The notes under the pieces: model-generated
Database searches by the model: none
Told to the model about the DNA's origin: nothing
What the model saw: only the letters and a program-made list of their open reading frames with translations
Part shown: in pieces, positions 1 through 64,000 of the stretch
How the letters are laid out: each line of letters begins with the position of its first letter
Numbering within the stretch: the first letter of the stretch is position 1
Translations under genes and position numbers: made by a program
From: Cryptosporidium bovis
Lineage: Eukaryota; Apicomplexa; Conoidasida; Eucoccidiorida; Cryptosporidiidae
Reading direction: 5' to 3'
Length of the DNA stretch: 64,000 nucleotides
Assembly (NCBI GenBank): GCA_009768925.2
Contig: VHIT02000027.1
Coordinates: forward strand, 372,001-436,000

Positions 1-1625
1 TGAACTAGCATCCGTTGAATTCTTTTCCGTAGACTCTAATTTTGATGTACTCTTTTTTTTTGTCTTTACTTCTGAATCTGAGGAAGATGATAAGTTTTTG
101 GTAACAGTATTGCTTTTTGTTTTACTCTTCTCATTTTCTGATTCAGATGATGAATCTGAAGATGAAGAAGATGAATCTGATGATGATGAAGATGATAGAT
201 TCGTCTTTGAAACTATATTCTTTTTCATTGGTTTTGTTTTTGTTATATTTTTCTTTACCTCAATCTCCGATTCTGATGACGAAGAATCTGAATCTGAATC
301 AGAGTCCGAGTCTGATGAAGATGATGAAGACTTCGAAACAATATTCTTCTTAGTTGGTTTTTTTGATCTTAATTTTTCGTCTTCCGAAGACGAAGAAGAG
401 GATAATGTTTTTAAAACAATACTTTTTTTTGCTTTACTCTTCTCATTTTCTGATTCAGAAGATGAATCTGAAGAAGATGAATCGGAAGATGAAGAAGATG
501 AAGATTTAGAAATAATTTCATTCTTTTTGATTTGTGTTGCCTTTTTGATCTCCTTATTGTTAGCACCTAATTCCAGAGACGAATCAAAATTCTTCTTCAT
601 TGTTGTCATTTTAATATTCTTTCTTGAAACCACCTCTGATTCAGATGATGAATCTGAAGATGAAGAAGATGAATCTGATGATGAAGAAGATGAATCTGAT
701 GATGATGAAGATGATGGATTCGTCTTTGAAACTATATTCTTTTTCATTGGTTTTGTTTTTGTTATATTTTTCTTTACCTCAATCTCCGATTCTGATGACG
801 AAGAATCTGAATCTGAATCAGAGTCAGAGTCTGATGAAGATGATGAAGACTTCGAAACAATATTCTTCTTAGTTAGTTTTTTTGATCTTAATTTTTCGTC
901 TTCCGAAGACGAAGAAGAGGATGATGTTTTTAAAACAATACTTTTTTTTACTTTACTCTTCTCATTTTCTGATTCAGAAGATGAATCTGAAGATGATGAA
1001 TCTGATGATGATGATGATGATGAAGATGAAACAACATTCTTCTTAACTGGTATTGGTTTTGCTGCATTTTTTTTAACCTCTGAATCTGAAGAGGATTCAC
1101 TACTACTACTATCACTTGTATTATTTTTATTCGACACGAGATTCTTTACTGGATTGATAATCTTTTCGTTGTTCTTCCTCTCATTAGAATCTGAATCTGA
1201 AGAATCAGACGTTAAATCGGTAGATGAATCCTGCACCTTTGCTGGTTTCTGTAATATTTTATCTAAATCATTATTCTTGCTACCCTCTAAACCTTTGTTA
1301 TTCTTTTGCGATTTATCTTTTTTGTCGTTCATCTTTTTAACTGCTTTTTTAACCATTACAAAACTCGATGTATCTGAATCATCACTTGATGTATCAGTTG
1401 AATTGTTTCTTACTTTTGAAGTTTCAATTGGTTTTTTAGCTACTTTCGATTTCTAACAAGGCGAGTTAATTAGTTAGCATTACAAGTAATTAAATTATTT
1501 TTTTTAATTTTGAAAAAATTTTATTCACATTGCATTTATTCAAAAATCAAAAAAAAAGATGCTTATATAAGGAAGCAAGCCATTACATAATCATCCAATG
1601 CTCAAACAAGTGAACTTACCGACAT
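1..1625 (-). CDS. Nopp140/SRP40-like Ser/Lys-rich nucleolar protein, 3' part beyond left edge
   Basis: The minus strand is open from 1452 to the left edge. It encodes alternating acidic serine tracts (SSSSSSDSDSDSDSSSSES type) and short basic blocks such as VKKN and SKKPTKKN, the organisation of Nopp140/SRP40, a heavily phosphorylated snoRNP chaperone of the nucleolus. An in-frame TAG at 1453-1455 blocks upstream extension, but it is the end of a GT-AG intron (1453-1619). The first exon is only ATG TCG (1620-1625), giving a protein starting MS|KSKVAKKPIE. The intron has donor GTAAGT, a TGCTAAC branch-point-like site at 1473-1479 and acceptor TTAG, and phase is kept at 0. About 486 residues are visible. 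The C-terminal SRP40 domain would lie outside the window, so the family call rests on composition. A long antisense frame of acidic and Phe-rich alternation at 98-1456 is a shadow of this gene. Confidence 0.75.
144..472. repeat. Direct repeat copy 1 within the Nopp140-like gene
   Basis: About 330 bp, nearly identical to 663-991 with an offset of 519 bases. Only scattered substitutions were seen by eye (for example at the bases paired 197/716 and 355/874). The offset equals 173 codons, so the duplication is in frame and adds one block of acidic-serine and basic modules. Confidence 0.85.
663..991. repeat. Direct repeat copy 2 within the Nopp140-like gene
   Basis: Partner of 144-472. The near identity indicates a recent in-frame segmental duplication or ongoing homogenisation. 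The spacing of 519 bases is a multiple of three, so the reading frame of the host gene is preserved. Confidence 0.85.
1453..1619 (-). other. Intron after a two-codon first exon (167 nt)
   Basis: Read on the minus strand it opens with GTAAGT (1619-1614), contains TGCTAACTAATTAAC near 1465-1479 as a branch-point candidate about 20-25 nt before the acceptor, and ends TTGTTAG at 1453. Joining restores one frame across the in-frame stop. The length is not a multiple of three, and a retained intron would end after eight codons. Confidence 0.72.
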
Positions 1626-2081
1626 ATTGAATCAAGAATTCGTTACCTGTGCTCTATTTTTCTTTTTAAATTATTTTATTAGAAAAAATAAGTTACTCTA
1701 TGTCAGATTTTGACAAATACTGTTTTCCCTGACGAAAATTTTTTATTTATATTATCTACCTGCGAGACAAGTATGAGACGGAATGATTTCCCGGTACCTT
1801 ATATATTATTATATTGAAAATTTTTACTACAAAGAAAAATTTATTTAATCAAATAATAGTATTAATAGATTTATGAACCAAAAAGCATCTGAAAAAGAAA
1901 AGTATACAACAATTAAGAGATTAATTTGTAACTAAAAAAAGAACAATCCCTTTCAACATCAGTTTAATCACCATTATGTTTTTAATGGAACCAAGTGTAT
2001 AAATAAAACACAATTAATTATACATACAATATATGTATAAGCACGTATAAATGAGTTTGTAAGTAATTCTGGCATTATAAA
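1626..2081. promoter_or_regulatory. Divergent intergenic region, Nopp140-like / ZCCHC9-like
   Basis: A 456-base AT-rich stretch between two divergently read genes, so it should hold both promoters. No coding potential was recognised. Poly-A/T runs are common and no motif stands out. Confidence 0.5.
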
Positions 2082-2912
2082 ATGGGAAAAGATAAAAAAC
2101 TGATCGAAACAAAAAAAAACGAATTGACTATACAGGAACCAAAAACAAAAAATGAAAATGAAGTCAAAAGCAGAAGCAGAAGCTCAAAATCGAAAAGTAA
2201 GAATAGAATAAAACACGGTTGTTGGTCCAAATGTGAAATACAGGAAAGTATAGACAAACTTGAGAATAAATTAAATGACAAGGAAAAAAAACTCTCGAAA
2301 TCTAAAAGAAGAAGGATATTGTTGAGATTATCAAAGCTAAGAAGAGGGCTTAAAGGTGAAATAGAAATAGGGGGGCAAATTCAAAAGAGTATAAAAACTA
2401 TAAAAAGGGAAATGAAACTTAAAAATGTGAATTCAAGTATATTATTAAGAAAGAATTCGAATGTAGTTTGTTTGTGCTGCAGAAAAAAAGGGCATCAAAT
2501 GGTTGACTGTAGATACTACAAACCTTTGAATAAAAATTTAGGAGATGAAAATGCAAAACATACTTGCTTTCTATGTGGCGAAAAAGGTCATACACTTAAA
2601 GACTGCAAAAAGCCCAGAGAAGATAATTCTGTATTGCCATTTGCCAGTTGTTTTAAATGTGGTGAATCCGGGCATATTGTGGCTTATTGTCCAAATAATG
2701 AATCCGGGTCAATTTACCCAAAAGGTGGTTCATGCAATATATGTGGATCTGTTAGACACCTATCTAAGAACTGTGATCAAAATAAAATGCATAGTAAAAA
2801 ATATAAAACTATTAATTCTGGTAGTTCTAATAGTAAAGATTTAAATGATACCTCGAACTCAAATGAAAATATAGATGATCCCGACCTAATGTGGAAAAAT
2901 ATAATCGGTTAA
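2082..2912 (+). CDS. ZCCHC9: CCHC zinc-knuckle protein, ZCCHC9-like
   Basis: A 276-residue protein with a very basic N-terminal half (Lys/Arg/Ser-rich, residues 1-125, nuclear or nucleolar character) followed by four CX2CX4HX4C-type zinc knuckles at C130-C143, C162-C175, C190-C203 and C218-C231. The spacing and context (FASCFKCGESGH, then YPKGGSCNICGSVRHL) match the ZCCHC9 family, RNA-binding nuclear proteins linked to rRNA/nuclear RNA metabolism. The last knuckle has Arg-His where GH is usual (SVRHL), as also seen in the family (SVEHL). It starts at ATG 2082. It is divergent from the Nopp140-like gene and convergent with the first insulinase gene. Substrate RNA is unknown; an Air1/2-like exosome cofactor role is less likely given the four-knuckle layout. 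Confidence 0.8.
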   Translation: MGKDKKLIETKKNELTIQEPKTKNENEVKSRSRSSKSKSKNRIKHGCWSKCEIQESIDKLENKLNDKEKKLSKSKRRRILLRLSKLRRGLKGEIEIGGQIQKSIKTIKREMKLKNVNSSILLRKNSNVVCLCCRKKGHQMVDCRYYKPLNKNLGDENAKHTCFLCGEKGHTLKDCKKPREDNSVLPFASCFKCGESGHIVAYCPNNESGSIYPKGGSCNICGSVRHLSKNCDQNKMHSKKYKTINSGSSNSKDLNDTSNSNENIDDPDLMWKNIIG

Positions 2913-3470
2913 ATGTGGTATGTCTTCCATAACTCTGGATTAATTTGTCATAATGTAGACATTCAAAAGCAAACTATTTCACGCATTCATTTTAATTTAT
3001 GCCGGTACTTATGCATGCATGCATGCATGATATTATCATTAACATGCATCTCAGACAGAACATCTTAAATATTATTTTTGGTAGTCATCATTTTTTTAAT
3101 TCCGAAAATAACCTTTAACTATAAACTATTACTGTTGATATATGTACGTTTTATATGATACGGAAACATAATTATAATAAAAAATATTAGATATAAACAG
3201 TTAGATGTTTAATATATATATTTCACGACACTGTTTATTTTACTACTTGAATTTAAATTTTTTATAGCAACAAAAAACAATATTAATACTTAGTGTAAAA
3301 ATGGGATTGCAGTTATATTACACTAATTTCTTATGTTAGTTCAAATATGTACTTTCAAATTATGCAAATAAGTTGTGTTATTGCAATAATTTGAAAGTAA
3401 AATTAACTTTTTCTTTCACTAGGAATACTAAATGTAGTGAGGCAAAATAACTATTGAAACGCTTGTATCA
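2913..3470. other. Convergent intergenic region
   Basis: 558 bases between the stop codons of the ZCCHC9-like gene and the first insulinase gene, so mainly 3' UTR and terminator territory. It holds a TGCATGCA run (annotated separately) and nothing that looks coding. Confidence 0.5.
3011..3029. promoter_or_regulatory. TGCATGCA tandem run (ApiAP2-type motif)
   Basis: A perfect ATGC tetranucleotide run of about 4.5 units, containing overlapping TGCATGCA palindromes. A further ATGCAT lies 20 bases on. TGCATGCA is a known apicomplexan AP2-factor motif. Its position downstream of two convergent genes is unusual for a promoter element, so it could equally be a microsatellite. Confidence 0.45.
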
Positions 3471-6400
3471 CTAATCCTCTGAAAAAATGTTCGGAGAAAT
3501 GTTTATTGGTAGTTTGTAAATATAAATATTGTCCTGATTAAGTAGGCTGTCTGTATTATTCAACAACGTATACCCACTAGGTAAATATCTGTCAAACTTA
3601 TATTTACGCGACAACTTAGACTGAATGGAAACAATTATTTGTGGTGTTTTATGTAAAAGTTTGAATAACTTTAAAAATCTGGCAAAAGTTAAAGTCTCAA
3701 GAATTTGTATGACTTTTTCTACCCAAACAAAAGGATGATTGCTTCCCTCAACAAAAGTGAAAAACAGATTGTTGAACAATTCAATATTGTTATTTAGACT
3801 TTTAAATTTATTTATGCAGTCTCTCTTTATAATATAAAAATCGTTTTTATCTATCAAATATGGATTCTTAAATACTTCATTCAAAAAACCCAGTAAAAAT
3901 TCTGTCAAATAAGTAACGTCTTTTGAATAAGAGTCTATTTGAATTATAATAAATATTAATGAGGAATAATATGCTGGGGAAAACGATCTAGCTGTCTCGT
4001 TTTCAATGGACAGTTTTTTTAAAAACATCGTCATCAAATCGGATAAGAATATATTAGATAGTGTTGCCAAAGCAATTGTAAATGGTGTTTTAGTTCCAAC
4101 ACCCAATAATAAAGAAACAACAGATTTATCATTGTCATTATTCGAGTATTCAAATTTGTAACTCCTCCATAATTTGTCCGGTAAAGATGTTATATCAAGT
4201 ATTTCATAGCTATTAAAGTAAATTTTGTCTGACTTTGATATTGGAGTCAGCATATTTTGAACGGTGTAAGACTTGCTTTTTAACTTTAACCTTTTCATAA
4301 CACCGGCCTTGTTTTCTATTGAAACCTTTTGATTTTCTGATACATGCAATCTAATCATATTATTTTTCTCTCTTCCCAACAAGGATATAAATTCATTCAA
4401 TATATCACCTGCAAATATTGGATCTATATTATTCATAAATATTCCCTCTAACTGTCCGTGTTTTGCCAAAAACTTGCTCAAGTCCATGATGTCTGCATAA
4501 CCTACGTTTTCAATTTCCCTGAATCTCTCAGTTGGTGATAGTGGTTGGTTTTCTGTTATAGTTCTTATTATCTCCAATGATTTCATGAGCGAAGAGGAGT
4601 GAAATACAGCTTTATAAAGCAATTTATGTACATTTCCGTACCCTCTTTTGAAGTCAGAGTAGGTAATTCGTTCATTTGGATTCCTCAAATAATCAGCAAA
4701 TACTCTTAAAAAAGTTGGAATTACATCCCGATAGCCGCTTAATATCACAGTAAACCCATTTGGGAGGCTGTTGTAAAAGTAGCTATTGTAAGTAAGTATT
4801 TTAAATTCGTTTCTAGTAAGTCTGAAACCGTGTATTTCATCCTCCAATGCAACGAGTAATGTTGAACAAAGTATTTCAATTGAAACTATTAGTCTTGGAA
4901 CTATTTTAAGTACTCTAGGAACTATTTTACTTAATTCTGAAGTAATAACTGGAGTTTGAATTCTAATTGACAAGGATGCCTCGGGTATCGATGGTATTTC
5001 GCTGTTTTTATAGTAGAAATTAAATATTTCTGGATAATAGGTATATTCGTTCATGTATTTACTGTCTTTAAATAAAGATTTTTTTATGTATCTTTTAATC
5101 GAAAACAATAAAGGCTGGGGTATTATTTTGGTTCTCTCATCTATTTCCAGAACACTCAAATCCAACGGAATGTATTTGTTTGGAGTGTCTATGTCCAAGA
5201 AATAAACCTCCTTTATGTCATTGAAAGTCATGTTATGAATTTCACTCATAAACAATATGGGAATCTCGTTTACACAGTATTCTGAATTCAAATACTTTGA
5301 TCTTAAAATTGAATTGCACGCAATAAAATTGTTTGTGTAATTTATAACACCAATTTCATCCGAATATTCTGAACCTGAGTATTCCCCCTTCATCTCTCTG
5401 TCCTCCAACTTCAGTTCTTTAAATATAAAAGAATATATAAAAATTACATATTCTTTAACTGACTTATATATCTTTTGAAATAATGATATTAAATTTGAAT
5501 TGTCCTCGACCTTAAACATACTGTTTCTGAAATTAATGTATTTCTTCGTATTTAATACCTTTAAATTCTCACCAGAGTCTTTTTTCACCCTCTTTAAAAG
5601 CAATTTCGGGGTTGAGTAAAATATTACAATGCCGTTAATGTCTATCGAATTTAAAAACGACTCCGTAAACCCAACATCCAAAACTTGTATCACCTCATCG
5701 GCGAATATAACCTCCTCAGGCTTGATATTGTACTTTTGGGACTTGTAAGCTATATTATAAGCAATATCCTTGTAAAAATCTGACTCCCTGTAATTAAATA
5801 ACAAATCCGTTACATCTTTTATTTCATTCAATAGTCTCTCAGTTACAGGACTTTCCACTATAAATTTTAATGCCAGTATTATAGCTCCAATAACCTCCCA
5901 TGAACGATTTAACTCCTTATTGTAAAGATCTACTGATATATCTAAAGTGGAAAATCCATCAAAGGAAGTTGTTGAAACTTTAACTTTACTAGACACACCT
6001 ATCTTTGTAAAATATCTTCTTAATATTCCCCTATATGAGCTGTCCAATAAGTATTTTATATATAAAGCAGGTATCCTTTTCCAGTATACTACCTGAAATT
6101 CAACAGGAATTCTTATCGTGAATGTATTAATATCCTTCTTTGTAGGTCTTTTAATTGATATTATCTTTCCAGATATACTTATAAATGGATTAACTGTGAA
6201 TTTATAGCTGTCCTCCATCCTAAACAACCTCACTCCATTGTTTTTAATATTACCAAAACTTTTAATGACGTATTTCTCTAATTTCTCCAATGGTTCTCTT
6301 CCGACTACTGACAAAGTCATTATATTTGGACTGTAGTAATTGTTAAAGTAGTCAATCACTCTGTCATATAGCTCACCACTACTCAAATTTGGATTGTTTA

Positions 6401-7088
6401 AAAATATGTTCTTATTCCCCAATATATCTCTATTAAAACTTGTACTTGCCTCGCAAACCTCTCTTTCTATTGTTTTCATCGCCCACTTCTCGTTGGTTCT
6501 CATTCTTTCAATAATGTTAAATATAGTAACCAACGCCTTATTTACATTGTCTTTGCTCAATATCGGATTTATAAAGTAACTGCTAAACCTAAACAAACTC
6601 TCATTAAGATATTCTGACCCTATTGAGAACGAATATATTGTAAGCTTTGAATGTAAATCTAAGTATATCTTACCATTCAGTGTGTTTATAAAATTATTGA
6701 ATTCGTCTACATCGGGATATTGCTTAGACGCTAATAACAAAGTATGCTGAACCAAATTTGACAATCCTTGAATATCAATAGGGTCATGTAAGAACCCCAC
6801 TCCGACCGAGATTGCTACCTCTGAATTAACTATGTTCTCATTGCTTACTAGATATACCTTTAATCCATTATCCAACTTGAAGTATCTGTATTTTGCTTTG
6901 TCTATCTTAGATTTCACAAATTTTTCATCTTCAATGCACTTTCTAATCCTACGTTGATTTTCTGAGTATTCACACAAATTCAACAAAGATACTTTGTGTA
7001 TATTGTAATCTTTTTCAAATACACAACTTAATTTAATTATCAGTATCAAGCATGACAACAGTAATGTAAATGGCAATTTACACAACAT
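3471..7088 (-). CDS. Insulinase-like (M16) protein A, degenerate zinc site, secreted
   Basis: 1205 residues, ATG at 7088. A signal peptide or anchor spans residues 1-24 (LPFTLLLSCLILIIKL). The M16 N-terminal domain opens with KYRYFKLDNGLKVYLVSN (about 66-83), a hallmark of the family. The inverted zinc motif is destroyed: where active paralogs read HFLEH this has NLVQH (111-115), losing the first His and the Glu. The distal R-X6-Y substrate motif is also absent. The rest follows the four-domain insulin-degrading-enzyme plan over a normal length, and ends in the array-wide tail with PSGYTLLN and KLPINI. This is inferred to be a non-catalytic secreted paralog. It is the last gene of the tandem array in transcription order and is convergent with the ZCCHC9-like gene. 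It groups with protein B by shared blocks in domain 2. Confidence 0.88.
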   Translation of the reverse strand: MLCKLPFTLLLSCLILIIKLSCVFEKDYNIHKVSLLNLCEYSENQRRIRKCIEDEKFVKSKIDKAKYRYFKLDNGLKVYLVSNENIVNSEVAISVGVGFLHDPIDIQGLSNLVQHTLLLASKQYPDVDEFNNFINTLNGKIYLDLHSKLTIYSFSIGSEYLNESLFRFSSYFINPILSKDNVNKALVTIFNIIERMRTNEKWAMKTIEREVCEASTSFNRDILGNKNIFLNNPNLSSGELYDRVIDYFNNYYSPNIMTLSVVGREPLEKLEKYVIKSFGNIKNNGVRLFRMEDSYKFTVNPFISISGKIISIKRPTKKDINTFTIRIPVEFQVVYWKRIPALYIKYLLDSSYRGILRRYFTKIGVSSKVKVSTTSFDGFSTLDISVDLYNKELNRSWEVIGAIILALKFIVESPVTERLLNEIKDVTDLLFNYRESDFYKDIAYNIAYKSQKYNIKPEEVIFADEVIQVLDVGFTESFLNSIDINGIVIFYSTPKLLLKRVKKDSGENLKVLNTKKYINFRNSMFKVEDNSNLISLFQKIYKSVKEYVIFIYSFIFKELKLEDREMKGEYSGSEYSDEIGVINYTNNFIACNSILRSKYLNSEYCVNEIPILFMSEIHNMTFNDIKEVYFLDIDTPNKYIPLDLSVLEIDERTKIIPQPLLFSIKRYIKKSLFKDSKYMNEYTYYPEIFNFYYKNSEIPSIPEASLSIRIQTPVITSELSKIVPRVLKIVPRLIVSIEILCSTLLVALEDEIHGFRLTRNEFKILTYNSYFYNSLPNGFTVILSGYRDVIPTFLRVFADYLRNPNERITYSDFKRGYGNVHKLLYKAVFHSSSLMKSLEIIRTITENQPLSPTERFREIENVGYADIMDLSKFLAKHGQLEGIFMNNIDPIFAGDILNEFISLLGREKNNMIRLHVSENQKVSIENKAGVMKRLKLKSKSYTVQNMLTPISKSDKIYFNSYEILDITSLPDKLWRSYKFEYSNNDNDKSVVSLLLGVGTKTPFTIALATLSNIFLSDLMTMFLKKLSIENETARSFSPAYYSSLIFIIIQIDSYSKDVTYLTEFLLGFLNEVFKNPYLIDKNDFYIIKRDCINKFKSLNNNIELFNNLFFTFVEGSNHPFVWVEKVIQILETLTFARFLKLFKLLHKTPQIIVSIQSKLSRKYKFDRYLPSGYTLLNNTDSLLNQDNIYIYKLPINISPNIFSED

Positions 7089-7809
7089 TGTGATACTTTT
7101 GCTATTTATTCGAAAAATTCTAATACCAGCACATATAACTTCATTTACTTCGTTTAAATACTTACATAGATGTAAAATCTTGTTATATTTATACTTCTTT
7201 ATTAAATTCTGAAAATAATCGAATATATTATCTCAAACCTTTGCTTTACTTTGTATTCTTTGTTCCTTCTCTACCACCACCATTGACTAATACAAAAAAG
7301 AACTAATCAACTGGAAAACATTAATAATGCATTAATTTATCTAATTTAATTACTTTAATTTGTAATTCTTTTTTAAGTGTCTTAAAATTTGCTTGACTGT
7401 TTCCAAATACCGGAATCACATTTATGTACTTTATGCCGGCACACATAAATATTGTTTTATTATTTCCAGACAGTAATAATATTTGTATATATTATTGCTA
7501 TTTTTGGAACACCAGTTTGTACTATTCTGAATCAAATAAGGAAGTAAGATTCAATTTTTCTCATTAGTTTCAAAAATCAGGAACAATCACACAAACAAGA
7601 TAATTTAAGTGATGAATTAAGAGCAAATATCATAAACGAAAGCGTAGTTTTAGGGAAAAATATAATATTTAGTACTATTGCCTTTAACTATTTATTTTTA
7701 ATTTTTAGATTAACTTTTTTACTTCTATATGTTTCCGTTTTCCAAATAATAAATTAATTTTGTATTTGAAAAACAGTAAATAAATTTATCTAAAGTGCAA
7801 ATACTTATT
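7089..7809. promoter_or_regulatory. Intergenic spacer, promoter of protein A
   Basis: 721 bases of AT-rich sequence upstream of protein A and downstream of protein B. A TGCCGGCA palindrome at 7434-7441 is the only GC-rich motif that stands out. No gene is seen. Confidence 0.45.
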
Positions 7810-10800
7810 TCAATCCGCCTTTTTTGTAGTATAGTTAATTGGTATTTTAAAAGTCTTAATACCATCTTGGTTGGTAATGTCATAAATGCTATTTAGCCTG
7901 ATGAATCCATTTGGTGTGTAATTTTCTATTTCAACGAGTTTCTCGGAATCGCCTATATGAGCTTGAGTAGAAATAAGAAACTTTGGAGCATCTAATACTT
8001 TATTACAAATATCAACAAACTTCTCATAACTAAGTTTATAATTAAGTGCTTTAATTTTGTTAAGTATATTAGATATATCTTTTCTACAAACAATACTGTG
8101 GAAAATCCTTTTCTCAACTTGTTCATGGTCAGGTTCAATTTTGATATTAATTGATCTTTTATTAGTCAAAAGGTTATTGTATTGATCCATATCAATGCTT
8201 TTTAACAAGTTAAATACTTTAAAGAACACACTTAGTAATCTTTCAGACATTTCTGGTACATTCAGTTTACCAGATGTACATGAAATGTAAAATCCAACAA
8301 AATTAAATTGATGAATATTTGGATACAAGTCAAACTCAATCCCCTCAGTTAAACCCCTTCCTTTGAGCAAGTCAATAAGCATCCCAAGTACAATTTTAAA
8401 ATATAATGAGTCTAATGAGAATGTGGAAAATGGAACATATAATAATGAATTTGAATTATTATCCTTTAAGTTGTATAATTTATTGTAATAGTAGAAACTA
8501 CTATAATAAAAATTAGTTGAAAATGGATCCAGTATTTCCCATATCTCCATAGAATTATTTAAATTGCTTTTAAAAGAGGGTTTATCTACATAATTGATAG
8601 TTCGGTCTTCATTTTTATATTCAGTAGATATTACTTTGACAAGTGAATAAGCATGTAATGGGCTTATGTTCCCTATAATAACACCTTCGTTAGTTCCGTA
8701 TTTACCTATATAACTAGAAAGTTCAAGAACCTGCTCAAATGTTATATTTGAATAGTCTACTGTTTCCAATACATACTTGGATAGTTTTTGACACTCAAAA
8801 ATGGATTTTAATATAAATTTTGAGCTCGATTTAGATCCCATTTCAATTCTCGCTTTTGACTCAGACTCAAGTCCCTTAATAATTGTGTTATATTTATTTT
8901 GAGTAATTAATTTACCTAAACTATTCATTTTTTTCTTAAATTCCTTAATAGCAATATATACCGAACCAAAATAGTCCCCTTTAACTATAATTTCAAATCC
9001 AAATGGCACTCCTGTAAACTCTGAGGCAATATTTGTTCTGATTAAAAACAAACCAGATAAGTCACTCATTTCACTTATTACTCTACTGGACACGTACTTC
9101 AAACAGTGAACGAGAACCTCCAATGTCAACACCAATTGGCTCGAATTTAAAATTGTGTTTAATATTGGAATATTCTCCGTTTTTCTTGGAATCATATATC
9201 TCAAAAATACCCTCGAAGTTTGTCTTTTAAAACTTACATTGTTTGAAAATACTATACTGCTAAATACTGGATTGTTTAATATCTCGTTCTCATCTAAATC
9301 AATATTGTTTGGTAATGTAAACATTTCACCTGAGGAGAAATCTAATAAAGCGTTTTTAAGATATATTGGCGAGTATATCCTGTAATTTGCTGTATCTTTA
9401 AAGTTGCTTAAGTAAACCTTCTTAAGCAACTTATTTGCTCTTCTCACCCTTATTCCAATATCGTTTAATTTTATTTTATCTATTCCCATTTTTATTTCTC
9501 TTATTATATCTTTTGGTATAGAATCAATATAATACTTTATTCCGTTAAATAGATTGTTTTCTATTCCATTCATGTCATCATTCGCATCTATAAATTCAAG
9601 TGAGGAAGTAGAGATCGAGGATGCCTCATAACTGCTATTGTAAATATGATCTTCCCAGTTATTTTGTCTGTTTCCTCCATCAGAATCAATACAGCTATTA
9701 TCAGTAGAAATAATATCTTCATTATCTAACAAATTACCGAGTACACCGAGATCTTTTGAATTAAATACATTTTTTATCTTATCCAAGTGCTTTAAATAAA
9801 TAATGATGTTATTCAAAGATACTTTGTTCATTAACTTTTTAATCTCTGTTAAATTGGGGTTTCTCATTAAGTTACCTGCAATAAGAACCTCTTCTGGAGA
9901 ACAGCCTCTGGTGTCAAATGAATATATAATTTGCCTATTTATATACTCAGGTGAAACCTCAAAGTAGTAATCAAATGTATTTTTCATTGATTCCTGAATT
10001 TCCACAATAATATCTTTGAATATTGGACTACTTTTAATGTGTTCTATTAAAATAAACGTAACTTGCAATATTGTTTTAATCCTATCAACACCACTTTCAG
10101 TTAGAACAAAACTAATCTCAAAGTTAGAAAAACCATAGTTGTCTGACACTACTTTTGAATTCATTGTTTTAATTAAATCTCTCGTGATTAAGTAGTTCAT
10201 TAAGCTGTATTCCGAGTTATCATTCAACAAATATTCTAAATATTTACCTGGAGACGAATCCCAAAGAACTTCTTGATACTCAACTGGAAATTCCAAAATA
10301 AGTTCATTACTAATATTTGATTGCAAACGAATGACGCTCCCTATATTGCCTATATGTGGATGGCGAACTACTTTAAATAGGTCCTGTGGCAGTATATTAC
10401 GTAATTTTAAGTCTTTAAGTGATGAAAAACCTGAAGTTACTCCTTTTGTTAGTTTTGCAATTGATTCCTTACTTGCAATTGCTATAGTCATTATATTAGA
10501 GCTGTAATTCTTTTTCTGAAACTTTTTAATTCTATCAAGCAACTTAAACCCTGAATTTACCTCCGCCTCTTTAATAGATTCGTTTGTAATTACCCTTTGT
10601 CTTTTAAAGATAGAATCATAAATGGATATATCCCTTCTTACACACTGAAAAACATACTCTTCGTCTTTTTTTAAAATGTTAAGTGACTCTATTGTTCTTT
10701 CTATCTCAGCATAAAGTAAATTTTCTGAAAATACTGGATTCTTAATTGCGTTACTAAACATATTCAATGCATTCATTATATGCACATTGTCTATTTCAAA

Positions 10801-11274
10801 TGTAAATATTGTGCTCCTGTCCAATACCTCTATATTAACTATGCCATTTACAGATTCGAAATAACCACACAATTCGGATAAATCATCTTTGTTACTCGAA
10901 ATGAAACAAGGTGTTTTCTGCACAAAATTGACAAATCCTGGTAGATCTTCCGGATCATGAACTGACCCTATTTTCATTGAAAGTGTTATCACACTTTTCG
11001 CAAATGATTTATTGGACACTAAGAAAACGTTCATCTTGTTACTAAGCCTTAGAAATTTGTATTCAGAATTATCTATTTTTGATCTTACAAATAACGAGTC
11101 ATCCACGTTATTTGTAGCTCTTCCAAGTATGTTTACTTTTGTATTCATTGTCTTGTTTTTCAAACCACTGTTTTGAATTATACTTTCAACATTGTTTATT
11201 TTAAAGTAAAAAATTAAATTTGTTGATAGTATTAAGGATATTACAAGGTTTAATCTTGCCAAAAACTTCAACAT
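7810..11274 (-). CDS. Insulinase-like (M16) protein B, degenerate zinc site, secreted
   Basis: 1154 residues using the ATG at 11274. The frame also opens upstream at a GTG (11301), but the ATG gives a clean signal peptide (residues 1-24, LNLVISLILSTNLIFYF). The M16 opening block is EYKFLRLSNKMNVFLVSN. The zinc motif is lost: NFVQK (116-120) replaces HxxEH, with none of the three key positions kept. A Ser/Asp-rich loop of about 50 residues sits in the linker between the two halves (around 528-575). The C-terminus ends with FKIPINYTTKKAD after NGFIRLNS, the shared tail motif. Domain-2 similarity (FPVEYQEVLW) pairs it with protein A (IPVEFQVVYW). Probably a secreted pseudoenzyme. Confidence 0.87.
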   Translation of the reverse strand: MLKFLARLNLVISLILSTNLIFYFKINNVESIIQNSGLKNKTMNTKVNILGRATNNVDDSLFVRSKIDNSEYKFLRLSNKMNVFLVSNKSFAKSVITLSMKIGSVHDPEDLPGFVNFVQKTPCFISSNKDDLSELCGYFESVNGIVNIEVLDRSTIFTFEIDNVHIMNALNMFSNAIKNPVFSENLLYAEIERTIESLNILKKDEEYVFQCVRRDISIYDSIFKRQRVITNESIKEAEVNSGFKLLDRIKKFQKKNYSSNIMTIAIASKESIAKLTKGVTSGFSSLKDLKLRNILPQDLFKVVRHPHIGNIGSVIRLQSNISNELILEFPVEYQEVLWDSSPGKYLEYLLNDNSEYSLMNYLITRDLIKTMNSKVVSDNYGFSNFEISFVLTESGVDRIKTILQVTFILIEHIKSSPIFKDIIVEIQESMKNTFDYYFEVSPEYINRQIIYSFDTRGCSPEEVLIAGNLMRNPNLTEIKKLMNKVSLNNIIIYLKHLDKIKNVFNSKDLGVLGNLLDNEDIISTDNSCIDSDGGNRQNNWEDHIYNSSYEASSISTSSLEFIDANDDMNGIENNLFNGIKYYIDSIPKDIIREIKMGIDKIKLNDIGIRVRRANKLLKKVYLSNFKDTANYRIYSPIYLKNALLDFSSGEMFTLPNNIDLDENEILNNPVFSSIVFSNNVSFKRQTSRVFLRYMIPRKTENIPILNTILNSSQLVLTLEVLVHCLKYVSSRVISEMSDLSGLFLIRTNIASEFTGVPFGFEIIVKGDYFGSVYIAIKEFKKKMNSLGKLITQNKYNTIIKGLESESKARIEMGSKSSSKFILKSIFECQKLSKYVLETVDYSNITFEQVLELSSYIGKYGTNEGVIIGNISPLHAYSLVKVISTEYKNEDRTINYVDKPSFKSNLNNSMEIWEILDPFSTNFYYSSFYYYNKLYNLKDNNSNSLLYVPFSTFSLDSLYFKIVLGMLIDLLKGRGLTEGIEFDLYPNIHQFNFVGFYISCTSGKLNVPEMSERLLSVFFKVFNLLKSIDMDQYNNLLTNKRSINIKIEPDHEQVEKRIFHSIVCRKDISNILNKIKALNYKLSYEKFVDICNKVLDAPKFLISTQAHIGDSEKLVEIENYTPNGFIRLNSIYDITNQDGIKTFKIPINYTTKKAD

Positions 11275-13268
11275 TTTGCTTCCTATTACTCCAATATTCA
11301 CAAACTGAAAAAAATATTGATTATCACAAATACTGTATATTTTTGATGGTCAGCCAAACCCTATTGGTCTCTTGTCCTTTCCCTTATATGAAAAATCTTA
11401 AGAAAAAATATTAAAAAATCAGCGTTTAAATAACTGAAATTTGTTTTCCGAATATACTCTTAATCAATTTCCATACTACTTTAACTTATTTCAATAAACT
11501 GGTCTTTAGATTAAAAATTTGAACTGTTGTGCCTCAAAGTAGACAAAATATTACTTTTTTCACTTAAATATTGTTCATAACATGTTTATTACCTACTTAA
11601 ACCTTTATTATCCACTTACTCTCATCTCAGTGTGATGAATTTAATTATTTACTTTATTTTTCTAGATTTTAATTTTACTTCACAAACATCAAAAATATTT
11701 GCCCTGGCTAGCGGGTAACCTTGACTGCTTAGATTTAGCTGTTACTGTGGAATAATATGTTGCAATTGCTGCTTTTATTTATGAATATAAACTTAAACTT
11801 ATTTGCGATTTAGACCTATAAAAACAAGTTTAATCCTATTTTCTGTGGACTTTCCAGTTAACAATACCTTTTGCTATTGAAAAAAATGTACTTATCTAGC
11901 TATTTTTAAACGACTAATTTAATTCAAGTAATGCAATCATGTACATGTAATTACGTGGTGCATGCAGAGCAATGACCTTTTAATTTAAAAACCACCTTGA
12001 AACTCAACTAACCAAATAAGAGATATATATAAGAACCAAATATCCTAATAAATAAATAAAATTTTGTTCTGTTTAGGTTTAAAAAGGGGAAAAAAGAGCG
12101 ATTAGATAAATACTATAAGACTGAACAAAATACGAGTTAAACAAACCTACTGTATAAAATTTCTAAATAAATCTATAATTATTGTAGAATATCAATAATT
12201 GTTTAATCCCATAATAAACCAGGAAAACAAATAGGTTTAAAATTATTTAAGCGAATATTTATTGGAAAGCCGTCATTCACTGTAAGGACAATAGCGAGAT
12301 TAATAACGAATAAAAAACCAGAAAGATAATATATATCTAAATATACGCAATAACCAAAAGTTAATTAATATTCAAAACAAAAATAATGTTGAACGGTCCA
12401 ATTTGTGTATAATATACGCATATTCTCTTCTTATTTATATGCTGTCTATATAGCTTACGTGCCGTTTGCTCCATAAACCACTAAAGGTCCGGGAAACGAA
12501 CAACGGCAACTTAGATACACATCAATAATAATTGCCATTATTATTAGCTTGTCCGAAGGTAGATAATGTCAATTAAATGCGGTCATGTGGGTTCAAGCAT
12601 TAATTTCTGGTTTAATCGGATATATATTAAGTGTTTTCATATTTTAGTACCTATTCGTTTCACCCTCGAACATGCTCGTAATTTTGTGCATTAATTATGA
12701 ATATTAATCCACATAGTACTTGGAATATACCACAACACAAATCATCACTTTTGTAAGATCTCGAATGTAATTTCAGTTTTTCTGTAAGATAGGTAGCAAA
12801 CGAATAAATATGTTTTTCATTATGCTTTATTCACTCGAAAGACCAAACAGTGTTCAAACCACACCGTTTATTCGAATAATCCCTTTATCAACGCATTACA
12901 CCAATGCAGCACTTCAATTAGAGTTCGACGCGTCAAGATGAGTTTCTATATTTGCTAGAAAGTGGCCTTTTTGCGTCCACCTACAAATTTATAGTAATTT
13001 ACAGCACTTTATAATAGTTAAAACAATACATCAAAATATAATGTGATATAGGCCTTCATCAAAGTCAGCACTATAAGATAATTTCATCCTTTTTGGTTAA
13101 AACGCCCTATAAATAATACGTGGGCTTTAATGATATCATTCACTCGTTTCATTTTTAGTACCTAGATTAAACGAAAGTATACAACATCATATTATTCATC
13201 TCCCATTATGTCTCACAGGACCCTCAAGTAATAGGAGAGTAGATACGGTGTTTACCAAAGTCCCCAAA
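11275..13268. other. Largest gene-free spacer of the window (about 2.0 kb)
   Basis: I read both strands and found no credible coding exon, including spliced possibilities. It is AT-rich with mildly more complex patches at about 12450-12600 and 12890-13000. It contains one TGCATGCA (11959-11966). It must hold the promoter of protein B and the 3' flank of protein C. A degraded array member or a non-coding RNA cannot be excluded. Confidence 0.45.
11959..11966. promoter_or_regulatory. TGCATGCA palindrome (ApiAP2-type motif)
   Basis: A perfect eight-base palindrome about 690 bases upstream of the start of protein B, preceded by TTACGTGG. The match to an AP2 motif is by sequence only. Confidence 0.35.
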
Positions 13269-16200
13269 TTATTCACCTGCAATTTCGAAATTGATGCACT
13301 CATTAATGAACTCAACTCCTTCAGAGCGGGTAAGTTCCTTTGGATCAACAATTACAGTGTACCCAGGTGGCACAAAGTCGTCTGATTCCATTGCAGCATT
13401 TATATTGTCAACCTTGTGGTGAGCAATGAGCAAATTTGGAATATCAGTAACACCATCAATCAAGCTCATAACATCGGCGTGGTAAAGCCCTTTGATAAAG
13501 TCTAAAGTCATCTTGTAAAGGTTTTCATGGTAAAATGTCGCAAAAACGAAGGAACTCTCACTAATCTGAATATTTTCAACTGCTCTTAATAATATTTTTT
13601 TGGTTGATTTCCTAGACTTGAGTAACTTGGGTATTTTTTCGTTTGCGTCCTTGAATTCTGAGTACAATTTCTTTGACATTTCTTTAGTGTCTTTAACATT
13701 GCTTACAATAGACAGTTCAACGGAAACGAACTCAGATACGGAAAAGAGAACTCTTGTCGAGAAGCTGTATTTGCCACCCTCTTCAAACTCCTGTGAAATA
13801 ATCTTGTGGTAGAGTTCCCTCAGTATCAATGCCTTCGCGTAACTTGATTGGAGTGAAATTGGCCCAATAAGCAAGACAATTGTTGCTGCTGAACTTGCTG
13901 AAACGTAATCCATTCTTCTGTAAAATGTCTTTTTTAAGCCTTTCGGAATTGTGTTGACGTCTATAGACGAGGAAAGACCGCAGAATGGTAATTTCGAATG
14001 TGGAAGTTCTGATGGAGCAGTGTCTTCGAAATAAGCATGATTAATACTCTTCAAAAACACATTAAGTGCGTGATTTGCTTGAAAAGGTGTTATATTACCA
14101 AATATCCTTCCTCTTAATCTTGAATAATTAAAAAAGGTTTTTGCTACCAACCTTATGTGTTCCAAACTCACACCTTCCTCTAAACCTTTGTCTATTTGGT
14201 TAAATGTGTGTTGTGTGGGAGAAACCATTTGGCTTACAAATTTAGAAACATACTGGTTGTTGTCTATTTCTCGATAGTGTTTAAGTAGACTTCTTCTCGC
14301 TGAGACATGTAATTCCCTAAGATTCTTCTCATCTATTGAAATTTCCCTATTAAAAATTTGAGCAATCTGGTCAAAAATGAATGTTAGATAGTTTGTTGGA
14401 GTGCGAACAGACAAATATAACTCTAATGGAGTTGAAAACCAATCAAAAAATACCTGAGACGGTGTAAAGCCTACAAAACCATCGTATCTAAGCATTTTTG
14501 CAAATATTTGCCTTGTTTCCAACCTTAAATATGCAGACAATACATGAATTGCTGAAACCAATGTTATCGATACTGGCTCATTTATATTTCTATTAGTATT
14601 TTCCATATATCTAAAAATATGATCAAAACCAGGAGCCCAGGTCAATAATGAAAATCTAAGCAATACATCAACGTTTAGTCCATACGACTTTGTATTTGAA
14701 TACCAAATACGTTCGGTCAATTGAGATTTAAATGACATAGTCTTTGAGACAACCGTATCGCTTCCAATATAATTATATGCCTCGGAAACTGCTCTATGTA
14801 AAAGATACACCTTGGATGACATCGAATCTAAAGCAAATACTGGTAAAGATGTTGAACTTGATATGTCCGAGTATGGAAGATCAAGCTTATATCTTTCTCT
14901 ACCGTGTTCTGGGTCAAAATCAGAGTATAGTCCATTGTAAAATGTGTCTACGTACAAAGGAGTAAAGGGAATATTGGAATAACGTTCAGCGATGCTTTTG
15001 ACAAATAACTCAGCCGTACTTAATTTTTCTGCAAAGAATAATTCACGCAGAGAAAAATTGTTTTTTATTGTGAATAATACGAATGATGAAGAGAGATCCA
15101 TTCTCGATAGGAAAAGATTAATCTTACTTAAGTTAAATTCAGTGTCCAAATTGTGGTGAAGGGCGTTTTTGATACTAAGTCCAAGCGACTTTCTGACTCC
15201 AAAGTAAAGTTCCGATAAATCTGATACGTAAAGTGGATTCTTTTTAATTTTTTCATCCAAAATTTGCTGAGTTTCCAAAAATAATTTTTCTGATAAGACA
15301 GATTTTTTTATCAAGTTTAAGTAAGAAAATACTGAATCAACTACTATAGGCATGTTTTCTCTTCCCTTCTTAGTTAGTCTAAGTGTTATGTGTAGAACCA
15401 TAGATCCAGAAATAAAGTTGTAACCAACCTCAGTTGAAATAGTGAATATATTAGCAAATAAAAAGTTTACAATTCCTTTTCTGTGTCTCGAATCAAATAA
15501 GTTAATAATAAACAAAAATGAATTGTCGACCATAAGGTCTAAGCTGTCTGTTTTAAATGGAACAAATATTCTAACTATATTCTCTTTTTTATTTTTTCTA
15601 ATTGAAACCACATTTCTCCCAGAATGAATAGCTTCCCTTAAAGGAGTCAAAGAGTCTAAATTAATACTTTCAGATACTTGATCTACCTCTTTTAAACCAG
15701 TGAAAAAAAAAAGCCTCTTCTGAAGATCAGAGTAATTCATGTCACCAATATAAACAATTGAAAGCAATGATGGCATACGTAGTGATTTCAATATTTCACT
15801 TATTTGCTTATTCATTAATTCCTTCAATGAACTTATTTTATTGTAATTATTAGTCGAAAATGCATTACATAACTGAAGCATTTGGCTTTCAAATCCTATT
15901 TTTGTTCTTATAAATTCCTTAATTAACATTATGTCAACTGAATTGTATACCGGATTCCTAACAATGTTTTCAAAATCCTTTGTTATGTCTCCCAAATATT
16001 CAAAGTTGGATTCTAAGTCGTAATATTTCTCCTTAGTTTTGGCAGCTTTGTAAATGCAATCTATTAAAGCCCCTGAATCACCATTTACTTTAAATCTTAT
16101 CCTTGAATAAAGTGTCTCAGATTTTATTGATAATGATAAATTGTCCTTCCCTTTGGAGGATTCAAACATACATCCCTGAACATATGCACCAAACATTGAT

Positions 16201-16532
16201 AATGCCAAAAATCTAATTCCCGGTGTATGTAAACTATCGGAAGAAACACCCCGACTAATAACTAATCTAACTTCGCTTCTAGAGTTCTCATAACCACCCA
16301 AGTGCATTAATGTGAAACCATTGTTGAATGTTTTATGCGTCAGTTTGTATGTATTTCTTGTTTCGCCATCCACATATTGATAATACTCCAATTCCGAACC
16401 ATCGCCTATGTTAGTAAATTCTAAAAATGACGCGTGGTTATAAGTTAAGTCATATTTATATTCATCCTCTCTCGAAAACAGTTGTAATAATACGTATAGT
16501 AGTGAAAAGACTAATATATTAAAATTCATCAT
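13269..16532 (-). CDS. Insulinase-like (M16) protein C, most diverged full-length member
   Basis: 1087 residues, ATG ATG at 16532. The N-terminus is hydrophobic (NILVFSLLYVLLQLF, residues 4-19), consistent with a signal peptide. The region equivalent to the zinc motif reads GIRFLALSMFG (105-115), with no His or Glu at the ligand positions. The usual YR.L.NGL.V.LVSN block is replaced by YKLTHKTFNNGFTLMHLGG, so this is the array member furthest from consensus. It is still recognisable in the C-terminal half (RGRIFGNITPFQANHAL, a conserved array block) and tail (VPPGYTVI). Codon and base use looks slightly less AT-biased than in neighbours. It is flanked on both sides by the two longest spacers of the array. 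Non-catalytic by inference. Confidence 0.82.
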   Translation of the reverse strand: MMNFNILVFSLLYVLLQLFSREDEYKYDLTYNHASFLEFTNIGDGSELEYYQYVDGETRNTYKLTHKTFNNGFTLMHLGGYENSRSEVRLVISRGVSSDSLHTPGIRFLALSMFGAYVQGCMFESSKGKDNLSLSIKSETLYSRIRFKVNGDSGALIDCIYKAAKTKEKYYDLESNFEYLGDITKDFENIVRNPVYNSVDIMLIKEFIRTKIGFESQMLQLCNAFSTNNYNKISSLKELMNKQISEILKSLRMPSLLSIVYIGDMNYSDLQKRLFFFTGLKEVDQVSESINLDSLTPLREAIHSGRNVVSIRKNKKENIVRIFVPFKTDSLDLMVDNSFLFIINLFDSRHRKGIVNFLFANIFTISTEVGYNFISGSMVLHITLRLTKKGRENMPIVVDSVFSYLNLIKKSVLSEKLFLETQQILDEKIKKNPLYVSDLSELYFGVRKSLGLSIKNALHHNLDTEFNLSKINLFLSRMDLSSSFVLFTIKNNFSLRELFFAEKLSTAELFVKSIAERYSNIPFTPLYVDTFYNGLYSDFDPEHGRERYKLDLPYSDISSSTSLPVFALDSMSSKVYLLHRAVSEAYNYIGSDTVVSKTMSFKSQLTERIWYSNTKSYGLNVDVLLRFSLLTWAPGFDHIFRYMENTNRNINEPVSITLVSAIHVLSAYLRLETRQIFAKMLRYDGFVGFTPSQVFFDWFSTPLELYLSVRTPTNYLTFIFDQIAQIFNREISIDEKNLRELHVSARRSLLKHYREIDNNQYVSKFVSQMVSPTQHTFNQIDKGLEEGVSLEHIRLVAKTFFNYSRLRGRIFGNITPFQANHALNVFLKSINHAYFEDTAPSELPHSKLPFCGLSSSIDVNTIPKGLKKTFYRRMDYVSASSAATIVLLIGPISLQSSYAKALILRELYHKIISQEFEEGGKYSFSTRVLFSVSEFVSVELSIVSNVKDTKEMSKKLYSEFKDANEKIPKLLKSRKSTKKILLRAVENIQISESSFVFATFYHENLYKMTLDFIKGLYHADVMSLIDGVTDIPNLLIAHHKVDNINAAMESDDFVPPGYTVIVDPKELTRSEGVEFINECINFEIAGE

Positions 16533-17632
16533 TGAAAAATTTTTCTAACCTATTTTTGCTATATAAAATCGCTATTATCAACGAATATTTATACTTTTCG
16601 AGTCAAGAAAGAATTGTATTTAATACCACTTACTTAAGTAAATGCTTTAAAGCCCACTTCCTTCTAAAATTAAACTATATTTAATTCTAATTATCTCCCT
16701 AATAATGCATGATACAGAAACTTTTTATTCTCTCAATTATTTCCCCTATTCACTTGTTTTTCACTATTTTTATTTATTGTAATTTCTATCCAGTTAATGA
16801 GTTGAGTTTATCTTTACCACTAAATACTATCTATATTACACTATTTTTAAACTAATTACGCTTTTCCGCACCTTTTATACTTATCAATCTTTTATTACAC
16901 CATTTACTATTCATTTTTTTCTGCTTTTTTGTCCTTCAATTATAATACTCTTTTAGTTACCTAGTCCAAGTATGGTGACCACGTCATGTCTATAGGCGGG
17001 TCGTCTTGGAATTTTAAATAATTTATTCTCGAGAATATACTCTTCCCTTTATTATCAATTTTTAGTGTGTTACATTCCTGTTGCCTCGAAAAACGTGTGA
17101 TTTTAACTCGTATATACACAAATTAGACTGACCTGAGTTAAATTTGTCATTCTTTCAAAAGGTATACGGAATAATTAGTGCACCGTTTATAGTTTGGATA
17201 TTGTTTTAGATTATGATAATAGTCTTTGTCATAAAAGTACTAGAGATGACAGTAATGCAAGTATTATCATTATTAAAAACACCCTAGGATACAAAATATG
17301 TGCTGAAACAGAATAAATAAAAAAATTCCTTAAATTTATCTCTCAAAAGTCAAGATCTCTAGTGAATAAAATGTTAAGGTAAAAACGCCGAAACCGTTTT
17401 CACTCAATTCCAGTTTGTAAATATATTTGCCATATGATCATCTACATACTTTCTTAAATGAAATTATTTTCACAACTTTCCTATTTAAAATGTGTATTCT
17501 TATCTTTGATGTTCTTTTTATAAATCCAGAATTGTTTAGACGATCACATTACATTATCCATCTAAACAATAAATTTCGAAAACAGCAGTAACATAACCCA
17601 AGGTTTCTGGTCTGTTTTCTATCTAATTTCGT
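16533..17632. promoter_or_regulatory. Intergenic spacer, promoter of protein C
   Basis: 1.1 kb of AT-rich sequence. It has a GC-rich patch around 16974-17010 containing GGTGACCACGTCA followed by AGGCGGG, which resembles an E2F half-site, about 460 bases from the start codon. No coding region is seen. Confidence 0.45.
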
Positions 17633-20600
17633 TTACTGAGTTATAAAGTTGCTCTCGACTGATATTTTTTTAATAAAGCTTGTCGTGTTTAGTCTCAAAA
17701 ACCCTTCTAATTCAAAGGAATTTGCCTCGGCTACTTCTACAGGAGAGGCGTTTTGTTTCAGTACCGAAATAATTAACTTTGGGGGGTTTGAGAATATACT
17801 CCAATTGTTTAGAAATTCATTATAATTCAAATTGAGCAAATATGCAACCTGTATGTATTTCCAATTTAAGCTGGATTTCCTGTCTAATAAGGAAACTGTA
17901 TATTGCTCTAACAATTTGTCTATATCTGTATGTGGTATATCAATACTGCTTATAGTTAGATTTACTGCCTTCTTAAATTCTTCTCTTGACACTAAAGAAG
18001 TCACCATTTTGAAATACTTGTAATAAAATTGGATGGCTAAACTTGTTAATGCTACAACATTGTACTCGGGAGAGGAAACCATTATTTTAAATAATAAATA
18101 ACTTGTTTTTATTGCATATTGTTTAACTGCGATGCTCGAATTTGGGTATTTTTCACTTACAAATTCTTTGAATACACCCCTAATGTTTAAATTTGTAACT
18201 AATTTTAAAAACGCTAGCATCTCCTCTGTGTAACTCCCAATTTGAATCTCAAGATACACAACAGAGACATTGTCATCTCGATTTGAAGACTGCTTCAAGT
18301 AAAATGCATTCCTGTAGACGCTGGATAAGTTGTCCATGCTTATTCTGTTTACCCATCTTCCCTTATATGTTCCTTCTGAAAGGAAGGATTTTTCCGTGTC
18401 TTCAATTGTTGATATTCTTCTTTCAACAGAATTTGTCGCATTGTTCAAGTGAAGATCCAAATCAATTTTGTTTGAAATATTGGACGTTTCATTATTAACT
18501 GCAACTGTTTCATTTGTACTGAAACCATCTTCGTTTACTTTTTTTGCAATTTTTTCAAAGCCATCAGAGAATGCTCTTCTTAGGAAACTCGGTATCTTGT
18601 CCATATTAAGATACCTCAGATTGTTTGCAGTCTGAATAGATCCCTTCCTCCCTAGGGCATTGCTGAGTTTAATCAAATAGGAATTAACCTGCATTGGGGT
18701 GCAATTCCCGATAACTAATGTTTCTATTGTACCCACATTGATTATGTAGTTGGCAAAATCAATCACATCTCTTAATTTGACACTCTTTATTGCCTGTTTG
18801 AACATGGACAGTGTCATATAATAAAAATTAAGAATTTCAAAAGAGATATCTTCTGCTAAAATTGCATTGTTTAAGGAGGATAATTTGTCTAATTTTGATT
18901 CAAAGTCTGATTTTGCCTGACTTAAATGTGAATTTGTTACAAATGTACCGTAATTGCTCAGTCCAGACAGAACACTGTTGAAAAAACGATCAAAGTTATA
19001 GTTATAATTTGTCCATCTTATTTCAATACCTAAAAATGAAACTTGTAGTTCCGACAAAGATTTAAACTCCATTTCAGCTATACCATCCCTGTATTCCTGA
19101 TCTAAGGCATATTTGAATGACTTTGAAAATAAATAAGAAAGTGTAACTAATCTTGCGTTCGTTTTAGGAAATGATTGAAAACCATATGCCAAAACGGACT
19201 TTGGTTGTGCAAATATTCTCGATGAAACTCCAAGTCTAGGTATTCCAACATTAGTTGGATAGTAATACGTATAGTAAGCCAATGGTGAAAGATATTCATT
19301 GTAAGTTGAAAGTACTTTATTTAAGTATGTTTCATCAATTACTTCTGATGTTTTTGTTGTGTATTTTATGTAAGAGGAAAGAGAATCGAAAAGCAATTCA
19401 GGATGAGATTGTTGAGGAATATCATAGGTGTATATATTATACAACTCTGGATAATTTATAGTTATCTCCGTAATATTAAAACCAATATATTTCTGCGAAA
19501 ATTCATTGTTACTTTCAGCTAACAATTTTAATATATTTTCTGGAATGTCACTAATTAAATATTCACCGTTTAAATAGTATTCCTTTATGTACCTTGGATA
19601 CTCACCAATACTTGGCCTTAAAAAACATCTTTTAAATCTTCTCACTAAAGACATAAAATTTCTTCTAAATCTGTGCCATACTGACTCTCCAAAAACCTCA
19701 TTTGAGAGCAAAAAGTCACTCGAATTTCTATAAAATGTCCTAGAAGATATTAATATCACCATATTATATGGGTTTATATATCTAATTAACTTTTCCAAAG
19801 TACTGCACTCTATTTTCTCAAATTCATATGGTACTTTAAGTACCACATTTGGATAACATTCCGTTTCAAAGAGAGACGATATAATTTCTTTTGAATATTT
19901 ATAATAACCTGTGCATTGGTATTGTTTCAAGTATCCCTGTTCAACTCTTCTTATTTGTTCAAATAAATTCTCATCACATTTTGCTGCTAGCACCGAGTCT
20001 AAAACTGAAAATATGGCCTGTAAAATTCTTACGATACTATCTCTGTTAGAGTTAACTAGCGTTACTTTTATAACTAATAAAGAAAAACCAGAATCATCGT
20101 TGATAACATTAACATCCAAATTCCTTACCCATCCATTGTAAGTTAAGTAGTCCAACAAGCCTCCCTTGAAATTCCTAGACAAAAAGTACTTAATATAATG
20201 GCCTGCTTTTTTTCTCCATAATTTATTTTGCCTTGGAATTGGGAATTCCAGTTTCATGTATCCATTAGAATCTTTTGATTTGAATTCAATGAATTTTCCA
20301 ATTAAATGGTAATATGGATGTCGAACAGCCTCATCTGACTCCTCACCTCCCCCTGTATTAACATTTTCTCCGTCACCATTGTTCTCCTTTTCCTTTTCGA
20401 TGTATCTAACTTCATTCTCAGTACCAACTCCAACGCCATTGTCCTCACTTATTGATAAGGGATCTTCCTTGTTTTTCACACTAAGTTCCTCCTGAGGATT
20501 TTTCAGAACTGAAAAATAATTTCTAATAAGTTTCTCCACTGTATCTATACTTAAATTTGTTGCCACACTTAGAGTCATTAGTTTTGGAATATAACGTTCA

Positions 20601-21631
20601 TTTTTAAGTTTAATTGCTTCTTCTAATGTAGATATATTGTAATAACCTGGTACTTGTACAAGAGTTTCATTGTTGCCGTATGGAAATCTGTGAAAAGTAT
20701 GATTGGGATTTGACAAACTCCTAATTAACTGTTGTTCCCTTAAAATGTCCACTCTACTGAACAGCCTTACCATCTCAGATACGTCATTTATGGAATTTTC
20801 TAATGAATCTACTTCTGACAATTCCCTAGTTAGACAGTTTATGAAACTCAATATGGAATCCTGAAAAAGCTTTGACTTTATGTCATAAGAATAAATAGTG
20901 TGGTAAGTCCTTGTGTCTATGTTAAAATATCCATTGTTCTCATCAATAAGAGTTCTGAAATCCCTCACATCTTCTTTTTCTTCCCCTTTTTTGAATATCA
21001 TTTCTGTTATTAAAAATGATAGTCCGTTTAAATGCTCTGGATCATATCCATTTCCCACCTTCACTCCAAGAGAAAGAGAAGATGTGTACAACATATCATT
21101 TGACAACAAAAATACTCTTAAACCATTATCCAAGGTGAAATATTTGTATTTGTTTTCATCTCCCAAAAATCTTTCAAAATCGTCGTTTTCTAACTCACTT
21201 GGGTACTCTCCATCCAAATTTTCAACTACGTCATCATTAATGTTGTACAGACACTTTAGTCCATAATAGCACTTTAATCCACTTTTTTTTAACTTTTGTA
21301 ACTCCTCCTCTTCATGAAGTTTCTGTTTTAGAACCTCTATCTTCATTATGTCTGACTCGTTGAATGTTATATATTGAAGTGTTTCGTTTTTCTCTAACAT
21401 CCCATATATCACACTATTTTCATCGTAGTTTGGATTCAACTCCAAATTTGGATTTTCAGAATAGATTTCTATCAAGCTCACTCCATCTTCATGAAATAAT
21501 ACACCTTTTATAATCTCAGTTATAACTATACAAAATAACAAAAATAAGAGACAGAGTCTCGCTGTCATCAACACTATTATTCTTCCTATCGACGCTTTAT
21601 CTTCAAAGCTCATCTCTTTATTTTTAATCAT
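17633..21631 (-). CDS. Insulinase-like (M16) protein D, long form, degenerate zinc site
   Basis: 1332 residues, ATG at 21631. A hydrophobic segment at about 19-41 (RLCLLFLLFCIVITEII) follows a 20-residue hydrophilic leader, so it may be an anchor rather than a cleaved signal. A charged extension with a Glu/Lys-rich helix (about 98-118) precedes the M16 block KYKYFTLDNGLRVFLLSN. The zinc motif position reads FLITE (206-210) in place of HxxEH. Two low-complexity insertions enlarge it: an acidic Glu/Asn/Gly stretch in domain 1-2 (EKEKENNGDGENVNTGGG region) and an Asn-rich, sequon-rich stretch in the C-terminal half. It groups with E and F by the FPIPxQ...LW block. Expected to be secreted or membrane-tethered and catalytically dead. 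Confidence 0.87.
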   Translation of the reverse strand: MIKNKEMSFEDKASIGRIIVLMTARLCLLFLLFCIVITEIIKGVLFHEDGVSLIEIYSENPNLELNPNYDENSVIYGMLEKNETLQYITFNESDIMKIEVLKQKLHEEEELQKLKKSGLKCYYGLKCLYNINDDVVENLDGEYPSELENDDFERFLGDENKYKYFTLDNGLRVFLLSNDMLYTSSLSLGVKVGNGYDPEHLNGLSFLITEMIFKKGEEKEDVRDFRTLIDENNGYFNIDTRTYHTIYSYDIKSKLFQDSILSFINCLTRELSEVDSLENSINDVSEMVRLFSRVDILREQQLIRSLSNPNHTFHRFPYGNNETLVQVPGYYNISTLEEAIKLKNERYIPKLMTLSVATNLSIDTVEKLIRNYFSVLKNPQEELSVKNKEDPLSISEDNGVGVGTENEVRYIEKEKENNGDGENVNTGGGEESDEAVRHPYYHLIGKFIEFKSKDSNGYMKLEFPIPRQNKLWRKKAGHYIKYFLSRNFKGGLLDYLTYNGWVRNLDVNVINDDSGFSLLVIKVTLVNSNRDSIVRILQAIFSVLDSVLAAKCDENLFEQIRRVEQGYLKQYQCTGYYKYSKEIISSLFETECYPNVVLKVPYEFEKIECSTLEKLIRYINPYNMVILISSRTFYRNSSDFLLSNEVFGESVWHRFRRNFMSLVRRFKRCFLRPSIGEYPRYIKEYYLNGEYLISDIPENILKLLAESNNEFSQKYIGFNITEITINYPELYNIYTYDIPQQSHPELLFDSLSSYIKYTTKTSEVIDETYLNKVLSTYNEYLSPLAYYTYYYPTNVGIPRLGVSSRIFAQPKSVLAYGFQSFPKTNARLVTLSYLFSKSFKYALDQEYRDGIAEMEFKSLSELQVSFLGIEIRWTNYNYNFDRFFNSVLSGLSNYGTFVTNSHLSQAKSDFESKLDKLSSLNNAILAEDISFEILNFYYMTLSMFKQAIKSVKLRDVIDFANYIINVGTIETLVIGNCTPMQVNSYLIKLSNALGRKGSIQTANNLRYLNMDKIPSFLRRAFSDGFEKIAKKVNEDGFSTNETVAVNNETSNISNKIDLDLHLNNATNSVERRISTIEDTEKSFLSEGTYKGRWVNRISMDNLSSVYRNAFYLKQSSNRDDNVSVVYLEIQIGSYTEEMLAFLKLVTNLNIRGVFKEFVSEKYPNSSIAVKQYAIKTSYLLFKIMVSSPEYNVVALTSLAIQFYYKYFKMVTSLVSREEFKKAVNLTISSIDIPHTDIDKLLEQYTVSLLDRKSSLNWKYIQVAYLLNLNYNEFLNNWSIFSNPPKLIISVLKQNASPVEVAEANSFELEGFLRLNTTSFIKKISVESNFITQ

Positions 21632-22654
21632 TATTTTACATCAAAATTATGTTTTTTTACTGTGAAAAGAAATCGCAATAAAACTTTTGTTTTAACGCCT
21701 ATGATAAAAACCTGTTCACTTATACGTCCATAAATATGTTATTTGTGTTATCTCTACTTTATGTCCACTCCTTACTTTTAATTCACCTTAACACCCTATT
21801 TTTTCTTCTCAAAATTCCTCCTATATGTTGCAATATATGTTATATTGTGTTATTATTTTTTATACTCTTTTTTGCATTTATACAGTTGTTTAATATCCAC
21901 ACATCCCACACTAAACAGCAAATTTAATGAAAATATCGAAATATTATCAAATTCATAAGAAGGTATCATACAATAAAGATTTGCCAGCAAATATGTATAT
22001 TAATACATAATGATTTTTCGAATCTTTATTTTATTATGTGAATCTAAAATATCTTCCATTTTCCCTTCCGCAGTGTTATTTTTTATCCCCTTAATTTGGC
22101 AGATATGCCGCCATCTTTCAAATATATTTAATCTGTAAATTGTGTTGATAAATGGTATTCTTTATTTGCTTAGTTTTTTACAATTACCCACTCACCTTGT
22201 TCTCGATCTCTTTTAGATTTATCCCCTATTTGCTATATCTAAAACGTCTACATTAACAACCAAACCAAATACCAACCTGATTGGTATTATTTAGATCTCC
22301 GAGTTCTTTATACTTGAAAAAGATTCAACTCATGTATTACAGTCTAAAGGTTCCTTCTACTAGAATTGTGGTATTTTAGTTTATCTCTAAATTTTCCAAT
22401 TTTACACTATTTTGTAATACTCTTGTGTTAAAAAATGGTGATCAACATTACTTTTAACATTTAATGAAGCACAGAACACGAAACAATCAGAATAGTTCAA
22501 ATATTTGATTATATAAATACCCTCTGATGTCATAAAATTAAAAAGAAAAGCTAACACTTATTCAAAAATGATAAAAATAGAAAAAAATGCTTTGTTAAAC
22601 GCTGAGACACTAATACCGAAACTAACTAAACCTCTTTAATTTTACTTAACGACC
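21632..22654. promoter_or_regulatory. Intergenic spacer, promoter of protein D
   Basis: 1.0 kb of AT-rich sequence. A GCCGCCAT element lies at 22107-22114, about 480 bases upstream of the start. A 63-codon hydrophobic frame on the plus strand at 21736-21927 has no supporting features and is taken as chance. Confidence 0.45.
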
Positions 22655-25600
22655 CTAAGACGAATAGTTTAATTGCTGTTCATTTATTTCGTATAGACCA
22701 TTTATGGAAAATATCTTCGTGTATCCATGAGGGACATATGATTCAATGTACTCTGAGAGTTCAGAATTATTGTATTGAGATTGATGAGAAATCATTATTC
22801 TAGACGATGTCCTTAAATATTTCCAAAAAGTAAAGAATTTATCGTATGTTAGTGTAAAAAGGAATTGATTATAGTATTTTCTCCAATCACAAGGAGTTTG
22901 AAAATGCCTTAAAATGCTTAAATGATAATGTGAAATAGAATATAAATCTTCTGAGCTGTTCAGATCTGAAACAAAGTCTGAATTTACTATTGATTCACTA
23001 CCTGATAATCTATTTGTTGAAATGCTCTCAATAAAATTAATTGCCCTTTGTACCTGAGACTTTGATATCATTTTAGTAGGTCTCGAATAGTATTCCTGAT
23101 AAAAACTATTCAACAACTCACTCAACTCTTTGACATTCTTAATTAATGACTGCACCTTAAATTCTAATACAATATATTTGCTTAGTATTATTCTCGGTAA
23201 TATAGTTAATGAACAATCGGAACATTTATTTTTCGAATACTCTAAAAAGAACTTGTACGAATTTAGTTCGGATAATACTTGCAACATGGCATAATTTGAT
23301 TCACTGTAATAACCTATATATATCTGTAATAGTACTATGTTTAGTCTGCTTCTCTTGTCTTTGTTCTTGTAATAAAAATAAGAACTACTATAGTTATATG
23401 GAAGTCTATTTATGTCATTGTATGAACTGTTTCTTATATAAATACGATTCTCCAAATTATTCATCCTCTTATTATTTCCTTGGGACAAGTAAATAGTTGT
23501 ATTTACGTTTGCACCGCTCTTGATTAAATTCTCAGTTAGAACACTTGTTGAGGTGTTATTAGTGGAAACTATCGTTGTAACATTGTTTTTTTCACTACTC
23601 AAATTTTGCTTGGACTCTCTGTTAGATTTGTTATTGTAAACACGAGCCCCATTATTAGTGGATCTAAGTTTCCTAAACTCATTTTTGTCATCCTCGTAGA
23701 GAGAGCTGTTCCTGTCGCTAATTAATGTAAGGTTCACATCCTTCATTGCATTTTCATGTAAATCAGACTCTGTACTATTGTCTTCTACATTAAAAACCAG
23801 AGTATGATCCTCCAATCTGTTTGGAAATGAATCAGGTGGCATTTGCCTAGTTGTTCTTATAAATTTAGTTAAATAATACTTGGTCTGAATTGGATTAACA
23901 TTACCAAAAACTGAACTAGACAGAGCAAAATTTGAACTAAAGAATCTGGAAAATTTGATTATTGTCTGTAAATCAATATTTTGAAGTTCATTCCCCAATT
24001 TATCAATACCAAGAAATCCTGGATCCAATAACTCATATGAAATTGCTATTATTCTCAAGTTTTCATTTTCACTCCTAAATCCATTAATAATACTCTTGAA
24101 TTTGTTTTTAGCTTCTATTAAAAGAGATTGCTTTATATGCTTCTCCAAATCAATCAAAGTTTCCGATATCTCATTTATAACATCCGGAAAAACAGCCGTA
24201 AATCCTTTCCAACTAAATTCCAAACCATAAAAAAACTCCTGTAACTCCCACAATGTATAATCCTCCTTAAATGAAAAAATTGACTTTAAATTAGTCGATT
24301 GCAAAAATTTATTCAAACAGTACTGATATATATAAAAAGTTATCGTTAATCTTTCAATGGTTTTATTAAATGGATAGTTTAACATATCTTTTGGAATGTT
24401 CTCCGGAAGATATAATTTTGTATGCACCAATACATCAGAACCAAATTTTGTTGGAAAGTAACAAACCTTTTTTGTGAAATATGTAAGTTTTGAGCTATTA
24501 AATGTAACATACAGATCACCCAGTTCTACTGACGGTTCCAAATGATGAATTGATGACAATAACTTAGTGTCATTACCTGAAACGCTGCCTTCTATGTTTA
24601 TTTCTTTCAACTTCGAATACAAGTTAAATGGGTACTCGCTTAATTTAATACCTTCTGTATAAATCTGAAAATTTTCTGGATAATTGGGATCTAATTTAGG
24701 TATCTCCAACTTTCCAATTTCATGAGCTAGCGTTGTGTTCAAACCTGATAATTTTATAATAACACTAGGAGGAATATTTTCAAGAGTGTACTTTGTTCCA
24801 AAATAGTCATTTGTAAGGTAATTTGGATAAACCCCAATAACGGAATTATTAAAACGACTTTTAATTGATCTAAAAAAATTTGAAAATGAATTCTTAAACC
24901 TTTTCAGTCTTCCATCATAATAATCAGAATTTGAAATTAATAAATCAAACCCACTCTTTTTGAACTCCTTCTTCTCGAACAATACAATCATATTATCATA
25001 ATCAATGTAGTCTAATAAATTGACCACGTACCTAAAATCAATTTTACTCATACATGTAAGCGCCCTTAAAACGTCAATAGGTGAACAAATGTTTGTCAAA
25101 TAGGAGTCTAACAGCACCCTTGAAAGCTCTTCCACATGACTATACCCTGGATTGTGAGCATTAGAATTATTATTTACAATATCGTTAACTATTCTCTTTT
25201 CTAAAAGGCTTTGACGCTTTGTCCTGATCTGGTTTATTATTGCTTCAGATATTGGAACTTCTTTTATAAGTTTTATAAATGAAAGAGTCATTTCCATTAT
25301 CCTAACTATATTCTTATCACCCTTGTTACATAAAGTATACTTAATTATGTAATTTGAGAAACCACCATCATTTATTTCTACACCTGCTTCCATATCATCA
25401 ATATAGCCACTTTTTTTTAAATAACCAAACAAACTATTGGTTGAATAGTTTGTTAGAAAAGAAGAAATGTATTCTGCCGGCTTAAACTTCCAAAATACAG
25501 TCTGATAAGGAATTGGAAACATTAAAGTCAAATGAGGTGTTTCTGAAAAAGATTTAATCTGAATAATCTTTTGTCTCAGAACCAAATATGGATGTTCGAC

Positions 25601-26650
25601 GTTGCCAGAAAGGTAAAAAGGAGTTATCAATTCACTTTTTAAATTGGGAATGTCTTCAAAATATATTTTGGCATAGTTCTTTAGCTCTTCTATATTCTTG
25701 TCAGACACAATGAAAATTGATATCATATTTGAACTATAATAGGTATTGTGGAATTTAACAAGCTGGAAAATCAAGTATTCATCGTCGTTATTTGAATTCT
25801 TTTTTAATATTTCTCTCAAGGCGAAATGAAAACCATTGTTAGCGTGTTCTTTATTTGAGATGTCTCTAAGGACCTGCCTCAATCTTTCATTTTGATCTTT
25901 TTTAATATACTCAAAATTTGACTCCAGTTCGTTAAAAGAAGCCTCCAAATACATTCTGTTCAAATTAGGTGACTTAAATGTTCTTCCAAAGTCCATTAAG
26001 GCCTCCTCAAAATGCTCAGGTTTTATAGTTAAATGGTATTCAGTTCTAAAGGAGCCAACTTTTATTTCAAACCTTCCTTTGTTATTTGAGATATACTTAT
26101 CATATGGTGAATTTCCTGGATTCTCTGATTTTCTTTTCCAATTGTTAAACATAACCTCACTCAACAACGAAGCAACACCTGGAAACTTGTCATCTTCCAT
26201 TAAACTCCCTGCTCTAACTGCAACAGAAATTGTTGGGGAAGAAACTGAATAATGGGAAACTAAAAATACCTGTATTTCGTTATTTAATGTCATAAAAGCA
26301 TATTTATTTTTGTCGCTACTTTGTTTCACAAAATCAAAATCATCAAAAGATTCATATATATTGCTAACACTTTTCCTTGTCCTTAAATCAGTTATTTTGT
26401 TTATTATACCAATAGAAATTTGGTTATCAAATGCTAAGGTATCATTAAATATGTCTTCGTTTCTTATATCCAGTTCTTTCAACATCTGCACACTACTTCC
26501 AACATCCCCTCTTTGAGAACTTGAGTATGCATCTACCTTCGTAAATTTACCACCTAAACTAAGATCAATTTGTATTGATAACAACGATAATATTAACGCT
26601 AATGTATATTTAGCTGATTTTAGTTTATGCATCTTACTTAGTTTGCACAT
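22655..26650 (-). CDS. Insulinase-like (M16) protein E, long form, degenerate zinc site, secreted
   Basis: 1331 residues, ATG at 26650. A signal peptide lies near residues 14-33 (YTLALILSLLSIQIDLSLGG). The M16 opening is KYAFMTLNNEIQVFLVSH. The zinc motif is replaced by SLLSE (161-165). A striking Asn/Ser/Thr-rich insertion of well over 100 residues sits late in the protein between FPNRLEDHTLVFNVED and the conserved INRLPYNYSS block. It is dense in N-glycosylation sequons (NST, NVT, NNTST, NTT) and predicted to be unstructured. The remaining blocks, including SSVFGNVNPIQTKYYLTK, align with D and F. A secreted pseudoprotease carrying a heavily glycosylatable loop is the simplest reading. Confidence 0.87.
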   Translation of the reverse strand: MCKLSKMHKLKSAKYTLALILSLLSIQIDLSLGGKFTKVDAYSSSQRGDVGSSVQMLKELDIRNEDIFNDTLAFDNQISIGIINKITDLRTRKSVSNIYESFDDFDFVKQSSDKNKYAFMTLNNEIQVFLVSHYSVSSPTISVAVRAGSLMEDDKFPGVASLLSEVMFNNWKRKSENPGNSPYDKYISNNKGRFEIKVGSFRTEYHLTIKPEHFEEALMDFGRTFKSPNLNRMYLEASFNELESNFEYIKKDQNERLRQVLRDISNKEHANNGFHFALREILKKNSNNDDEYLIFQLVKFHNTYYSSNMISIFIVSDKNIEELKNYAKIYFEDIPNLKSELITPFYLSGNVEHPYLVLRQKIIQIKSFSETPHLTLMFPIPYQTVFWKFKPAEYISSFLTNYSTNSLFGYLKKSGYIDDMEAGVEINDGGFSNYIIKYTLCNKGDKNIVRIMEMTLSFIKLIKEVPISEAIINQIRTKRQSLLEKRIVNDIVNNNSNAHNPGYSHVEELSRVLLDSYLTNICSPIDVLRALTCMSKIDFRYVVNLLDYIDYDNMIVLFEKKEFKKSGFDLLISNSDYYDGRLKRFKNSFSNFFRSIKSRFNNSVIGVYPNYLTNDYFGTKYTLENIPPSVIIKLSGLNTTLAHEIGKLEIPKLDPNYPENFQIYTEGIKLSEYPFNLYSKLKEINIEGSVSGNDTKLLSSIHHLEPSVELGDLYVTFNSSKLTYFTKKVCYFPTKFGSDVLVHTKLYLPENIPKDMLNYPFNKTIERLTITFYIYQYCLNKFLQSTNLKSIFSFKEDYTLWELQEFFYGLEFSWKGFTAVFPDVINEISETLIDLEKHIKQSLLIEAKNKFKSIINGFRSENENLRIIAISYELLDPGFLGIDKLGNELQNIDLQTIIKFSRFFSSNFALSSSVFGNVNPIQTKYYLTKFIRTTRQMPPDSFPNRLEDHTLVFNVEDNSTESDLHENAMKDVNLTLISDRNSSLYEDDKNEFRKLRSTNNGARVYNNKSNRESKQNLSSEKNNVTTIVSTNNTSTSVLTENLIKSGANVNTTIYLSQGNNKRMNNLENRIYIRNSSYNDINRLPYNYSSSYFYYKNKDKRSRLNIVLLQIYIGYYSESNYAMLQVLSELNSYKFFLEYSKNKCSDCSLTILPRIILSKYIVLEFKVQSLIKNVKELSELLNSFYQEYYSRPTKMISKSQVQRAINFIESISTNRLSGSESIVNSDFVSDLNSSEDLYSISHYHLSILRHFQTPCDWRKYYNQFLFTLTYDKFFTFWKYLRTSSRIMISHQSQYNNSELSEYIESYVPHGYTKIFSINGLYEINEQQLNYSS

Positions 26651-27451
26651 CTTAAAGAAACTAACGAAGGCTCAATCTCAGTATTTTTGTCTCCTCCTGC
26701 CACCTGGCTCACCCAAATTTGCCGTTTTTGTGTCAATGTTATCCCCTTAATGCATGAAATAAACGCTATTCTCCTTTTCACCTCAAATACATACCCCTCA
26801 CCTAATTCACCACCTGCTTTTTTAACTTAATCTTGCTTTATATTATCTTATGTATACAGATATACAAAAGTGTTCCTATGGAGATTGAATTTACTTCAAG
26901 AATATATCTTTCTTTCATTCACCACATTGGATCTCTGTACTTTTTTACCTAGAATAATCACTCAGAAATTCCCGCCAATCTTCTTATGATTTGCTAACAA
27001 TCAAAATGCTAAACAAAATTACAATTGTGCGGATTTTTTAAGTGCCAAATATTCTGTAGTGTTTTAGATACAATTTAGCTATTCATATTATTCACCTCTA
27101 ATTTTCTTCGGTGCTTTATTTCCATTTTGGCCAAGGAAGTAACTGCATATTTACTAAAGAACTAGTTGGGACCTTCCATAATACTAAAGTGCAGGTTTGA
27201 TACCGTTTTATGCATATGTTTTGTATGTCTGAAATTCGGGTAAGAAGATGTAAAGACTCAGGAAACAAAAATTAATTAGCTAATAGGGAAAATGAGGGAA
27301 GAAAACATTTATGAAAGTAATAAAAAGATAAATTACACATTAATAGACCATTTTCAAGTTGCAAATTCACGAGTTCCGACAAAATTGAAGGGTCAAAATT
27401 AACAACTGACCTTGATAATGGTCTCAAATACAAATAACTTACAAATCCACT
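26651..27451. promoter_or_regulatory. Intergenic spacer, promoter of protein E
   Basis: 801 bases without coding signal. TTCCCGCCAA at 26969-26978 (reverse complement TTGGCGGGAA) matches an E2F-type site, about 320 bases from the start codon of protein E. Confidence 0.45.
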
Positions 27452-30400
27452 CTAAAATGACTTGAGTGAATCCTTAAACTGATAGATAGAACTTAATCTG
27501 TCGTAATTTTCTGGAACAAAACTGTGTAAATCCTGAGTTTCATCGTCTCCAGCTCTCCCAGATTGAATAGCAATTAAAATTGTAGGAGCATTTTTTAAGC
27601 TGCCCCATAATTCTTTGAATCTCTCAAAAGTTAAGCTTTGAATGAAAGTAATCATTTTTTGTTGCCAATTAGTAGCAAAATTAGAGCGTATAATTCTGTC
27701 ATAATGAATTTTCATTAGTTTTGTTGGATCCCAATTTTCTATAGACAAATTACTTAGGAGCATATTTTTCATGATCAAAAACTCTTTTTCCGTAAAAATG
27801 CTAATTGAATCATTGAAATAAGTTTCATAAAATTCAACTAATGTGTTTATCATCGGAATCATTTTACTAGTAAGGAAATTCATCTTAATATGAAATGTGA
27901 GAATGTCGGATGAAAGATCCAAAGGGCCTGCATTAATTGATGAGTATTTTAGCTTATTCTTCTTCAATATGAATGAATTCAATATCCTCTTCATATCTAA
28001 GAGCATTAACAAATCCTGTAAACAAACATTTTTTTCATTTATACTTCCAAGATATATGAAAAGAAGAATGCTGCTGTACTGATCGGAATTTGTTGCTCTT
28101 CTTTTAAAATAATATGCTCTGTGGTATCTTTTTGGAAGTGATGTTATATTAACAACATTATTTGTCTTTTCTTTATAACTCAGCTTCCTTATTAAAGTGC
28201 CTTTTTGTAAATTTTGAACGTAGTTTCTATAAACATAGTTTTTGTTTGATATTCTTCCGTTACTGAACAAGTCGAATAAAACTTTAACATTATTTGAATT
28301 CAACAACTCAATATGATTTACTGACCTGCTCTTAGGTCTTATTCGGCTGATTGACATATTCAAGTGACTAATTAACTGAATCAATGTTGAGTTTCCTATT
28401 ACTATTCCCCTGATCTCTCCATATTTAAGTAGTAATTTTCCAAAGTTCTTTACATCTTCAAAACTAATATATTTAATATCATCTTCCAATGCCCATGGAT
28501 TAATGCTCTCCAAATTTAAGATCTGAGCGATAAGAGTATTACAATAATCACTGTTATTTGAGTCGTTTAACATATCAATTAGCTTCTTAAGCGTCTTCTT
28601 AGACTCTAAAAAATTAGTTGTAGTTAATATGTTTCTAAAATTGGATAATGTGTGAGTCATAGCAATAATAAACTCGTCAAAGTATTGACTATTCCCTTCC
28701 CATCTAATTGTTAAGCCCGGTAAGACATTATTATTCTGAAAATCTGAATAATCCTCAACCTTAATGGCGTTCTCTCCAGGTGTATTTATTAAAGAGGATG
28801 AAAGGGAGTGTTTAAACAGGTACGAAAGCATAATTAATTTCGGACGATTCAAGTTTAATAGCAACAATTCAGTTGAATTATTCACAATTTCTGGAATTTT
28901 TATATCAAATGTAAACGAAATAATGGGTAATTTATTGTCCAGTGGCATGTAAAAAATAGAATCCAAATCTAATTGGTTTATAAACATTCTTTTCGAATCC
29001 ATAATTTTTGAAAATTCGATTACAGCTAAAGAACTAGATGGTACAGAATTATTATCGAGTGCCATTCTATATTTTTCAATAGAATCCTTTAGAGAAATAG
29101 GATGGGGCCATATGGGATAATTGTCATCTACATAAAGAGCATAATTCTCAACTCCAGGCTCAAATAATTGAACATTAAGTTCATTTGTAGCAATATCCTC
29201 GTTTATATCCAAAATTCTTTGTTTAATGTAATTTGGCATTTCCTCTATTGAATAATCAATATTTTTATTATCTATGTTAAAAACATATTTGGTTTTTTTC
29301 CCGAAAAAACCAAGAATAAACTTCGAAATACAATAATAAGTATCTTTTGCAAAGTACTCAAGTTTCTGAATTATTTTATTATAAAAAGAATTGCTTTTTC
29401 TGAAGTAGTAAGAAGCTCCTTTATGCAAAGACTTCATAGGATTAAAAACAACCATATTATCTGGTCTAATGTAATCTATCATTTTGTTTATATAACAACC
29501 ATCAACCTTCTCCATGGTATATGGAGTCGTTATAACCTCACTTGGAAAACATCCCGTACTTAGATAAGTATTTATAATATAGTCCGCTTGATTAATATCA
29601 ACTCCAAAATTCGCACTAACTAGCTCAACAATTATCTCCAATCTAATCAGATTTAGAACATCGTCCGTTATGTTAGTCTTTTGAATTAGCTTTAGAGTGG
29701 AAAATATAGCTTCAAGTATTTGCGTCAAGTGGTTTGTTCCAAATTTAGTAACACCTATAGAAATCACAAAGTTCGAATATCCGCTTTCATTATTTACACA
29801 CTCAGAGTTCAAGGTATTTATCCAACCCTTTGACTTTAAAATTCCAGTCAACCCCTCATCAGACTCATCCATTAAGTAATACGAAATATAATCTGTAAGC
29901 TTATATCTCCATAAATTTTTTTGGTAAGGTATCGGAAATATTAGTTTAATAAGGTGATCATTTGAATTCTCTCTAACGGATATAATGTTATTAACAAAAT
30001 TCAAATATGGATTTGTCCCTATTTTAGATGTCTCAAAAATAACATTCATATCTAAATCAAGAGTTCTGATATTTCCAAACAGTTTTTCCACCAATCTTAC
30101 TAAACTATCCATTTTCTCTGTTGATACAATTGACAGAATCATCAGATTACTTGAATAGTATGTTTCAAACTGTTTCATCAAACCGTCAATTAATAGATCG
30201 TAATTATTCATCACCTCATTAGTTGAGTCCTTCCTCAAATCAATAACTGGATCATCGGATCCAACCCTCTTTAAAAAACGCTTCTCTAATAGATCAAAAT
30301 GCTCAGATACAATCAAACTCAAAATATTAGAAGATATTCTATTTTCATTCAACTCTTTTCTGGTCGTGTCTATTCCCAATATGAGAGAACGGTGGTCTAT

Positions 30401-31015
30401 TACCAAATTTTCAACAAGAAGCTTGTTGAATTCGTATAGTGAATCAACGAAATCCTCATTAAATACTTCCAGGGAGTATTCCGTTGACATCGAACCAACC
30501 CTTCCTTTAATTTTATTGTATATATTGTTAAAAAAAATAGGGTTTTTCTTCTCTGAATTTTTGAACTTCAATTTTGATAGTATTATATTCTTAAGGAGAT
30601 GAGAAAGACCACTTATCTTAGTTGGGTCATGTGAAGAACCACATCTAACTGATAGAGTCATTGTAGACTTGAACAAAACAGGGTTTGATACAATAAAAAC
30701 CTTCATTTTGTTGCTTAAAGTCATGAATTTGTACTCACCTTTTGTGTTTTTCATTTTCTCAAACTCCCAATCTTGCACTCTCTTAAACTCATTTACATCA
30801 TAATAAAAAGTTCTCATCTGTGAATAATCATTTATACCTGAAACTGTGTCTAGGACATTGGGATTAAATGAAAATATGTAGTTCAATGTATCATTCGAGG
30901 CAAACTCTGAGACCTCCTGAAAAAGATCTTCCTTAAAGGCCACATTTTCCCCTATTCCAAGTACTCGTAAAAAATCCACAAATAGTATCACTATCAACCC
31001 ATTTATTAACAACAT
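27452..31015 (-). CDS. Insulinase-like (M16) protein F, degenerate zinc site, secreted
   Basis: 1187 residues, ATG at 31015. A signal peptide covers residues 1-20 (LLINGLIVILFVDFLRVLG). The M16 block is EYKFMTLSNKMKVFIVSN. The zinc motif reads HLLKN (139-143): the first His survives but the Glu is Lys and the second His is Asn, so zinc binding and catalysis are not expected. This is the mildest zinc-site loss in the array. The central block FPIPYQKNLWRYKLTDYI is shared with protein E. GIVIGNSTLIQLISHLN is the array-wide motif of domain 4. It has an E2F-like palindrome about 420 bases upstream. Confidence 0.87.
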   Translation of the reverse strand: MLLINGLIVILFVDFLRVLGIGENVAFKEDLFQEVSEFASNDTLNYIFSFNPNVLDTVSGINDYSQMRTFYYDVNEFKRVQDWEFEKMKNTKGEYKFMTLSNKMKVFIVSNPVLFKSTMTLSVRCGSSHDPTKISGLSHLLKNIILSKLKFKNSEKKNPIFFNNIYNKIKGRVGSMSTEYSLEVFNEDFVDSLYEFNKLLVENLVIDHRSLILGIDTTRKELNENRISSNILSLIVSEHFDLLEKRFLKRVGSDDPVIDLRKDSTNEVMNNYDLLIDGLMKQFETYYSSNLMILSIVSTEKMDSLVRLVEKLFGNIRTLDLDMNVIFETSKIGTNPYLNFVNNIISVRENSNDHLIKLIFPIPYQKNLWRYKLTDYISYYLMDESDEGLTGILKSKGWINTLNSECVNNESGYSNFVISIGVTKFGTNHLTQILEAIFSTLKLIQKTNITDDVLNLIRLEIIVELVSANFGVDINQADYIINTYLSTGCFPSEVITTPYTMEKVDGCYINKMIDYIRPDNMVVFNPMKSLHKGASYYFRKSNSFYNKIIQKLEYFAKDTYYCISKFILGFFGKKTKYVFNIDNKNIDYSIEEMPNYIKQRILDINEDIATNELNVQLFEPGVENYALYVDDNYPIWPHPISLKDSIEKYRMALDNNSVPSSSLAVIEFSKIMDSKRMFINQLDLDSIFYMPLDNKLPIISFTFDIKIPEIVNNSTELLLLNLNRPKLIMLSYLFKHSLSSSLINTPGENAIKVEDYSDFQNNNVLPGLTIRWEGNSQYFDEFIIAMTHTLSNFRNILTTTNFLESKKTLKKLIDMLNDSNNSDYCNTLIAQILNLESINPWALEDDIKYISFEDVKNFGKLLLKYGEIRGIVIGNSTLIQLISHLNMSISRIRPKSRSVNHIELLNSNNVKVLFDLFSNGRISNKNYVYRNYVQNLQKGTLIRKLSYKEKTNNVVNITSLPKRYHRAYYFKRRATNSDQYSSILLFIYLGSINEKNVCLQDLLMLLDMKRILNSFILKKNKLKYSSINAGPLDLSSDILTFHIKMNFLTSKMIPMINTLVEFYETYFNDSISIFTEKEFLIMKNMLLSNLSIENWDPTKLMKIHYDRIIRSNFATNWQQKMITFIQSLTFERFKELWGSLKNAPTILIAIQSGRAGDDETQDLHSFVPENYDRLSSIYQFKDSLKSF

Positions 31016-31528
31016 TTTAATAAATGATGGTAAGACACCCCAAAATTTCCATAATTATCTAAGACTTCCTCCAAAGTACATTCGTACTGTCTAAAATACT
31101 TTTGCTTTATGTATTAATCTCTTTTTACCTTGCTTTAATTTATTATTAATATTTTCTGTTGATTATATATTAAATCTTATAAAGCGGTCTATATAAGACA
31201 ATCACTATTTAAACCAACGTTTTGGGAGTATCCACTGAAAATATTATTTATACTTTTGCATATACTAGTAAGATATAACTCTAAAATGAGGCAAGTTTTC
31301 CTTTTATCACGGTAGACTAAATCTTAAATCAAAAAATAAGACTAAAAAACTTTCTTTCATTCTTTCGCTTCCTGCATTATATTTTAACCCCTATGGCACC
31401 TTTTTTAATATTATCAGCTACTTGTAACTCGTTTCGGCGCCAGACTTGTTTTTCTAGATTTGGTCTTAATTGACAAGCATGTGAATAGAACGTATTTATT
31501 GAATTGGTTGTCTGTTCGCAATTATATT
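31016..31528. promoter_or_regulatory. Intergenic spacer, promoter of protein F
   Basis: 513 bases between the start of protein F and the stop of the half-length protein G. There is no leftover coding sequence that would complete the missing half of protein G. It contains the CGGCGCCA site listed separately. Confidence 0.5.
31435..31442. promoter_or_regulatory. E2F-like site CGGCGCCA
   Basis: The GGCGCC core palindrome at 31436-31441 lies upstream of protein F. It matches the E2F-type motif known to be over-represented upstream of Cryptosporidium genes. Confidence 0.45.
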
Positions 31529-33331
31529 TCATCTATAGTTGTATTTGAATTCGTACTTTTCCCTGAGATATTTAAGGATTGATTTGGGAACTTTTTGGGA
31601 GAGAAATTTAGTACTGAAATAATATTCTTCGTTATATTTAATGTACTTAAGACCGAAAATTGGTAGAATTTTCTTTCTAATTAAATAAGAAAACCTTCTA
31701 CACTTTCTTAGTAAGTATTGGCAGCGGTTTTCCTTAAGTCTGGCATTCATACTTACAATATCTCTTCCTTTGATACCTATTTCTTTATTGCTGTATATAA
31801 TTATGATAGTGTTGCTGAGACTCAAATTTGAAAGGATTCTTCTTGCCAAATAGAAATTTGAACTTTTTTCAGAATTATTAACACTTTTTGGATTTACTTC
31901 GGGCTCCGTTTCATCCCCGTTTGATTTGTTTCTCTTTTTCTGATTTACTGGAGTGTGATAACTTAAAAGATAATTTTTTTGGTTCTTTTCACCCTCGAAT
32001 ACTTTTTTTTTTGCTACTAATAGATTTTTTAGCCATAATTCCAAGAGCTGGACTAGATTGAATTTGTCAGGGTGTTCTTCTGCATTAAGCCCTTCATTTG
32101 AATGAAATATAATAAGCAAATTTGAAAATCTATTGTCTATATTGTACTCAAACTGGTAACTTATTTTGTCGATCCAAGGATATTTATCAAGAGATTTTTT
32201 GAAGTCACCATTTTTTGTTATAATTTCCTCAAGAAACCTTGAGACTTTGTATTTTTGGAAATAAGTATGATTTTTAATTGGAAACATGAAGACCAATTTA
32301 TTCCCCATTCTGCTGCTACTAATCTGAAGAATTTTTTTTGTTAGTACTGAATAGGGATGAGAATGGGTGTCCATAATGTTTAATTTGCCATTGTTTGTTT
32401 CAGTACTCTTTGATAAGCTGTTTTTGTCATGTTCAACTTCTTTACGTCTTCTAAAGTGAGATTTTACGAGTTTTGCCACGAAATTTATGTTTAGCTTGCT
32501 TTGTTTATCTAAGACAATTTCCACGTTTTTCAGTCTTCTGTTAAATGAATTACCATAACTATTTGTGAATGATTCAACGTCTAAGCCATGAACACAAGTT
32601 TCAATCTTTCTGTATATATCATTGCCATATTCGTGTCCACTTTGAGTGTTAATTATACTCAAAAATGTTTCCTTCATTATATTGTCAGGCAAAAAGTAAA
32701 TATTTCCTTTATTTTTGAGTTCAAGAAAATATTCGCTCAGAAAATTGCTGTTTATTACAAAACTCATGAAAAAGTCAGAAATATGTTTCAATGTATCGCT
32801 TAAATTTTCAATATTAGGGTTTCTGAGTTCAAGATGATATCTGTCACTCCCAAAGTAAATATGGCTCTCTGTAAAAACACTGTTTAGTTTCTCCAAATGA
32901 TTCTCAAATAAATTGATCATGTATTTTCTAAAGTGAAAACTCAGAAGCATCGAGCATTTCAGTTTTTTATCAATATTACCATAATACATTGGATTTTTTG
33001 AACTACCAAAATCAACTTCTAAATCAAGAATTATTGAAGGTATGCTATTTCTTTTCACCATTCTTATTTTTGTGTTATCGCCAACTGTTACTTGCTTTTG
33101 TTTTGCTTTAACTTTGTTTTCCAAAGTCTCAATTATCTGCTTCAACTTATTGTTTAATTTAAAGTTTTCCTTATTAACCATATTATCAATAGAAATCTGC
33201 TCCAAGTTATTTACGTTTATGTTCGTTTTCATTCTTTCCACCAAATTTTTGTGTGAGAATCCTCTGATTAAAAGTGAGAATAGTCCCACTAATCTTAGCA
33301 ATTTAGAAACCAACATATTTACTAATTTCAT
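31529..33331 (-). CDS. Half-length insulinase-like protein G (N-terminal half only)
   Basis: 600 residues, ATG at 33331, about half of the family's 1100-1300. A signal peptide or anchor lies near residues 6-25 (LVSKLLRLVGLFSLLIRGF). The M16 opening is heavily eroded and has no HxxEH equivalent. Family membership is shown by domain-2 blocks: HPYSVLTKKILQI followed by FMFPIKN and a conserved RFLEEIIT-type helix, and by the end, where NEEYYFSTKFLSQKVPKSILKYL aligns with the inter-domain linker of D (EYYLNGEYLISDIPENILKLL). It stops exactly at that linker, so it keeps domains 1-2 and lacks 3-4. A 600-codon open frame argues it is expressed and selected rather than a decaying remnant. Lys/Asn-rich insertions are present. 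Confidence 0.75.
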   Translation of the reverse strand: MKLVNMLVSKLLRLVGLFSLLIRGFSHKNLVERMKTNINVNNLEQISIDNMVNKENFKLNNKLKQIIETLENKVKAKQKQVTVGDNTKIRMVKRNSIPSIILDLEVDFGSSKNPMYYGNIDKKLKCSMLLSFHFRKYMINLFENHLEKLNSVFTESHIYFGSDRYHLELRNPNIENLSDTLKHISDFFMSFVINSNFLSEYFLELKNKGNIYFLPDNIMKETFLSIINTQSGHEYGNDIYRKIETCVHGLDVESFTNSYGNSFNRRLKNVEIVLDKQSKLNINFVAKLVKSHFRRRKEVEHDKNSLSKSTETNNGKLNIMDTHSHPYSVLTKKILQISSSRMGNKLVFMFPIKNHTYFQKYKVSRFLEEIITKNGDFKKSLDKYPWIDKISYQFEYNIDNRFSNLLIIFHSNEGLNAEEHPDKFNLVQLLELWLKNLLVAKKKVFEGEKNQKNYLLSYHTPVNQKKRNKSNGDETEPEVNPKSVNNSEKSSNFYLARRILSNLSLSNTIIIIYSNKEIGIKGRDIVSMNARLKENRCQYLLRKCRRFSYLIRKKILPIFGLKYIKYNEEYYFSTKFLSQKVPKSILKYLREKYEFKYNYR

Positions 33332-33766
33332 ATCTTTCCTTATTTTATTAGCTGCATGATTATTTTAATTTATATTGCCTTTGCTCATTAATATTTATTG
33401 CACACTAATATTACATCTAAACTGACCTCGTGTTTTCGTATATTATTATTTCAAAATATTTTCGGTCACACTATGTTATCTAAATATTAACAACATTTTG
33501 GATATATTTATAAAAAAAAGACAAAGCAAACACTACTTTTCTATATTTACCAGAAACACCTGTTGATTTGATCTATTTTCAACACTGATTTATATACAAA
33601 TAATAGTTAAATTTAACACAATATTCCTACTAATTCCCTTTTTAGCAAAGAAATAATTACTCCGATACTAACAACCTATACTCTTTAGTTTTAAATCGAG
33701 AAAAATGTTGACTGTATAAATCGTATTTAACAGTAAGTGGTAATTATGGTTAACAATAAGATATTG
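33332..33766. promoter_or_regulatory. Intergenic spacer, promoter of protein G
   Basis: 435 bases, the shortest spacer inside the array. It is AT-rich, with no motif or coding signal that I can support. Confidence 0.4.
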
Positions 33767-36700
33767 TTAATTGAATACTTGGTGGTAAAGTTTGAATGTT
33801 CTTAAATTGTCAAATTTGAATAGGTTGCTCGCGTCTTTAAGTTTAATGAACTTATTTGGAACATATTTTTCAATTTCTTTCTTTTCCTTTATACTTGAAG
33901 AATCTGATACAATTGCTGTAATTACTATTGGTGGATACTTTATAGAGTCTGAAAACCACTTATTGAACTGGTAAAAAGAAAGTGATTTTAGACTCTCAAT
34001 AAGATCATTAGTCCAGTTATAATTAAATGATTTGTTATTTGTCAGTCTAATGTATTCGTTAATGGTGTAATTTGGATCATATTTCTTGGACAGAATCTCT
34101 ATCCGTTCTTCAATCGCTACTTTAAATAGTTCTTCTGAGATAATACCCGGAGATAACTGTGAAACGCATTCAATTAGGGTATTTGTAGTTTGAATAATGT
34201 TAAAACTGTCCGTTTGTATTATAAATGAGTATGTGATCAATCTATCATGTACGTTATTAATTTCAGAATTAAGTTCATAAGCCATTTGTTTTTTTTGTCT
34301 TATGAGTTCAAACAAATGGTCAAAAAACATTTGATTTATAATATAAAGTTTAACCATTGTAGTTGGATCCTCTTTTTTAAAGAATACTGATAATCTTACA
34401 GTATTATGTTTGCATTTGTATTTGTTTTCAAGAAAGAATAATTTGTTCCTATCAGGTGGTATTGAGAACAAGTCAATTAAATCAAAATAATTTTTTGAAG
34501 TTGGTGATCCACAGTACGGTGTTGATTCCTTATTTTGTTTATAAAATAGTTGTTTGTAATAGTATTTTGAATAATTGTCGTTAAGTGGACTGTCTTTTAC
34601 ATACAATAATGCCTTTGAACTATAAAAATCATTGTTTTTATGTTTACCCCTTAAACCTATAATAAATGAATCAAGTGAAGATTTCAGAATGTTAGGAGAT
34701 ATAGATCCCACATATATTCCCTCAAATAAACAATTTTCTTTTAGGAACTCGGCCAAACTTATTATTTCTTTTAATTTGATTTCCCTTAGCAATTCAATGT
34801 AGGCACTGTTTTCCACTATACCATTATTCAGTATCCTCATTTCTGCATCGTTTAGCAGATCCCTTTGAGTCTTCTTCCTATAGAGTTTGTATTGTGACTC
34901 GATTGCGTAGTTTTTCACTTTTATAAATTCCGAATTGCTTATTGAGGATATTGATCTCAGAGAAGTGGAAAAATCAAGGAGAAAAGCAGAAATGTTATTA
35001 AGTCTCCCGTAAAAGAACAATTCTATTCCAATCACGTAATTGGGATAGTAGCTGTTTGAGGTTGGATATATTTGAAACTCAGGATACTTTTCACTATTAG
35101 TTAATATAGGTCTTGTTTTATACTTTACAAGTTCAGTGAGTAAGTGAATTAAGGCGTATGAGTGAGAGGTATTTTTAATGCACAAGTTTTTGAGTTGGTA
35201 TATTTTGGAGGATCTTTCACCATACATAGGAGGTAAAAATGATCTTAGCATAAACATTGATTCGGGGATTATATTTGAAGAAACAAATAGGTAGAAAAAA
35301 CCTTTCCAAATATTTGTTATCTTTAGATCACTTGAAATTTCAAATGTTCTGTTGGTTTTGTTTTTGAAGTTCTCAAATTCAAGGGCAATGTCAAACAACA
35401 AAGGTGGTTTTAAATTAACTATTAACTCAACATTTACAAGGTTATCACTACTATACATATTGGACAAAGCCTGATTTGGGAGATTTAAACTTGAAAAGTT
35501 AATCCCATGTTGAATTTCATTCATAGATCTAATAGGCTCTAAAACATTTTCACAAATGTCCCAAATTGAGTATTTTGTTTGAAAATACCTTTCCTTAATT
35601 CTAAATTTACTTTCCAGCTTGTTTTTATTTAAAATTATCCCGAGTTTGGACGCTTTTCTTTGACATTTTTTTGAATAAAAGTGATGGTCTGAAACCTTTA
35701 TTATGCCCTCCTTATTTAGGTATTTAATGTCAAAGCTACATCCTATGGCCATCACAAACATTTTGTCTAAATTTAAAAAATCAATAAGGTTTTTAAAAAC
35801 ATCTGAAGTAAATTCAGACACATCATACCCCGAATACAAAAAATTTTCGGGATCGGACTTAGAGTGAACATATATTTTAACAATTTCAAATATTTGAATC
35901 AAATTTATATTTTTCTCTAAATCATTAAATTTTGATTTGAAATCACGATTTATTTTAACACAAAATTCATCAATAAAAATAGTGTTTTTTATGGCATTTA
36001 TGTAAAAATATAGTGTTTTAATTACTTTGTCGATTTTTTTGGCTCCATTTTCAGTTAATTGAGTTGAAATAACTATTTGTGAGAAGCCAAGATTTGAATG
36101 AAAGTCTGTAACCGATATACTTCTGCAGTACCCTTTTTGAGAAATAATTTCATTTGTTATTTTACTGGGGGAATCAGAAGATAAAAAAAAAGAGATGTAT
36201 CTTGAAAATGCTCTTATTTCACCAAAGGAATATCCGCTAGGAATTGGAAATACAAGCATCAATTCCTTATTATCCGAATTCATATTCACTTTAATAAATT
36301 TATTCTTAACACCAGAAAACGGATATTCCGGATTAATTGAAAGTTTTTTGGGGTTAGTTTCTACTTCTAATTTTCCACTTTTTATTGAAGAAAAATGTCT
36401 TTTTGAAAGTTCTGATAGTGAATTTATATCCAAATTACTTAGTAAAACAAGTATCATATTATTTGAAACGTAGTAGTTCTTGTAAAATTTTATCATCTCT
36501 TCTCTCACATCTATTCCACTTTCAATAGGTCTTTTATGTAACGTTTGATGGTTTCCATAGTAAAACTTATTGTATATGTGAGTTCTATCGGATATGTCCT
36601 TAAATATGTGCTCCAACAAAGTATAATAGTTGTTAGTTTTTGAGAGAAATTCATTGTTAATTATCTTTATCTCATTAAATAGCAAATCCTCTCTGAATAG

Positions 36701-37099
36701 TGGGTTCTTGAAGAATTCGCAAAACATATCCAAAGTCTGTTCTATAAATGCATTTGGAATGTTCACTGAAAAGTGAGTCATTGTAGAGTCAGTTGCTGCA
36801 TTCGTACTTCCACCTCTCGTTCTAACATACTTACCAAACTCATTTGCTCCTGGATACTTTTCTGTTCCTAAAAAAAGTGCATGCTCCAGGAAATGAGCCA
36901 AGCCATCTATCTCTTTTCCTTCAAAAGCAGAACCTGTTTTAACTACCAAATTCACATTTGTATTTAAGAGATTTTCATTTGATATCAAAAAAGTGTCCAG
37001 TCCGTTCTCCAGTCTCAAGTATCTATACACAGATTTTGAATTATTTGGCTTTCTGAACTTCTCGTCCTCCAAACACTTAAAACTTATATTTGTTTCCAT
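33767..37099 (-). CDS. Active-type insulinase (M16A metallopeptidase) H, no signal peptide
   Basis: 1110 residues from the ATG at 37099; the frame can open at a GTG at 37120 but ATG is preferred. Block VYRYLRLENGLDTFLIS leads to an intact inverted zinc motif HFLEH (69-73) within GLAHFLEHALFLGTEKYPG, with the third ligand Glu at 150, exactly 76 residues on as in insulin-degrading enzyme. The distal motif R934-X6-Y941 (RQKKQMAY) matches the substrate-positioning Arg/Tyr of that enzyme. The residues after HFLEH (GTEKYPGANEF) and NAATDSTMTHFSV are close to the eukaryotic consensus. All features predict a working zinc peptidase of short peptides. Unlike its neighbours it lacks an N-terminal hydrophobic segment, so it is probably cytosolic unless an upstream exon supplies one. 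A perfect TGGCGCCA lies 180 bases upstream. Confidence 0.92.
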   Translation of the reverse strand: METNISFKCLEDEKFRKPNNSKSVYRYLRLENGLDTFLISNENLLNTNVNLVVKTGSAFEGKEIDGLAHFLEHALFLGTEKYPGANEFGKYVRTRGGSTNAATDSTMTHFSVNIPNAFIEQTLDMFCEFFKNPLFREDLLFNEIKIINNEFLSKTNNYYTLLEHIFKDISDRTHIYNKFYYGNHQTLHKRPIESGIDVREEMIKFYKNYYVSNNMILVLLSNLDINSLSELSKRHFSSIKSGKLEVETNPKKLSINPEYPFSGVKNKFIKVNMNSDNKELMLVFPIPSGYSFGEIRAFSRYISFFLSSDSPSKITNEIISQKGYCRSISVTDFHSNLGFSQIVISTQLTENGAKKIDKVIKTLYFYINAIKNTIFIDEFCVKINRDFKSKFNDLEKNINLIQIFEIVKIYVHSKSDPENFLYSGYDVSEFTSDVFKNLIDFLNLDKMFVMAIGCSFDIKYLNKEGIIKVSDHHFYSKKCQRKASKLGIILNKNKLESKFRIKERYFQTKYSIWDICENVLEPIRSMNEIQHGINFSSLNLPNQALSNMYSSDNLVNVELIVNLKPPLLFDIALEFENFKNKTNRTFEISSDLKITNIWKGFFYLFVSSNIIPESMFMLRSFLPPMYGERSSKIYQLKNLCIKNTSHSYALIHLLTELVKYKTRPILTNSEKYPEFQIYPTSNSYYPNYVIGIELFFYGRLNNISAFLLDFSTSLRSISSISNSEFIKVKNYAIESQYKLYRKKTQRDLLNDAEMRILNNGIVENSAYIELLREIKLKEIISLAEFLKENCLFEGIYVGSISPNILKSSLDSFIIGLRGKHKNNDFYSSKALLYVKDSPLNDNYSKYYYKQLFYKQNKESTPYCGSPTSKNYFDLIDLFSIPPDRNKLFFLENKYKCKHNTVRLSVFFKKEDPTTMVKLYIINQMFFDHLFELIRQKKQMAYELNSEINNVHDRLITYSFIIQTDSFNIIQTTNTLIECVSQLSPGIISEELFKVAIEERIEILSKKYDPNYTINEYIRLTNNKSFNYNWTNDLIESLKSLSFYQFNKWFSDSIKYPPIVITAIVSDSSSIKEKKEIEKYVPNKFIKLKDASNLFKFDNLRTFKLYHQVFN

Positions 37100-37562
37100 C
37101 CCAAAGCATTTTACACTCACACAATTCCTTTATTAAATCATAGACCAACTGAACAATACTCAAATTGAAATCTATGCAAACAATTGTGCTGTTAAATTCG
37201 TATATTAGTAGATTTGTTCTGCTACCTTTAACATAACGCTTTTTAATATTATCCTGACAATCTAATTATTAACAAAGTGGCGCCAACATGCAGACATGCA
37301 CGCTTTGTTAAGTACCGAGACAATAAAAATTGATTCACAAAGGTGAGGGGAGAGTATTAAAAACGGTATACTTATTTCTTCTGTGACAAGGCTGATATTG
37401 ATAAAAGCTTAGAGTCAAAACAATGAGAATATATAACGAATAAAGTATCTAGTATTAATCATCACTAATTTAGGATAGTAATAAATCAGAACGGAGATCT
37501 TATAAAGATGTTAAATGTGTTGTTTGAAATTATAACTTGGTGTTTTAATTAAATACCTGATT
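37100..37562. promoter_or_regulatory. Intergenic spacer, promoter of protein H
   Basis: 463 bases upstream of the active-type peptidase H. Apart from the E2F-like palindrome and a small cluster of ATGC-rich words around 37284-37300, nothing stands out. I looked for an upstream exon encoding a signal peptide and saw no convincing one. Confidence 0.45.
37278..37285. promoter_or_regulatory. E2F-like palindrome TGGCGCCA
   Basis: A perfect eight-base palindrome 179 bases upstream of the ATG of protein H. The identical sequence occurs between RPB4 and DBR1 (60162-60169). Confidence 0.5.
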
Positions 37563-40500
37563 TTAAGTCAAAGGTTTTGCGCTTCCAGCTGGTTTTATAA
37601 TTTTAGCGTTGTTCAATTCGAAGAAATCGTTAGTATAGTATATAAAGGTGAAACCTTTGGGAACAGAAGGTTCAGTTTCATCTCCACCATAACTCACAGA
37701 CCTTTGAATAGTGTGCATTAATACAGGTGAGTTATCAAATGTTTTTTTAATGAAATCTATAAGTGTTCTAAATTTTAATGAAGATAGAATTAACTTTTTG
37801 CTTCTGCATCTATTGAAACTGAATCTTTTGTTAATAATTTCATCAATTAAATTATAGTATTCATAATCTTTATCAGATTCATTTTCAAACTTTGCAATAA
37901 AAGACTCTTTAAGAGAGTTAAATAATGAAAGATTCAAAATTTTAATAATACTCTCAAAAATGGAGTTAAATGTTGTTATCGTATTACTGTTAACAATATT
38001 TAAGCTCTCATTTGAAATTGCAGTTATAGAGAAAAATATATAATTTCTGTTAATCAAATTGCTTCCAAGTGAAATTTCAACAGAACCTGTGGTTTTAATG
38101 TATTTTGTGAAAACCAAATTTGCTAGTGCAAAAATAAATTCACCAAGTACTTCGTAATAAGGCTCAAATCTCCCTAGATATATTCCTAAAATTGAAAAGT
38201 TTTTCTGAATAGTTTTTGTTAGTGAAACTTGAAAGTAAAGCTTTGTTTTGGGAGGTAACGATTCCAAGTCAATAATCTGTAAATTTGAAAGTTTTTTTGA
38301 ACTCAGATTACTGTATTTTAAAGGTGACGATCCCGAACACGAGTTCTTTTTAGAATCATTCTTTATATTCAAGCCAATACCCTGATTTGCATATTCCGAC
38401 TCATTTTCTAGAACAAATCCAGTAAATTTAGCCAGTGTTCTCATTGTTCTCTTTATATTTGTAAATGTCTTAAATTTTCTAGCTGTGAGACTTCTGCTCT
38501 TGATGGTTCTAGTTAAACGAGAGAAACCGCTTGCTCTTTTCTTGTTTCGTTCCGTTGACAAGTTTGTTATTGATTTTAAAGAACCACTACCAGGATTCTC
38601 ACCTGGAAAATCTCTTTTTATTTCATAAAAAAAATTGCTGAGGCTACTTTCTGCATCTATTGGACTCAATTTACTATATATAAATCCATTAAAATTGCTG
38701 TGTAAAAATATATTTTTTACAAAATAGGAAAATAAATCAAATTTAATTGACTTTATTTCTTTATATACCTTTTCTGCATATAAATTAAAATTTGAATTTA
38801 AAACTGATAAGTAGATGAGTAAATTTTCCATTTCAAAATTATCTTTGTAATTTTTCAAATAATTTATTGAATTCCTGGCGACTAAAGCAAACATTTGGGC
38901 ATCTAGATTCAGCAAATTATTTATAAGTTCTGAAATAAGTTCCATTCTATGTCCTTTATCAAATATAAATAACAAATTAAGAGCAAATACATTGTTTATT
39001 GCAGAACTTGGTATTGATATGTTCGATTCTGCAGTGAACTTTATATTGGAATATTCATTTATAATTTTAGCTGAAAAATGCCTAACTGACTCTCTAATCA
39101 AAAATAATAAGCTGTAAACAGTAATGGAATTAAGTTCCAGTAATTTTTTAATATGATATGGAAAAGAAAAACTTAAAAACAGTGCAAGGTCGTCTTTTTG
39201 TTCTTTATGGAAAAAGTAATAGATGTGACTAAACACACTAAAGTTTTTGGTTCTTTGTACTGAATTTCCATCAAGTATTTCATTAAGTTTAATTGGTTGT
39301 TTAATATTACCTTTTAAACTATTGCCATTATTTAAATGGTTCATTTGCTCTCTAAATTCACTCTTGTTTATTACACTATCATACGTCATTTCATTGTCTA
39401 TATATGGTGGAAAAATATCCAAACTGTTTGTGAATTCAGTGGGAATACTCTCTAGATAACTCACTAAACACTCATTCATATTTCCAAATAGATAGTTAAT
39501 ACCAAAATAAACTTTATAATTTACTTCTTGTGCGTCTAAGTAACTGGTTAATTGAAATATATGGAAGGTATTTTTATTTGAAATCAAGTTTGAGTAGGAA
39601 GTACAATCTTCCTTATCCTTTATAAATTTTGGAGCTGAATTCATTTGCGAATGAAAAGTAGGCCTTGATAGCAATATCTGAATTGACATGTTTCTAGGGT
39701 TTATTTGTTTGATTATTCTGCTTTCTAGTTCGGAATCGAAGTCCGAAAATTCAAGATGTCCAAATAACAATGAACTAACGGTTCTAGTTCCAAAACTAAA
39801 TAAATTTGAAACAATTTGCTCCGTTTCCAAATATAACTCCCGGTGTTCTCTTAAGTATTTTGCATTATTCAATACAGTAGACTTAGATTTGGTATAGAAT
39901 TCCAAGTTGTGACCCATTTTTTCAACTATTTTTATTGTCGAGAAGAATGATTTGAGAATAAATGGAATCTCATTTATTCCGTCACCAATGAGATTAAAAT
40001 TAATCGACAGATTGGAGTAACCAACTAAATACTGAACCAATATGATATCTATTCTAGAAACAAGATTTTTGCTAATTAGAAGGTTAATTAGGGATTTTGA
40101 ATCGTCTCTTGAATTTATTGTTCTAGACAAGAAAAAAATAGGATCATTCTTGTAAAAGGGAAAAGTATACTCCACAAGGGGGAAAAGTAATGTAATTGAG
40201 TTCTTGTCTTTGTTGTCTGAAATGAATATGCTGTTCAATGAAAACAAATATGGATTCACAATCGCCACTCTAGTAGGCTTCATTGGAGAATATACAGAAA
40301 GATTCTTGTTCGAAATATTGCTGAAAAAATCATTCATCAATTTGCTCAGCCTTTCTAAAGAAAGATTGCTCTTTACCGAAATAATAAGCCTATTTGCACT
40401 GTAATTCTCCACAAAAAAATCCCTAAATGGAGCAGATGCCTCATCAGAATCAGAGTTTTTAATGAAATCTACTGTTTCAAGGTCGTAATAAATGTTTTTT

Positions 40501-41207
40501 GATCTCTTATCACTTGAAGAATGTGGGGATGAAGATAACAAAAGCGAATGAAATAGAATATCGTTCATCCTAATATTTTCCCCAGAAATAAGCTCAGTTT
40601 CTATGGTTTTTATTGAACCAAGAAGAGACTTTTTGGTTATTATTGGATTAGTGAACATATCACCAATTAACTCCAATGTACGTTCAAAAATAGTACATGG
40701 AACAACAAATTCGTAACTGCTATAAACTTGAAAGATATCATATTTGTAAAATCCAGAATTTTCCTTCATAAAATCTTTTAATCCGTATTCCTGTTTATAC
40801 AGGTTTGAAAGACTCATTAATGCTGTCATTAATATAAAAGCTAAACCTCTGAATTTATCAGGCTCATGCACAACTCCAACACCATTAATTATAGAAATTT
40901 CACACTTCTCAACGTTGTTCTCACTAATTAGAATTGACATTAAACCATTTTTCAATTCATATACCTTATATTCAGAGTTTAATCTTGATAAAAAGGTAAA
41001 GGTTGAAGCTGAACTCTTAAAAAAGGTGTCCGCACCTTTATTTAATAACCGGTCAGCTTTCACATTACTGACTTTCACGGTTGAATCCCCCAAACAATTA
41101 CAAAAAAGAATGACATTTTCACCTATCCCAAGCAAACCGCTACCTAATAAGTCAATTATTGCATAAAAGCACAGTATTGCAGACAGGAAAGAGTTATTTA
41201 TGCGCAT
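37563..41207 (-). CDS. Insulinase-like (M16) protein I, degenerate zinc site, secreted
   Basis: 1214 residues, ATG at 41207. A signal peptide lies at about 6-25 (SFLSAILCFYAIIDLLGSGL). The M16 block is EYKVYELKNGLMSILISEN. The zinc motif is replaced by FILMT (124-128) inside GLAFILMTALMS. A strongly basic insertion in the C-terminal half (KKRASGFSRLTRTIKSRS and onward, several Arg/Lys/Thr repeats) is unlike other members and could bind an acidic partner or be proteolytically processed. It ends PKGFTFIYYTND, the shared tail motif. Catalytically dead by inference. It lies between the two active-type genes H and J, so the active genes are not adjacent duplicates. Confidence 0.86.
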   Translation of the reverse strand: MRINNSFLSAILCFYAIIDLLGSGLLGIGENVILFCNCLGDSTVKVSNVKADRLLNKGADTFFKSSASTFTFLSRLNSEYKVYELKNGLMSILISENNVEKCEISIINGVGVVHEPDKFRGLAFILMTALMSLSNLYKQEYGLKDFMKENSGFYKYDIFQVYSSYEFVVPCTIFERTLELIGDMFTNPIITKKSLLGSIKTIETELISGENIRMNDILFHSLLLSSSPHSSSDKRSKNIYYDLETVDFIKNSDSDEASAPFRDFFVENYSANRLIISVKSNLSLERLSKLMNDFFSNISNKNLSVYSPMKPTRVAIVNPYLFSLNSIFISDNKDKNSITLLFPLVEYTFPFYKNDPIFFLSRTINSRDDSKSLINLLISKNLVSRIDIILVQYLVGYSNLSINFNLIGDGINEIPFILKSFFSTIKIVEKMGHNLEFYTKSKSTVLNNAKYLREHRELYLETEQIVSNLFSFGTRTVSSLLFGHLEFSDFDSELESRIIKQINPRNMSIQILLSRPTFHSQMNSAPKFIKDKEDCTSYSNLISNKNTFHIFQLTSYLDAQEVNYKVYFGINYLFGNMNECLVSYLESIPTEFTNSLDIFPPYIDNEMTYDSVINKSEFREQMNHLNNGNSLKGNIKQPIKLNEILDGNSVQRTKNFSVFSHIYYFFHKEQKDDLALFLSFSFPYHIKKLLELNSITVYSLLFLIRESVRHFSAKIINEYSNIKFTAESNISIPSSAINNVFALNLLFIFDKGHRMELISELINNLLNLDAQMFALVARNSINYLKNYKDNFEMENLLIYLSVLNSNFNLYAEKVYKEIKSIKFDLFSYFVKNIFLHSNFNGFIYSKLSPIDAESSLSNFFYEIKRDFPGENPGSGSLKSITNLSTERNKKRASGFSRLTRTIKSRSLTARKFKTFTNIKRTMRTLAKFTGFVLENESEYANQGIGLNIKNDSKKNSCSGSSPLKYSNLSSKKLSNLQIIDLESLPPKTKLYFQVSLTKTIQKNFSILGIYLGRFEPYYEVLGEFIFALANLVFTKYIKTTGSVEISLGSNLINRNYIFFSITAISNESLNIVNSNTITTFNSIFESIIKILNLSLFNSLKESFIAKFENESDKDYEYYNLIDEIINKRFSFNRCRSKKLILSSLKFRTLIDFIKKTFDNSPVLMHTIQRSVSYGGDETEPSVPKGFTFIYYTNDFFELNNAKIIKPAGSAKPLT

Positions 41208-41873
41208 TTCACCTCCTTATACTCAGGACATACAGTATTTCACTCAATCGCGTTCACATAAAATAATAAGATTTACTTATTATTTTTTGAATTCACAGAA
41301 ACGAGGTGACCTAATACTAATTTTCAGGTAGCGCCTTTTCTATATTAAATCTTGACCAAAGGCGTGTACAACTTATATGAAAAATCGCAAAGATATGAAA
41401 ACCATTTTTTTGCCCATATGTTTTGTTTGTTCTAAGATAATACACAGGAAATAAGTGATACACGGACCATGTTACTACATGACATAAAGTTGAGTTACTA
41501 TTATGAATAGATGTCATTTGTCACTAACACATCTCCTATGTAAGTGCACTGCCATACATAAACCGTTGAATTAGATATTTGTCCTTTTTTCTGTACAAAT
41601 AAGATTGATATTGCTTGGTTGTATCATAATTCTTGAATTAACTAATGAAATATCTTTTGTATCCTATCACAGTTCTTATTTAAAACACAAATAACTAGAC
41701 AAATGCACACATGCAGAATTATTATGATTATTGATAAATTAAACTGTCAGAAAGTTGTCACTCCTAAGAATATAGCCTCTAAAAATGATAGTGAATCAGG
41801 TTATAAGTCCTCTCTACATTTTTGAACATTCTGTGCATCCATATTGTCAATATTTTGCAAATCTTAAATAGAC
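41208..41873. promoter_or_regulatory. Intergenic spacer, promoter of protein I
   Basis: 666 bases; AGCGCCTT at about 41330-41337 is a weak E2F-like half-site some 125 bases from the start. A 66-codon minus-strand frame at 41317-41517 overlaps it and is taken as chance. Confidence 0.4.
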
Positions 41874-44800
41874 TTAATCAATATTAAATATTTTGATTTG
41901 ATTAAATGCCCTAACACCTTCCATAGAAAACAGTGTTTTAGCCTCATCCAACTTGGTAAATTCATTAGGGGTAAATTCTTTAAGTCTATCTAATTCACTG
42001 CTATTGCTAATTGAGTTTGGTGATTGAATTGCGAACATTACCATATTAGAATAATCGTAAATGTTTCTGTACCAGTTAATGAAGTCTTTAAAAGAAATGT
42101 CTTTTAAAAATTGAATACTTCTTTCCCTCCACTCAAAATCGTACTCCTTTCTCTGAATAGTGTCAGAATACTCTGCATTCACGTCTGCAAAACTTGTAAG
42201 TTCGTCCTTTAAATATTCTATATAAGACAACCTTGACACATCAAACATTTCATTTGTGATTAAATTAGATGAAGTAGAAAACCATTTATCCCAGAACTCT
42301 AGCACATTTTCAGAGATAACATCGACATTATTGTTCGATGAAACAACAACAAAGGAGAATCCAGAAATATGCCCAGAAAATGTTTTATATGTGGAATAAA
42401 CAATATAACCAAGTTGTTTATCCGTCCTCAATTCAGCGAAAAATTGATCAGAAATTATTGATACCAACAAATTTGTAAGTAGGAACGACCCCAAAGATCT
42501 GTAATCAACATAAATGTTTAATATGATTGCACTGTTAATGTCAATTTTAGATTCAGATATCTTAAACAAGTAGTATTTTGATTTTCTGGGAAGTGAAACA
42601 ACATCAAGAATTTGTAAATTACCTAAACTTTCTGTAGAATTATGAATATATAAATCAGATCTCAGGTGATCTGGAATGTGTGAATATTCTCCCATTTGAG
42701 ATTCGTTACATCCAAAATAATTTTTTAAACTAGTGTATAATGATCTGAATCTATCCCATAGTGAGAAAAAGAAGTCAGATACAAACATAAAACTAAATTC
42801 ATTATTTGAAGTAATTTTTCTGTTTTCTTCGGTATAAAGAGTCGTGAAAAAGTGATCCAGTATATCAACGACAGCCTTTGGATCCATATTACCAAATACA
42901 AATCCACTCAATTTTGAGGCATTTAAAAGTAAATCAGTGAATTCAATAAATTCCTGAAAATCAAGTGACGATAGCTCTTTTAGTTTCGCCTCAGGAGATA
43001 AGTCTTGATTAAAATTAAGTTTATTTAACATCCTGGAATACTCATCGCTTATCTCCGGATTATCAAAATAGTCCATTAATTTTTTTTCTAAAAGTTGTAT
43101 TTGAATGTCAAACTCATGTTTAGTTACTTTTTTTGAGAACTCCCTAATTAATTGTGCTGATCTGTACATAACCAATGGCATTTTATCTGTAAAACCAAAT
43201 GAAACAAAAGTTGCCTGAATTGTATTCAAATAGCTTGAGGAAAATGAACTTGTACTCATAGATGCTAGATACGAAGCTAGGTCTAACTCAAACAATTCCT
43301 GTGAAAATTTTGTTGATATTAACACAGAAAATAAGTACGAATACAATTCCAATCTTAGTGAATTCGTTGTTATTGAAACAGAATTTTTTAATACTTTATC
43401 CAGTGGAAAATCAAACATAACTTTAAATGTCACTTTTGGAATATTTAATATGTGTGTTGGATAATAAAAGAAATCCTTATATAAACCAAAGTTCTCATAT
43501 TCAGAAGACAAGTCCTTATTCACATTTGATTTTCCGTATTTACTAAGAGCGTCACCCAACCTTATAGGTACATTTTCAACAGTTACTCCATTCAAATTAT
43601 TCGAGAAATCACCAGATATATATGGATTTGGTTCTGAATGTGTTATTCCGAATTTTTCTATAGCCATTTTTGGTGTTACTTGTTTTAGGTATGAAATAAA
43701 ACAAGGATTCAATTCCTTTGTCACATATTTCGCTTTTGTGTAATTTTCCTCTAATATTTCACCAATGGAAAGCTTAGAACTTAATAACAGCTCGTTATAA
43801 ACTTTATCTTCCAAATGTTCACTGCTTGGATACAAACTACAAATAATATTATCCTCCACAGAAATTGAATTATTAATAACATCCTCCAGGTTCTTGACTC
43901 TGAAGAAAACCAACATATTATCTGGATTAATTTGAGACATTATCTCTTCATGTGTTTCCATATCAAAATCTGAAATTAAATATGACTTTTTAAGTACTTC
44001 TTCTGGTTTAGACTCATAGTTGTAGTATGTCTCCAATATATTATTACTTTCATCAAACAAACTAAGTACTTTGCCATAATCGAAACTTGACAATGAAGTC
44101 ATTTTTTTTTCATTGTATAAATCAATCTTTGGTTCTGTATTCTTAATTAATTTAATTACTGAAAAGAAGGCTTCAAAAATTAAAAACAAATTCTTTTCAC
44201 CCTTTTTAGTTAATGTTACCGTTAATTCTACATAAGAAAAACCTATATTGTAATCATCTACATCCAAATCCATATCAAAAATAAGTCTTGAATTGTATAA
44301 GTATTGATACAGTCCACCTTTTCTTTTTGACGAAATGTATCTTTCAAGAAGGAAAAGTCTGTCTTGTGAAATAGTTTTCGGCATATATCTTTTCAAGGGA
44401 AATATTACCTTAATTCTCATGTCGTTTCCAAAAGAATCCAATAATACAATCTTATTGGTTAAAGATTTAAATGGGTTAACAGAATTCTTATCTATTGGCT
44501 CAGAAAATGTCTGAATTGGGAGATTCTTATTTTCAATACCTGAAAAATGCTTAATTGCCATGTTTGTTAATTCATCCAAAGATTGATTGCCTGTAAGAAC
44601 CAGTACCATTCTATTTGAACTGTATTCACTCTTAAAAAATTTAATAACCTCCTCTCTAACATCAATTCCAATAGATTCAGGTATTCTTTTCAAAGTGTCG
44701 AGATTACCGAAATCAAATCTACTAAAAAGGCTTTTTTTATCTACTAGACTCTTGAGAACGAAATATAAACGTAAATCATCGTCTGTTTTTGCGTAATTAA

Positions 44801-45398
44801 ATTCATTTTCTATTGCCATCAATTCCTTATAAGTGTAAGTATCATCAAACAAGGGTGCTTTGAAAAACTCAGAAAATCTATCCAGTGCCTCATCAAATGA
44901 TAGTGAGTCTACAGTTAATTCATATACTGTTTTGTATGAATGTGTATGAGCATTTGTGTAACCATTGTGCAAACCAATAAACTTCATAAAACCGTCCAAA
45001 TCTGGATATTTCTCGCTGTTTATAAACAATAAATGCTCCAAGTAATGAGCAAGCCCGTAAAGTATTCCTGGTTCCATTGATGAACCCACTTTAACATTCA
45101 TCAATGCCGTCGATTTCGTTGTCTTCGAATCAGACACCAAAAACACTTCCAACTCATTCAGTAGCTTTACATACCTGTAACTCCTCTCAGAAATTACCGG
45201 CTTAAGAAATTCATCATCATCTACTATACTAAGTATAGACCCTTGAAACTTGTCACCATTTAAATCAACCCTCTCTCTTAAAGATACAAGGGAAATATTG
45301 GAATTTTCAGTAGCAAGGCTACTCCTAGATATAAATGATGTACATATTATTGCAGTTAACAACAGCACAATATTATTTAACCTCAGTTTTCTACTCAT
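41874..45398 (-). CDS. Active-type secreted insulinase (M16A metallopeptidase) J
   Basis: 1174 residues from the ATG at 45398 (a GTG lies one codon upstream). Signal peptide residues 8-29 (NNIVLLLTAIICTSFISRSSLA) with a plausible Ala cleavage site. After SYRYVKLLNELEVFLVSD comes the intact zinc motif HYLEH (118-122) in GLAHYLEHLLFINSEKYPD, with third ligand Glu199 in ENEF, again 76 residues on. The distal ELRTDKQLGYIVYS carries R991 and Y998 in the same spacing as the R824/Y831 pair of human insulin-degrading enzyme, and QLGY is identical to it. This is the best IDE-like member of the array and is predicted to be a secretory-pathway zinc peptidase acting on small peptides or on parasite/host surface substrates. 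It pairs with K by shared domain-2 (ISSKRKG) and domain-3 (NVPIRL) blocks. The likely promoter has GCCGCCA 71 bases upstream. Confidence 0.93.
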   Translation of the reverse strand: MSRKLRLNNIVLLLTAIICTSFISRSSLATENSNISLVSLRERVDLNGDKFQGSILSIVDDDEFLKPVISERSYRYVKLLNELEVFLVSDSKTTKSTALMNVKVGSSMEPGILYGLAHYLEHLLFINSEKYPDLDGFMKFIGLHNGYTNAHTHSYKTVYELTVDSLSFDEALDRFSEFFKAPLFDDTYTYKELMAIENEFNYAKTDDDLRLYFVLKSLVDKKSLFSRFDFGNLDTLKRIPESIGIDVREEVIKFFKSEYSSNRMVLVLTGNQSLDELTNMAIKHFSGIENKNLPIQTFSEPIDKNSVNPFKSLTNKIVLLDSFGNDMRIKVIFPLKRYMPKTISQDRLFLLERYISSKRKGGLYQYLYNSRLIFDMDLDVDDYNIGFSYVELTVTLTKKGEKNLFLIFEAFFSVIKLIKNTEPKIDLYNEKKMTSLSSFDYGKVLSLFDESNNILETYYNYESKPEEVLKKSYLISDFDMETHEEIMSQINPDNMLVFFRVKNLEDVINNSISVEDNIICSLYPSSEHLEDKVYNELLLSSKLSIGEILEENYTKAKYVTKELNPCFISYLKQVTPKMAIEKFGITHSEPNPYISGDFSNNLNGVTVENVPIRLGDALSKYGKSNVNKDLSSEYENFGLYKDFFYYPTHILNIPKVTFKVMFDFPLDKVLKNSVSITTNSLRLELYSYLFSVLISTKFSQELFELDLASYLASMSTSSFSSSYLNTIQATFVSFGFTDKMPLVMYRSAQLIREFSKKVTKHEFDIQIQLLEKKLMDYFDNPEISDEYSRMLNKLNFNQDLSPEAKLKELSSLDFQEFIEFTDLLLNASKLSGFVFGNMDPKAVVDILDHFFTTLYTEENRKITSNNEFSFMFVSDFFFSLWDRFRSLYTSLKNYFGCNESQMGEYSHIPDHLRSDLYIHNSTESLGNLQILDVVSLPRKSKYYLFKISESKIDINSAIILNIYVDYRSLGSFLLTNLLVSIISDQFFAELRTDKQLGYIVYSTYKTFSGHISGFSFVVVSSNNNVDVISENVLEFWDKWFSTSSNLITNEMFDVSRLSYIEYLKDELTSFADVNAEYSDTIQRKEYDFEWRERSIQFLKDISFKDFINWYRNIYDYSNMVMFAIQSPNSISNSSELDRLKEFTPNEFTKLDEAKTLFSMEGVRAFNQIKIFNID

Positions 45399-46329
45399 CA
45401 CTTCCCTCTAACAGAAACTCCGTATTTTTAGTGGGTCTGAAATTATATCACCAAAATTAATGAACATTGCCGCCATATCCCATTTTGTATCTGCCTGGCA
45501 TTTCAGAATAAAACATTTGCCAATAAATTTGAATTTAGATGGTTTAACATTTTTTATTTTATTAGAAAATACTTTTAAATATTTACTATTCCGAGTTTTT
45601 ATAGTGAAATCTCGCTCAGACCCCGTTTCAAATAGCTTTTGAGATTATTTTCACATTTCATATATAAATTTTATACATTTATATTCATTGCTCATACAAC
45701 CCCCAGTTGTGTATGCTTTTCCCTAAAAGTAGTCTCTAAAACATTTGGAATTTTCACTTTATTATATAATATTTGACTGTGAATTAACGAGTCCTTTTTT
45801 CTATTTTTAAAATCATTCAAATTCGATTGCGCGTCATCACATCAACCCTCGCATCTGACATATTGTGAAAACTTTGATTAGCCGAAAACGAATGAAAAAT
45901 AAGCTACAAGCTGAGTAATGTTTCTTAAGTGTTCCAAAAACATGGAAGAAGATAATTAGACTAATAAATGTAATTTTCTTTATTGATAAACCTATTTTAC
46001 TGTAAAGCTTTACTGGGGGAGTGCAACATCTGTCAAAAAAAAGCATGCATGCATGCGATTTTTCAAGTATACATGTATTGTGCAATATTGAAAAAAATGA
46101 AGATAAATATAGTATAAACAAAAATTAAATCCGAAAAATTAATTGGATAAAGGGACAAAATACGTAAATATTAAAAAAAGCAAACAACTTGTTAACTTGA
46201 AAAATAAAAAAAATATAGCATTCAAGGAATATAGGTGTTCTTCAATACTAGTTTATTATTGAATTGAAAAGATTGATAAAGATATACTGTTTATATTATA
46301 AAGGTTTTATTTAATTTAACAGTTGTTTT
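45399..46329. promoter_or_regulatory. Intergenic spacer, promoter of protein J
   Basis: 931 bases. It contains GCCGCCA at 45469-45475 close to the start of J and a TGCATGCA run further up. Short frames on both strands show no protein-like character. Confidence 0.45.
46043..46056. promoter_or_regulatory. GCATGCATGCATGC run (ApiAP2-type motif)
   Basis: Overlapping TGCATGCA palindromes about 650 bases upstream of the secreted active-type peptidase J. Similar to the run at 3011-3029. Confidence 0.4.
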
Positions 46330-49300
46330 TTAGTCAACATTATATGCAGTAATTGGATTAAACGATTTAATATCGTTTTGATTAAGGAAATATCCTGTTT
46401 TTACTTTAATATAGCTCTCAGGAACGTACTTTTGAAGTTCATTGTAGCCTCCCTCACTGATTTTTTGCGAATAAATACCAAACAACATTTTCTTAGAATT
46501 TGGCCACAACTTTTTGCACCATCTTCTAAAGCTCGAATAACTAACATCAGACAAAAATTCGATTTGAGTGTGCTTCTTATCAAAATCATACCTTTTGCTA
46601 TATATCTCACTTTTGAAATCTCTCAACATAATTGATATGTCCGAAATTTCTTCACTGAGGTTCTTTAGAACGACTTTCTTTGAATCTTGAAACATAAGAT
46701 CTGTAAAGCTTAAAATTTTTGAATTAAACCAAATGTTGAAAAATTCATTGGCAAAATTAACAAGAGACTGAATTTCATAATTTGGTGATTCACAGTGCAC
46801 TCTAATGGTCAGCATACGATCAAATAGTATTCTTTTTTCTATTGAAATGAAATCGTTGTAGTTGTATATTGATTTGAACTCCTCCAAGTAATACCTTGAC
46901 ATCACGAATACAAATAAATCTGCAAGAATGTCCGTCTCTTTTGTATAATAGTCAACTACGATTGATAACATAACGCTGTTATCGGCTACATTCGGATTTC
47001 TGGAAACTTCATGATAATAAAAGTTATTTTCCTCCAATGATAGTAAATCAACAACTCCGAACTCAGAAACTGAATTTGAAGTTGTTCTTTTTTGTATATT
47101 TGAACTAAGATGTGTTGGTATATTGAAATCAAAGCAAATATCACCGAATAAATTGTCAAATAAACTTTTAATTGTAGATTTAACACTTTTAATAAAATTA
47201 GACACTAAATTTACCGGTGGAAAAGTTGGACTATTTTTGTCTTTTTTCCTGTCATTTTTGACTTCATATCTTCCCAAATTTATAGCAAATATAAGTATTA
47301 ATTCCCTGGACTTAACTGGAGTTACATTTCCAAAAATCCAACCCTCCATTCTACCGTAATAAACCAAGACATTACTTACATTCACAACATCCTCCAATGT
47401 AATTTCATTCATAACCCTCATGATACTTGCATCTGAGGCATCCTGATTGAACAGAAAATTTCTTTCTATATAACTAAATTGATCTGAAAATTTATTCCTA
47501 GGGTCATTTTTTCTTTTATTGAAGTATAACCTTTTTGCTAATTTGAAGTTGGAGTTGTTTATATAATCGGTAAAATTAACTAATTTTTGTGCTATTATTG
47601 AAATGTAGCTAATTATATGATTTACATAACCACTTATTTCTATTGAAATTCCAAAAGCAGTAGATGGAGTTTCAAAAGGAGAGACCTTGTTGAAAGAAAC
47701 ATACGTCAGAGATCCCTCCAAATAGAAATTAATATCGTCCAATAATTTTGTTAGAATAAAAACTATGATAAAAAATATGATATCCAGCTTTTTTGTGTGT
47801 AGTGGAATAATTACCTTTCCAAATGCTTTTTTGAAAGGTAATTTAAGATATATCAAAACGTTTGTCCTTGGATTTGTTTGGAAGTGTGAGGGTAAGTAAA
47901 AGAATCTTTGATAATCTTTAACAATATCTTCAGACAAAAATTTGATATCCTGTTTGGAACCTGACTTCATTATTGCCTCTGAAAGTCTGATAGGTACATT
48001 TTGAGGTTCAATTTTATGTAAGGATGAGAATATCTTCAAGTTACTAAATAGTTTTAAATCCGGTTTTGAAACCTCAAAGTCGGTAAAAGCTGTTGTCGAA
48101 TTTACCATTTTTTTTAAAAAATTTATTATGCAAGGGTGTATAGTTTTTATAGCATATAAAGCACCAGTGGAGTTTGAAGATGTAAAATCCTCTTTTAACA
48201 AGCTTTGGTAAAAGAGTAGGTTATAATCGAAATTATCTAAATCGCTTAAGATGTTGTTGCATGCGACACTCTTTGTTGAATTATTCCCAGTAATTTCTGA
48301 TTCACCGCAGTCCCCGAAAACATCACTTATTGTAGGCTTGTTTATATATATATTCGGTTTTTTCTTTAAAAAAAAATAGTTATTATTCATATAACTAATA
48401 CTTCGAATGTGAAGAATAAGTAACATGTTTTCTGGAGTTAAGTCTGAAAGAATATTTTTTTGTAATTCGACGTTGAATTCACTATGTTTAAATTGTGCAG
48501 AAAGAACCTTTTCCGGAGCACATTTATAAGATTCGACCGAATTTTGGATGCTAAAACATTCATCAAACGAATAATAATCCTCTTTATATTTAAATCTATC
48601 ATAATCAAGTTTTTTGGTTAATTCAATTAATTCAAAATCAACATCGGTATTTCTCATCATCTCAAATACTGAGAAAATACCCCTTAGAACCTTCAAGACG
48701 TTTATTTTATAGTCCTTAAAAAAATCTATCTCAATATAGAGTGCCGAATACCCCCTGAGATAATTTCTAAATCCCACTTTAATGTCTGCAACAAGTTCCT
48801 TGTTAGATAAAAAGTAATAAAGACTTCCTTTCCTTTTACTAGATATAAAACTATTAAAAAACAACTCTGGGTTTGAGCTTTTGTATGGTGAAACGTATTC
48901 CCTCAATGGAAAGAGAATCTTTAATTTTGGTAATTCATCATTCGAGTAAAAAATTACATTTTTTTGTATTAAACTCAACAAAGGATTTTTGGTTGGATCA
49001 ATATGATAATGATTACTCTCTAAATGATTCTCAATCCTGCTAAACAGTTTGTCAACCATTCTAGTCTGTTCATCAAGAGAAATATTCGAAAGTAGTACAA
49101 ATGTCATATTTCTTGCATTATAATGCATTCTAAAGTATTCCAACATTTTTTCTCTTAAATTGTAACCTAAATCAGATGTTATATTCAGGTTCTTTATATT
49201 TGAGTCGGAATGATGTATGCTTTCTTTAATTGACAATTCCTTAATTACTTCAACCAGTCTAATCAAGTCAGAATTAGCTGTATCATCCATTTCGGTATTC

Positions 49301-49926
49301 AACAAACCAACCAATTCGTCATCTATTTCATTAACAATATTAGGATTGACAAAAATTCCAGAGAATAGCCTCAGTGTCTCCTCTGTTTTCTCTGAACTAA
49401 CTAAAAAGTTATATCTAACCTTTTCTCTCTCTGTTTTCGTACTTATATTAACAGTATTGTTAATTATAGCATCTTCCTTTGAATAACCCTTAAAGGAGTT
49501 GAGTATAATCGAATATTGAAGAAACCTGGATAAACCTGGGAGATTATGTGGTTCAAATTCAATTCCAGCCCTTACAATTAATGACCCAAAAGATAAAGTC
49601 GTATCTTTATCTTGCACCATAAACACCTTCAAATCATTATTTAATTTTACAAATCTATACTTTCTTTTAGTAGTAATTGGTTTTTCAAACAGTTCATCAT
49701 CAATAATTTCCATTACATTCTCAAATTCACTATAAGAGCTTTCATTATTTACCTTTTTATACAAATATGATGTTTCATTTGTATAATTCAAATTATTTCT
49801 TAATTTGATGTAGCTGTTTTCATATAATAACAGTCCACTGGAGTAAACCGAGTATTTGTAGCTATACAACAATTCAAACAGCAACAAAAGGCATATGTAC
49901 ACAACTTTAAGTACAGATAAAAACAT
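46330..49926 (-). CDS. Insulinase-like (M16) protein K, degenerate zinc site, secreted
   Basis: 1198 residues, ATG at 49926. A signal peptide covers residues 4-21 (VLKVVYICLLLLFELLYS). The M16 block is KYRFVKLNNDLKVFMVQD. The zinc motif reads RFLQY (134-138): His to Arg, Glu to Gln and His to Tyr, so all three are lost while the flanking GLS.FL frame is kept. The R-X6-Y motif is also absent. It is the closest paralog of active protein J: SSKRKGSLYYFLSNKEL against SSKRKGGLYQYLYN, and NVPIRLSEAI against NVPIRLGDAL. This pair shows one duplicate keeping and the other losing catalysis. It is the first gene of the array, divergent from Pol alpha, with an E2F-type TTGGCGGGA only 31 bases before its ATG. 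Confidence 0.87.
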   Translation of the reverse strand: MFLSVLKVVYICLLLLFELLYSYKYSVYSSGLLLYENSYIKLRNNLNYTNETSYLYKKVNNESSYSEFENVMEIIDDELFEKPITTKRKYRFVKLNNDLKVFMVQDKDTTLSFGSLIVRAGIEFEPHNLPGLSRFLQYSIILNSFKGYSKEDAIINNTVNISTKTEREKVRYNFLVSSEKTEETLRLFSGIFVNPNIVNEIDDELVGLLNTEMDDTANSDLIRLVEVIKELSIKESIHHSDSNIKNLNITSDLGYNLREKMLEYFRMHYNARNMTFVLLSNISLDEQTRMVDKLFSRIENHLESNHYHIDPTKNPLLSLIQKNVIFYSNDELPKLKILFPLREYVSPYKSSNPELFFNSFISSKRKGSLYYFLSNKELVADIKVGFRNYLRGYSALYIEIDFFKDYKINVLKVLRGIFSVFEMMRNTDVDFELIELTKKLDYDRFKYKEDYYSFDECFSIQNSVESYKCAPEKVLSAQFKHSEFNVELQKNILSDLTPENMLLILHIRSISYMNNNYFFLKKKPNIYINKPTISDVFGDCGESEITGNNSTKSVACNNILSDLDNFDYNLLFYQSLLKEDFTSSNSTGALYAIKTIHPCIINFLKKMVNSTTAFTDFEVSKPDLKLFSNLKIFSSLHKIEPQNVPIRLSEAIMKSGSKQDIKFLSEDIVKDYQRFFYLPSHFQTNPRTNVLIYLKLPFKKAFGKVIIPLHTKKLDIIFFIIVFILTKLLDDINFYLEGSLTYVSFNKVSPFETPSTAFGISIEISGYVNHIISYISIIAQKLVNFTDYINNSNFKLAKRLYFNKRKNDPRNKFSDQFSYIERNFLFNQDASDASIMRVMNEITLEDVVNVSNVLVYYGRMEGWIFGNVTPVKSRELILIFAINLGRYEVKNDRKKDKNSPTFPPVNLVSNFIKSVKSTIKSLFDNLFGDICFDFNIPTHLSSNIQKRTTSNSVSEFGVVDLLSLEENNFYYHEVSRNPNVADNSVMLSIVVDYYTKETDILADLFVFVMSRYYLEEFKSIYNYNDFISIEKRILFDRMLTIRVHCESPNYEIQSLVNFANEFFNIWFNSKILSFTDLMFQDSKKVVLKNLSEEISDISIMLRDFKSEIYSKRYDFDKKHTQIEFLSDVSYSSFRRWCKKLWPNSKKMLFGIYSQKISEGGYNELQKYVPESYIKVKTGYFLNQNDIKSFNPITAYNVD

Positions 49927-49956
49927 TTTACCTATCTTTTCATCGTCAAAGAATTA

Positions 49957-49965
49957 TTGGCGGGA
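49957..49965. promoter_or_regulatory. E2F-type site TTGGCGGGA
   Basis: Matches the classical E2F half-site (TTSGCGG core). It lies 31 bases upstream of the ATG of protein K. Confidence 0.45.
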
Positions 49966-50287
49966 CTAAAAATGTCACTTCTTTACTCATAGCATAAATG
50001 AGAAAAAATAAGGTTAAATACTAACGAAAAAAACAAAAATAACAATTAAATAATAATAAAAATAACATAAATATTGGTGTTTCATTACTCCAGGCAGTAA
50101 AAAGTATAGTGTTTTGGCTCTGGAACTGGTGGCGATTGCTGACTGAGGAAGGAATTCAAAGAAAGAAATGTATTATAAAGTATAAATAGTGCAGATGAAT
50201 ATTTTATCAACATTAATACCCGAAAAGTTTTCAGTATTCAAATATTTACACAAACATTTAATTAAAAAATTAAACATAAAAAGAATT

Positions 50288-50295
50288 AGGCGCCA
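50288..50295. promoter_or_regulatory. E2F-like site AGGCGCCA
   Basis: GGCGCC palindrome core 104 bases upstream of the DNA polymerase alpha start. E2F control of replication genes is well established in eukaryotes, which makes this placement sensible. Confidence 0.55.
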
Positions 50296-50398
50296 TTTTT
50301 AATTGAATATTTAACACATAAAATGTCTGTGGGGAAAACGGGTATAGCAATGGAATGAATTTTTGCAATTAGAAAGAGGCCCCATTAATCTTTGAAGG

Positions 50399-53300
50399 AT
50401 GAGAAGTAAGAACTTGAGAAATGCACAGGGAGCTCTTTCTGAAATTAGGAAGATAAGGGAGGGCAAAATAAAAGCGAGTGAGGCATATACATTGAAAGAT
50501 AACAACATTTATGAGGAAGTAGATGAAGAGGAGTATCAAAATATAATAAGAGAGAGAAGAATAAAGGATTTTGTTGTTGATGACGATTGTATGGGATACG
50601 AAGATGATGGCACTGATCTGATGGAGAATTACATTTCCATTCCAGAAGAAGATTGTAAAAGATATGAAAGAAAGAGGAAGAAAGGTGAGAAAAGACATCT
50701 AAATGGTTTGGGTTCAATAATCAAACAGTTCCAATTTGAGGATAAAACTAAAAGCAGGGAAATGCAAAACATTTCAAAAGTAGAAGACTCAAAGAGCGTT
50801 GATCTACTTAATACTCTAAAGAATTTTGATGATGCGTTATTTGAGGATATAGAAGAACCTCAAGAAACAAAAGCAAATAAAGAGAGTTGCCAAAAAACTT
50901 ATTACAGCCAACACCTTTTCAATAATGAGAAATTAGATGGAAAATTGAGTCTGATTGAGACGAATAAAAATAATATTGATAAGCTGAGTCCAGCTGATAT
51001 GAATGTATTTGTAATTAATGAAAATGAGGTGATGGCGAAGAGTATTGAAGTTGAAAGTAGAAAAGACAAAGAAATAGATGGACTTGAAATGATAAAAGAT
51101 GTTGAGATTGAATCAGATGTTGGTGAAAAAGGCTTGAAGCATTTGAAACTAAGTGAAGTGAACATGTTTGACAAGGCTGATGAGTTGTTAATTTCAAATC
51201 CTGTAAATTCTGGCACAAATATAGTGGATTGCCAGGACAATTTAAGTTTTTACATAATGGAGATAACAGAAGATGCAAATACTGGCGAGCTGTTTTTATT
51301 TGGAAAACTAATGTTGAACAATAATTTATGTGGAGATTCAGTGCTAACTGAGAATTGTTGCGTAGTAATAAAAGAAACATGGAGAACGTTATATGTGTAT
51401 CCAAGGGAAAGCATGCCTAATCATCCAGACCCAATAACAGTTTCACAAAACGTTGCAAAAGAGATGTTAGAAATGAGAAAAATATATAAAATACCTAAAT
51501 TGCAGATGAAACCAGTAACTAGAAATTTTTGTTTTTCTGATAAAGACGTTTTATATGGTCCAAATCAACCTTTTTTGAAAGTTCTTTATTCTTCAAAATA
51601 TCCAGCACTACCCTCAAATATTTCAGGCGAAACTTTTTCACGTATATTTGGTACAAATACAAGTTTGGTTGAGAACTTTATAGTAAAAAGGGGAATAAAG
51701 GGGCCATCATGGATTAAAATAATGAAACCATATCAGATAATTCCAGTTGGAGGTGGAAGAAAGTCCCAATGTAAATATGAGATACATATACAAAACTGGA
51801 AGGTGATAAGACCTTGGAATAGCTCATTAGTAGGAACTAACCATTCGAATTCTAACAACACATTTGGTGACAATGCACAAACAAATACAAACAAGATTTC
51901 CGTATCAAATAAAGGAGATGGATCGGCCCCGTCCCCACCACTTTCAACTTTATTGTGTATAAACATAAATTCAAAATTGTCTCCAGAATCATCAAACTCT
52001 GAAATATACAGCATCTGTATGGTTGGATTAAAAAATGTAGATATAGATGATATTTGTTGGGATGACTACAATGCAAGTGATTTAGTACAAGGAAAAATAT
52101 CATCTTTTTCAAATATTCAATTATGGACAGGAATAAGGAGAGTGAGTCAATCTTTAACTTTTCCTGTAGGATCAGAAGAGAAAATGGAGAAGGCAGGTAT
52201 CAAATATTTTTCAACAGAAAGATCGTTACTTGTTTCTTTTATAACAGCGTTTTCGAACATGGATCCGGATATCATAGTAGGTCACAACATATGGATTGAT
52301 CATTTGGACATACTTGTAAACAGATTAATGCAATTAAATATCCCAAATTCCTGGAAACTCGGAAAAATATTTACTTCGGTTCAAAATCAGAAAATAAGTA
52401 TGAAATCCTCATCAAGTACAAAAAGAATACAAACTTTGTTCCAAGGGAGACTGATATGTGACACATGTCTTTCTTCAAGAGAGTTTATGAAGAGTAGAAT
52501 AGATTATCAACTAAATACTATATTTTCAGATATATTTAGCAAGGATTATCAATTAAAAAAAGCATCTGAAAGACCAGATTCAAGTGAAGATTTTTTAAAT
52601 AACACATATAAAAACTATGATAGTATTTTTAAAGCTCTATTTAACGAGTTATTGGTTTCGGTTGGTGTGTTTAAATTGTTGTTTCATCTTCAGGTTCTTC
52701 CATTAACAAGAGAGTTAACGAACTTGGCAGGTTTTTTGTGGTCGAAAAGCCTTTTATTTTTAAGGGCAGAAAGAAATGAATATTTATTACTACATGAATT
52801 TCATAAGGGTAAATTTGTTGCTCCAGATTTGTGTCAAAAGAATCACAAACAAAAACAAAAAAGTATTACCGATGAGTCTGTATATGTTAACTTTGATAAG
52901 GAACAGGGACCTAGTAAGAAGGAGGATGGTTCTTATTCGGGAGGACTTGTATTGGAACCAATAACAGGGCTTTATGAAAGTTTTGTGTTATTGTTGGATT
53001 TCAATTCATTGTATCCTTCAATAATTCAGGAATTCAATATATGTTTCACTACAAGAGAACCAACTGAAAATGATTCAGAGGATAAATATAAGAACGGAAA
53101 TACTTTATTATTTGAGAACACGATCCTTCCCGGTGTACTAGAGAGTTTGGTTAAAAGAAGGCGTCATATAAAGGAAATTCTAAAAGGACTGGGCAATGGA
53201 ACACGTAGGATTCAGCTTGAAATACGCCAACTTGCTCTTAAACTTACAGCAAATTCTATATATGGTTGTCTAGGTTACAAAAACTCAAGGTTTTATGCAA

Positions 53301-54877
53301 AGGAATTGGCAGCAGTGATTACTCATTATGGTCGTCAGATACTAGAAAAGACCAAAAATAAAGTAGAAAATGAAATAAAACTTCAGGTTATTTACGGAGA
53401 TACAGATAGCATTATGGTTAATACAAATATAATAGATGATGGAAAAGGAGAAGGATACAATAATGCCGTTAAACTTGCCACTCAGATTAAACATGTAATA
53501 AATAAGGACTATAGCAAATTGGAGTTGGATCTAGACGGAGTGTTGCGAAGATTGTTGCTGTTAAAGAAGAAAAAATACGCTTGCATACAAATTATAGATT
53601 ATAATAACAAACATATTAAGTTAGATTGTAAAGGTTTAGATCTAGTTAGAAGAGACTGGTCTATTTTAACAAGAAATGTCTCAATGCAAATACTAAATTT
53701 AATATTTTCAGATGGAACTCTCGAGAATGTAATAACTTCTATATTAAGTACACTGGAAATGTTGAATGAAAGCTTGAATTCAAATTCAATACCTTTGGAA
53801 AGTTATGTGATCACCAAAACACTCACAAAACTTCCTCAACATTATTCAGATCCATTTTTGCTACCTCATGTAATTGTAGCTAAGAGAATGATAAGTGAAG
53901 GCCTTCCGGTTACATCAGGGACGGAGATTCCATATATAATATGTAAAGAAATAGACTTCAATAACAATCAGGGAAATCAAAACAAGAACTCTTCACTCTC
54001 CAGAAGAGCTTATTCAATAGAAGAAGTAAAGTCAAAGAATTTGAATATCGATATAGAATGGTATAAATCACAACAAATATTACCTCCTATATCAAGACTC
54101 TGCTCCCCAATTCCTGGACTAGAAATAAGCAGAATTGGTCAATGTTTGGGACTTGAGTATAGGCATTATAGTGAGATAATTCAGAAAGAGGACTTGGATA
54201 AGCCAGATAACGAATTTACTACTTTCGAATGGAAAAAAAATCCTGATAAATACATGAATGTTCCAATTACAGCACACATTGCTTGTTTAAAGTGTTTAAA
54301 ACAGGGAAATAATGATGGTAACAGAAATATATTCGAGAATTTGAAAGAAAATAAGTGGATTTGTAATGAATGTGGTGATCACTATCCAGTTGAGTATCTC
54401 TCTAATTGGCTCAATATTCATCTCAGAATGTTAACTCTTAGTTTATATTCTGCTTATAATGGATATTGTAGAGAATGTAATACTAAAACAAGAAGAATTT
54501 CCTTTAAAAACGCATTTAACTGTCCACAATCACACTGCAAAACGCATAAATCTTTGGTAAATGAGCTAACTCCTCACAAAATATGGTTGTATTTAGATCA
54601 CTGGTTGTATTGGTTAACACAAGTAGACGAGAATTCAGGAGCACAATCTAATGTTAACTTCAATGATAGTAAACATGTAAGGTCAACCTTGAGAGATATA
54701 ATTATTAACTTTATGAATATAAATAAATACAACCATATTCAGGTCAACGACCTTTTCACGATGTTGAGTAGAAAGGATAAATACAGAAGGAAGGCATTAT
54801 CAGGAACTACATATCAAAACAAGATATTAACTGTCCTTTGGGGTAGAAATAATAATGATCAAGAATATAAACAGTAA
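50399..54877 (+). CDS. POLA1: DNA polymerase alpha catalytic subunit
   Basis: 1492 residues, full family length, single exon from the ATG at 50399. It extends RNA primers made by primase to start replication. N-terminal YEEVDEEEYQNII and FVVDDDCMGYEDDG (about 40-75) are the conserved Pol alpha leader. The exonuclease-like domain (DPDIIVGHN) is present, as in all Pol alpha, where it is inactive. Polymerase motif A is DFNSLYPSIIQEFNIC (from D867), the Pol alpha variant; motif B is LKLTANSIYGCLGY (about 947-960); motif C is YGDTDS (999-1004) with catalytic D1001 and D1003. Two C-terminal cysteine modules follow: C1296/C1299/C1322/C1325 and C1357/C1360/C1375/C1380, used to bind zinc and the B subunit. 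A charged Asn/Glu-rich linker (about 75-280) is low complexity. It is convergent with the SNARE gene, 72 bases between stops. Confidence 0.96.
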   Translation: MRSKNLRNAQGALSEIRKIREGKIKASEAYTLKDNNIYEEVDEEEYQNIIRERRIKDFVVDDDCMGYEDDGTDLMENYISIPEEDCKRYERKRKKGEKRHLNGLGSIIKQFQFEDKTKSREMQNISKVEDSKSVDLLNTLKNFDDALFEDIEEPQETKANKESCQKTYYSQHLFNNEKLDGKLSLIETNKNNIDKLSPADMNVFVINENEVMAKSIEVESRKDKEIDGLEMIKDVEIESDVGEKGLKHLKLSEVNMFDKADELLISNPVNSGTNIVDCQDNLSFYIMEITEDANTGELFLFGKLMLNNNLCGDSVLTENCCVVIKETWRTLYVYPRESMPNHPDPITVSQNVAKEMLEMRKIYKIPKLQMKPVTRNFCFSDKDVLYGPNQPFLKVLYSSKYPALPSNISGETFSRIFGTNTSLVENFIVKRGIKGPSWIKIMKPYQIIPVGGGRKSQCKYEIHIQNWKVIRPWNSSLVGTNHSNSNNTFGDNAQTNTNKISVSNKGDGSAPSPPLSTLLCININSKLSPESSNSEIYSICMVGLKNVDIDDICWDDYNASDLVQGKISSFSNIQLWTGIRRVSQSLTFPVGSEEKMEKAGIKYFSTERSLLVSFITAFSNMDPDIIVGHNIWIDHLDILVNRLMQLNIPNSWKLGKIFTSVQNQKISMKSSSSTKRIQTLFQGRLICDTCLSSREFMKSRIDYQLNTIFSDIFSKDYQLKKASERPDSSEDFLNNTYKNYDSIFKALFNELLVSVGVFKLLFHLQVLPLTRELTNLAGFLWSKSLLFLRAERNEYLLLHEFHKGKFVAPDLCQKNHKQKQKSITDESVYVNFDKEQGPSKKEDGSYSGGLVLEPITGLYESFVLLLDFNSLYPSIIQEFNICFTTREPTENDSEDKYKNGNTLLFENTILPGVLESLVKRRRHIKEILKGLGNGTRRIQLEIRQLALKLTANSIYGCLGYKNSRFYAKELAAVITHYGRQILEKTKNKVENEIKLQVIYGDTDSIMVNTNIIDDGKGEGYNNAVKLATQIKHVINKDYSKLELDLDGVLRRLLLLKKKKYACIQIIDYNNKHIKLDCKGLDLVRRDWSILTRNVSMQILNLIFSDGTLENVITSILSTLEMLNESLNSNSIPLESYVITKTLTKLPQHYSDPFLLPHVIVAKRMISEGLPVTSGTEIPYIICKEIDFNNNQGNQNKNSSLSRRAYSIEEVKSKNLNIDIEWYKSQQILPPISRLCSPIPGLEISRIGQCLGLEYRHYSEIIQKEDLDKPDNEFTTFEWKKNPDKYMNVPITAHIACLKCLKQGNNDGNRNIFENLKENKWICNECGDHYPVEYLSNWLNIHLRMLTLSLYSAYNGYCRECNTKTRRISFKNAFNCPQSHCKTHKSLVNELTPHKIWLYLDHWLYWLTQVDENSGAQSNVNFNDSKHVRSTLRDIIINFMNINKYNHIQVNDLFTMLSRKDKYRRKALSGTTYQNKILTVLWGRNNNDQEYKQ

Positions 54878-54949
54878 GAATTAAAAACTTTATTCCTTGA
54901 CTTATGCCTTTTTTTTTGAATATAACTGCTACATAATACTAGAAAGGTG

Positions 54950-55621
54950 TTAATGATTATTCTTAACACCAATGATTATTGAGATAACAATAATTATTAA
55001 GATAGAGATTGTAAGAATGCCACACAGAATTTGTACACAAAAATCTGTTGCAGCATTTCTAGTAATAGCTTTAACTGTCATTTTAGCCTTTGAGAGACTG
55101 TCATTAACCCCCTGTAACTCACTTCTAATGCGGTCAAGTTGCTCACTTTGCGAATTCATATTTGTTAAAGAAACATCCCCAATTTTCTCTGTTTCAGCCA
55201 TAGTCCTTTTCATTCTATGAACTGAATCACCAGCTAATTTAATTAAAGCATCTCCCTTCTCAATATTAGAAAGATCACTTTTATTTAAAAATAATATGTC
55301 GTCTCTATAACTAGATACGCTTCTACTGTTGGAAATATCTAGTCTATCGTCTTGATGGACAACATTTTCACCACTCCAGTTGTTTTTTATGTTTTGAATC
55401 TTCTCATTTCTTAGTTTAATGAAATCATCGAACTTCTTTCTTTGATTAGGCTCTGTTATTCCTCCAAGTTCAATTTGTATGGAATTAATTGTATTCTGGA
55501 TGTTCTGGAAGCAAAAGGAGACAGTTGAATCGCTTAGTTTTTTAGTTCTGGACAAAGTCTCATACCTAGAAATAAGAGAGTCTAACTTGGATATTTTTGA
55601 GTTTATCACAGACTCTAGCAT
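54950..55621 (-). CDS. Qb-SNARE, NPSN/Vti1-like
   Basis: 223 residues, ATG at 55621. An N-terminal helical region (1-85) precedes a SNARE coiled coil (about 136-190) and a C-terminal membrane anchor (about 196-218, ILCGILTISILIIIVISIII) with only five residues after it: the tail-anchored SNARE layout. The zero-layer glutamine is Q158 in SQSEQLDRIRSEL. The segment from there to the anchor, ending NAATDFCVQI, resembles the novel plant-type SNARE (NPSN11: TEQ...ATDKCI), so a Qb-SNARE of the NPSN class is favoured over Vti1 or Bos1. Its role would be membrane fusion in the Golgi, endosomal or secretory route. The gene is read toward Pol alpha and shares a short convergent spacer. Confidence 0.82.
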   Translation of the reverse strand: MLESVINSKISKLDSLISRYETLSRTKKLSDSTVSFCFQNIQNTINSIQIELGGITEPNQRKKFDDFIKLRNEKIQNIKNNWSGENVVHQDDRLDISNSRSVSSYRDDILFLNKSDLSNIEKGDALIKLAGDSVHRMKRTMAETEKIGDVSLTNMNSQSEQLDRIRSELQGVNDSLSKAKMTVKAITRNAATDFCVQILCGILTISILIIIVISIIIGVKNNH

Positions 55622-55878
55622 TTAAGCTCAAATTCAACAGGTATAGTTAAATTCGGGAGAGTCTAAGACATTCGTTATTAAAATACCAAATTCATATCAC
55701 TCAGACTATATAAATAAGTAAATAGATTAATTGAACAATCCAATAGAGTTAAACGATGTCCCTATTAGTCTAAATGAAAAGGAAATATTAATTAAAGCAA
55801 TAGCTCTGAATCAACTAGAGTTTGGCGCAAAATCCCAAATAAATACAGGTTTTAGCATGGCATTTTGCGCAACCGTAA

Positions 55879-58416
55879 TTAGTAGCAGTAATTTTCACAG
55901 TAATGAAACTCTACTAGTCTCCTTAGAATAGACCTTTCTGAGTTATCAATTATACTTGAAATTTCCTCAGAAATGTACTTAAATGAAGGTCTCTTTCTCC
56001 AATCAGGATTTAAAATTAATTTTAAAAGTTTTATTAAATTAACAGCAGTATTTGAAATATCATTTAAAACGGGAATACTAGCGGCATTCGTCACTGTAGT
56101 TAATCCTGGGAGAAACCCATCAAATGCCAATGTATTTGTAAGAATCTCATACATGCTGATTCCAAATGACCATACGTCGCTTTGCTTATAAAACCCCTCA
56201 CCTCTGAGAACTTCAGGAGCTGCATAATACACATTCCCGAATTCAGAAGAGGTTGAATAGTCTAAATTAAAGTCAGTAGAAATAGAAATCCCAAAATCCC
56301 CAACTTTTCCAATGTATCCTTCTCTGGTTTTAGCAACAAAAAAATTGCTTAGTTTTAAATCTCTATGTAGAATCCCAAGCTCGTGAGCATGCTGCATTCC
56401 AGTCGCAATATCTCTCATCCAAGACAAAAGTTCAAACCTGCTTGCTGAGAATTTAGGCAACTTAAATAACTTAAAACCACCTGTTTTGAAGATGTATTTG
56501 TCCATACTTCCACCTTCACAGTTCTCTAATAAAAGAACCTCACATCCGTGGCCAACTTGAGTTATCCCCAAACACTTTACGATATTTGGGTGAGGATTCA
56601 GATACTGAAGAACCCTTGCTTCCCAGTTCCTCATTTTAACAGGTGTCGGCAAATACTTATACATATTTGTTTTCATTGTAGACTCTCTTTTGAATTTATA
56701 TATATAACAATTTTTTGGGAATGAAATGGAATTGAAATACTCATTATTGTCTTCTTCATTATAGTCTGGATATTGACTTTCAAAAACAGCTCTATAAAAG
56801 TTATCCTCTAGTAAACTTTTGTCGTTTATTGTTATCGCATCGTAGTTTTCAGTACTAAAGAAGTATATTTTACATATTATTTCATTCCCACAAAAAATAC
56901 CTTTTCTAATATAACTATAGGTCCCACCACCAACATAACTTCCAAACTTGATCATTGAAAGAGGGATGCAAGGAACCTTTGAACCTAATAACTTTTTGTT
57001 CTCATTCAATACCGGATCTGTATGGTCGACAAAACTCCAAAAAAGCTTAAACAACCTCAAAATAAACTTTCTATTATAAACATTTGATATACCAAAACTT
57101 TCCAAATCACTTTCAGATAGAGTGTGAGTGTCTGCTCCGGAAATTCCTCTCTTTCGAAAAATAAATGCTTCGTTTGAAAGGCCAACACAAGCTAAAACTT
57201 TTGAGACGGTTTCTTTAGACCAATATAAACACTCCGAAGCAGATACCAATGGTGGAAATAACAGACTTTCCAGCGAAGGTGATCTGTTTTTATTGTTCTC
57301 ATTTGTTTGAGTCTCATAAACAGTATCGTTGTTAGTCTGAGATTCATGCCTATATACAGGACCGGAACAAAAAGGAGAGTTAGGCTGAGAATTATCAGAG
57401 CACTTACTAAAACAATTATTATTTCGCCTTTCATTCAAACTTTTATTTTCGTCACTCTCGATTGTTTTTATACTTTTAGAGTTGCAGCTTGATGTGCTTG
57501 GCGAACCTGGATCAAAACCTTTTTTAGAGTTCAAATGTTGTCCTGTATTAGCATTGGGGCCTTTACAAAACAATTCACTCCTCTCTTTGACTTTATTAGA
57601 GGATTTATTCAAGAGATTTTCCCTCAATTCTAGAAATTCAAAATAAATGTGTTCTTTATTATCAAAGTTATTGTTACATAGTATTAACTCTCCCTCCTTG
57701 TCCCAAAATACATAAGAACTATAGTTTTCTTTTCTATTCAAGTGATCCAAATAACCAAAATAAACCTTTGAATTACGATATAAAAAATACCAACCAACAA
57801 CTTTGTCTAAATACCACATACCTTCGTACACTATTTGGTTCTCATCTGCCAAAAATCCCCAGCCGTGCCTCTTATTATCAAAGGTCTCTCCGTAATAGTA
57901 ATACAACTTGTAATTCTTTAACTTTGATATTGAGACTACATTCTTCTCTGATATCACTACATTTCTCAATCCAAAAAGCAACTTTTTACCCTCATTTACA
58001 CCATTTTTTCTTTTGTTACAATTGTCATCGTTATAAAGACCGAAATTGTTGTTATTCAAGTTATTTATATTCTTATATTTAAAACAAGAATAATCTCTGT
58101 TTCTGTCTTTACATCTATCTCTCAAAAAACAATCAATCCCAATCCCGTTTAACGTTTTGTTTTTATTCCATTTGTTTTTTCTATCATGTTCAGTGAAGTC
58201 GTCCCTAAATAATCTATCGTATATATGGCAAAGATAGTTACAGTGGTAAACTCGGTTTCTACATATATTATGACGGCCGGTGCAACCCTCAAGTCGGCCT
58301 TCGACACCAACATTTCCCATATCAAATAAATTTAAGTCAATTCCACCATCGTTAAAGACAATCAAACTTCTAAGTGTTACATCACTTCGTTCATAAGCCC
58401 TGCCTTGAATATTCAT
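55879..58416 (-). CDS. TKL1: MORN-SAM-kinase of the tyrosine-kinase-like group (TKL1-like)
   Basis: 845 residues, ATG at 58416. After an Asn/Cys-rich N-terminus come MORN-like repeats (about 175-235: YYYGETFDNKRHGWGFL, YEGMWYLDKVVGW), a low-complexity Ser/Asn linker, a SAM domain (about 395-460, LSESDLESFGI), and a protein kinase domain (about 490-830). Kinase landmarks: Gly loop GGGTYSYIRKG, Lys516 (ICKIYFF), Glu599 of helix C (WEARVL), HRDLKLSN with catalytic D686, DFG D707-G709, APEVLRGEG, and SDVWSFGISMYEILT. All catalytic residues are present. HRDLKLSN and the MORN+SAM architecture match apicomplexan TKL1. An insertion of over 80 residues separates Lys516 from Glu599, far more than normal. 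Partners and location are not shown by the sequence. Its stop is 257 bases from the SNARE start. Confidence 0.9.
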   Translation of the reverse strand: MNIQGRAYERSDVTLRSLIVFNDGGIDLNLFDMGNVGVEGRLEGCTGRHNICRNRVYHCNYLCHIYDRLFRDDFTEHDRKNKWNKNKTLNGIGIDCFLRDRCKDRNRDYSCFKYKNINNLNNNNFGLYNDDNCNKRKNGVNEGKKLLFGLRNVVISEKNVVSISKLKNYKLYYYYGETFDNKRHGWGFLADENQIVYEGMWYLDKVVGWYFLYRNSKVYFGYLDHLNRKENYSSYVFWDKEGELILCNNNFDNKEHIYFEFLELRENLLNKSSNKVKERSELFCKGPNANTGQHLNSKKGFDPGSPSTSSCNSKSIKTIESDENKSLNERRNNNCFSKCSDNSQPNSPFCSGPVYRHESQTNNDTVYETQTNENNKNRSPSLESLLFPPLVSASECLYWSKETVSKVLACVGLSNEAFIFRKRGISGADTHTLSESDLESFGISNVYNRKFILRLFKLFWSFVDHTDPVLNENKKLLGSKVPCIPLSMIKFGSYVGGGTYSYIRKGIFCGNEIICKIYFFSTENYDAITINDKSLLEDNFYRAVFESQYPDYNEEDNNEYFNSISFPKNCYIYKFKRESTMKTNMYKYLPTPVKMRNWEARVLQYLNPHPNIVKCLGITQVGHGCEVLLLENCEGGSMDKYIFKTGGFKLFKLPKFSASRFELLSWMRDIATGMQHAHELGILHRDLKLSNFFVAKTREGYIGKVGDFGISISTDFNLDYSTSSEFGNVYYAAPEVLRGEGFYKQSDVWSFGISMYEILTNTLAFDGFLPGLTTVTNAASIPVLNDISNTAVNLIKLLKLILNPDWRKRPSFKYISEEISSIIDNSERSILRRLVEFHYCENYCY

Positions 58417-59280
58417 TATTTTTGTAAGCTATTTGCATCTCAGCTAAAGGAGCACCATAAATTTTGATAAAATTCCAATGCAAACACTAATTTACCCACT
58501 CAAAATTTCAAACTATTGGTGACTTTTCACAGCTATTGACATTTTTTATGTTTTTTAAAAAATTTTCCTCTTTCCAGTTATGACATAATGTCTCAAGCAT
58601 GCTCGAGTACCGGTTAATTGCACAATTTTTGGCGGCAAGTTTATAGTATCATTTTGTCTAAATCTGTTTTAAACAATTGTCTAGGCTTCATATTTCAGCT
58701 TGAGTATCAAAATCGCTATAGCGGCTAAAAGTTGTTTTTTTAATCGTTTTTGAATGTAAGTTTGCCTCCGCAATATACAGGAATGATTAGAACTTTACTC
58801 TAGTACAAAATGTTCGTTTTGAACCATGTATCTATAGTAACCCTGGAAGTGGTAGCTTTCTGTTACTACTATGCCAGCAGTCATAGTTACTCTGACCTGT
58901 ACTGCATTTTATAACATTCAAATATTATTTAAATTATTAATATTCAATTTAAACACTGATTACTGTCTGTAGCAAGCAAGAATGTTCCAAACTCACTAAC
59001 TCGATTTCTCAGCACCCTTTTTTTTCGAAACGAAGTTGAACCTCCTAAGGACTAAATAGAGAATATGACAAAGCAAGAGGTTGTTTTTACGCACTAAAAT
59101 TAATATTACTAGGAATTCAATAATACAGAGAAGCTTTAACACAGAGGTAAATACGACTTTAAATAGAGGGGTAAATGTAAATCATCTATAATATACGTGA
59201 ATAGTTAGGTATCATGTAGTATGTCGGTAAATCAAACCTAAATATTGCTATAGTGTATTTTTCCATATAAATCAATCTAT
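58417..59280. promoter_or_regulatory. Spacer: promoter of the TKL kinase, 3' flank of RPB4
   Basis: 864 bases. TTGGCGGCAA at 58629-58638 resembles an E2F half-site about 215 bases from the kinase start. Perfect 7-base arms TAGTAAC (58835-58841) and GTTACTA (58862-58868) could form a hairpin with a 20-base loop. No coding exon was found. Confidence 0.45.
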
Positions 59281-60042
59281 TTATGTTGAATATGTTTTGT
59301 GGCTCTCCAAATTCATAATTATACGCTCTATGTGATCGTTTGGGAGTCTTGCCAATGATGGAATGAGACTCTGTTTTAGGACGAGTTAATAAAAGGTTTA
59401 CGAGTTAACATTTCGCAAAGTACGCATACTTGCGTCCGTGTTACTTACCTTTGCCTCATCTGGAGTTCTTGGTAATAAGTTTACAAGAGAGGCTATCTCA
59501 AATTCATGTAGCTTACATGTTTCATCCAAAGCTCTGAGTCATTAATAAACATATTAAAATAAATAATTTCAATCAAACATTTCTTTTCAAAGAAAGGAAA
59601 TATTTTTCTAAGTAACTGATAAAACTTACTCTCTAATTAACATTACTGACGCTCTATTTTTTATTTTTCCAAACTTGTGAGAGTACTCATAGGAAGACTT
59701 CATAAGTGAATTGGCCTCCTCTGAATTCATGGGATATGTCCTCATTCTATCTTCAAGTAGAAGCCTTAATTCACTTAAATTCAAGCATTTTGTCTCGTCA
59801 AGTTCTAATAGAAAATTTTTTAAAAATTTTGAAAAATCGGAATTTGGGATTATTCACTCAAGTGGTGAGAAAATCATATGTATTTTGAACTACATATGGT
59901 TTTGGTTAAATAGATCTTCAATTGTTATTTTCTGAAAGAATGCAGTGGAGCAAGATCCAACCTTAAAGAAATAATCCCGTACTCTTGGAAACATACCTTT
60001 TCCAAACTGTAATTTTTCTATATCGAGATTGTCATCATTCAT
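59281..60042 (-). CDS. RPB4: RNA polymerase II subunit RPB4, four exons
   Basis: Four exons on the minus strand: 60042-59997, 59804-59630, 59533-59449 and 59370-59281, joined through introns of 192, 96 and 78 nt with donors GTATGT, GTAAGT and GTAAGT and AG acceptors. They total 396 nt, 131 residues plus stop (human RPB4 is 142). Phases 1, 2 and 0 join without a break. The product reads MNDDNLDIEKLQFGKELDE, then KCLNLSELRLLLEDR, HKFGKIKNRASVMLI, KLHEFEIASLVNLLP, RTPDEAKSLIPSLARL and a short C-terminal helix. This follows RPB4 throughout: the ALNLSE-type helix, FxRFKNRE-like block, KLHxFE..SL..L and TADEAKxLIPSL. RPB4 pairs with RPB7 to form the polymerase stalk used in initiation and RNA handling. 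It is head-to-head with DBR1, 215 bases apart. Each exon is too short to stand out as an open frame. Confidence 0.92.
59371..59448 (-). other. RPB4 intron 3 (78 nt)
   Basis: Donor GTAAGT (59448-59443), acceptor AAACAG ending at 59371, with TTAACTC as a possible branch site. Phase 0. Confidence 0.85.
59534..59629 (-). other. RPB4 intron 2 (96 nt)
   Basis: Donor GTAAGT (59629-59624), acceptor ACTCAG ending at 59534. Retention creates an in-frame TAA at once. Confidence 0.85.
59805..59996 (-). other. RPB4 intron 1 (192 nt)
   Basis: Donor GTATGT at 59996, acceptor CTATTAG ending at 59805. A second good acceptor, TTCTTTCAG ending at 59932, would add a frame with an immediate stop. The first 33 codons of the intron are open in the exon-1 frame before a TAG. 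Confidence 0.8.
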
Positions 60043-60161
60043 TGGTTATATATCAAAACAAACACTACTAACTATTAATATTAAGTGTTTATAGACCTAT
60101 CTCCTTATTAGAACTACTTATTTATCCAGACTCATAAAATGAATGTGAATATGGAACGAGT

Positions 60162-60169
60162 TGGCGCCA
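60162..60169. promoter_or_regulatory. E2F-like palindrome TGGCGCCA in the RPB4/DBR1 divergent promoter
   Basis: A perfect palindrome 120 bases upstream of the RPB4 start and 89 bases upstream of the DBR1 start. The same octamer lies upstream of peptidase H. Confidence 0.6.
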
Positions 60170-60257
60170 CCTCGAAAGTTTAATGCTTTACGTGCTAATG
60201 ATGAATTAAGGAAGAAACGCAATAAAGAATTCTTTTTTCTATAATTAAAAAGAACAA

Positions 60258-61439
60258 ATGAGGGTAAGTGCGAGTGATATGATAACTTGCTTGGAAGGGA
60301 ATAGCTTGTTTATGTTAATTACTTTATAAACTATTTAGATTGCAGTTATAGGTTGTTGTCATGGAGAACTGAATAAACTATATGATGAAATATCAAGAAA
60401 TGAAGTAGAATGTGGAAAAAAGACTGACCTAGTTATTTGTTGTGGTGATATGCAAACAGTTAGAAATAATGAAGACCTGAAGAATATGGCAATTAAACCG
60501 CACAGATCAAAAAATGGAGATTTCCTAGATTATTATGAAGGTAAAAAACTGGCCCCTAAATTGACTATTTTTGTTGGAGGGAATCATGAAGTTCCAAACG
60601 TACTTATTCCACTTTATTTTGGAGGTTGGGTTGCACCAAACATTTATTATTTGGGAGGATCTGGAGTAATAAAAATTTGTGGTGTCAGAATAGCAGGAAT
60701 TTCTGGCATTTATAAGTCATATGATCACTACAGAGAATACTATGAAGCAGAACCTTACACTGAAGAAAGTAAGAGAAGTTGGTATCATATTAGACGGTAT
60801 GAAATACAAAAGATACTTTTACTTAAAGAAAATATCCTAATTAATTCGGACACCGATCGAAAAGTTAACATTTTTATTTCTCATGATTGGCCAAGGGGAA
60901 TTGAGAAATATGGCAATGTCAAATATTTATTCAAAAGGAAGCCATATATTAAAAAAGATGTTCAATCGAATAACTTTGGTACTCCCGGTTTTTTGGAAAT
61001 AATCAATAATCTAAGGCCTAACTACTGGTTCTCGGGACATCATCATTGTTTCTTTGACGCATCCATTCCTTTCGAAAGTAGCAATATCACTTCTGAATTC
61101 AGAGCAATGGACAAATTTAAAAAGTTTGGATCTCCAGTAAGATACTTTGATATTCCAAGTAACGATGATAAAATATCTATTCAATTTGACATTGAATGGC
61201 TTTCTATTTTGAGATCTACATTAATAGATCGTCCAAAAGATAAGACACTTACAGATGGTGAATCCGAAATTAAACTTAAAGAACCTGAAATATCTGACTA
61301 TGAATACATTAAAGAAAAGTTAACTAAAACACTTAATTGTAATGATAATATATTTGAATGGCCTCATTGGGATCACGAAAGTGGTGATTACAAGAACTAC
61401 ATTAATCAGCACAACTTTATTTTAAGTATTATTAAATAG
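60258..61439 (+). CDS. DBR1: RNA lariat debranching enzyme DBR1, two exons
   Basis: Exon 1 is only ATG AGG (60258-60263); exon 2 is 60339-61439. They are joined in phase 0 through a 75-nt intron. The 368-residue product begins MRIAVIGCCHGELNKLYDEI, matching the DBR1 start in other eukaryotes (MRVAVAGCCHGE). The enzyme cuts the 2'-5' bond of excised intron lariats in the nucleus. Metallophosphoesterase residues are in place: C8/H10 in GCCHG, D39 in CCGD, N84-H85 in GGNHE, H184 in ISHDWPRG, and H236-H238 in SGHHH. GGWVAPNIYYLGGSG and GVRIAGISGIYKS are family signatures. The C-terminal tail is shorter than in animals. The first ATG inside exon 2 (60450) would omit the first metal sites, so the spliced start is required. 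Only 23 bases separate its stop from the convergent neighbour. Confidence 0.95.
60264..60338 (+). other. DBR1 intron after a two-codon first exon (75 nt)
   Basis: Donor GTAAGT at 60264, acceptor TATTTAG ending 60338. The length is 25 codons, but translation of unspliced RNA meets a TAA after 23 codons, so splicing is needed for the enzyme to be made. Confidence 0.9.
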
Positions 61440-61462
61440 TTTATTTATAATTTTAATATTTA

Positions 61463-63355
61463 TTAGTATATAAAACAAAATAATAATATAAATACTTGAC
61501 ATAGTATTACCATATAATTCGCATTTGCTTTGTAACAATCACTACTCATTAAATACAAATATCCCTCCAAATTATCTGAATATGGTGGTGTTTTTGACAA
61601 ATCCGAGGCATCCAGTACCCCTGGGTTTGACACTACTACAAAAGACTCCTTATATGATGTGTCCAATGAATTGTTTATCTTATTTTTTGTATAATTTTTC
61701 TCTTTGCCTTCAATTTCTGTCTCTTCATATATACTTACAAAACCATTAATGTTCTCATAATCCTTTATATTATCAGGATGTGTTGGTTTAATAATATAAT
61801 TGTTAAATAGCCTGTCATTTCCCACATTCACATTTTTTGTTTCGTTGTTGATATCATTTATACTAAGTGTTTCATTCCTAAATAATGAGATTACTTGCCT
61901 TGCTATCTCCTTTGTATTTATTAATTCGCTCCTAGATATTTTTTCATATGCGATTAAATCGTTTCTTGGGTTCGGAATTATTTTTAGAATTCCATGAGTT
62001 ACAGTTTTTATGCACTCCAATGGTATTATAATAAAATTACTTAAAAATACACGACCACTTGGGTCAGATACACTTACAGTAGTATACATTTCATATTTAT
62101 TATTGTCAATGTTTAAATAATCATTATTTTCACTGTAATTTGAATAAATAGGTATTTCTTTAATACAATTCAAAATAATATCGACCAAATTTGAATTTTT
62201 ATAGTTATTTTTAACAATTTTATTTATTTCTTGTTTCATCGAATTCATACTCATTATTCCTACATATTCATTCATTCTATTATAATTTTTTAGACCACCG
62301 ACAGTTATATCTTTTGAGCTTGAAGATTTTTTTTTAAATAAGTTATTCACAAGGTTATTATTTACGACCATCAACCCACTTGTATCATAGCTTGACTCTT
62401 CCAATTGATTGTACAATATGTTTGTTATCCACTCAGAATGAAGATCAAGAATAGTTTCTATCCTACTTTTGCTTTTCATAATTATTATTGAAAATATACT
62501 CAGTATTTCAAATAATTGTTTATAGTTACTCATTATCATTTTCTTTGCTTTTTCGAATAATATTGGGCTTACTTGAATTATATTTACAGTTCCCGTGTTT
62601 AATATCATTTTTTTGATACTCTCACTACAAAGTCCACAAAAAATAGACACAATATATTTAATAAAATTTAATTGTGTATTAAATAGATTACCTTCAAATA
62701 AAAACATTTTAACCATTTTATTTATCGGATCCCTTATTAAGTTCAGTAATTCCAAACTTTCTTTATATGCTTGAATTATTTTTGAATCATTCAATACATT
62801 TTGCGTTTCATTGTTAACATTATTTAATGTATTATTGGAAATAAAATTCATTATTTCTAATATTCTATTATTAATTGCGTTCTCTTCCTGATCACCGAAT
62901 ATTTCCAAAGTTGCGTTTCCTGATCCAATCGTTGCAATAAAACACTCAAAATCGTTTACATAGGACAACATGGAATTCTCAAACTCTCCCATGCAACAAG
63001 TAGCAATATCAATATTCAATTTATTTCTATAGCATAAACTTTGTTCATTTTTTTTGTTGTCTACACCAATAGTAGAATTATTGTTATTATAACTTATTTT
63101 ACAATTCTTAGTTTGATTATTAAAATATGCTCCAAACTCAGGGAACTCTATTTTTGAGTCATTCAAGTAGTTCAAAAACTCATTTGTAGTATTACACATA
63201 TTTTTATAAATATATCCATCATTATTCCTATTTAAATTATTTTCTACTGAATCTAAAACTGCTCCTTTATTTAACTTAAATGCAACTGCTTGCCCAAATT
63301 CATATATTAACAAACAAATTCCAATTCTCCAGACTATTCTCATATTGAATTTCAT
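61463..63355 (-). CDS. Secreted Asn-rich protein, probable GPI-anchored surface protein, unknown function
   Basis: 630 residues from the ATG at 63355 (the open frame also has a TTG two codons earlier). A signal peptide spans residues 5-25 (MRIVWRIGICLLIYEFGQAVA), and a hydrophobic C-terminal tail (YMVILCQVFILLFCFIY) directly at the stop, preceded by small residues SSDC, suggests GPI anchoring. The N-terminal third has clustered cysteines, including CNTT, KNCKISY, a CYRN and a TCCMGEFE motif; a CGLC pair follows later. Many N-glycosylation sequons (NNT, NST, NET) occur. The middle is helical and Ile/Lys/Asn-rich. The CC-M-E pattern faintly recalls glypican-type core proteins but is too weak to claim. 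I do not recognise a family. It is convergent with DBR1. Confidence 0.7.
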   Translation of the reverse strand: MKFNMRIVWRIGICLLIYEFGQAVAFKLNKGAVLDSVENNLNRNNDGYIYKNMCNTTNEFLNYLNDSKIEFPEFGAYFNNQTKNCKISYNNNNSTIGVDNKKNEQSLCYRNKLNIDIATCCMGEFENSMLSYVNDFECFIATIGSGNATLEIFGDQEENAINNRILEIMNFISNNTLNNVNNETQNVLNDSKIIQAYKESLELLNLIRDPINKMVKMFLFEGNLFNTQLNFIKYIVSIFCGLCSESIKKMILNTGTVNIIQVSPILFEKAKKMIMSNYKQLFEILSIFSIIIMKSKSRIETILDLHSEWITNILYNQLEESSYDTSGLMVVNNNLVNNLFKKKSSSSKDITVGGLKNYNRMNEYVGIMSMNSMKQEINKIVKNNYKNSNLVDIILNCIKEIPIYSNYSENNDYLNIDNNKYEMYTTVSVSDPSGRVFLSNFIIIPLECIKTVTHGILKIIPNPRNDLIAYEKISRSELINTKEIARQVISLFRNETLSINDINNETKNVNVGNDRLFNNYIIKPTHPDNIKDYENINGFVSIYEETEIEGKEKNYTKNKINNSLDTSYKESFVVVSNPGVLDASDLSKTPPYSDNLEGYLYLMSSDCYKANANYMVILCQVFILLFCFIY

Positions 63356-64000
63356 TTCCAACTATTTATTTTGTGTTAGTAAAAAATAAAAAAAACGACA
63401 AAATTATTATTTAATCTATGTATCATTATTTTTATTTTTTCTGGTCATCATTTACTATTATTTACTAAAGGTGCAACATGCTATACTATTTAGTGTCTAT
63501 AGTTCTATGTGGAAAACTTCTATAATACAATTTTATTATCAGCCGGGTAAATTATGTTTTTTTAATTTAAAAATTTTCTCATAGAAGAGGTAAACTTTAT
63601 CACTTTCTTCATGAACACAAAAACAACAGAATGTAAAGACGAATATATATTTTATAAAGATATATAGGTTTATACATGTGTGAAAAAATTGTGCAACTAG
63701 AAAGCAGTTCAATCATTTTAGCTGTGACAAAAACGAAACCAACAAAACATGGTAGTGTTAACTAAATATATATAATTAAATATAGCTAATCAAACTGTTC
63801 ACAAGTTATTTTTTGACATTTTGTCATTATTTTTTAACTCCACTTTGAAATTACAAATATTATTAGATTGGTTATTACCCCTCAATAGGCGGGAAATTTG
63901 CCCACACATTTTGCATAATATTTTTTAATTAGTAATACGTTACAAGTGGCAAATTAGGTGAAACAAATAAGTGAAATTAGGGAGAAGACCTGACTATTGC
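63356..64000. promoter_or_regulatory. Right-edge intergenic region, promoter of the secreted protein
   Basis: 645 AT-rich bases. TAGGCGGGAAA at 63886-63896 matches an E2F consensus and, being over 500 bases from the left gene, may belong to a gene beyond the right edge. No coding frame seen. Confidence 0.4.

What the first reader, a model, noticed from the sequence alone, without database searches (positions are those of the whole stretch)
3471..49926. Eleven-gene tandem array of insulinase-family proteins in which only two keep a zinc site
The zinc motif HxxEH can be aligned in ten of the eleven proteins. It reads HFLEH in H and HYLEH in J, but NLVQH (A), NFVQK (B), RFLAL (C), FLITE (D), SLLSE (E), HLLKN (F), FILMT (I) and RFLQY (K) elsewhere; G has none. 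The flanking fold blocks (YK.L.NGL.VFLVSN, FPIP.Q, GNxTPxQ, PxGYTxL) are still conserved over 1100-1300 residues without any stop. Independent loss of the ligands with retention of full length suggests selection for a non-catalytic role: binding chambers for peptides, inhibitors or partners of the active enzymes, or adhesive/decoy secreted proteins. This is the strongest candidate for an undescribed system here.
Basis: partly seen in the sequence, partly recalled or inferred. Interest (0 to 1): 0.9.

Follow-up and report, generated by a model that had tools for sequence, protein, structure and literature searches.

The report
Mostly dead insulinase-like gene array
A gut parasite of the genus Cryptosporidium carries eleven side-by-side genes for insulinase-like proteins, most of which have lost the enzyme's cutting site yet stay intact, so they probably bind rather than cut; this gene cluster is already known from related parasites.

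Summary
Eleven uninterrupted ORFs on the minus strand (3471-49926) form one tandem M16 (insulinase) array in a Cryptosporidium close to C. ryanae. Only H and J keep HxxEH. They also keep the distal zinc Glu and the C-terminal Arg/Tyr pair; the eight degenerate members that could be aligned keep at most two of seven catalytic residues each. C and G are M16 relatives by profile comparison only; G is just the N-terminal half.

At least two degenerate genes are maintained. A has seven full-length relatives, changes at a pace similar to active J, and its former zinc helix is among its most conserved parts. Neutral decay to the observed divergence would leave about 20 stop codons in A and 13 in G. 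The tree supports two or three losses of catalysis, in blocks that follow gene order.

It is not an undescribed system: the C. parvum chromosome 3 cluster, its degenerate motifs and its expression were published in 2012 (PMC3305300), and a protein-interaction role for inactive members was proposed (PMC7225287). Binding by catalytically dead clamshells is the best reading, but is untested. Structure prediction did not finish.

The parts
3471..7088 (-). A: M16A pseudoprotease, 1205 aa, NLVQH at the zinc motif (6744-6758)
   Evidence: Pfam M16 and M16_C; seven full-length relatives plus one partial; motif
7810..11274 (-). B: M16A pseudoprotease, 1154 aa, NFVQK
   Evidence: Pfam; alignment
13269..16532 (-). 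C: very divergent M16A relative, 1087 aa, motif RFLAL or AYVQG depending on alignment
   Evidence: no Pfam match; hhalign E 9.7e-19 with shuffled controls
17633..21631 (-). D: M16A pseudoprotease, 1332 aa, FLITE; basic amphipathic stretch in hinge insertion at 19625-19678
   Evidence: Pfam; stretch as strong in 2 of 300 shuffles
22655..26650 (-). E: M16A pseudoprotease, 1331 aa, SLLSE
   Evidence: Pfam; alignment
27452..31015 (-). F: M16A pseudoprotease, 1187 aa, HLLKN; keeps one motif His and the distal Glu, the nearest to a residual metal site
   Evidence: Pfam; alignment
31529..33331 (-). G: N-terminal-half-only M16 relative, 600 aa; basic amphipathic stretch at 31667-31720
   Evidence: no Pfam M16 match; hhalign E 8.4e-10 to profile 69-575, hmmsearch negative; C. 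ryanae relative 597 aa, 70% identity; stretch as strong in 1 of 300 shuffles
33767..37099 (-). H: predicted active M16A protease, 1110 aa, HFLEH at 36881-36895; no clear signal peptide
   Evidence: full catalytic set; Pfam; N-terminus
37563..41207 (-). I: divergent M16A pseudoprotease, 1214 aa, FILMT
   Evidence: Pfam just over cut-off; alignment
41874..45398 (-). J: predicted active M16A protease, 1174 aa, HYLEH at 45033-45047; same group as C. parvum INS-16
   Evidence: IDE match E 5e-64; full catalytic set; relatives
46330..49926 (-). K: M16A pseudoprotease, 1198 aa, RFLQY, on the J side of the tree
   Evidence: Pfam; trees

Best explanation
This is the insulinase-like (INS) array of Cryptosporidium near a chromosome end, corresponding to the C. 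parvum chromosome 3 cluster. One ancestral active M16A gene duplicated in tandem (supported by the tree). Catalysis was then lost at least twice: once in the ancestor of the A-F block, and once or twice in I and K beside active J (supported; C and I are placed less surely, and the direction is read from the active outgroups). The losses removed the zinc motif and the Arg/Tyr pair of the opposite half, while fold-defining residues largely stayed and all frames are open (shown). The degenerate proteins are therefore selected, secreted pseudoproteases (maintenance shown for A and G, inferred for the rest; secretion inferred from N-termini). The most likely mechanism, inferred, is that the two-half M16 clamshell still closes around, or presents a surface to, a peptide or protein partner without cutting it, with each paralog used at its own life stage.
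For: Array (G left out) is one clade, 100/99 and, without C and I, 100/100. Degenerate rows as one clade rejected, p-AU 0.0019 and 0.0037; A, B, D, E, F together 97/95 and K with J 100/99. H and J keep the equivalents of H108/E111/H112, E182, E189, R824, Y831 (roles of the motif, E189 and the Arg/Tyr pair from PMC12731061 sections 3.1-3.2; E182 and the numbers 824/831 recalled). A is 78% identical to its C. ryanae relative and 52% to that of C. felis, against 81% and 42% for J. NLVQ in 9 of 9 A rows; the zinc-helix window is in the top 2.4% most invariant. 0 of 200 neutral simulations kept A or G open. All C. parvum cluster genes expressed, in five patterns (PMC3305300 passages).
Against: No binding partner, substrate or structure was found. 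Cross-species comparison was possible for A, J and G only. Absence of activity rests on missing residues; F keeps two of three zinc ligands. Conservation of A's helix may be structural. The A-F clade has lower support (83/91) when C and I are included. A is slightly less identical to C. ryanae than J is.
Confidence: 0.6

Rival explanations
1. Degenerate members pair with the secreted active member J (or other active INS proteins) as regulatory or substrate-binding partners, as the inactive alpha subunit of mitochondrial processing peptidase does with beta.
For: MPP-alpha precedent (PMC11266112 passages); IDE-type enzymes are said to act as homodimers (PMC8074150 passages); J and nine degenerate members have hydrophobic N-termini.
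Against: M16A proteins already carry their second half in the same chain; C. parvum cluster genes fall into five expression patterns; C. parvum INS15 and INS16 were each dispensable for survival (PMC11478815 passages).
Confidence: 0.2
2. Secreted decoy, adhesin or antigenically variable surface proteins, with the M16 fold only a scaffold.
For: The window ends 8.4 kb from the contig end; strong divergence between paralogs, 15-25% identity to J; INS proteins are discussed as invasion and host-range factors (passages).
Against: The former active-site helix, which lines the chamber in relatives (recalled), is among the most conserved parts of A; A changes at a pace similar to J.
Confidence: 0.2
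3. Slowly decaying pseudogenes or genes under relaxed selection.
For: C and I are on very long branches; G is half length.
Against: All eleven frames open; 0 of 200 neutral simulations stay open for A or G at the observed divergence; no M16 remnant below E 0.33 in ten intergenic stretches and the left flank.
Confidence: 0.04
4. Cryptic metalloenzymes with zinc ligands supplied from elsewhere.
For: F, I and K keep the distal Glu, and F also one motif His.
Against: The general base Glu and the Arg of the Arg/Tyr pair are each kept in 0 of 8. No structure model was obtained to look for other ligands.
Confidence: 0.05

Closest known systems
Cryptosporidium parvum chromosome 3 INS cluster (cgd3_4170-cgd3_4280)
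   Same: Tandem M16 genes near a chromosome end, many with degenerate motifs, all expressed (PMC3305300 passages; 11 in tandem in PMC4407392 passages)
   Different: C. parvum has two J-like neighbours (INS-15, INS-16) and 12 consecutive genes over 57 kb; here one J-like gene and 11 ORFs over 46.5 kb
Insulin-degrading enzyme (M16A)
   Same: Family of the long members; J matches IDE at E 5e-64
   Different: Nine of eleven lack HxxEH; inter-domain insertions absent from frog IDE
Mitochondrial processing peptidase alpha subunit
   Same: Inactive M16 member with a retained function (PMC11266112 passages)
   Different: A ~500-residue partner of a separate beta subunit; here mostly full-length two-half proteins; G alone resembles a single half
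Plasmodium SERA proteins, e.g. SERA5
   Same: Apicomplexan pseudoprotease with a non-enzymatic role (PMC4671257, title and start of abstract seen in a search listing only); tandem arrangement is recalled
   Different: Papain-like fold, different protease class

Membership tests
M16A peptidase (insulinase) fold family | M16 N-terminal domain followed by M16 inactive domains | tested here: met
   Pfam over cut-off in 9 of 11; C and G by hhalign only; G has the N-terminal half only and is missed by hmmsearch
Active M16A peptidase | HxxEH plus distal zinc Glu | tested here: not met
   Met in H and J, not met in the other nine
Active M16A peptidase | C-terminal Arg/Tyr pair | tested here: not met
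   Met in H and J; Arg kept in 0 of 8 aligned degenerate members; G lacks this half
Active M16A peptidase | Peptide hydrolysis | not testable with these tools
   needs purified protein
Cryptosporidium chromosome 3 INS cluster | Tandem INS genes near a contig or chromosome end | tested here: met
   one clade 100/99, G left out; contig end 8.4 kb beyond the window
Cryptosporidium chromosome 3 INS cluster | Contains the INS-15/INS-16 orthologue | tested here: met
   J groups with P0009, which is INS-16 by its length of 1176 and the INS-16 peptide at residue 38
Cryptosporidium chromosome 3 INS cluster | Gene-by-gene orthology and same flanking genes | not tested
   DNA of other Cryptosporidium species was not available; only relatives of A, J and G were retrieved
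Pseudoenzyme | Catalytic residues lost while the protein is retained by selection | tested here: met
   A and G only; dN/dS not testable here
Pseudoenzyme | No catalytic activity | not testable with these tools
   inferred from residues only

The most novel reading that the evidence does not exclude
The array makes a set of secreted, non-catalytic M16 clamshells whose former active-site helix has been re-fixed for binding (NLVQ in A, 9 of 9 rows) and which have gained basic amphipathic helices in block-specific inter-domain insertions (hinge in D, E, F, G; between domains 3 and 4 in I, J, K) that tether them to membranes such as the parasitophorous vacuole, each trapping a different peptide at a different stage.
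Probability: 0.15. Interest if true: 0.65.

Novelty: already known. Interest (0 to 1): 0.35.

Why it matters
INS proteins are one of the few expanded families in a reduced parasite genome, and the functional papers seen here mostly treat members with a zinc motif (INS-5 is an exception). Showing that at least two degenerate members are maintained, that both halves of the active site were dismantled, and that this happened in two or three steps makes non-catalytic function a testable question. It also warns that HxxEH alone does not mean active: C. parvum INS-16 keeps it but lacks the Arg of the Arg/Tyr pair.

Tried and rejected
Searching public proteins with the alignments A1 and A2 to reach every paralog: the Cryptosporidium hits listed were mostly relatives of the first row (J, then A), with a few dispersed INS proteins and general M16 proteins; one search listed 120 of 523 hits. 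Relatives of B-F, H, I and K in other species were therefore not obtained; the third and last search went to G. Gene-by-gene loss was rejected by the trees. Decayed copies between the genes: none found. Basic amphipathic helices: the strongest window of the protein exceeds most shuffles in D (2 of 300), G (1 of 300) and less so I (18 of 300), but not in A, B, C, E, F, H, J or K (48 to 184 of 300), and an active dispersed protein, INS4-like, scored 20 of 300, so membrane tethering stays speculative. dN/dS across species was not possible: only proteins of other species were returned. Rows left out: G from both trees; C, I and INS6-like from the second; partial rows P0129 and P0010 from the conservation figures. 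The PHROGs scan of G gave nothing.

Full report
WHAT IS THERE. The stretch 3471-49926 holds eleven ORFs of at least 200 aa, all on the minus strand, each from ATG to stop without interruption: A 1205, B 1154, C 1087, D 1332, E 1331, F 1187, G 600, H 1110, I 1214, J 1174 and K 1198 aa. HxxEH is found in 2 of 11, H and J. Pfam M16 and M16_C are over the curated cut-off in 9 of 11; C and G have neither. Profile comparison places C (E 9.7e-19 over residues 67-1081) and G (E 8.4e-10, to family positions 69-575 only) in the family; in the same set-up thirteen shuffled and two reversed controls gave probabilities of at most 4.2%. A plain hmmsearch did not find G (full E 21), so its membership rests on the profile comparison. 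Neighbours are ordinary: a CCHC zinc-knuckle ORF at 2082-2912 and DNA polymerase alpha at 50399-54877.

WHOSE GENOME. The genome has 9.06 Mb in 43 contigs. The closest named relatives are from Cryptosporidium ryanae: 81% for J, 79% for A and 70% for G. The species itself was not named by the tools. The contig is 444,382 bases and the window lies at 372001-436000, so it ends 8.4 kb from the contig end. Besides the array, searches with two Pfam families pointed to eight dispersed M16 genes; six of the eight keep HxxEH, against 2 of 11 in the array. These counts are lower bounds.

THE WHOLE ACTIVE SITE IS GONE, NOT ONLY THE MOTIF. In M16 enzymes the motif histidines and a distal Glu hold zinc, and an Arg/Tyr pair in domain 4 completes the site (PMC12731061, sections 3.1 and 3.2 read). 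Against frog IDE, H and J keep the motif and the E182, E189, R824 and Y831 equivalents, as do the four dispersed M16A proteins put in the alignment (E182's role and the numbers 824 and 831 are recalled). In the eight alignable degenerate members the general base is kept in 0 of 8, the first His in 1 (F), the second His in 1 (A), E182 in 1 (B), E189 in 3 (F, I, K), Arg in 0 and Tyr in 1 (C, doubtful). In sum 7 of 56 catalytic cells are kept against 94 of 160 at the other columns invariant in 13 active rows, Fisher p 9e-10; with columns invariant in at least 12 of 13 rows, 7 of 56 against 173 of 328, p 6e-9. Rows are related and gaps count as lost, so these p-values are only indicative.

HOW OFTEN WAS CATALYSIS LOST. 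With the catalytic columns removed and G left out, the array proteins form one clade (100/99), so the array arose by local duplication. The degenerate rows are not one clade (p-AU 0.0019; 0.0037 after dropping the long rows C, I and INS6-like). A, B, D, E and F group together (97/95) and K goes with J (100/99). The fewest changes are three in the first tree and two in the second; the counts do not give direction, which is read from the active outgroups. With C and I included, the A-F group has 83/91 and I and K fall with J (97/97). The blocks follow the physical order: A-F on one side, I-J-K on the other, H between.

AT LEAST TWO DEGENERATE GENES ARE MAINTAINED. A has seven full-length relatives (1207-1290 aa; six from named Cryptosporidium, one from an unnamed source) and one partial C. 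canis protein. All nine rows, A included, read NLVQ at the old motif; the last position is His in eight and Tyr in C. meleagridis, so it is not held as a ligand. A is 78% identical to its C. ryanae relative and 52% to that of C. felis, against 81% and 42% for active J: a similar pace. The 20-residue window around the former zinc motif is in the top 2.4% of invariant windows of A, as it is in J (2.9%), while the third-ligand and Arg/Tyr regions are less invariant in A (0.30 and 0.25) than in J (0.45 and 0.40). Mutating the A, J and G coding sequences neutrally down to the observed identity with C. ryanae leaves on average 20.6, 17.6 and 13.5 stops, and 0 of 200 runs stay open in each case. This tests purging of stop codons, not dN/dS, which could not be run. 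No such comparison was possible for B-F, H, I and K, whose relatives in other species were not retrieved.

HOW IT MAY WORK. By a crude hydropathy measure ten of eleven have a hydrophobic N-terminus; H does not, though a missed first exon is possible. Nine degenerate proteins and one predicted enzyme, J, are thus expected in the secretory route. The simplest mechanism is a clamshell that binds without cutting. A partner role for J is possible, but C. parvum cluster genes fall into five expression patterns (PMC3305300 passages), which does not favour one fixed complex. Insertions between domains, absent from frog IDE, carry basic amphipathic stretches in D, E, F, G (IDE position about 490-492) and I, J, K (about 752); only D and G clearly exceed shuffles. 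Membrane tethering is speculation.

WHAT IS KNOWN. Mauzy et al. [quoted passage not shown] PMC4407392 (passages) gives eleven in tandem in C. parvum and C. hominis. PMC8092296 (outline and passages) counts ten of 22 INS with HXXEH. PMC7225287 (passages) states that over half lack the motif and may act in protein-protein interactions. The general idea is therefore in print. I did not find, in the ten literature searches made and the passages read, the joint loss of the Arg/Tyr pair, the count of losses, or the conserved pseudo-site; most subscription papers are not held, and main texts were read as passages only apart from two short sections.

A SIDE RESULT. P0009 is C. parvum INS-16: it has 1176 residues and the published INS-16 peptide at residue 38. 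It and the C. hominis protein P0008 keep HYLEH but have Gln in place of the Arg of the Arg/Tyr pair, and ET in place of the NA of the strand after the motif. Of ten J-group rows, seven keep the Arg, these two do not, and one does not cover it. P0006, a J-group protein named from Cryptosporidium sp. 43IA8, is 96% identical to P0009 over residues 255-940 but 76% over 34-254 and 61% over 941-1154, and keeps all these residues; this is how INS15 and INS16 are said to differ, at 101-761 and 2821-3461 bp (PMC11478815 passages), and the two changes lie near bp 436 and 2977 of P0009. Removal of INS15, but not INS16, lowered parasite burden in mice. This suggests, without showing it, that INS-16 is itself partly degenerate. 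A caution: the two papers disagree on which of the pair has four domains (PMC9315855; PMC11478815), and the second gives INS15's motif as HLIEH, not HYLEH.

Noticed in passing
P0009 and P0008 (relatives of J): C. parvum INS-16 and its C. hominis counterpart keep HYLEH but lack the Arg of the M16 Arg/Tyr pair and the NA of the following strand; they may be partly or wholly inactive.
   Followed up: partly
31529-33331: G is an N-terminal-half-only M16 relative without a Pfam M16 match, conserved at 597 aa and 70% identity in C. ryanae and named hypothetical protein there; no other relative was returned.
   Followed up: partly
L004, 1956-3098 (G000:C1:454455-455597): An ORF of 376 aa with HFLEH, resembling mitochondrial processing peptidase beta (resemblance recalled); its M16_C match covers 139 of 181 positions and runs onto a TAG. 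Intron or truncation not resolved.
   Followed up: no
19625-19678 and 31667-31720: Strongly basic amphipathic stretches in the D and G insertions, as strong in only 2 and 1 of 300 shuffles.
   Followed up: partly
33767-37099: H, a predicted active member, has no clear signal peptide; a spliced first exon could not be excluded.
   Followed up: partly
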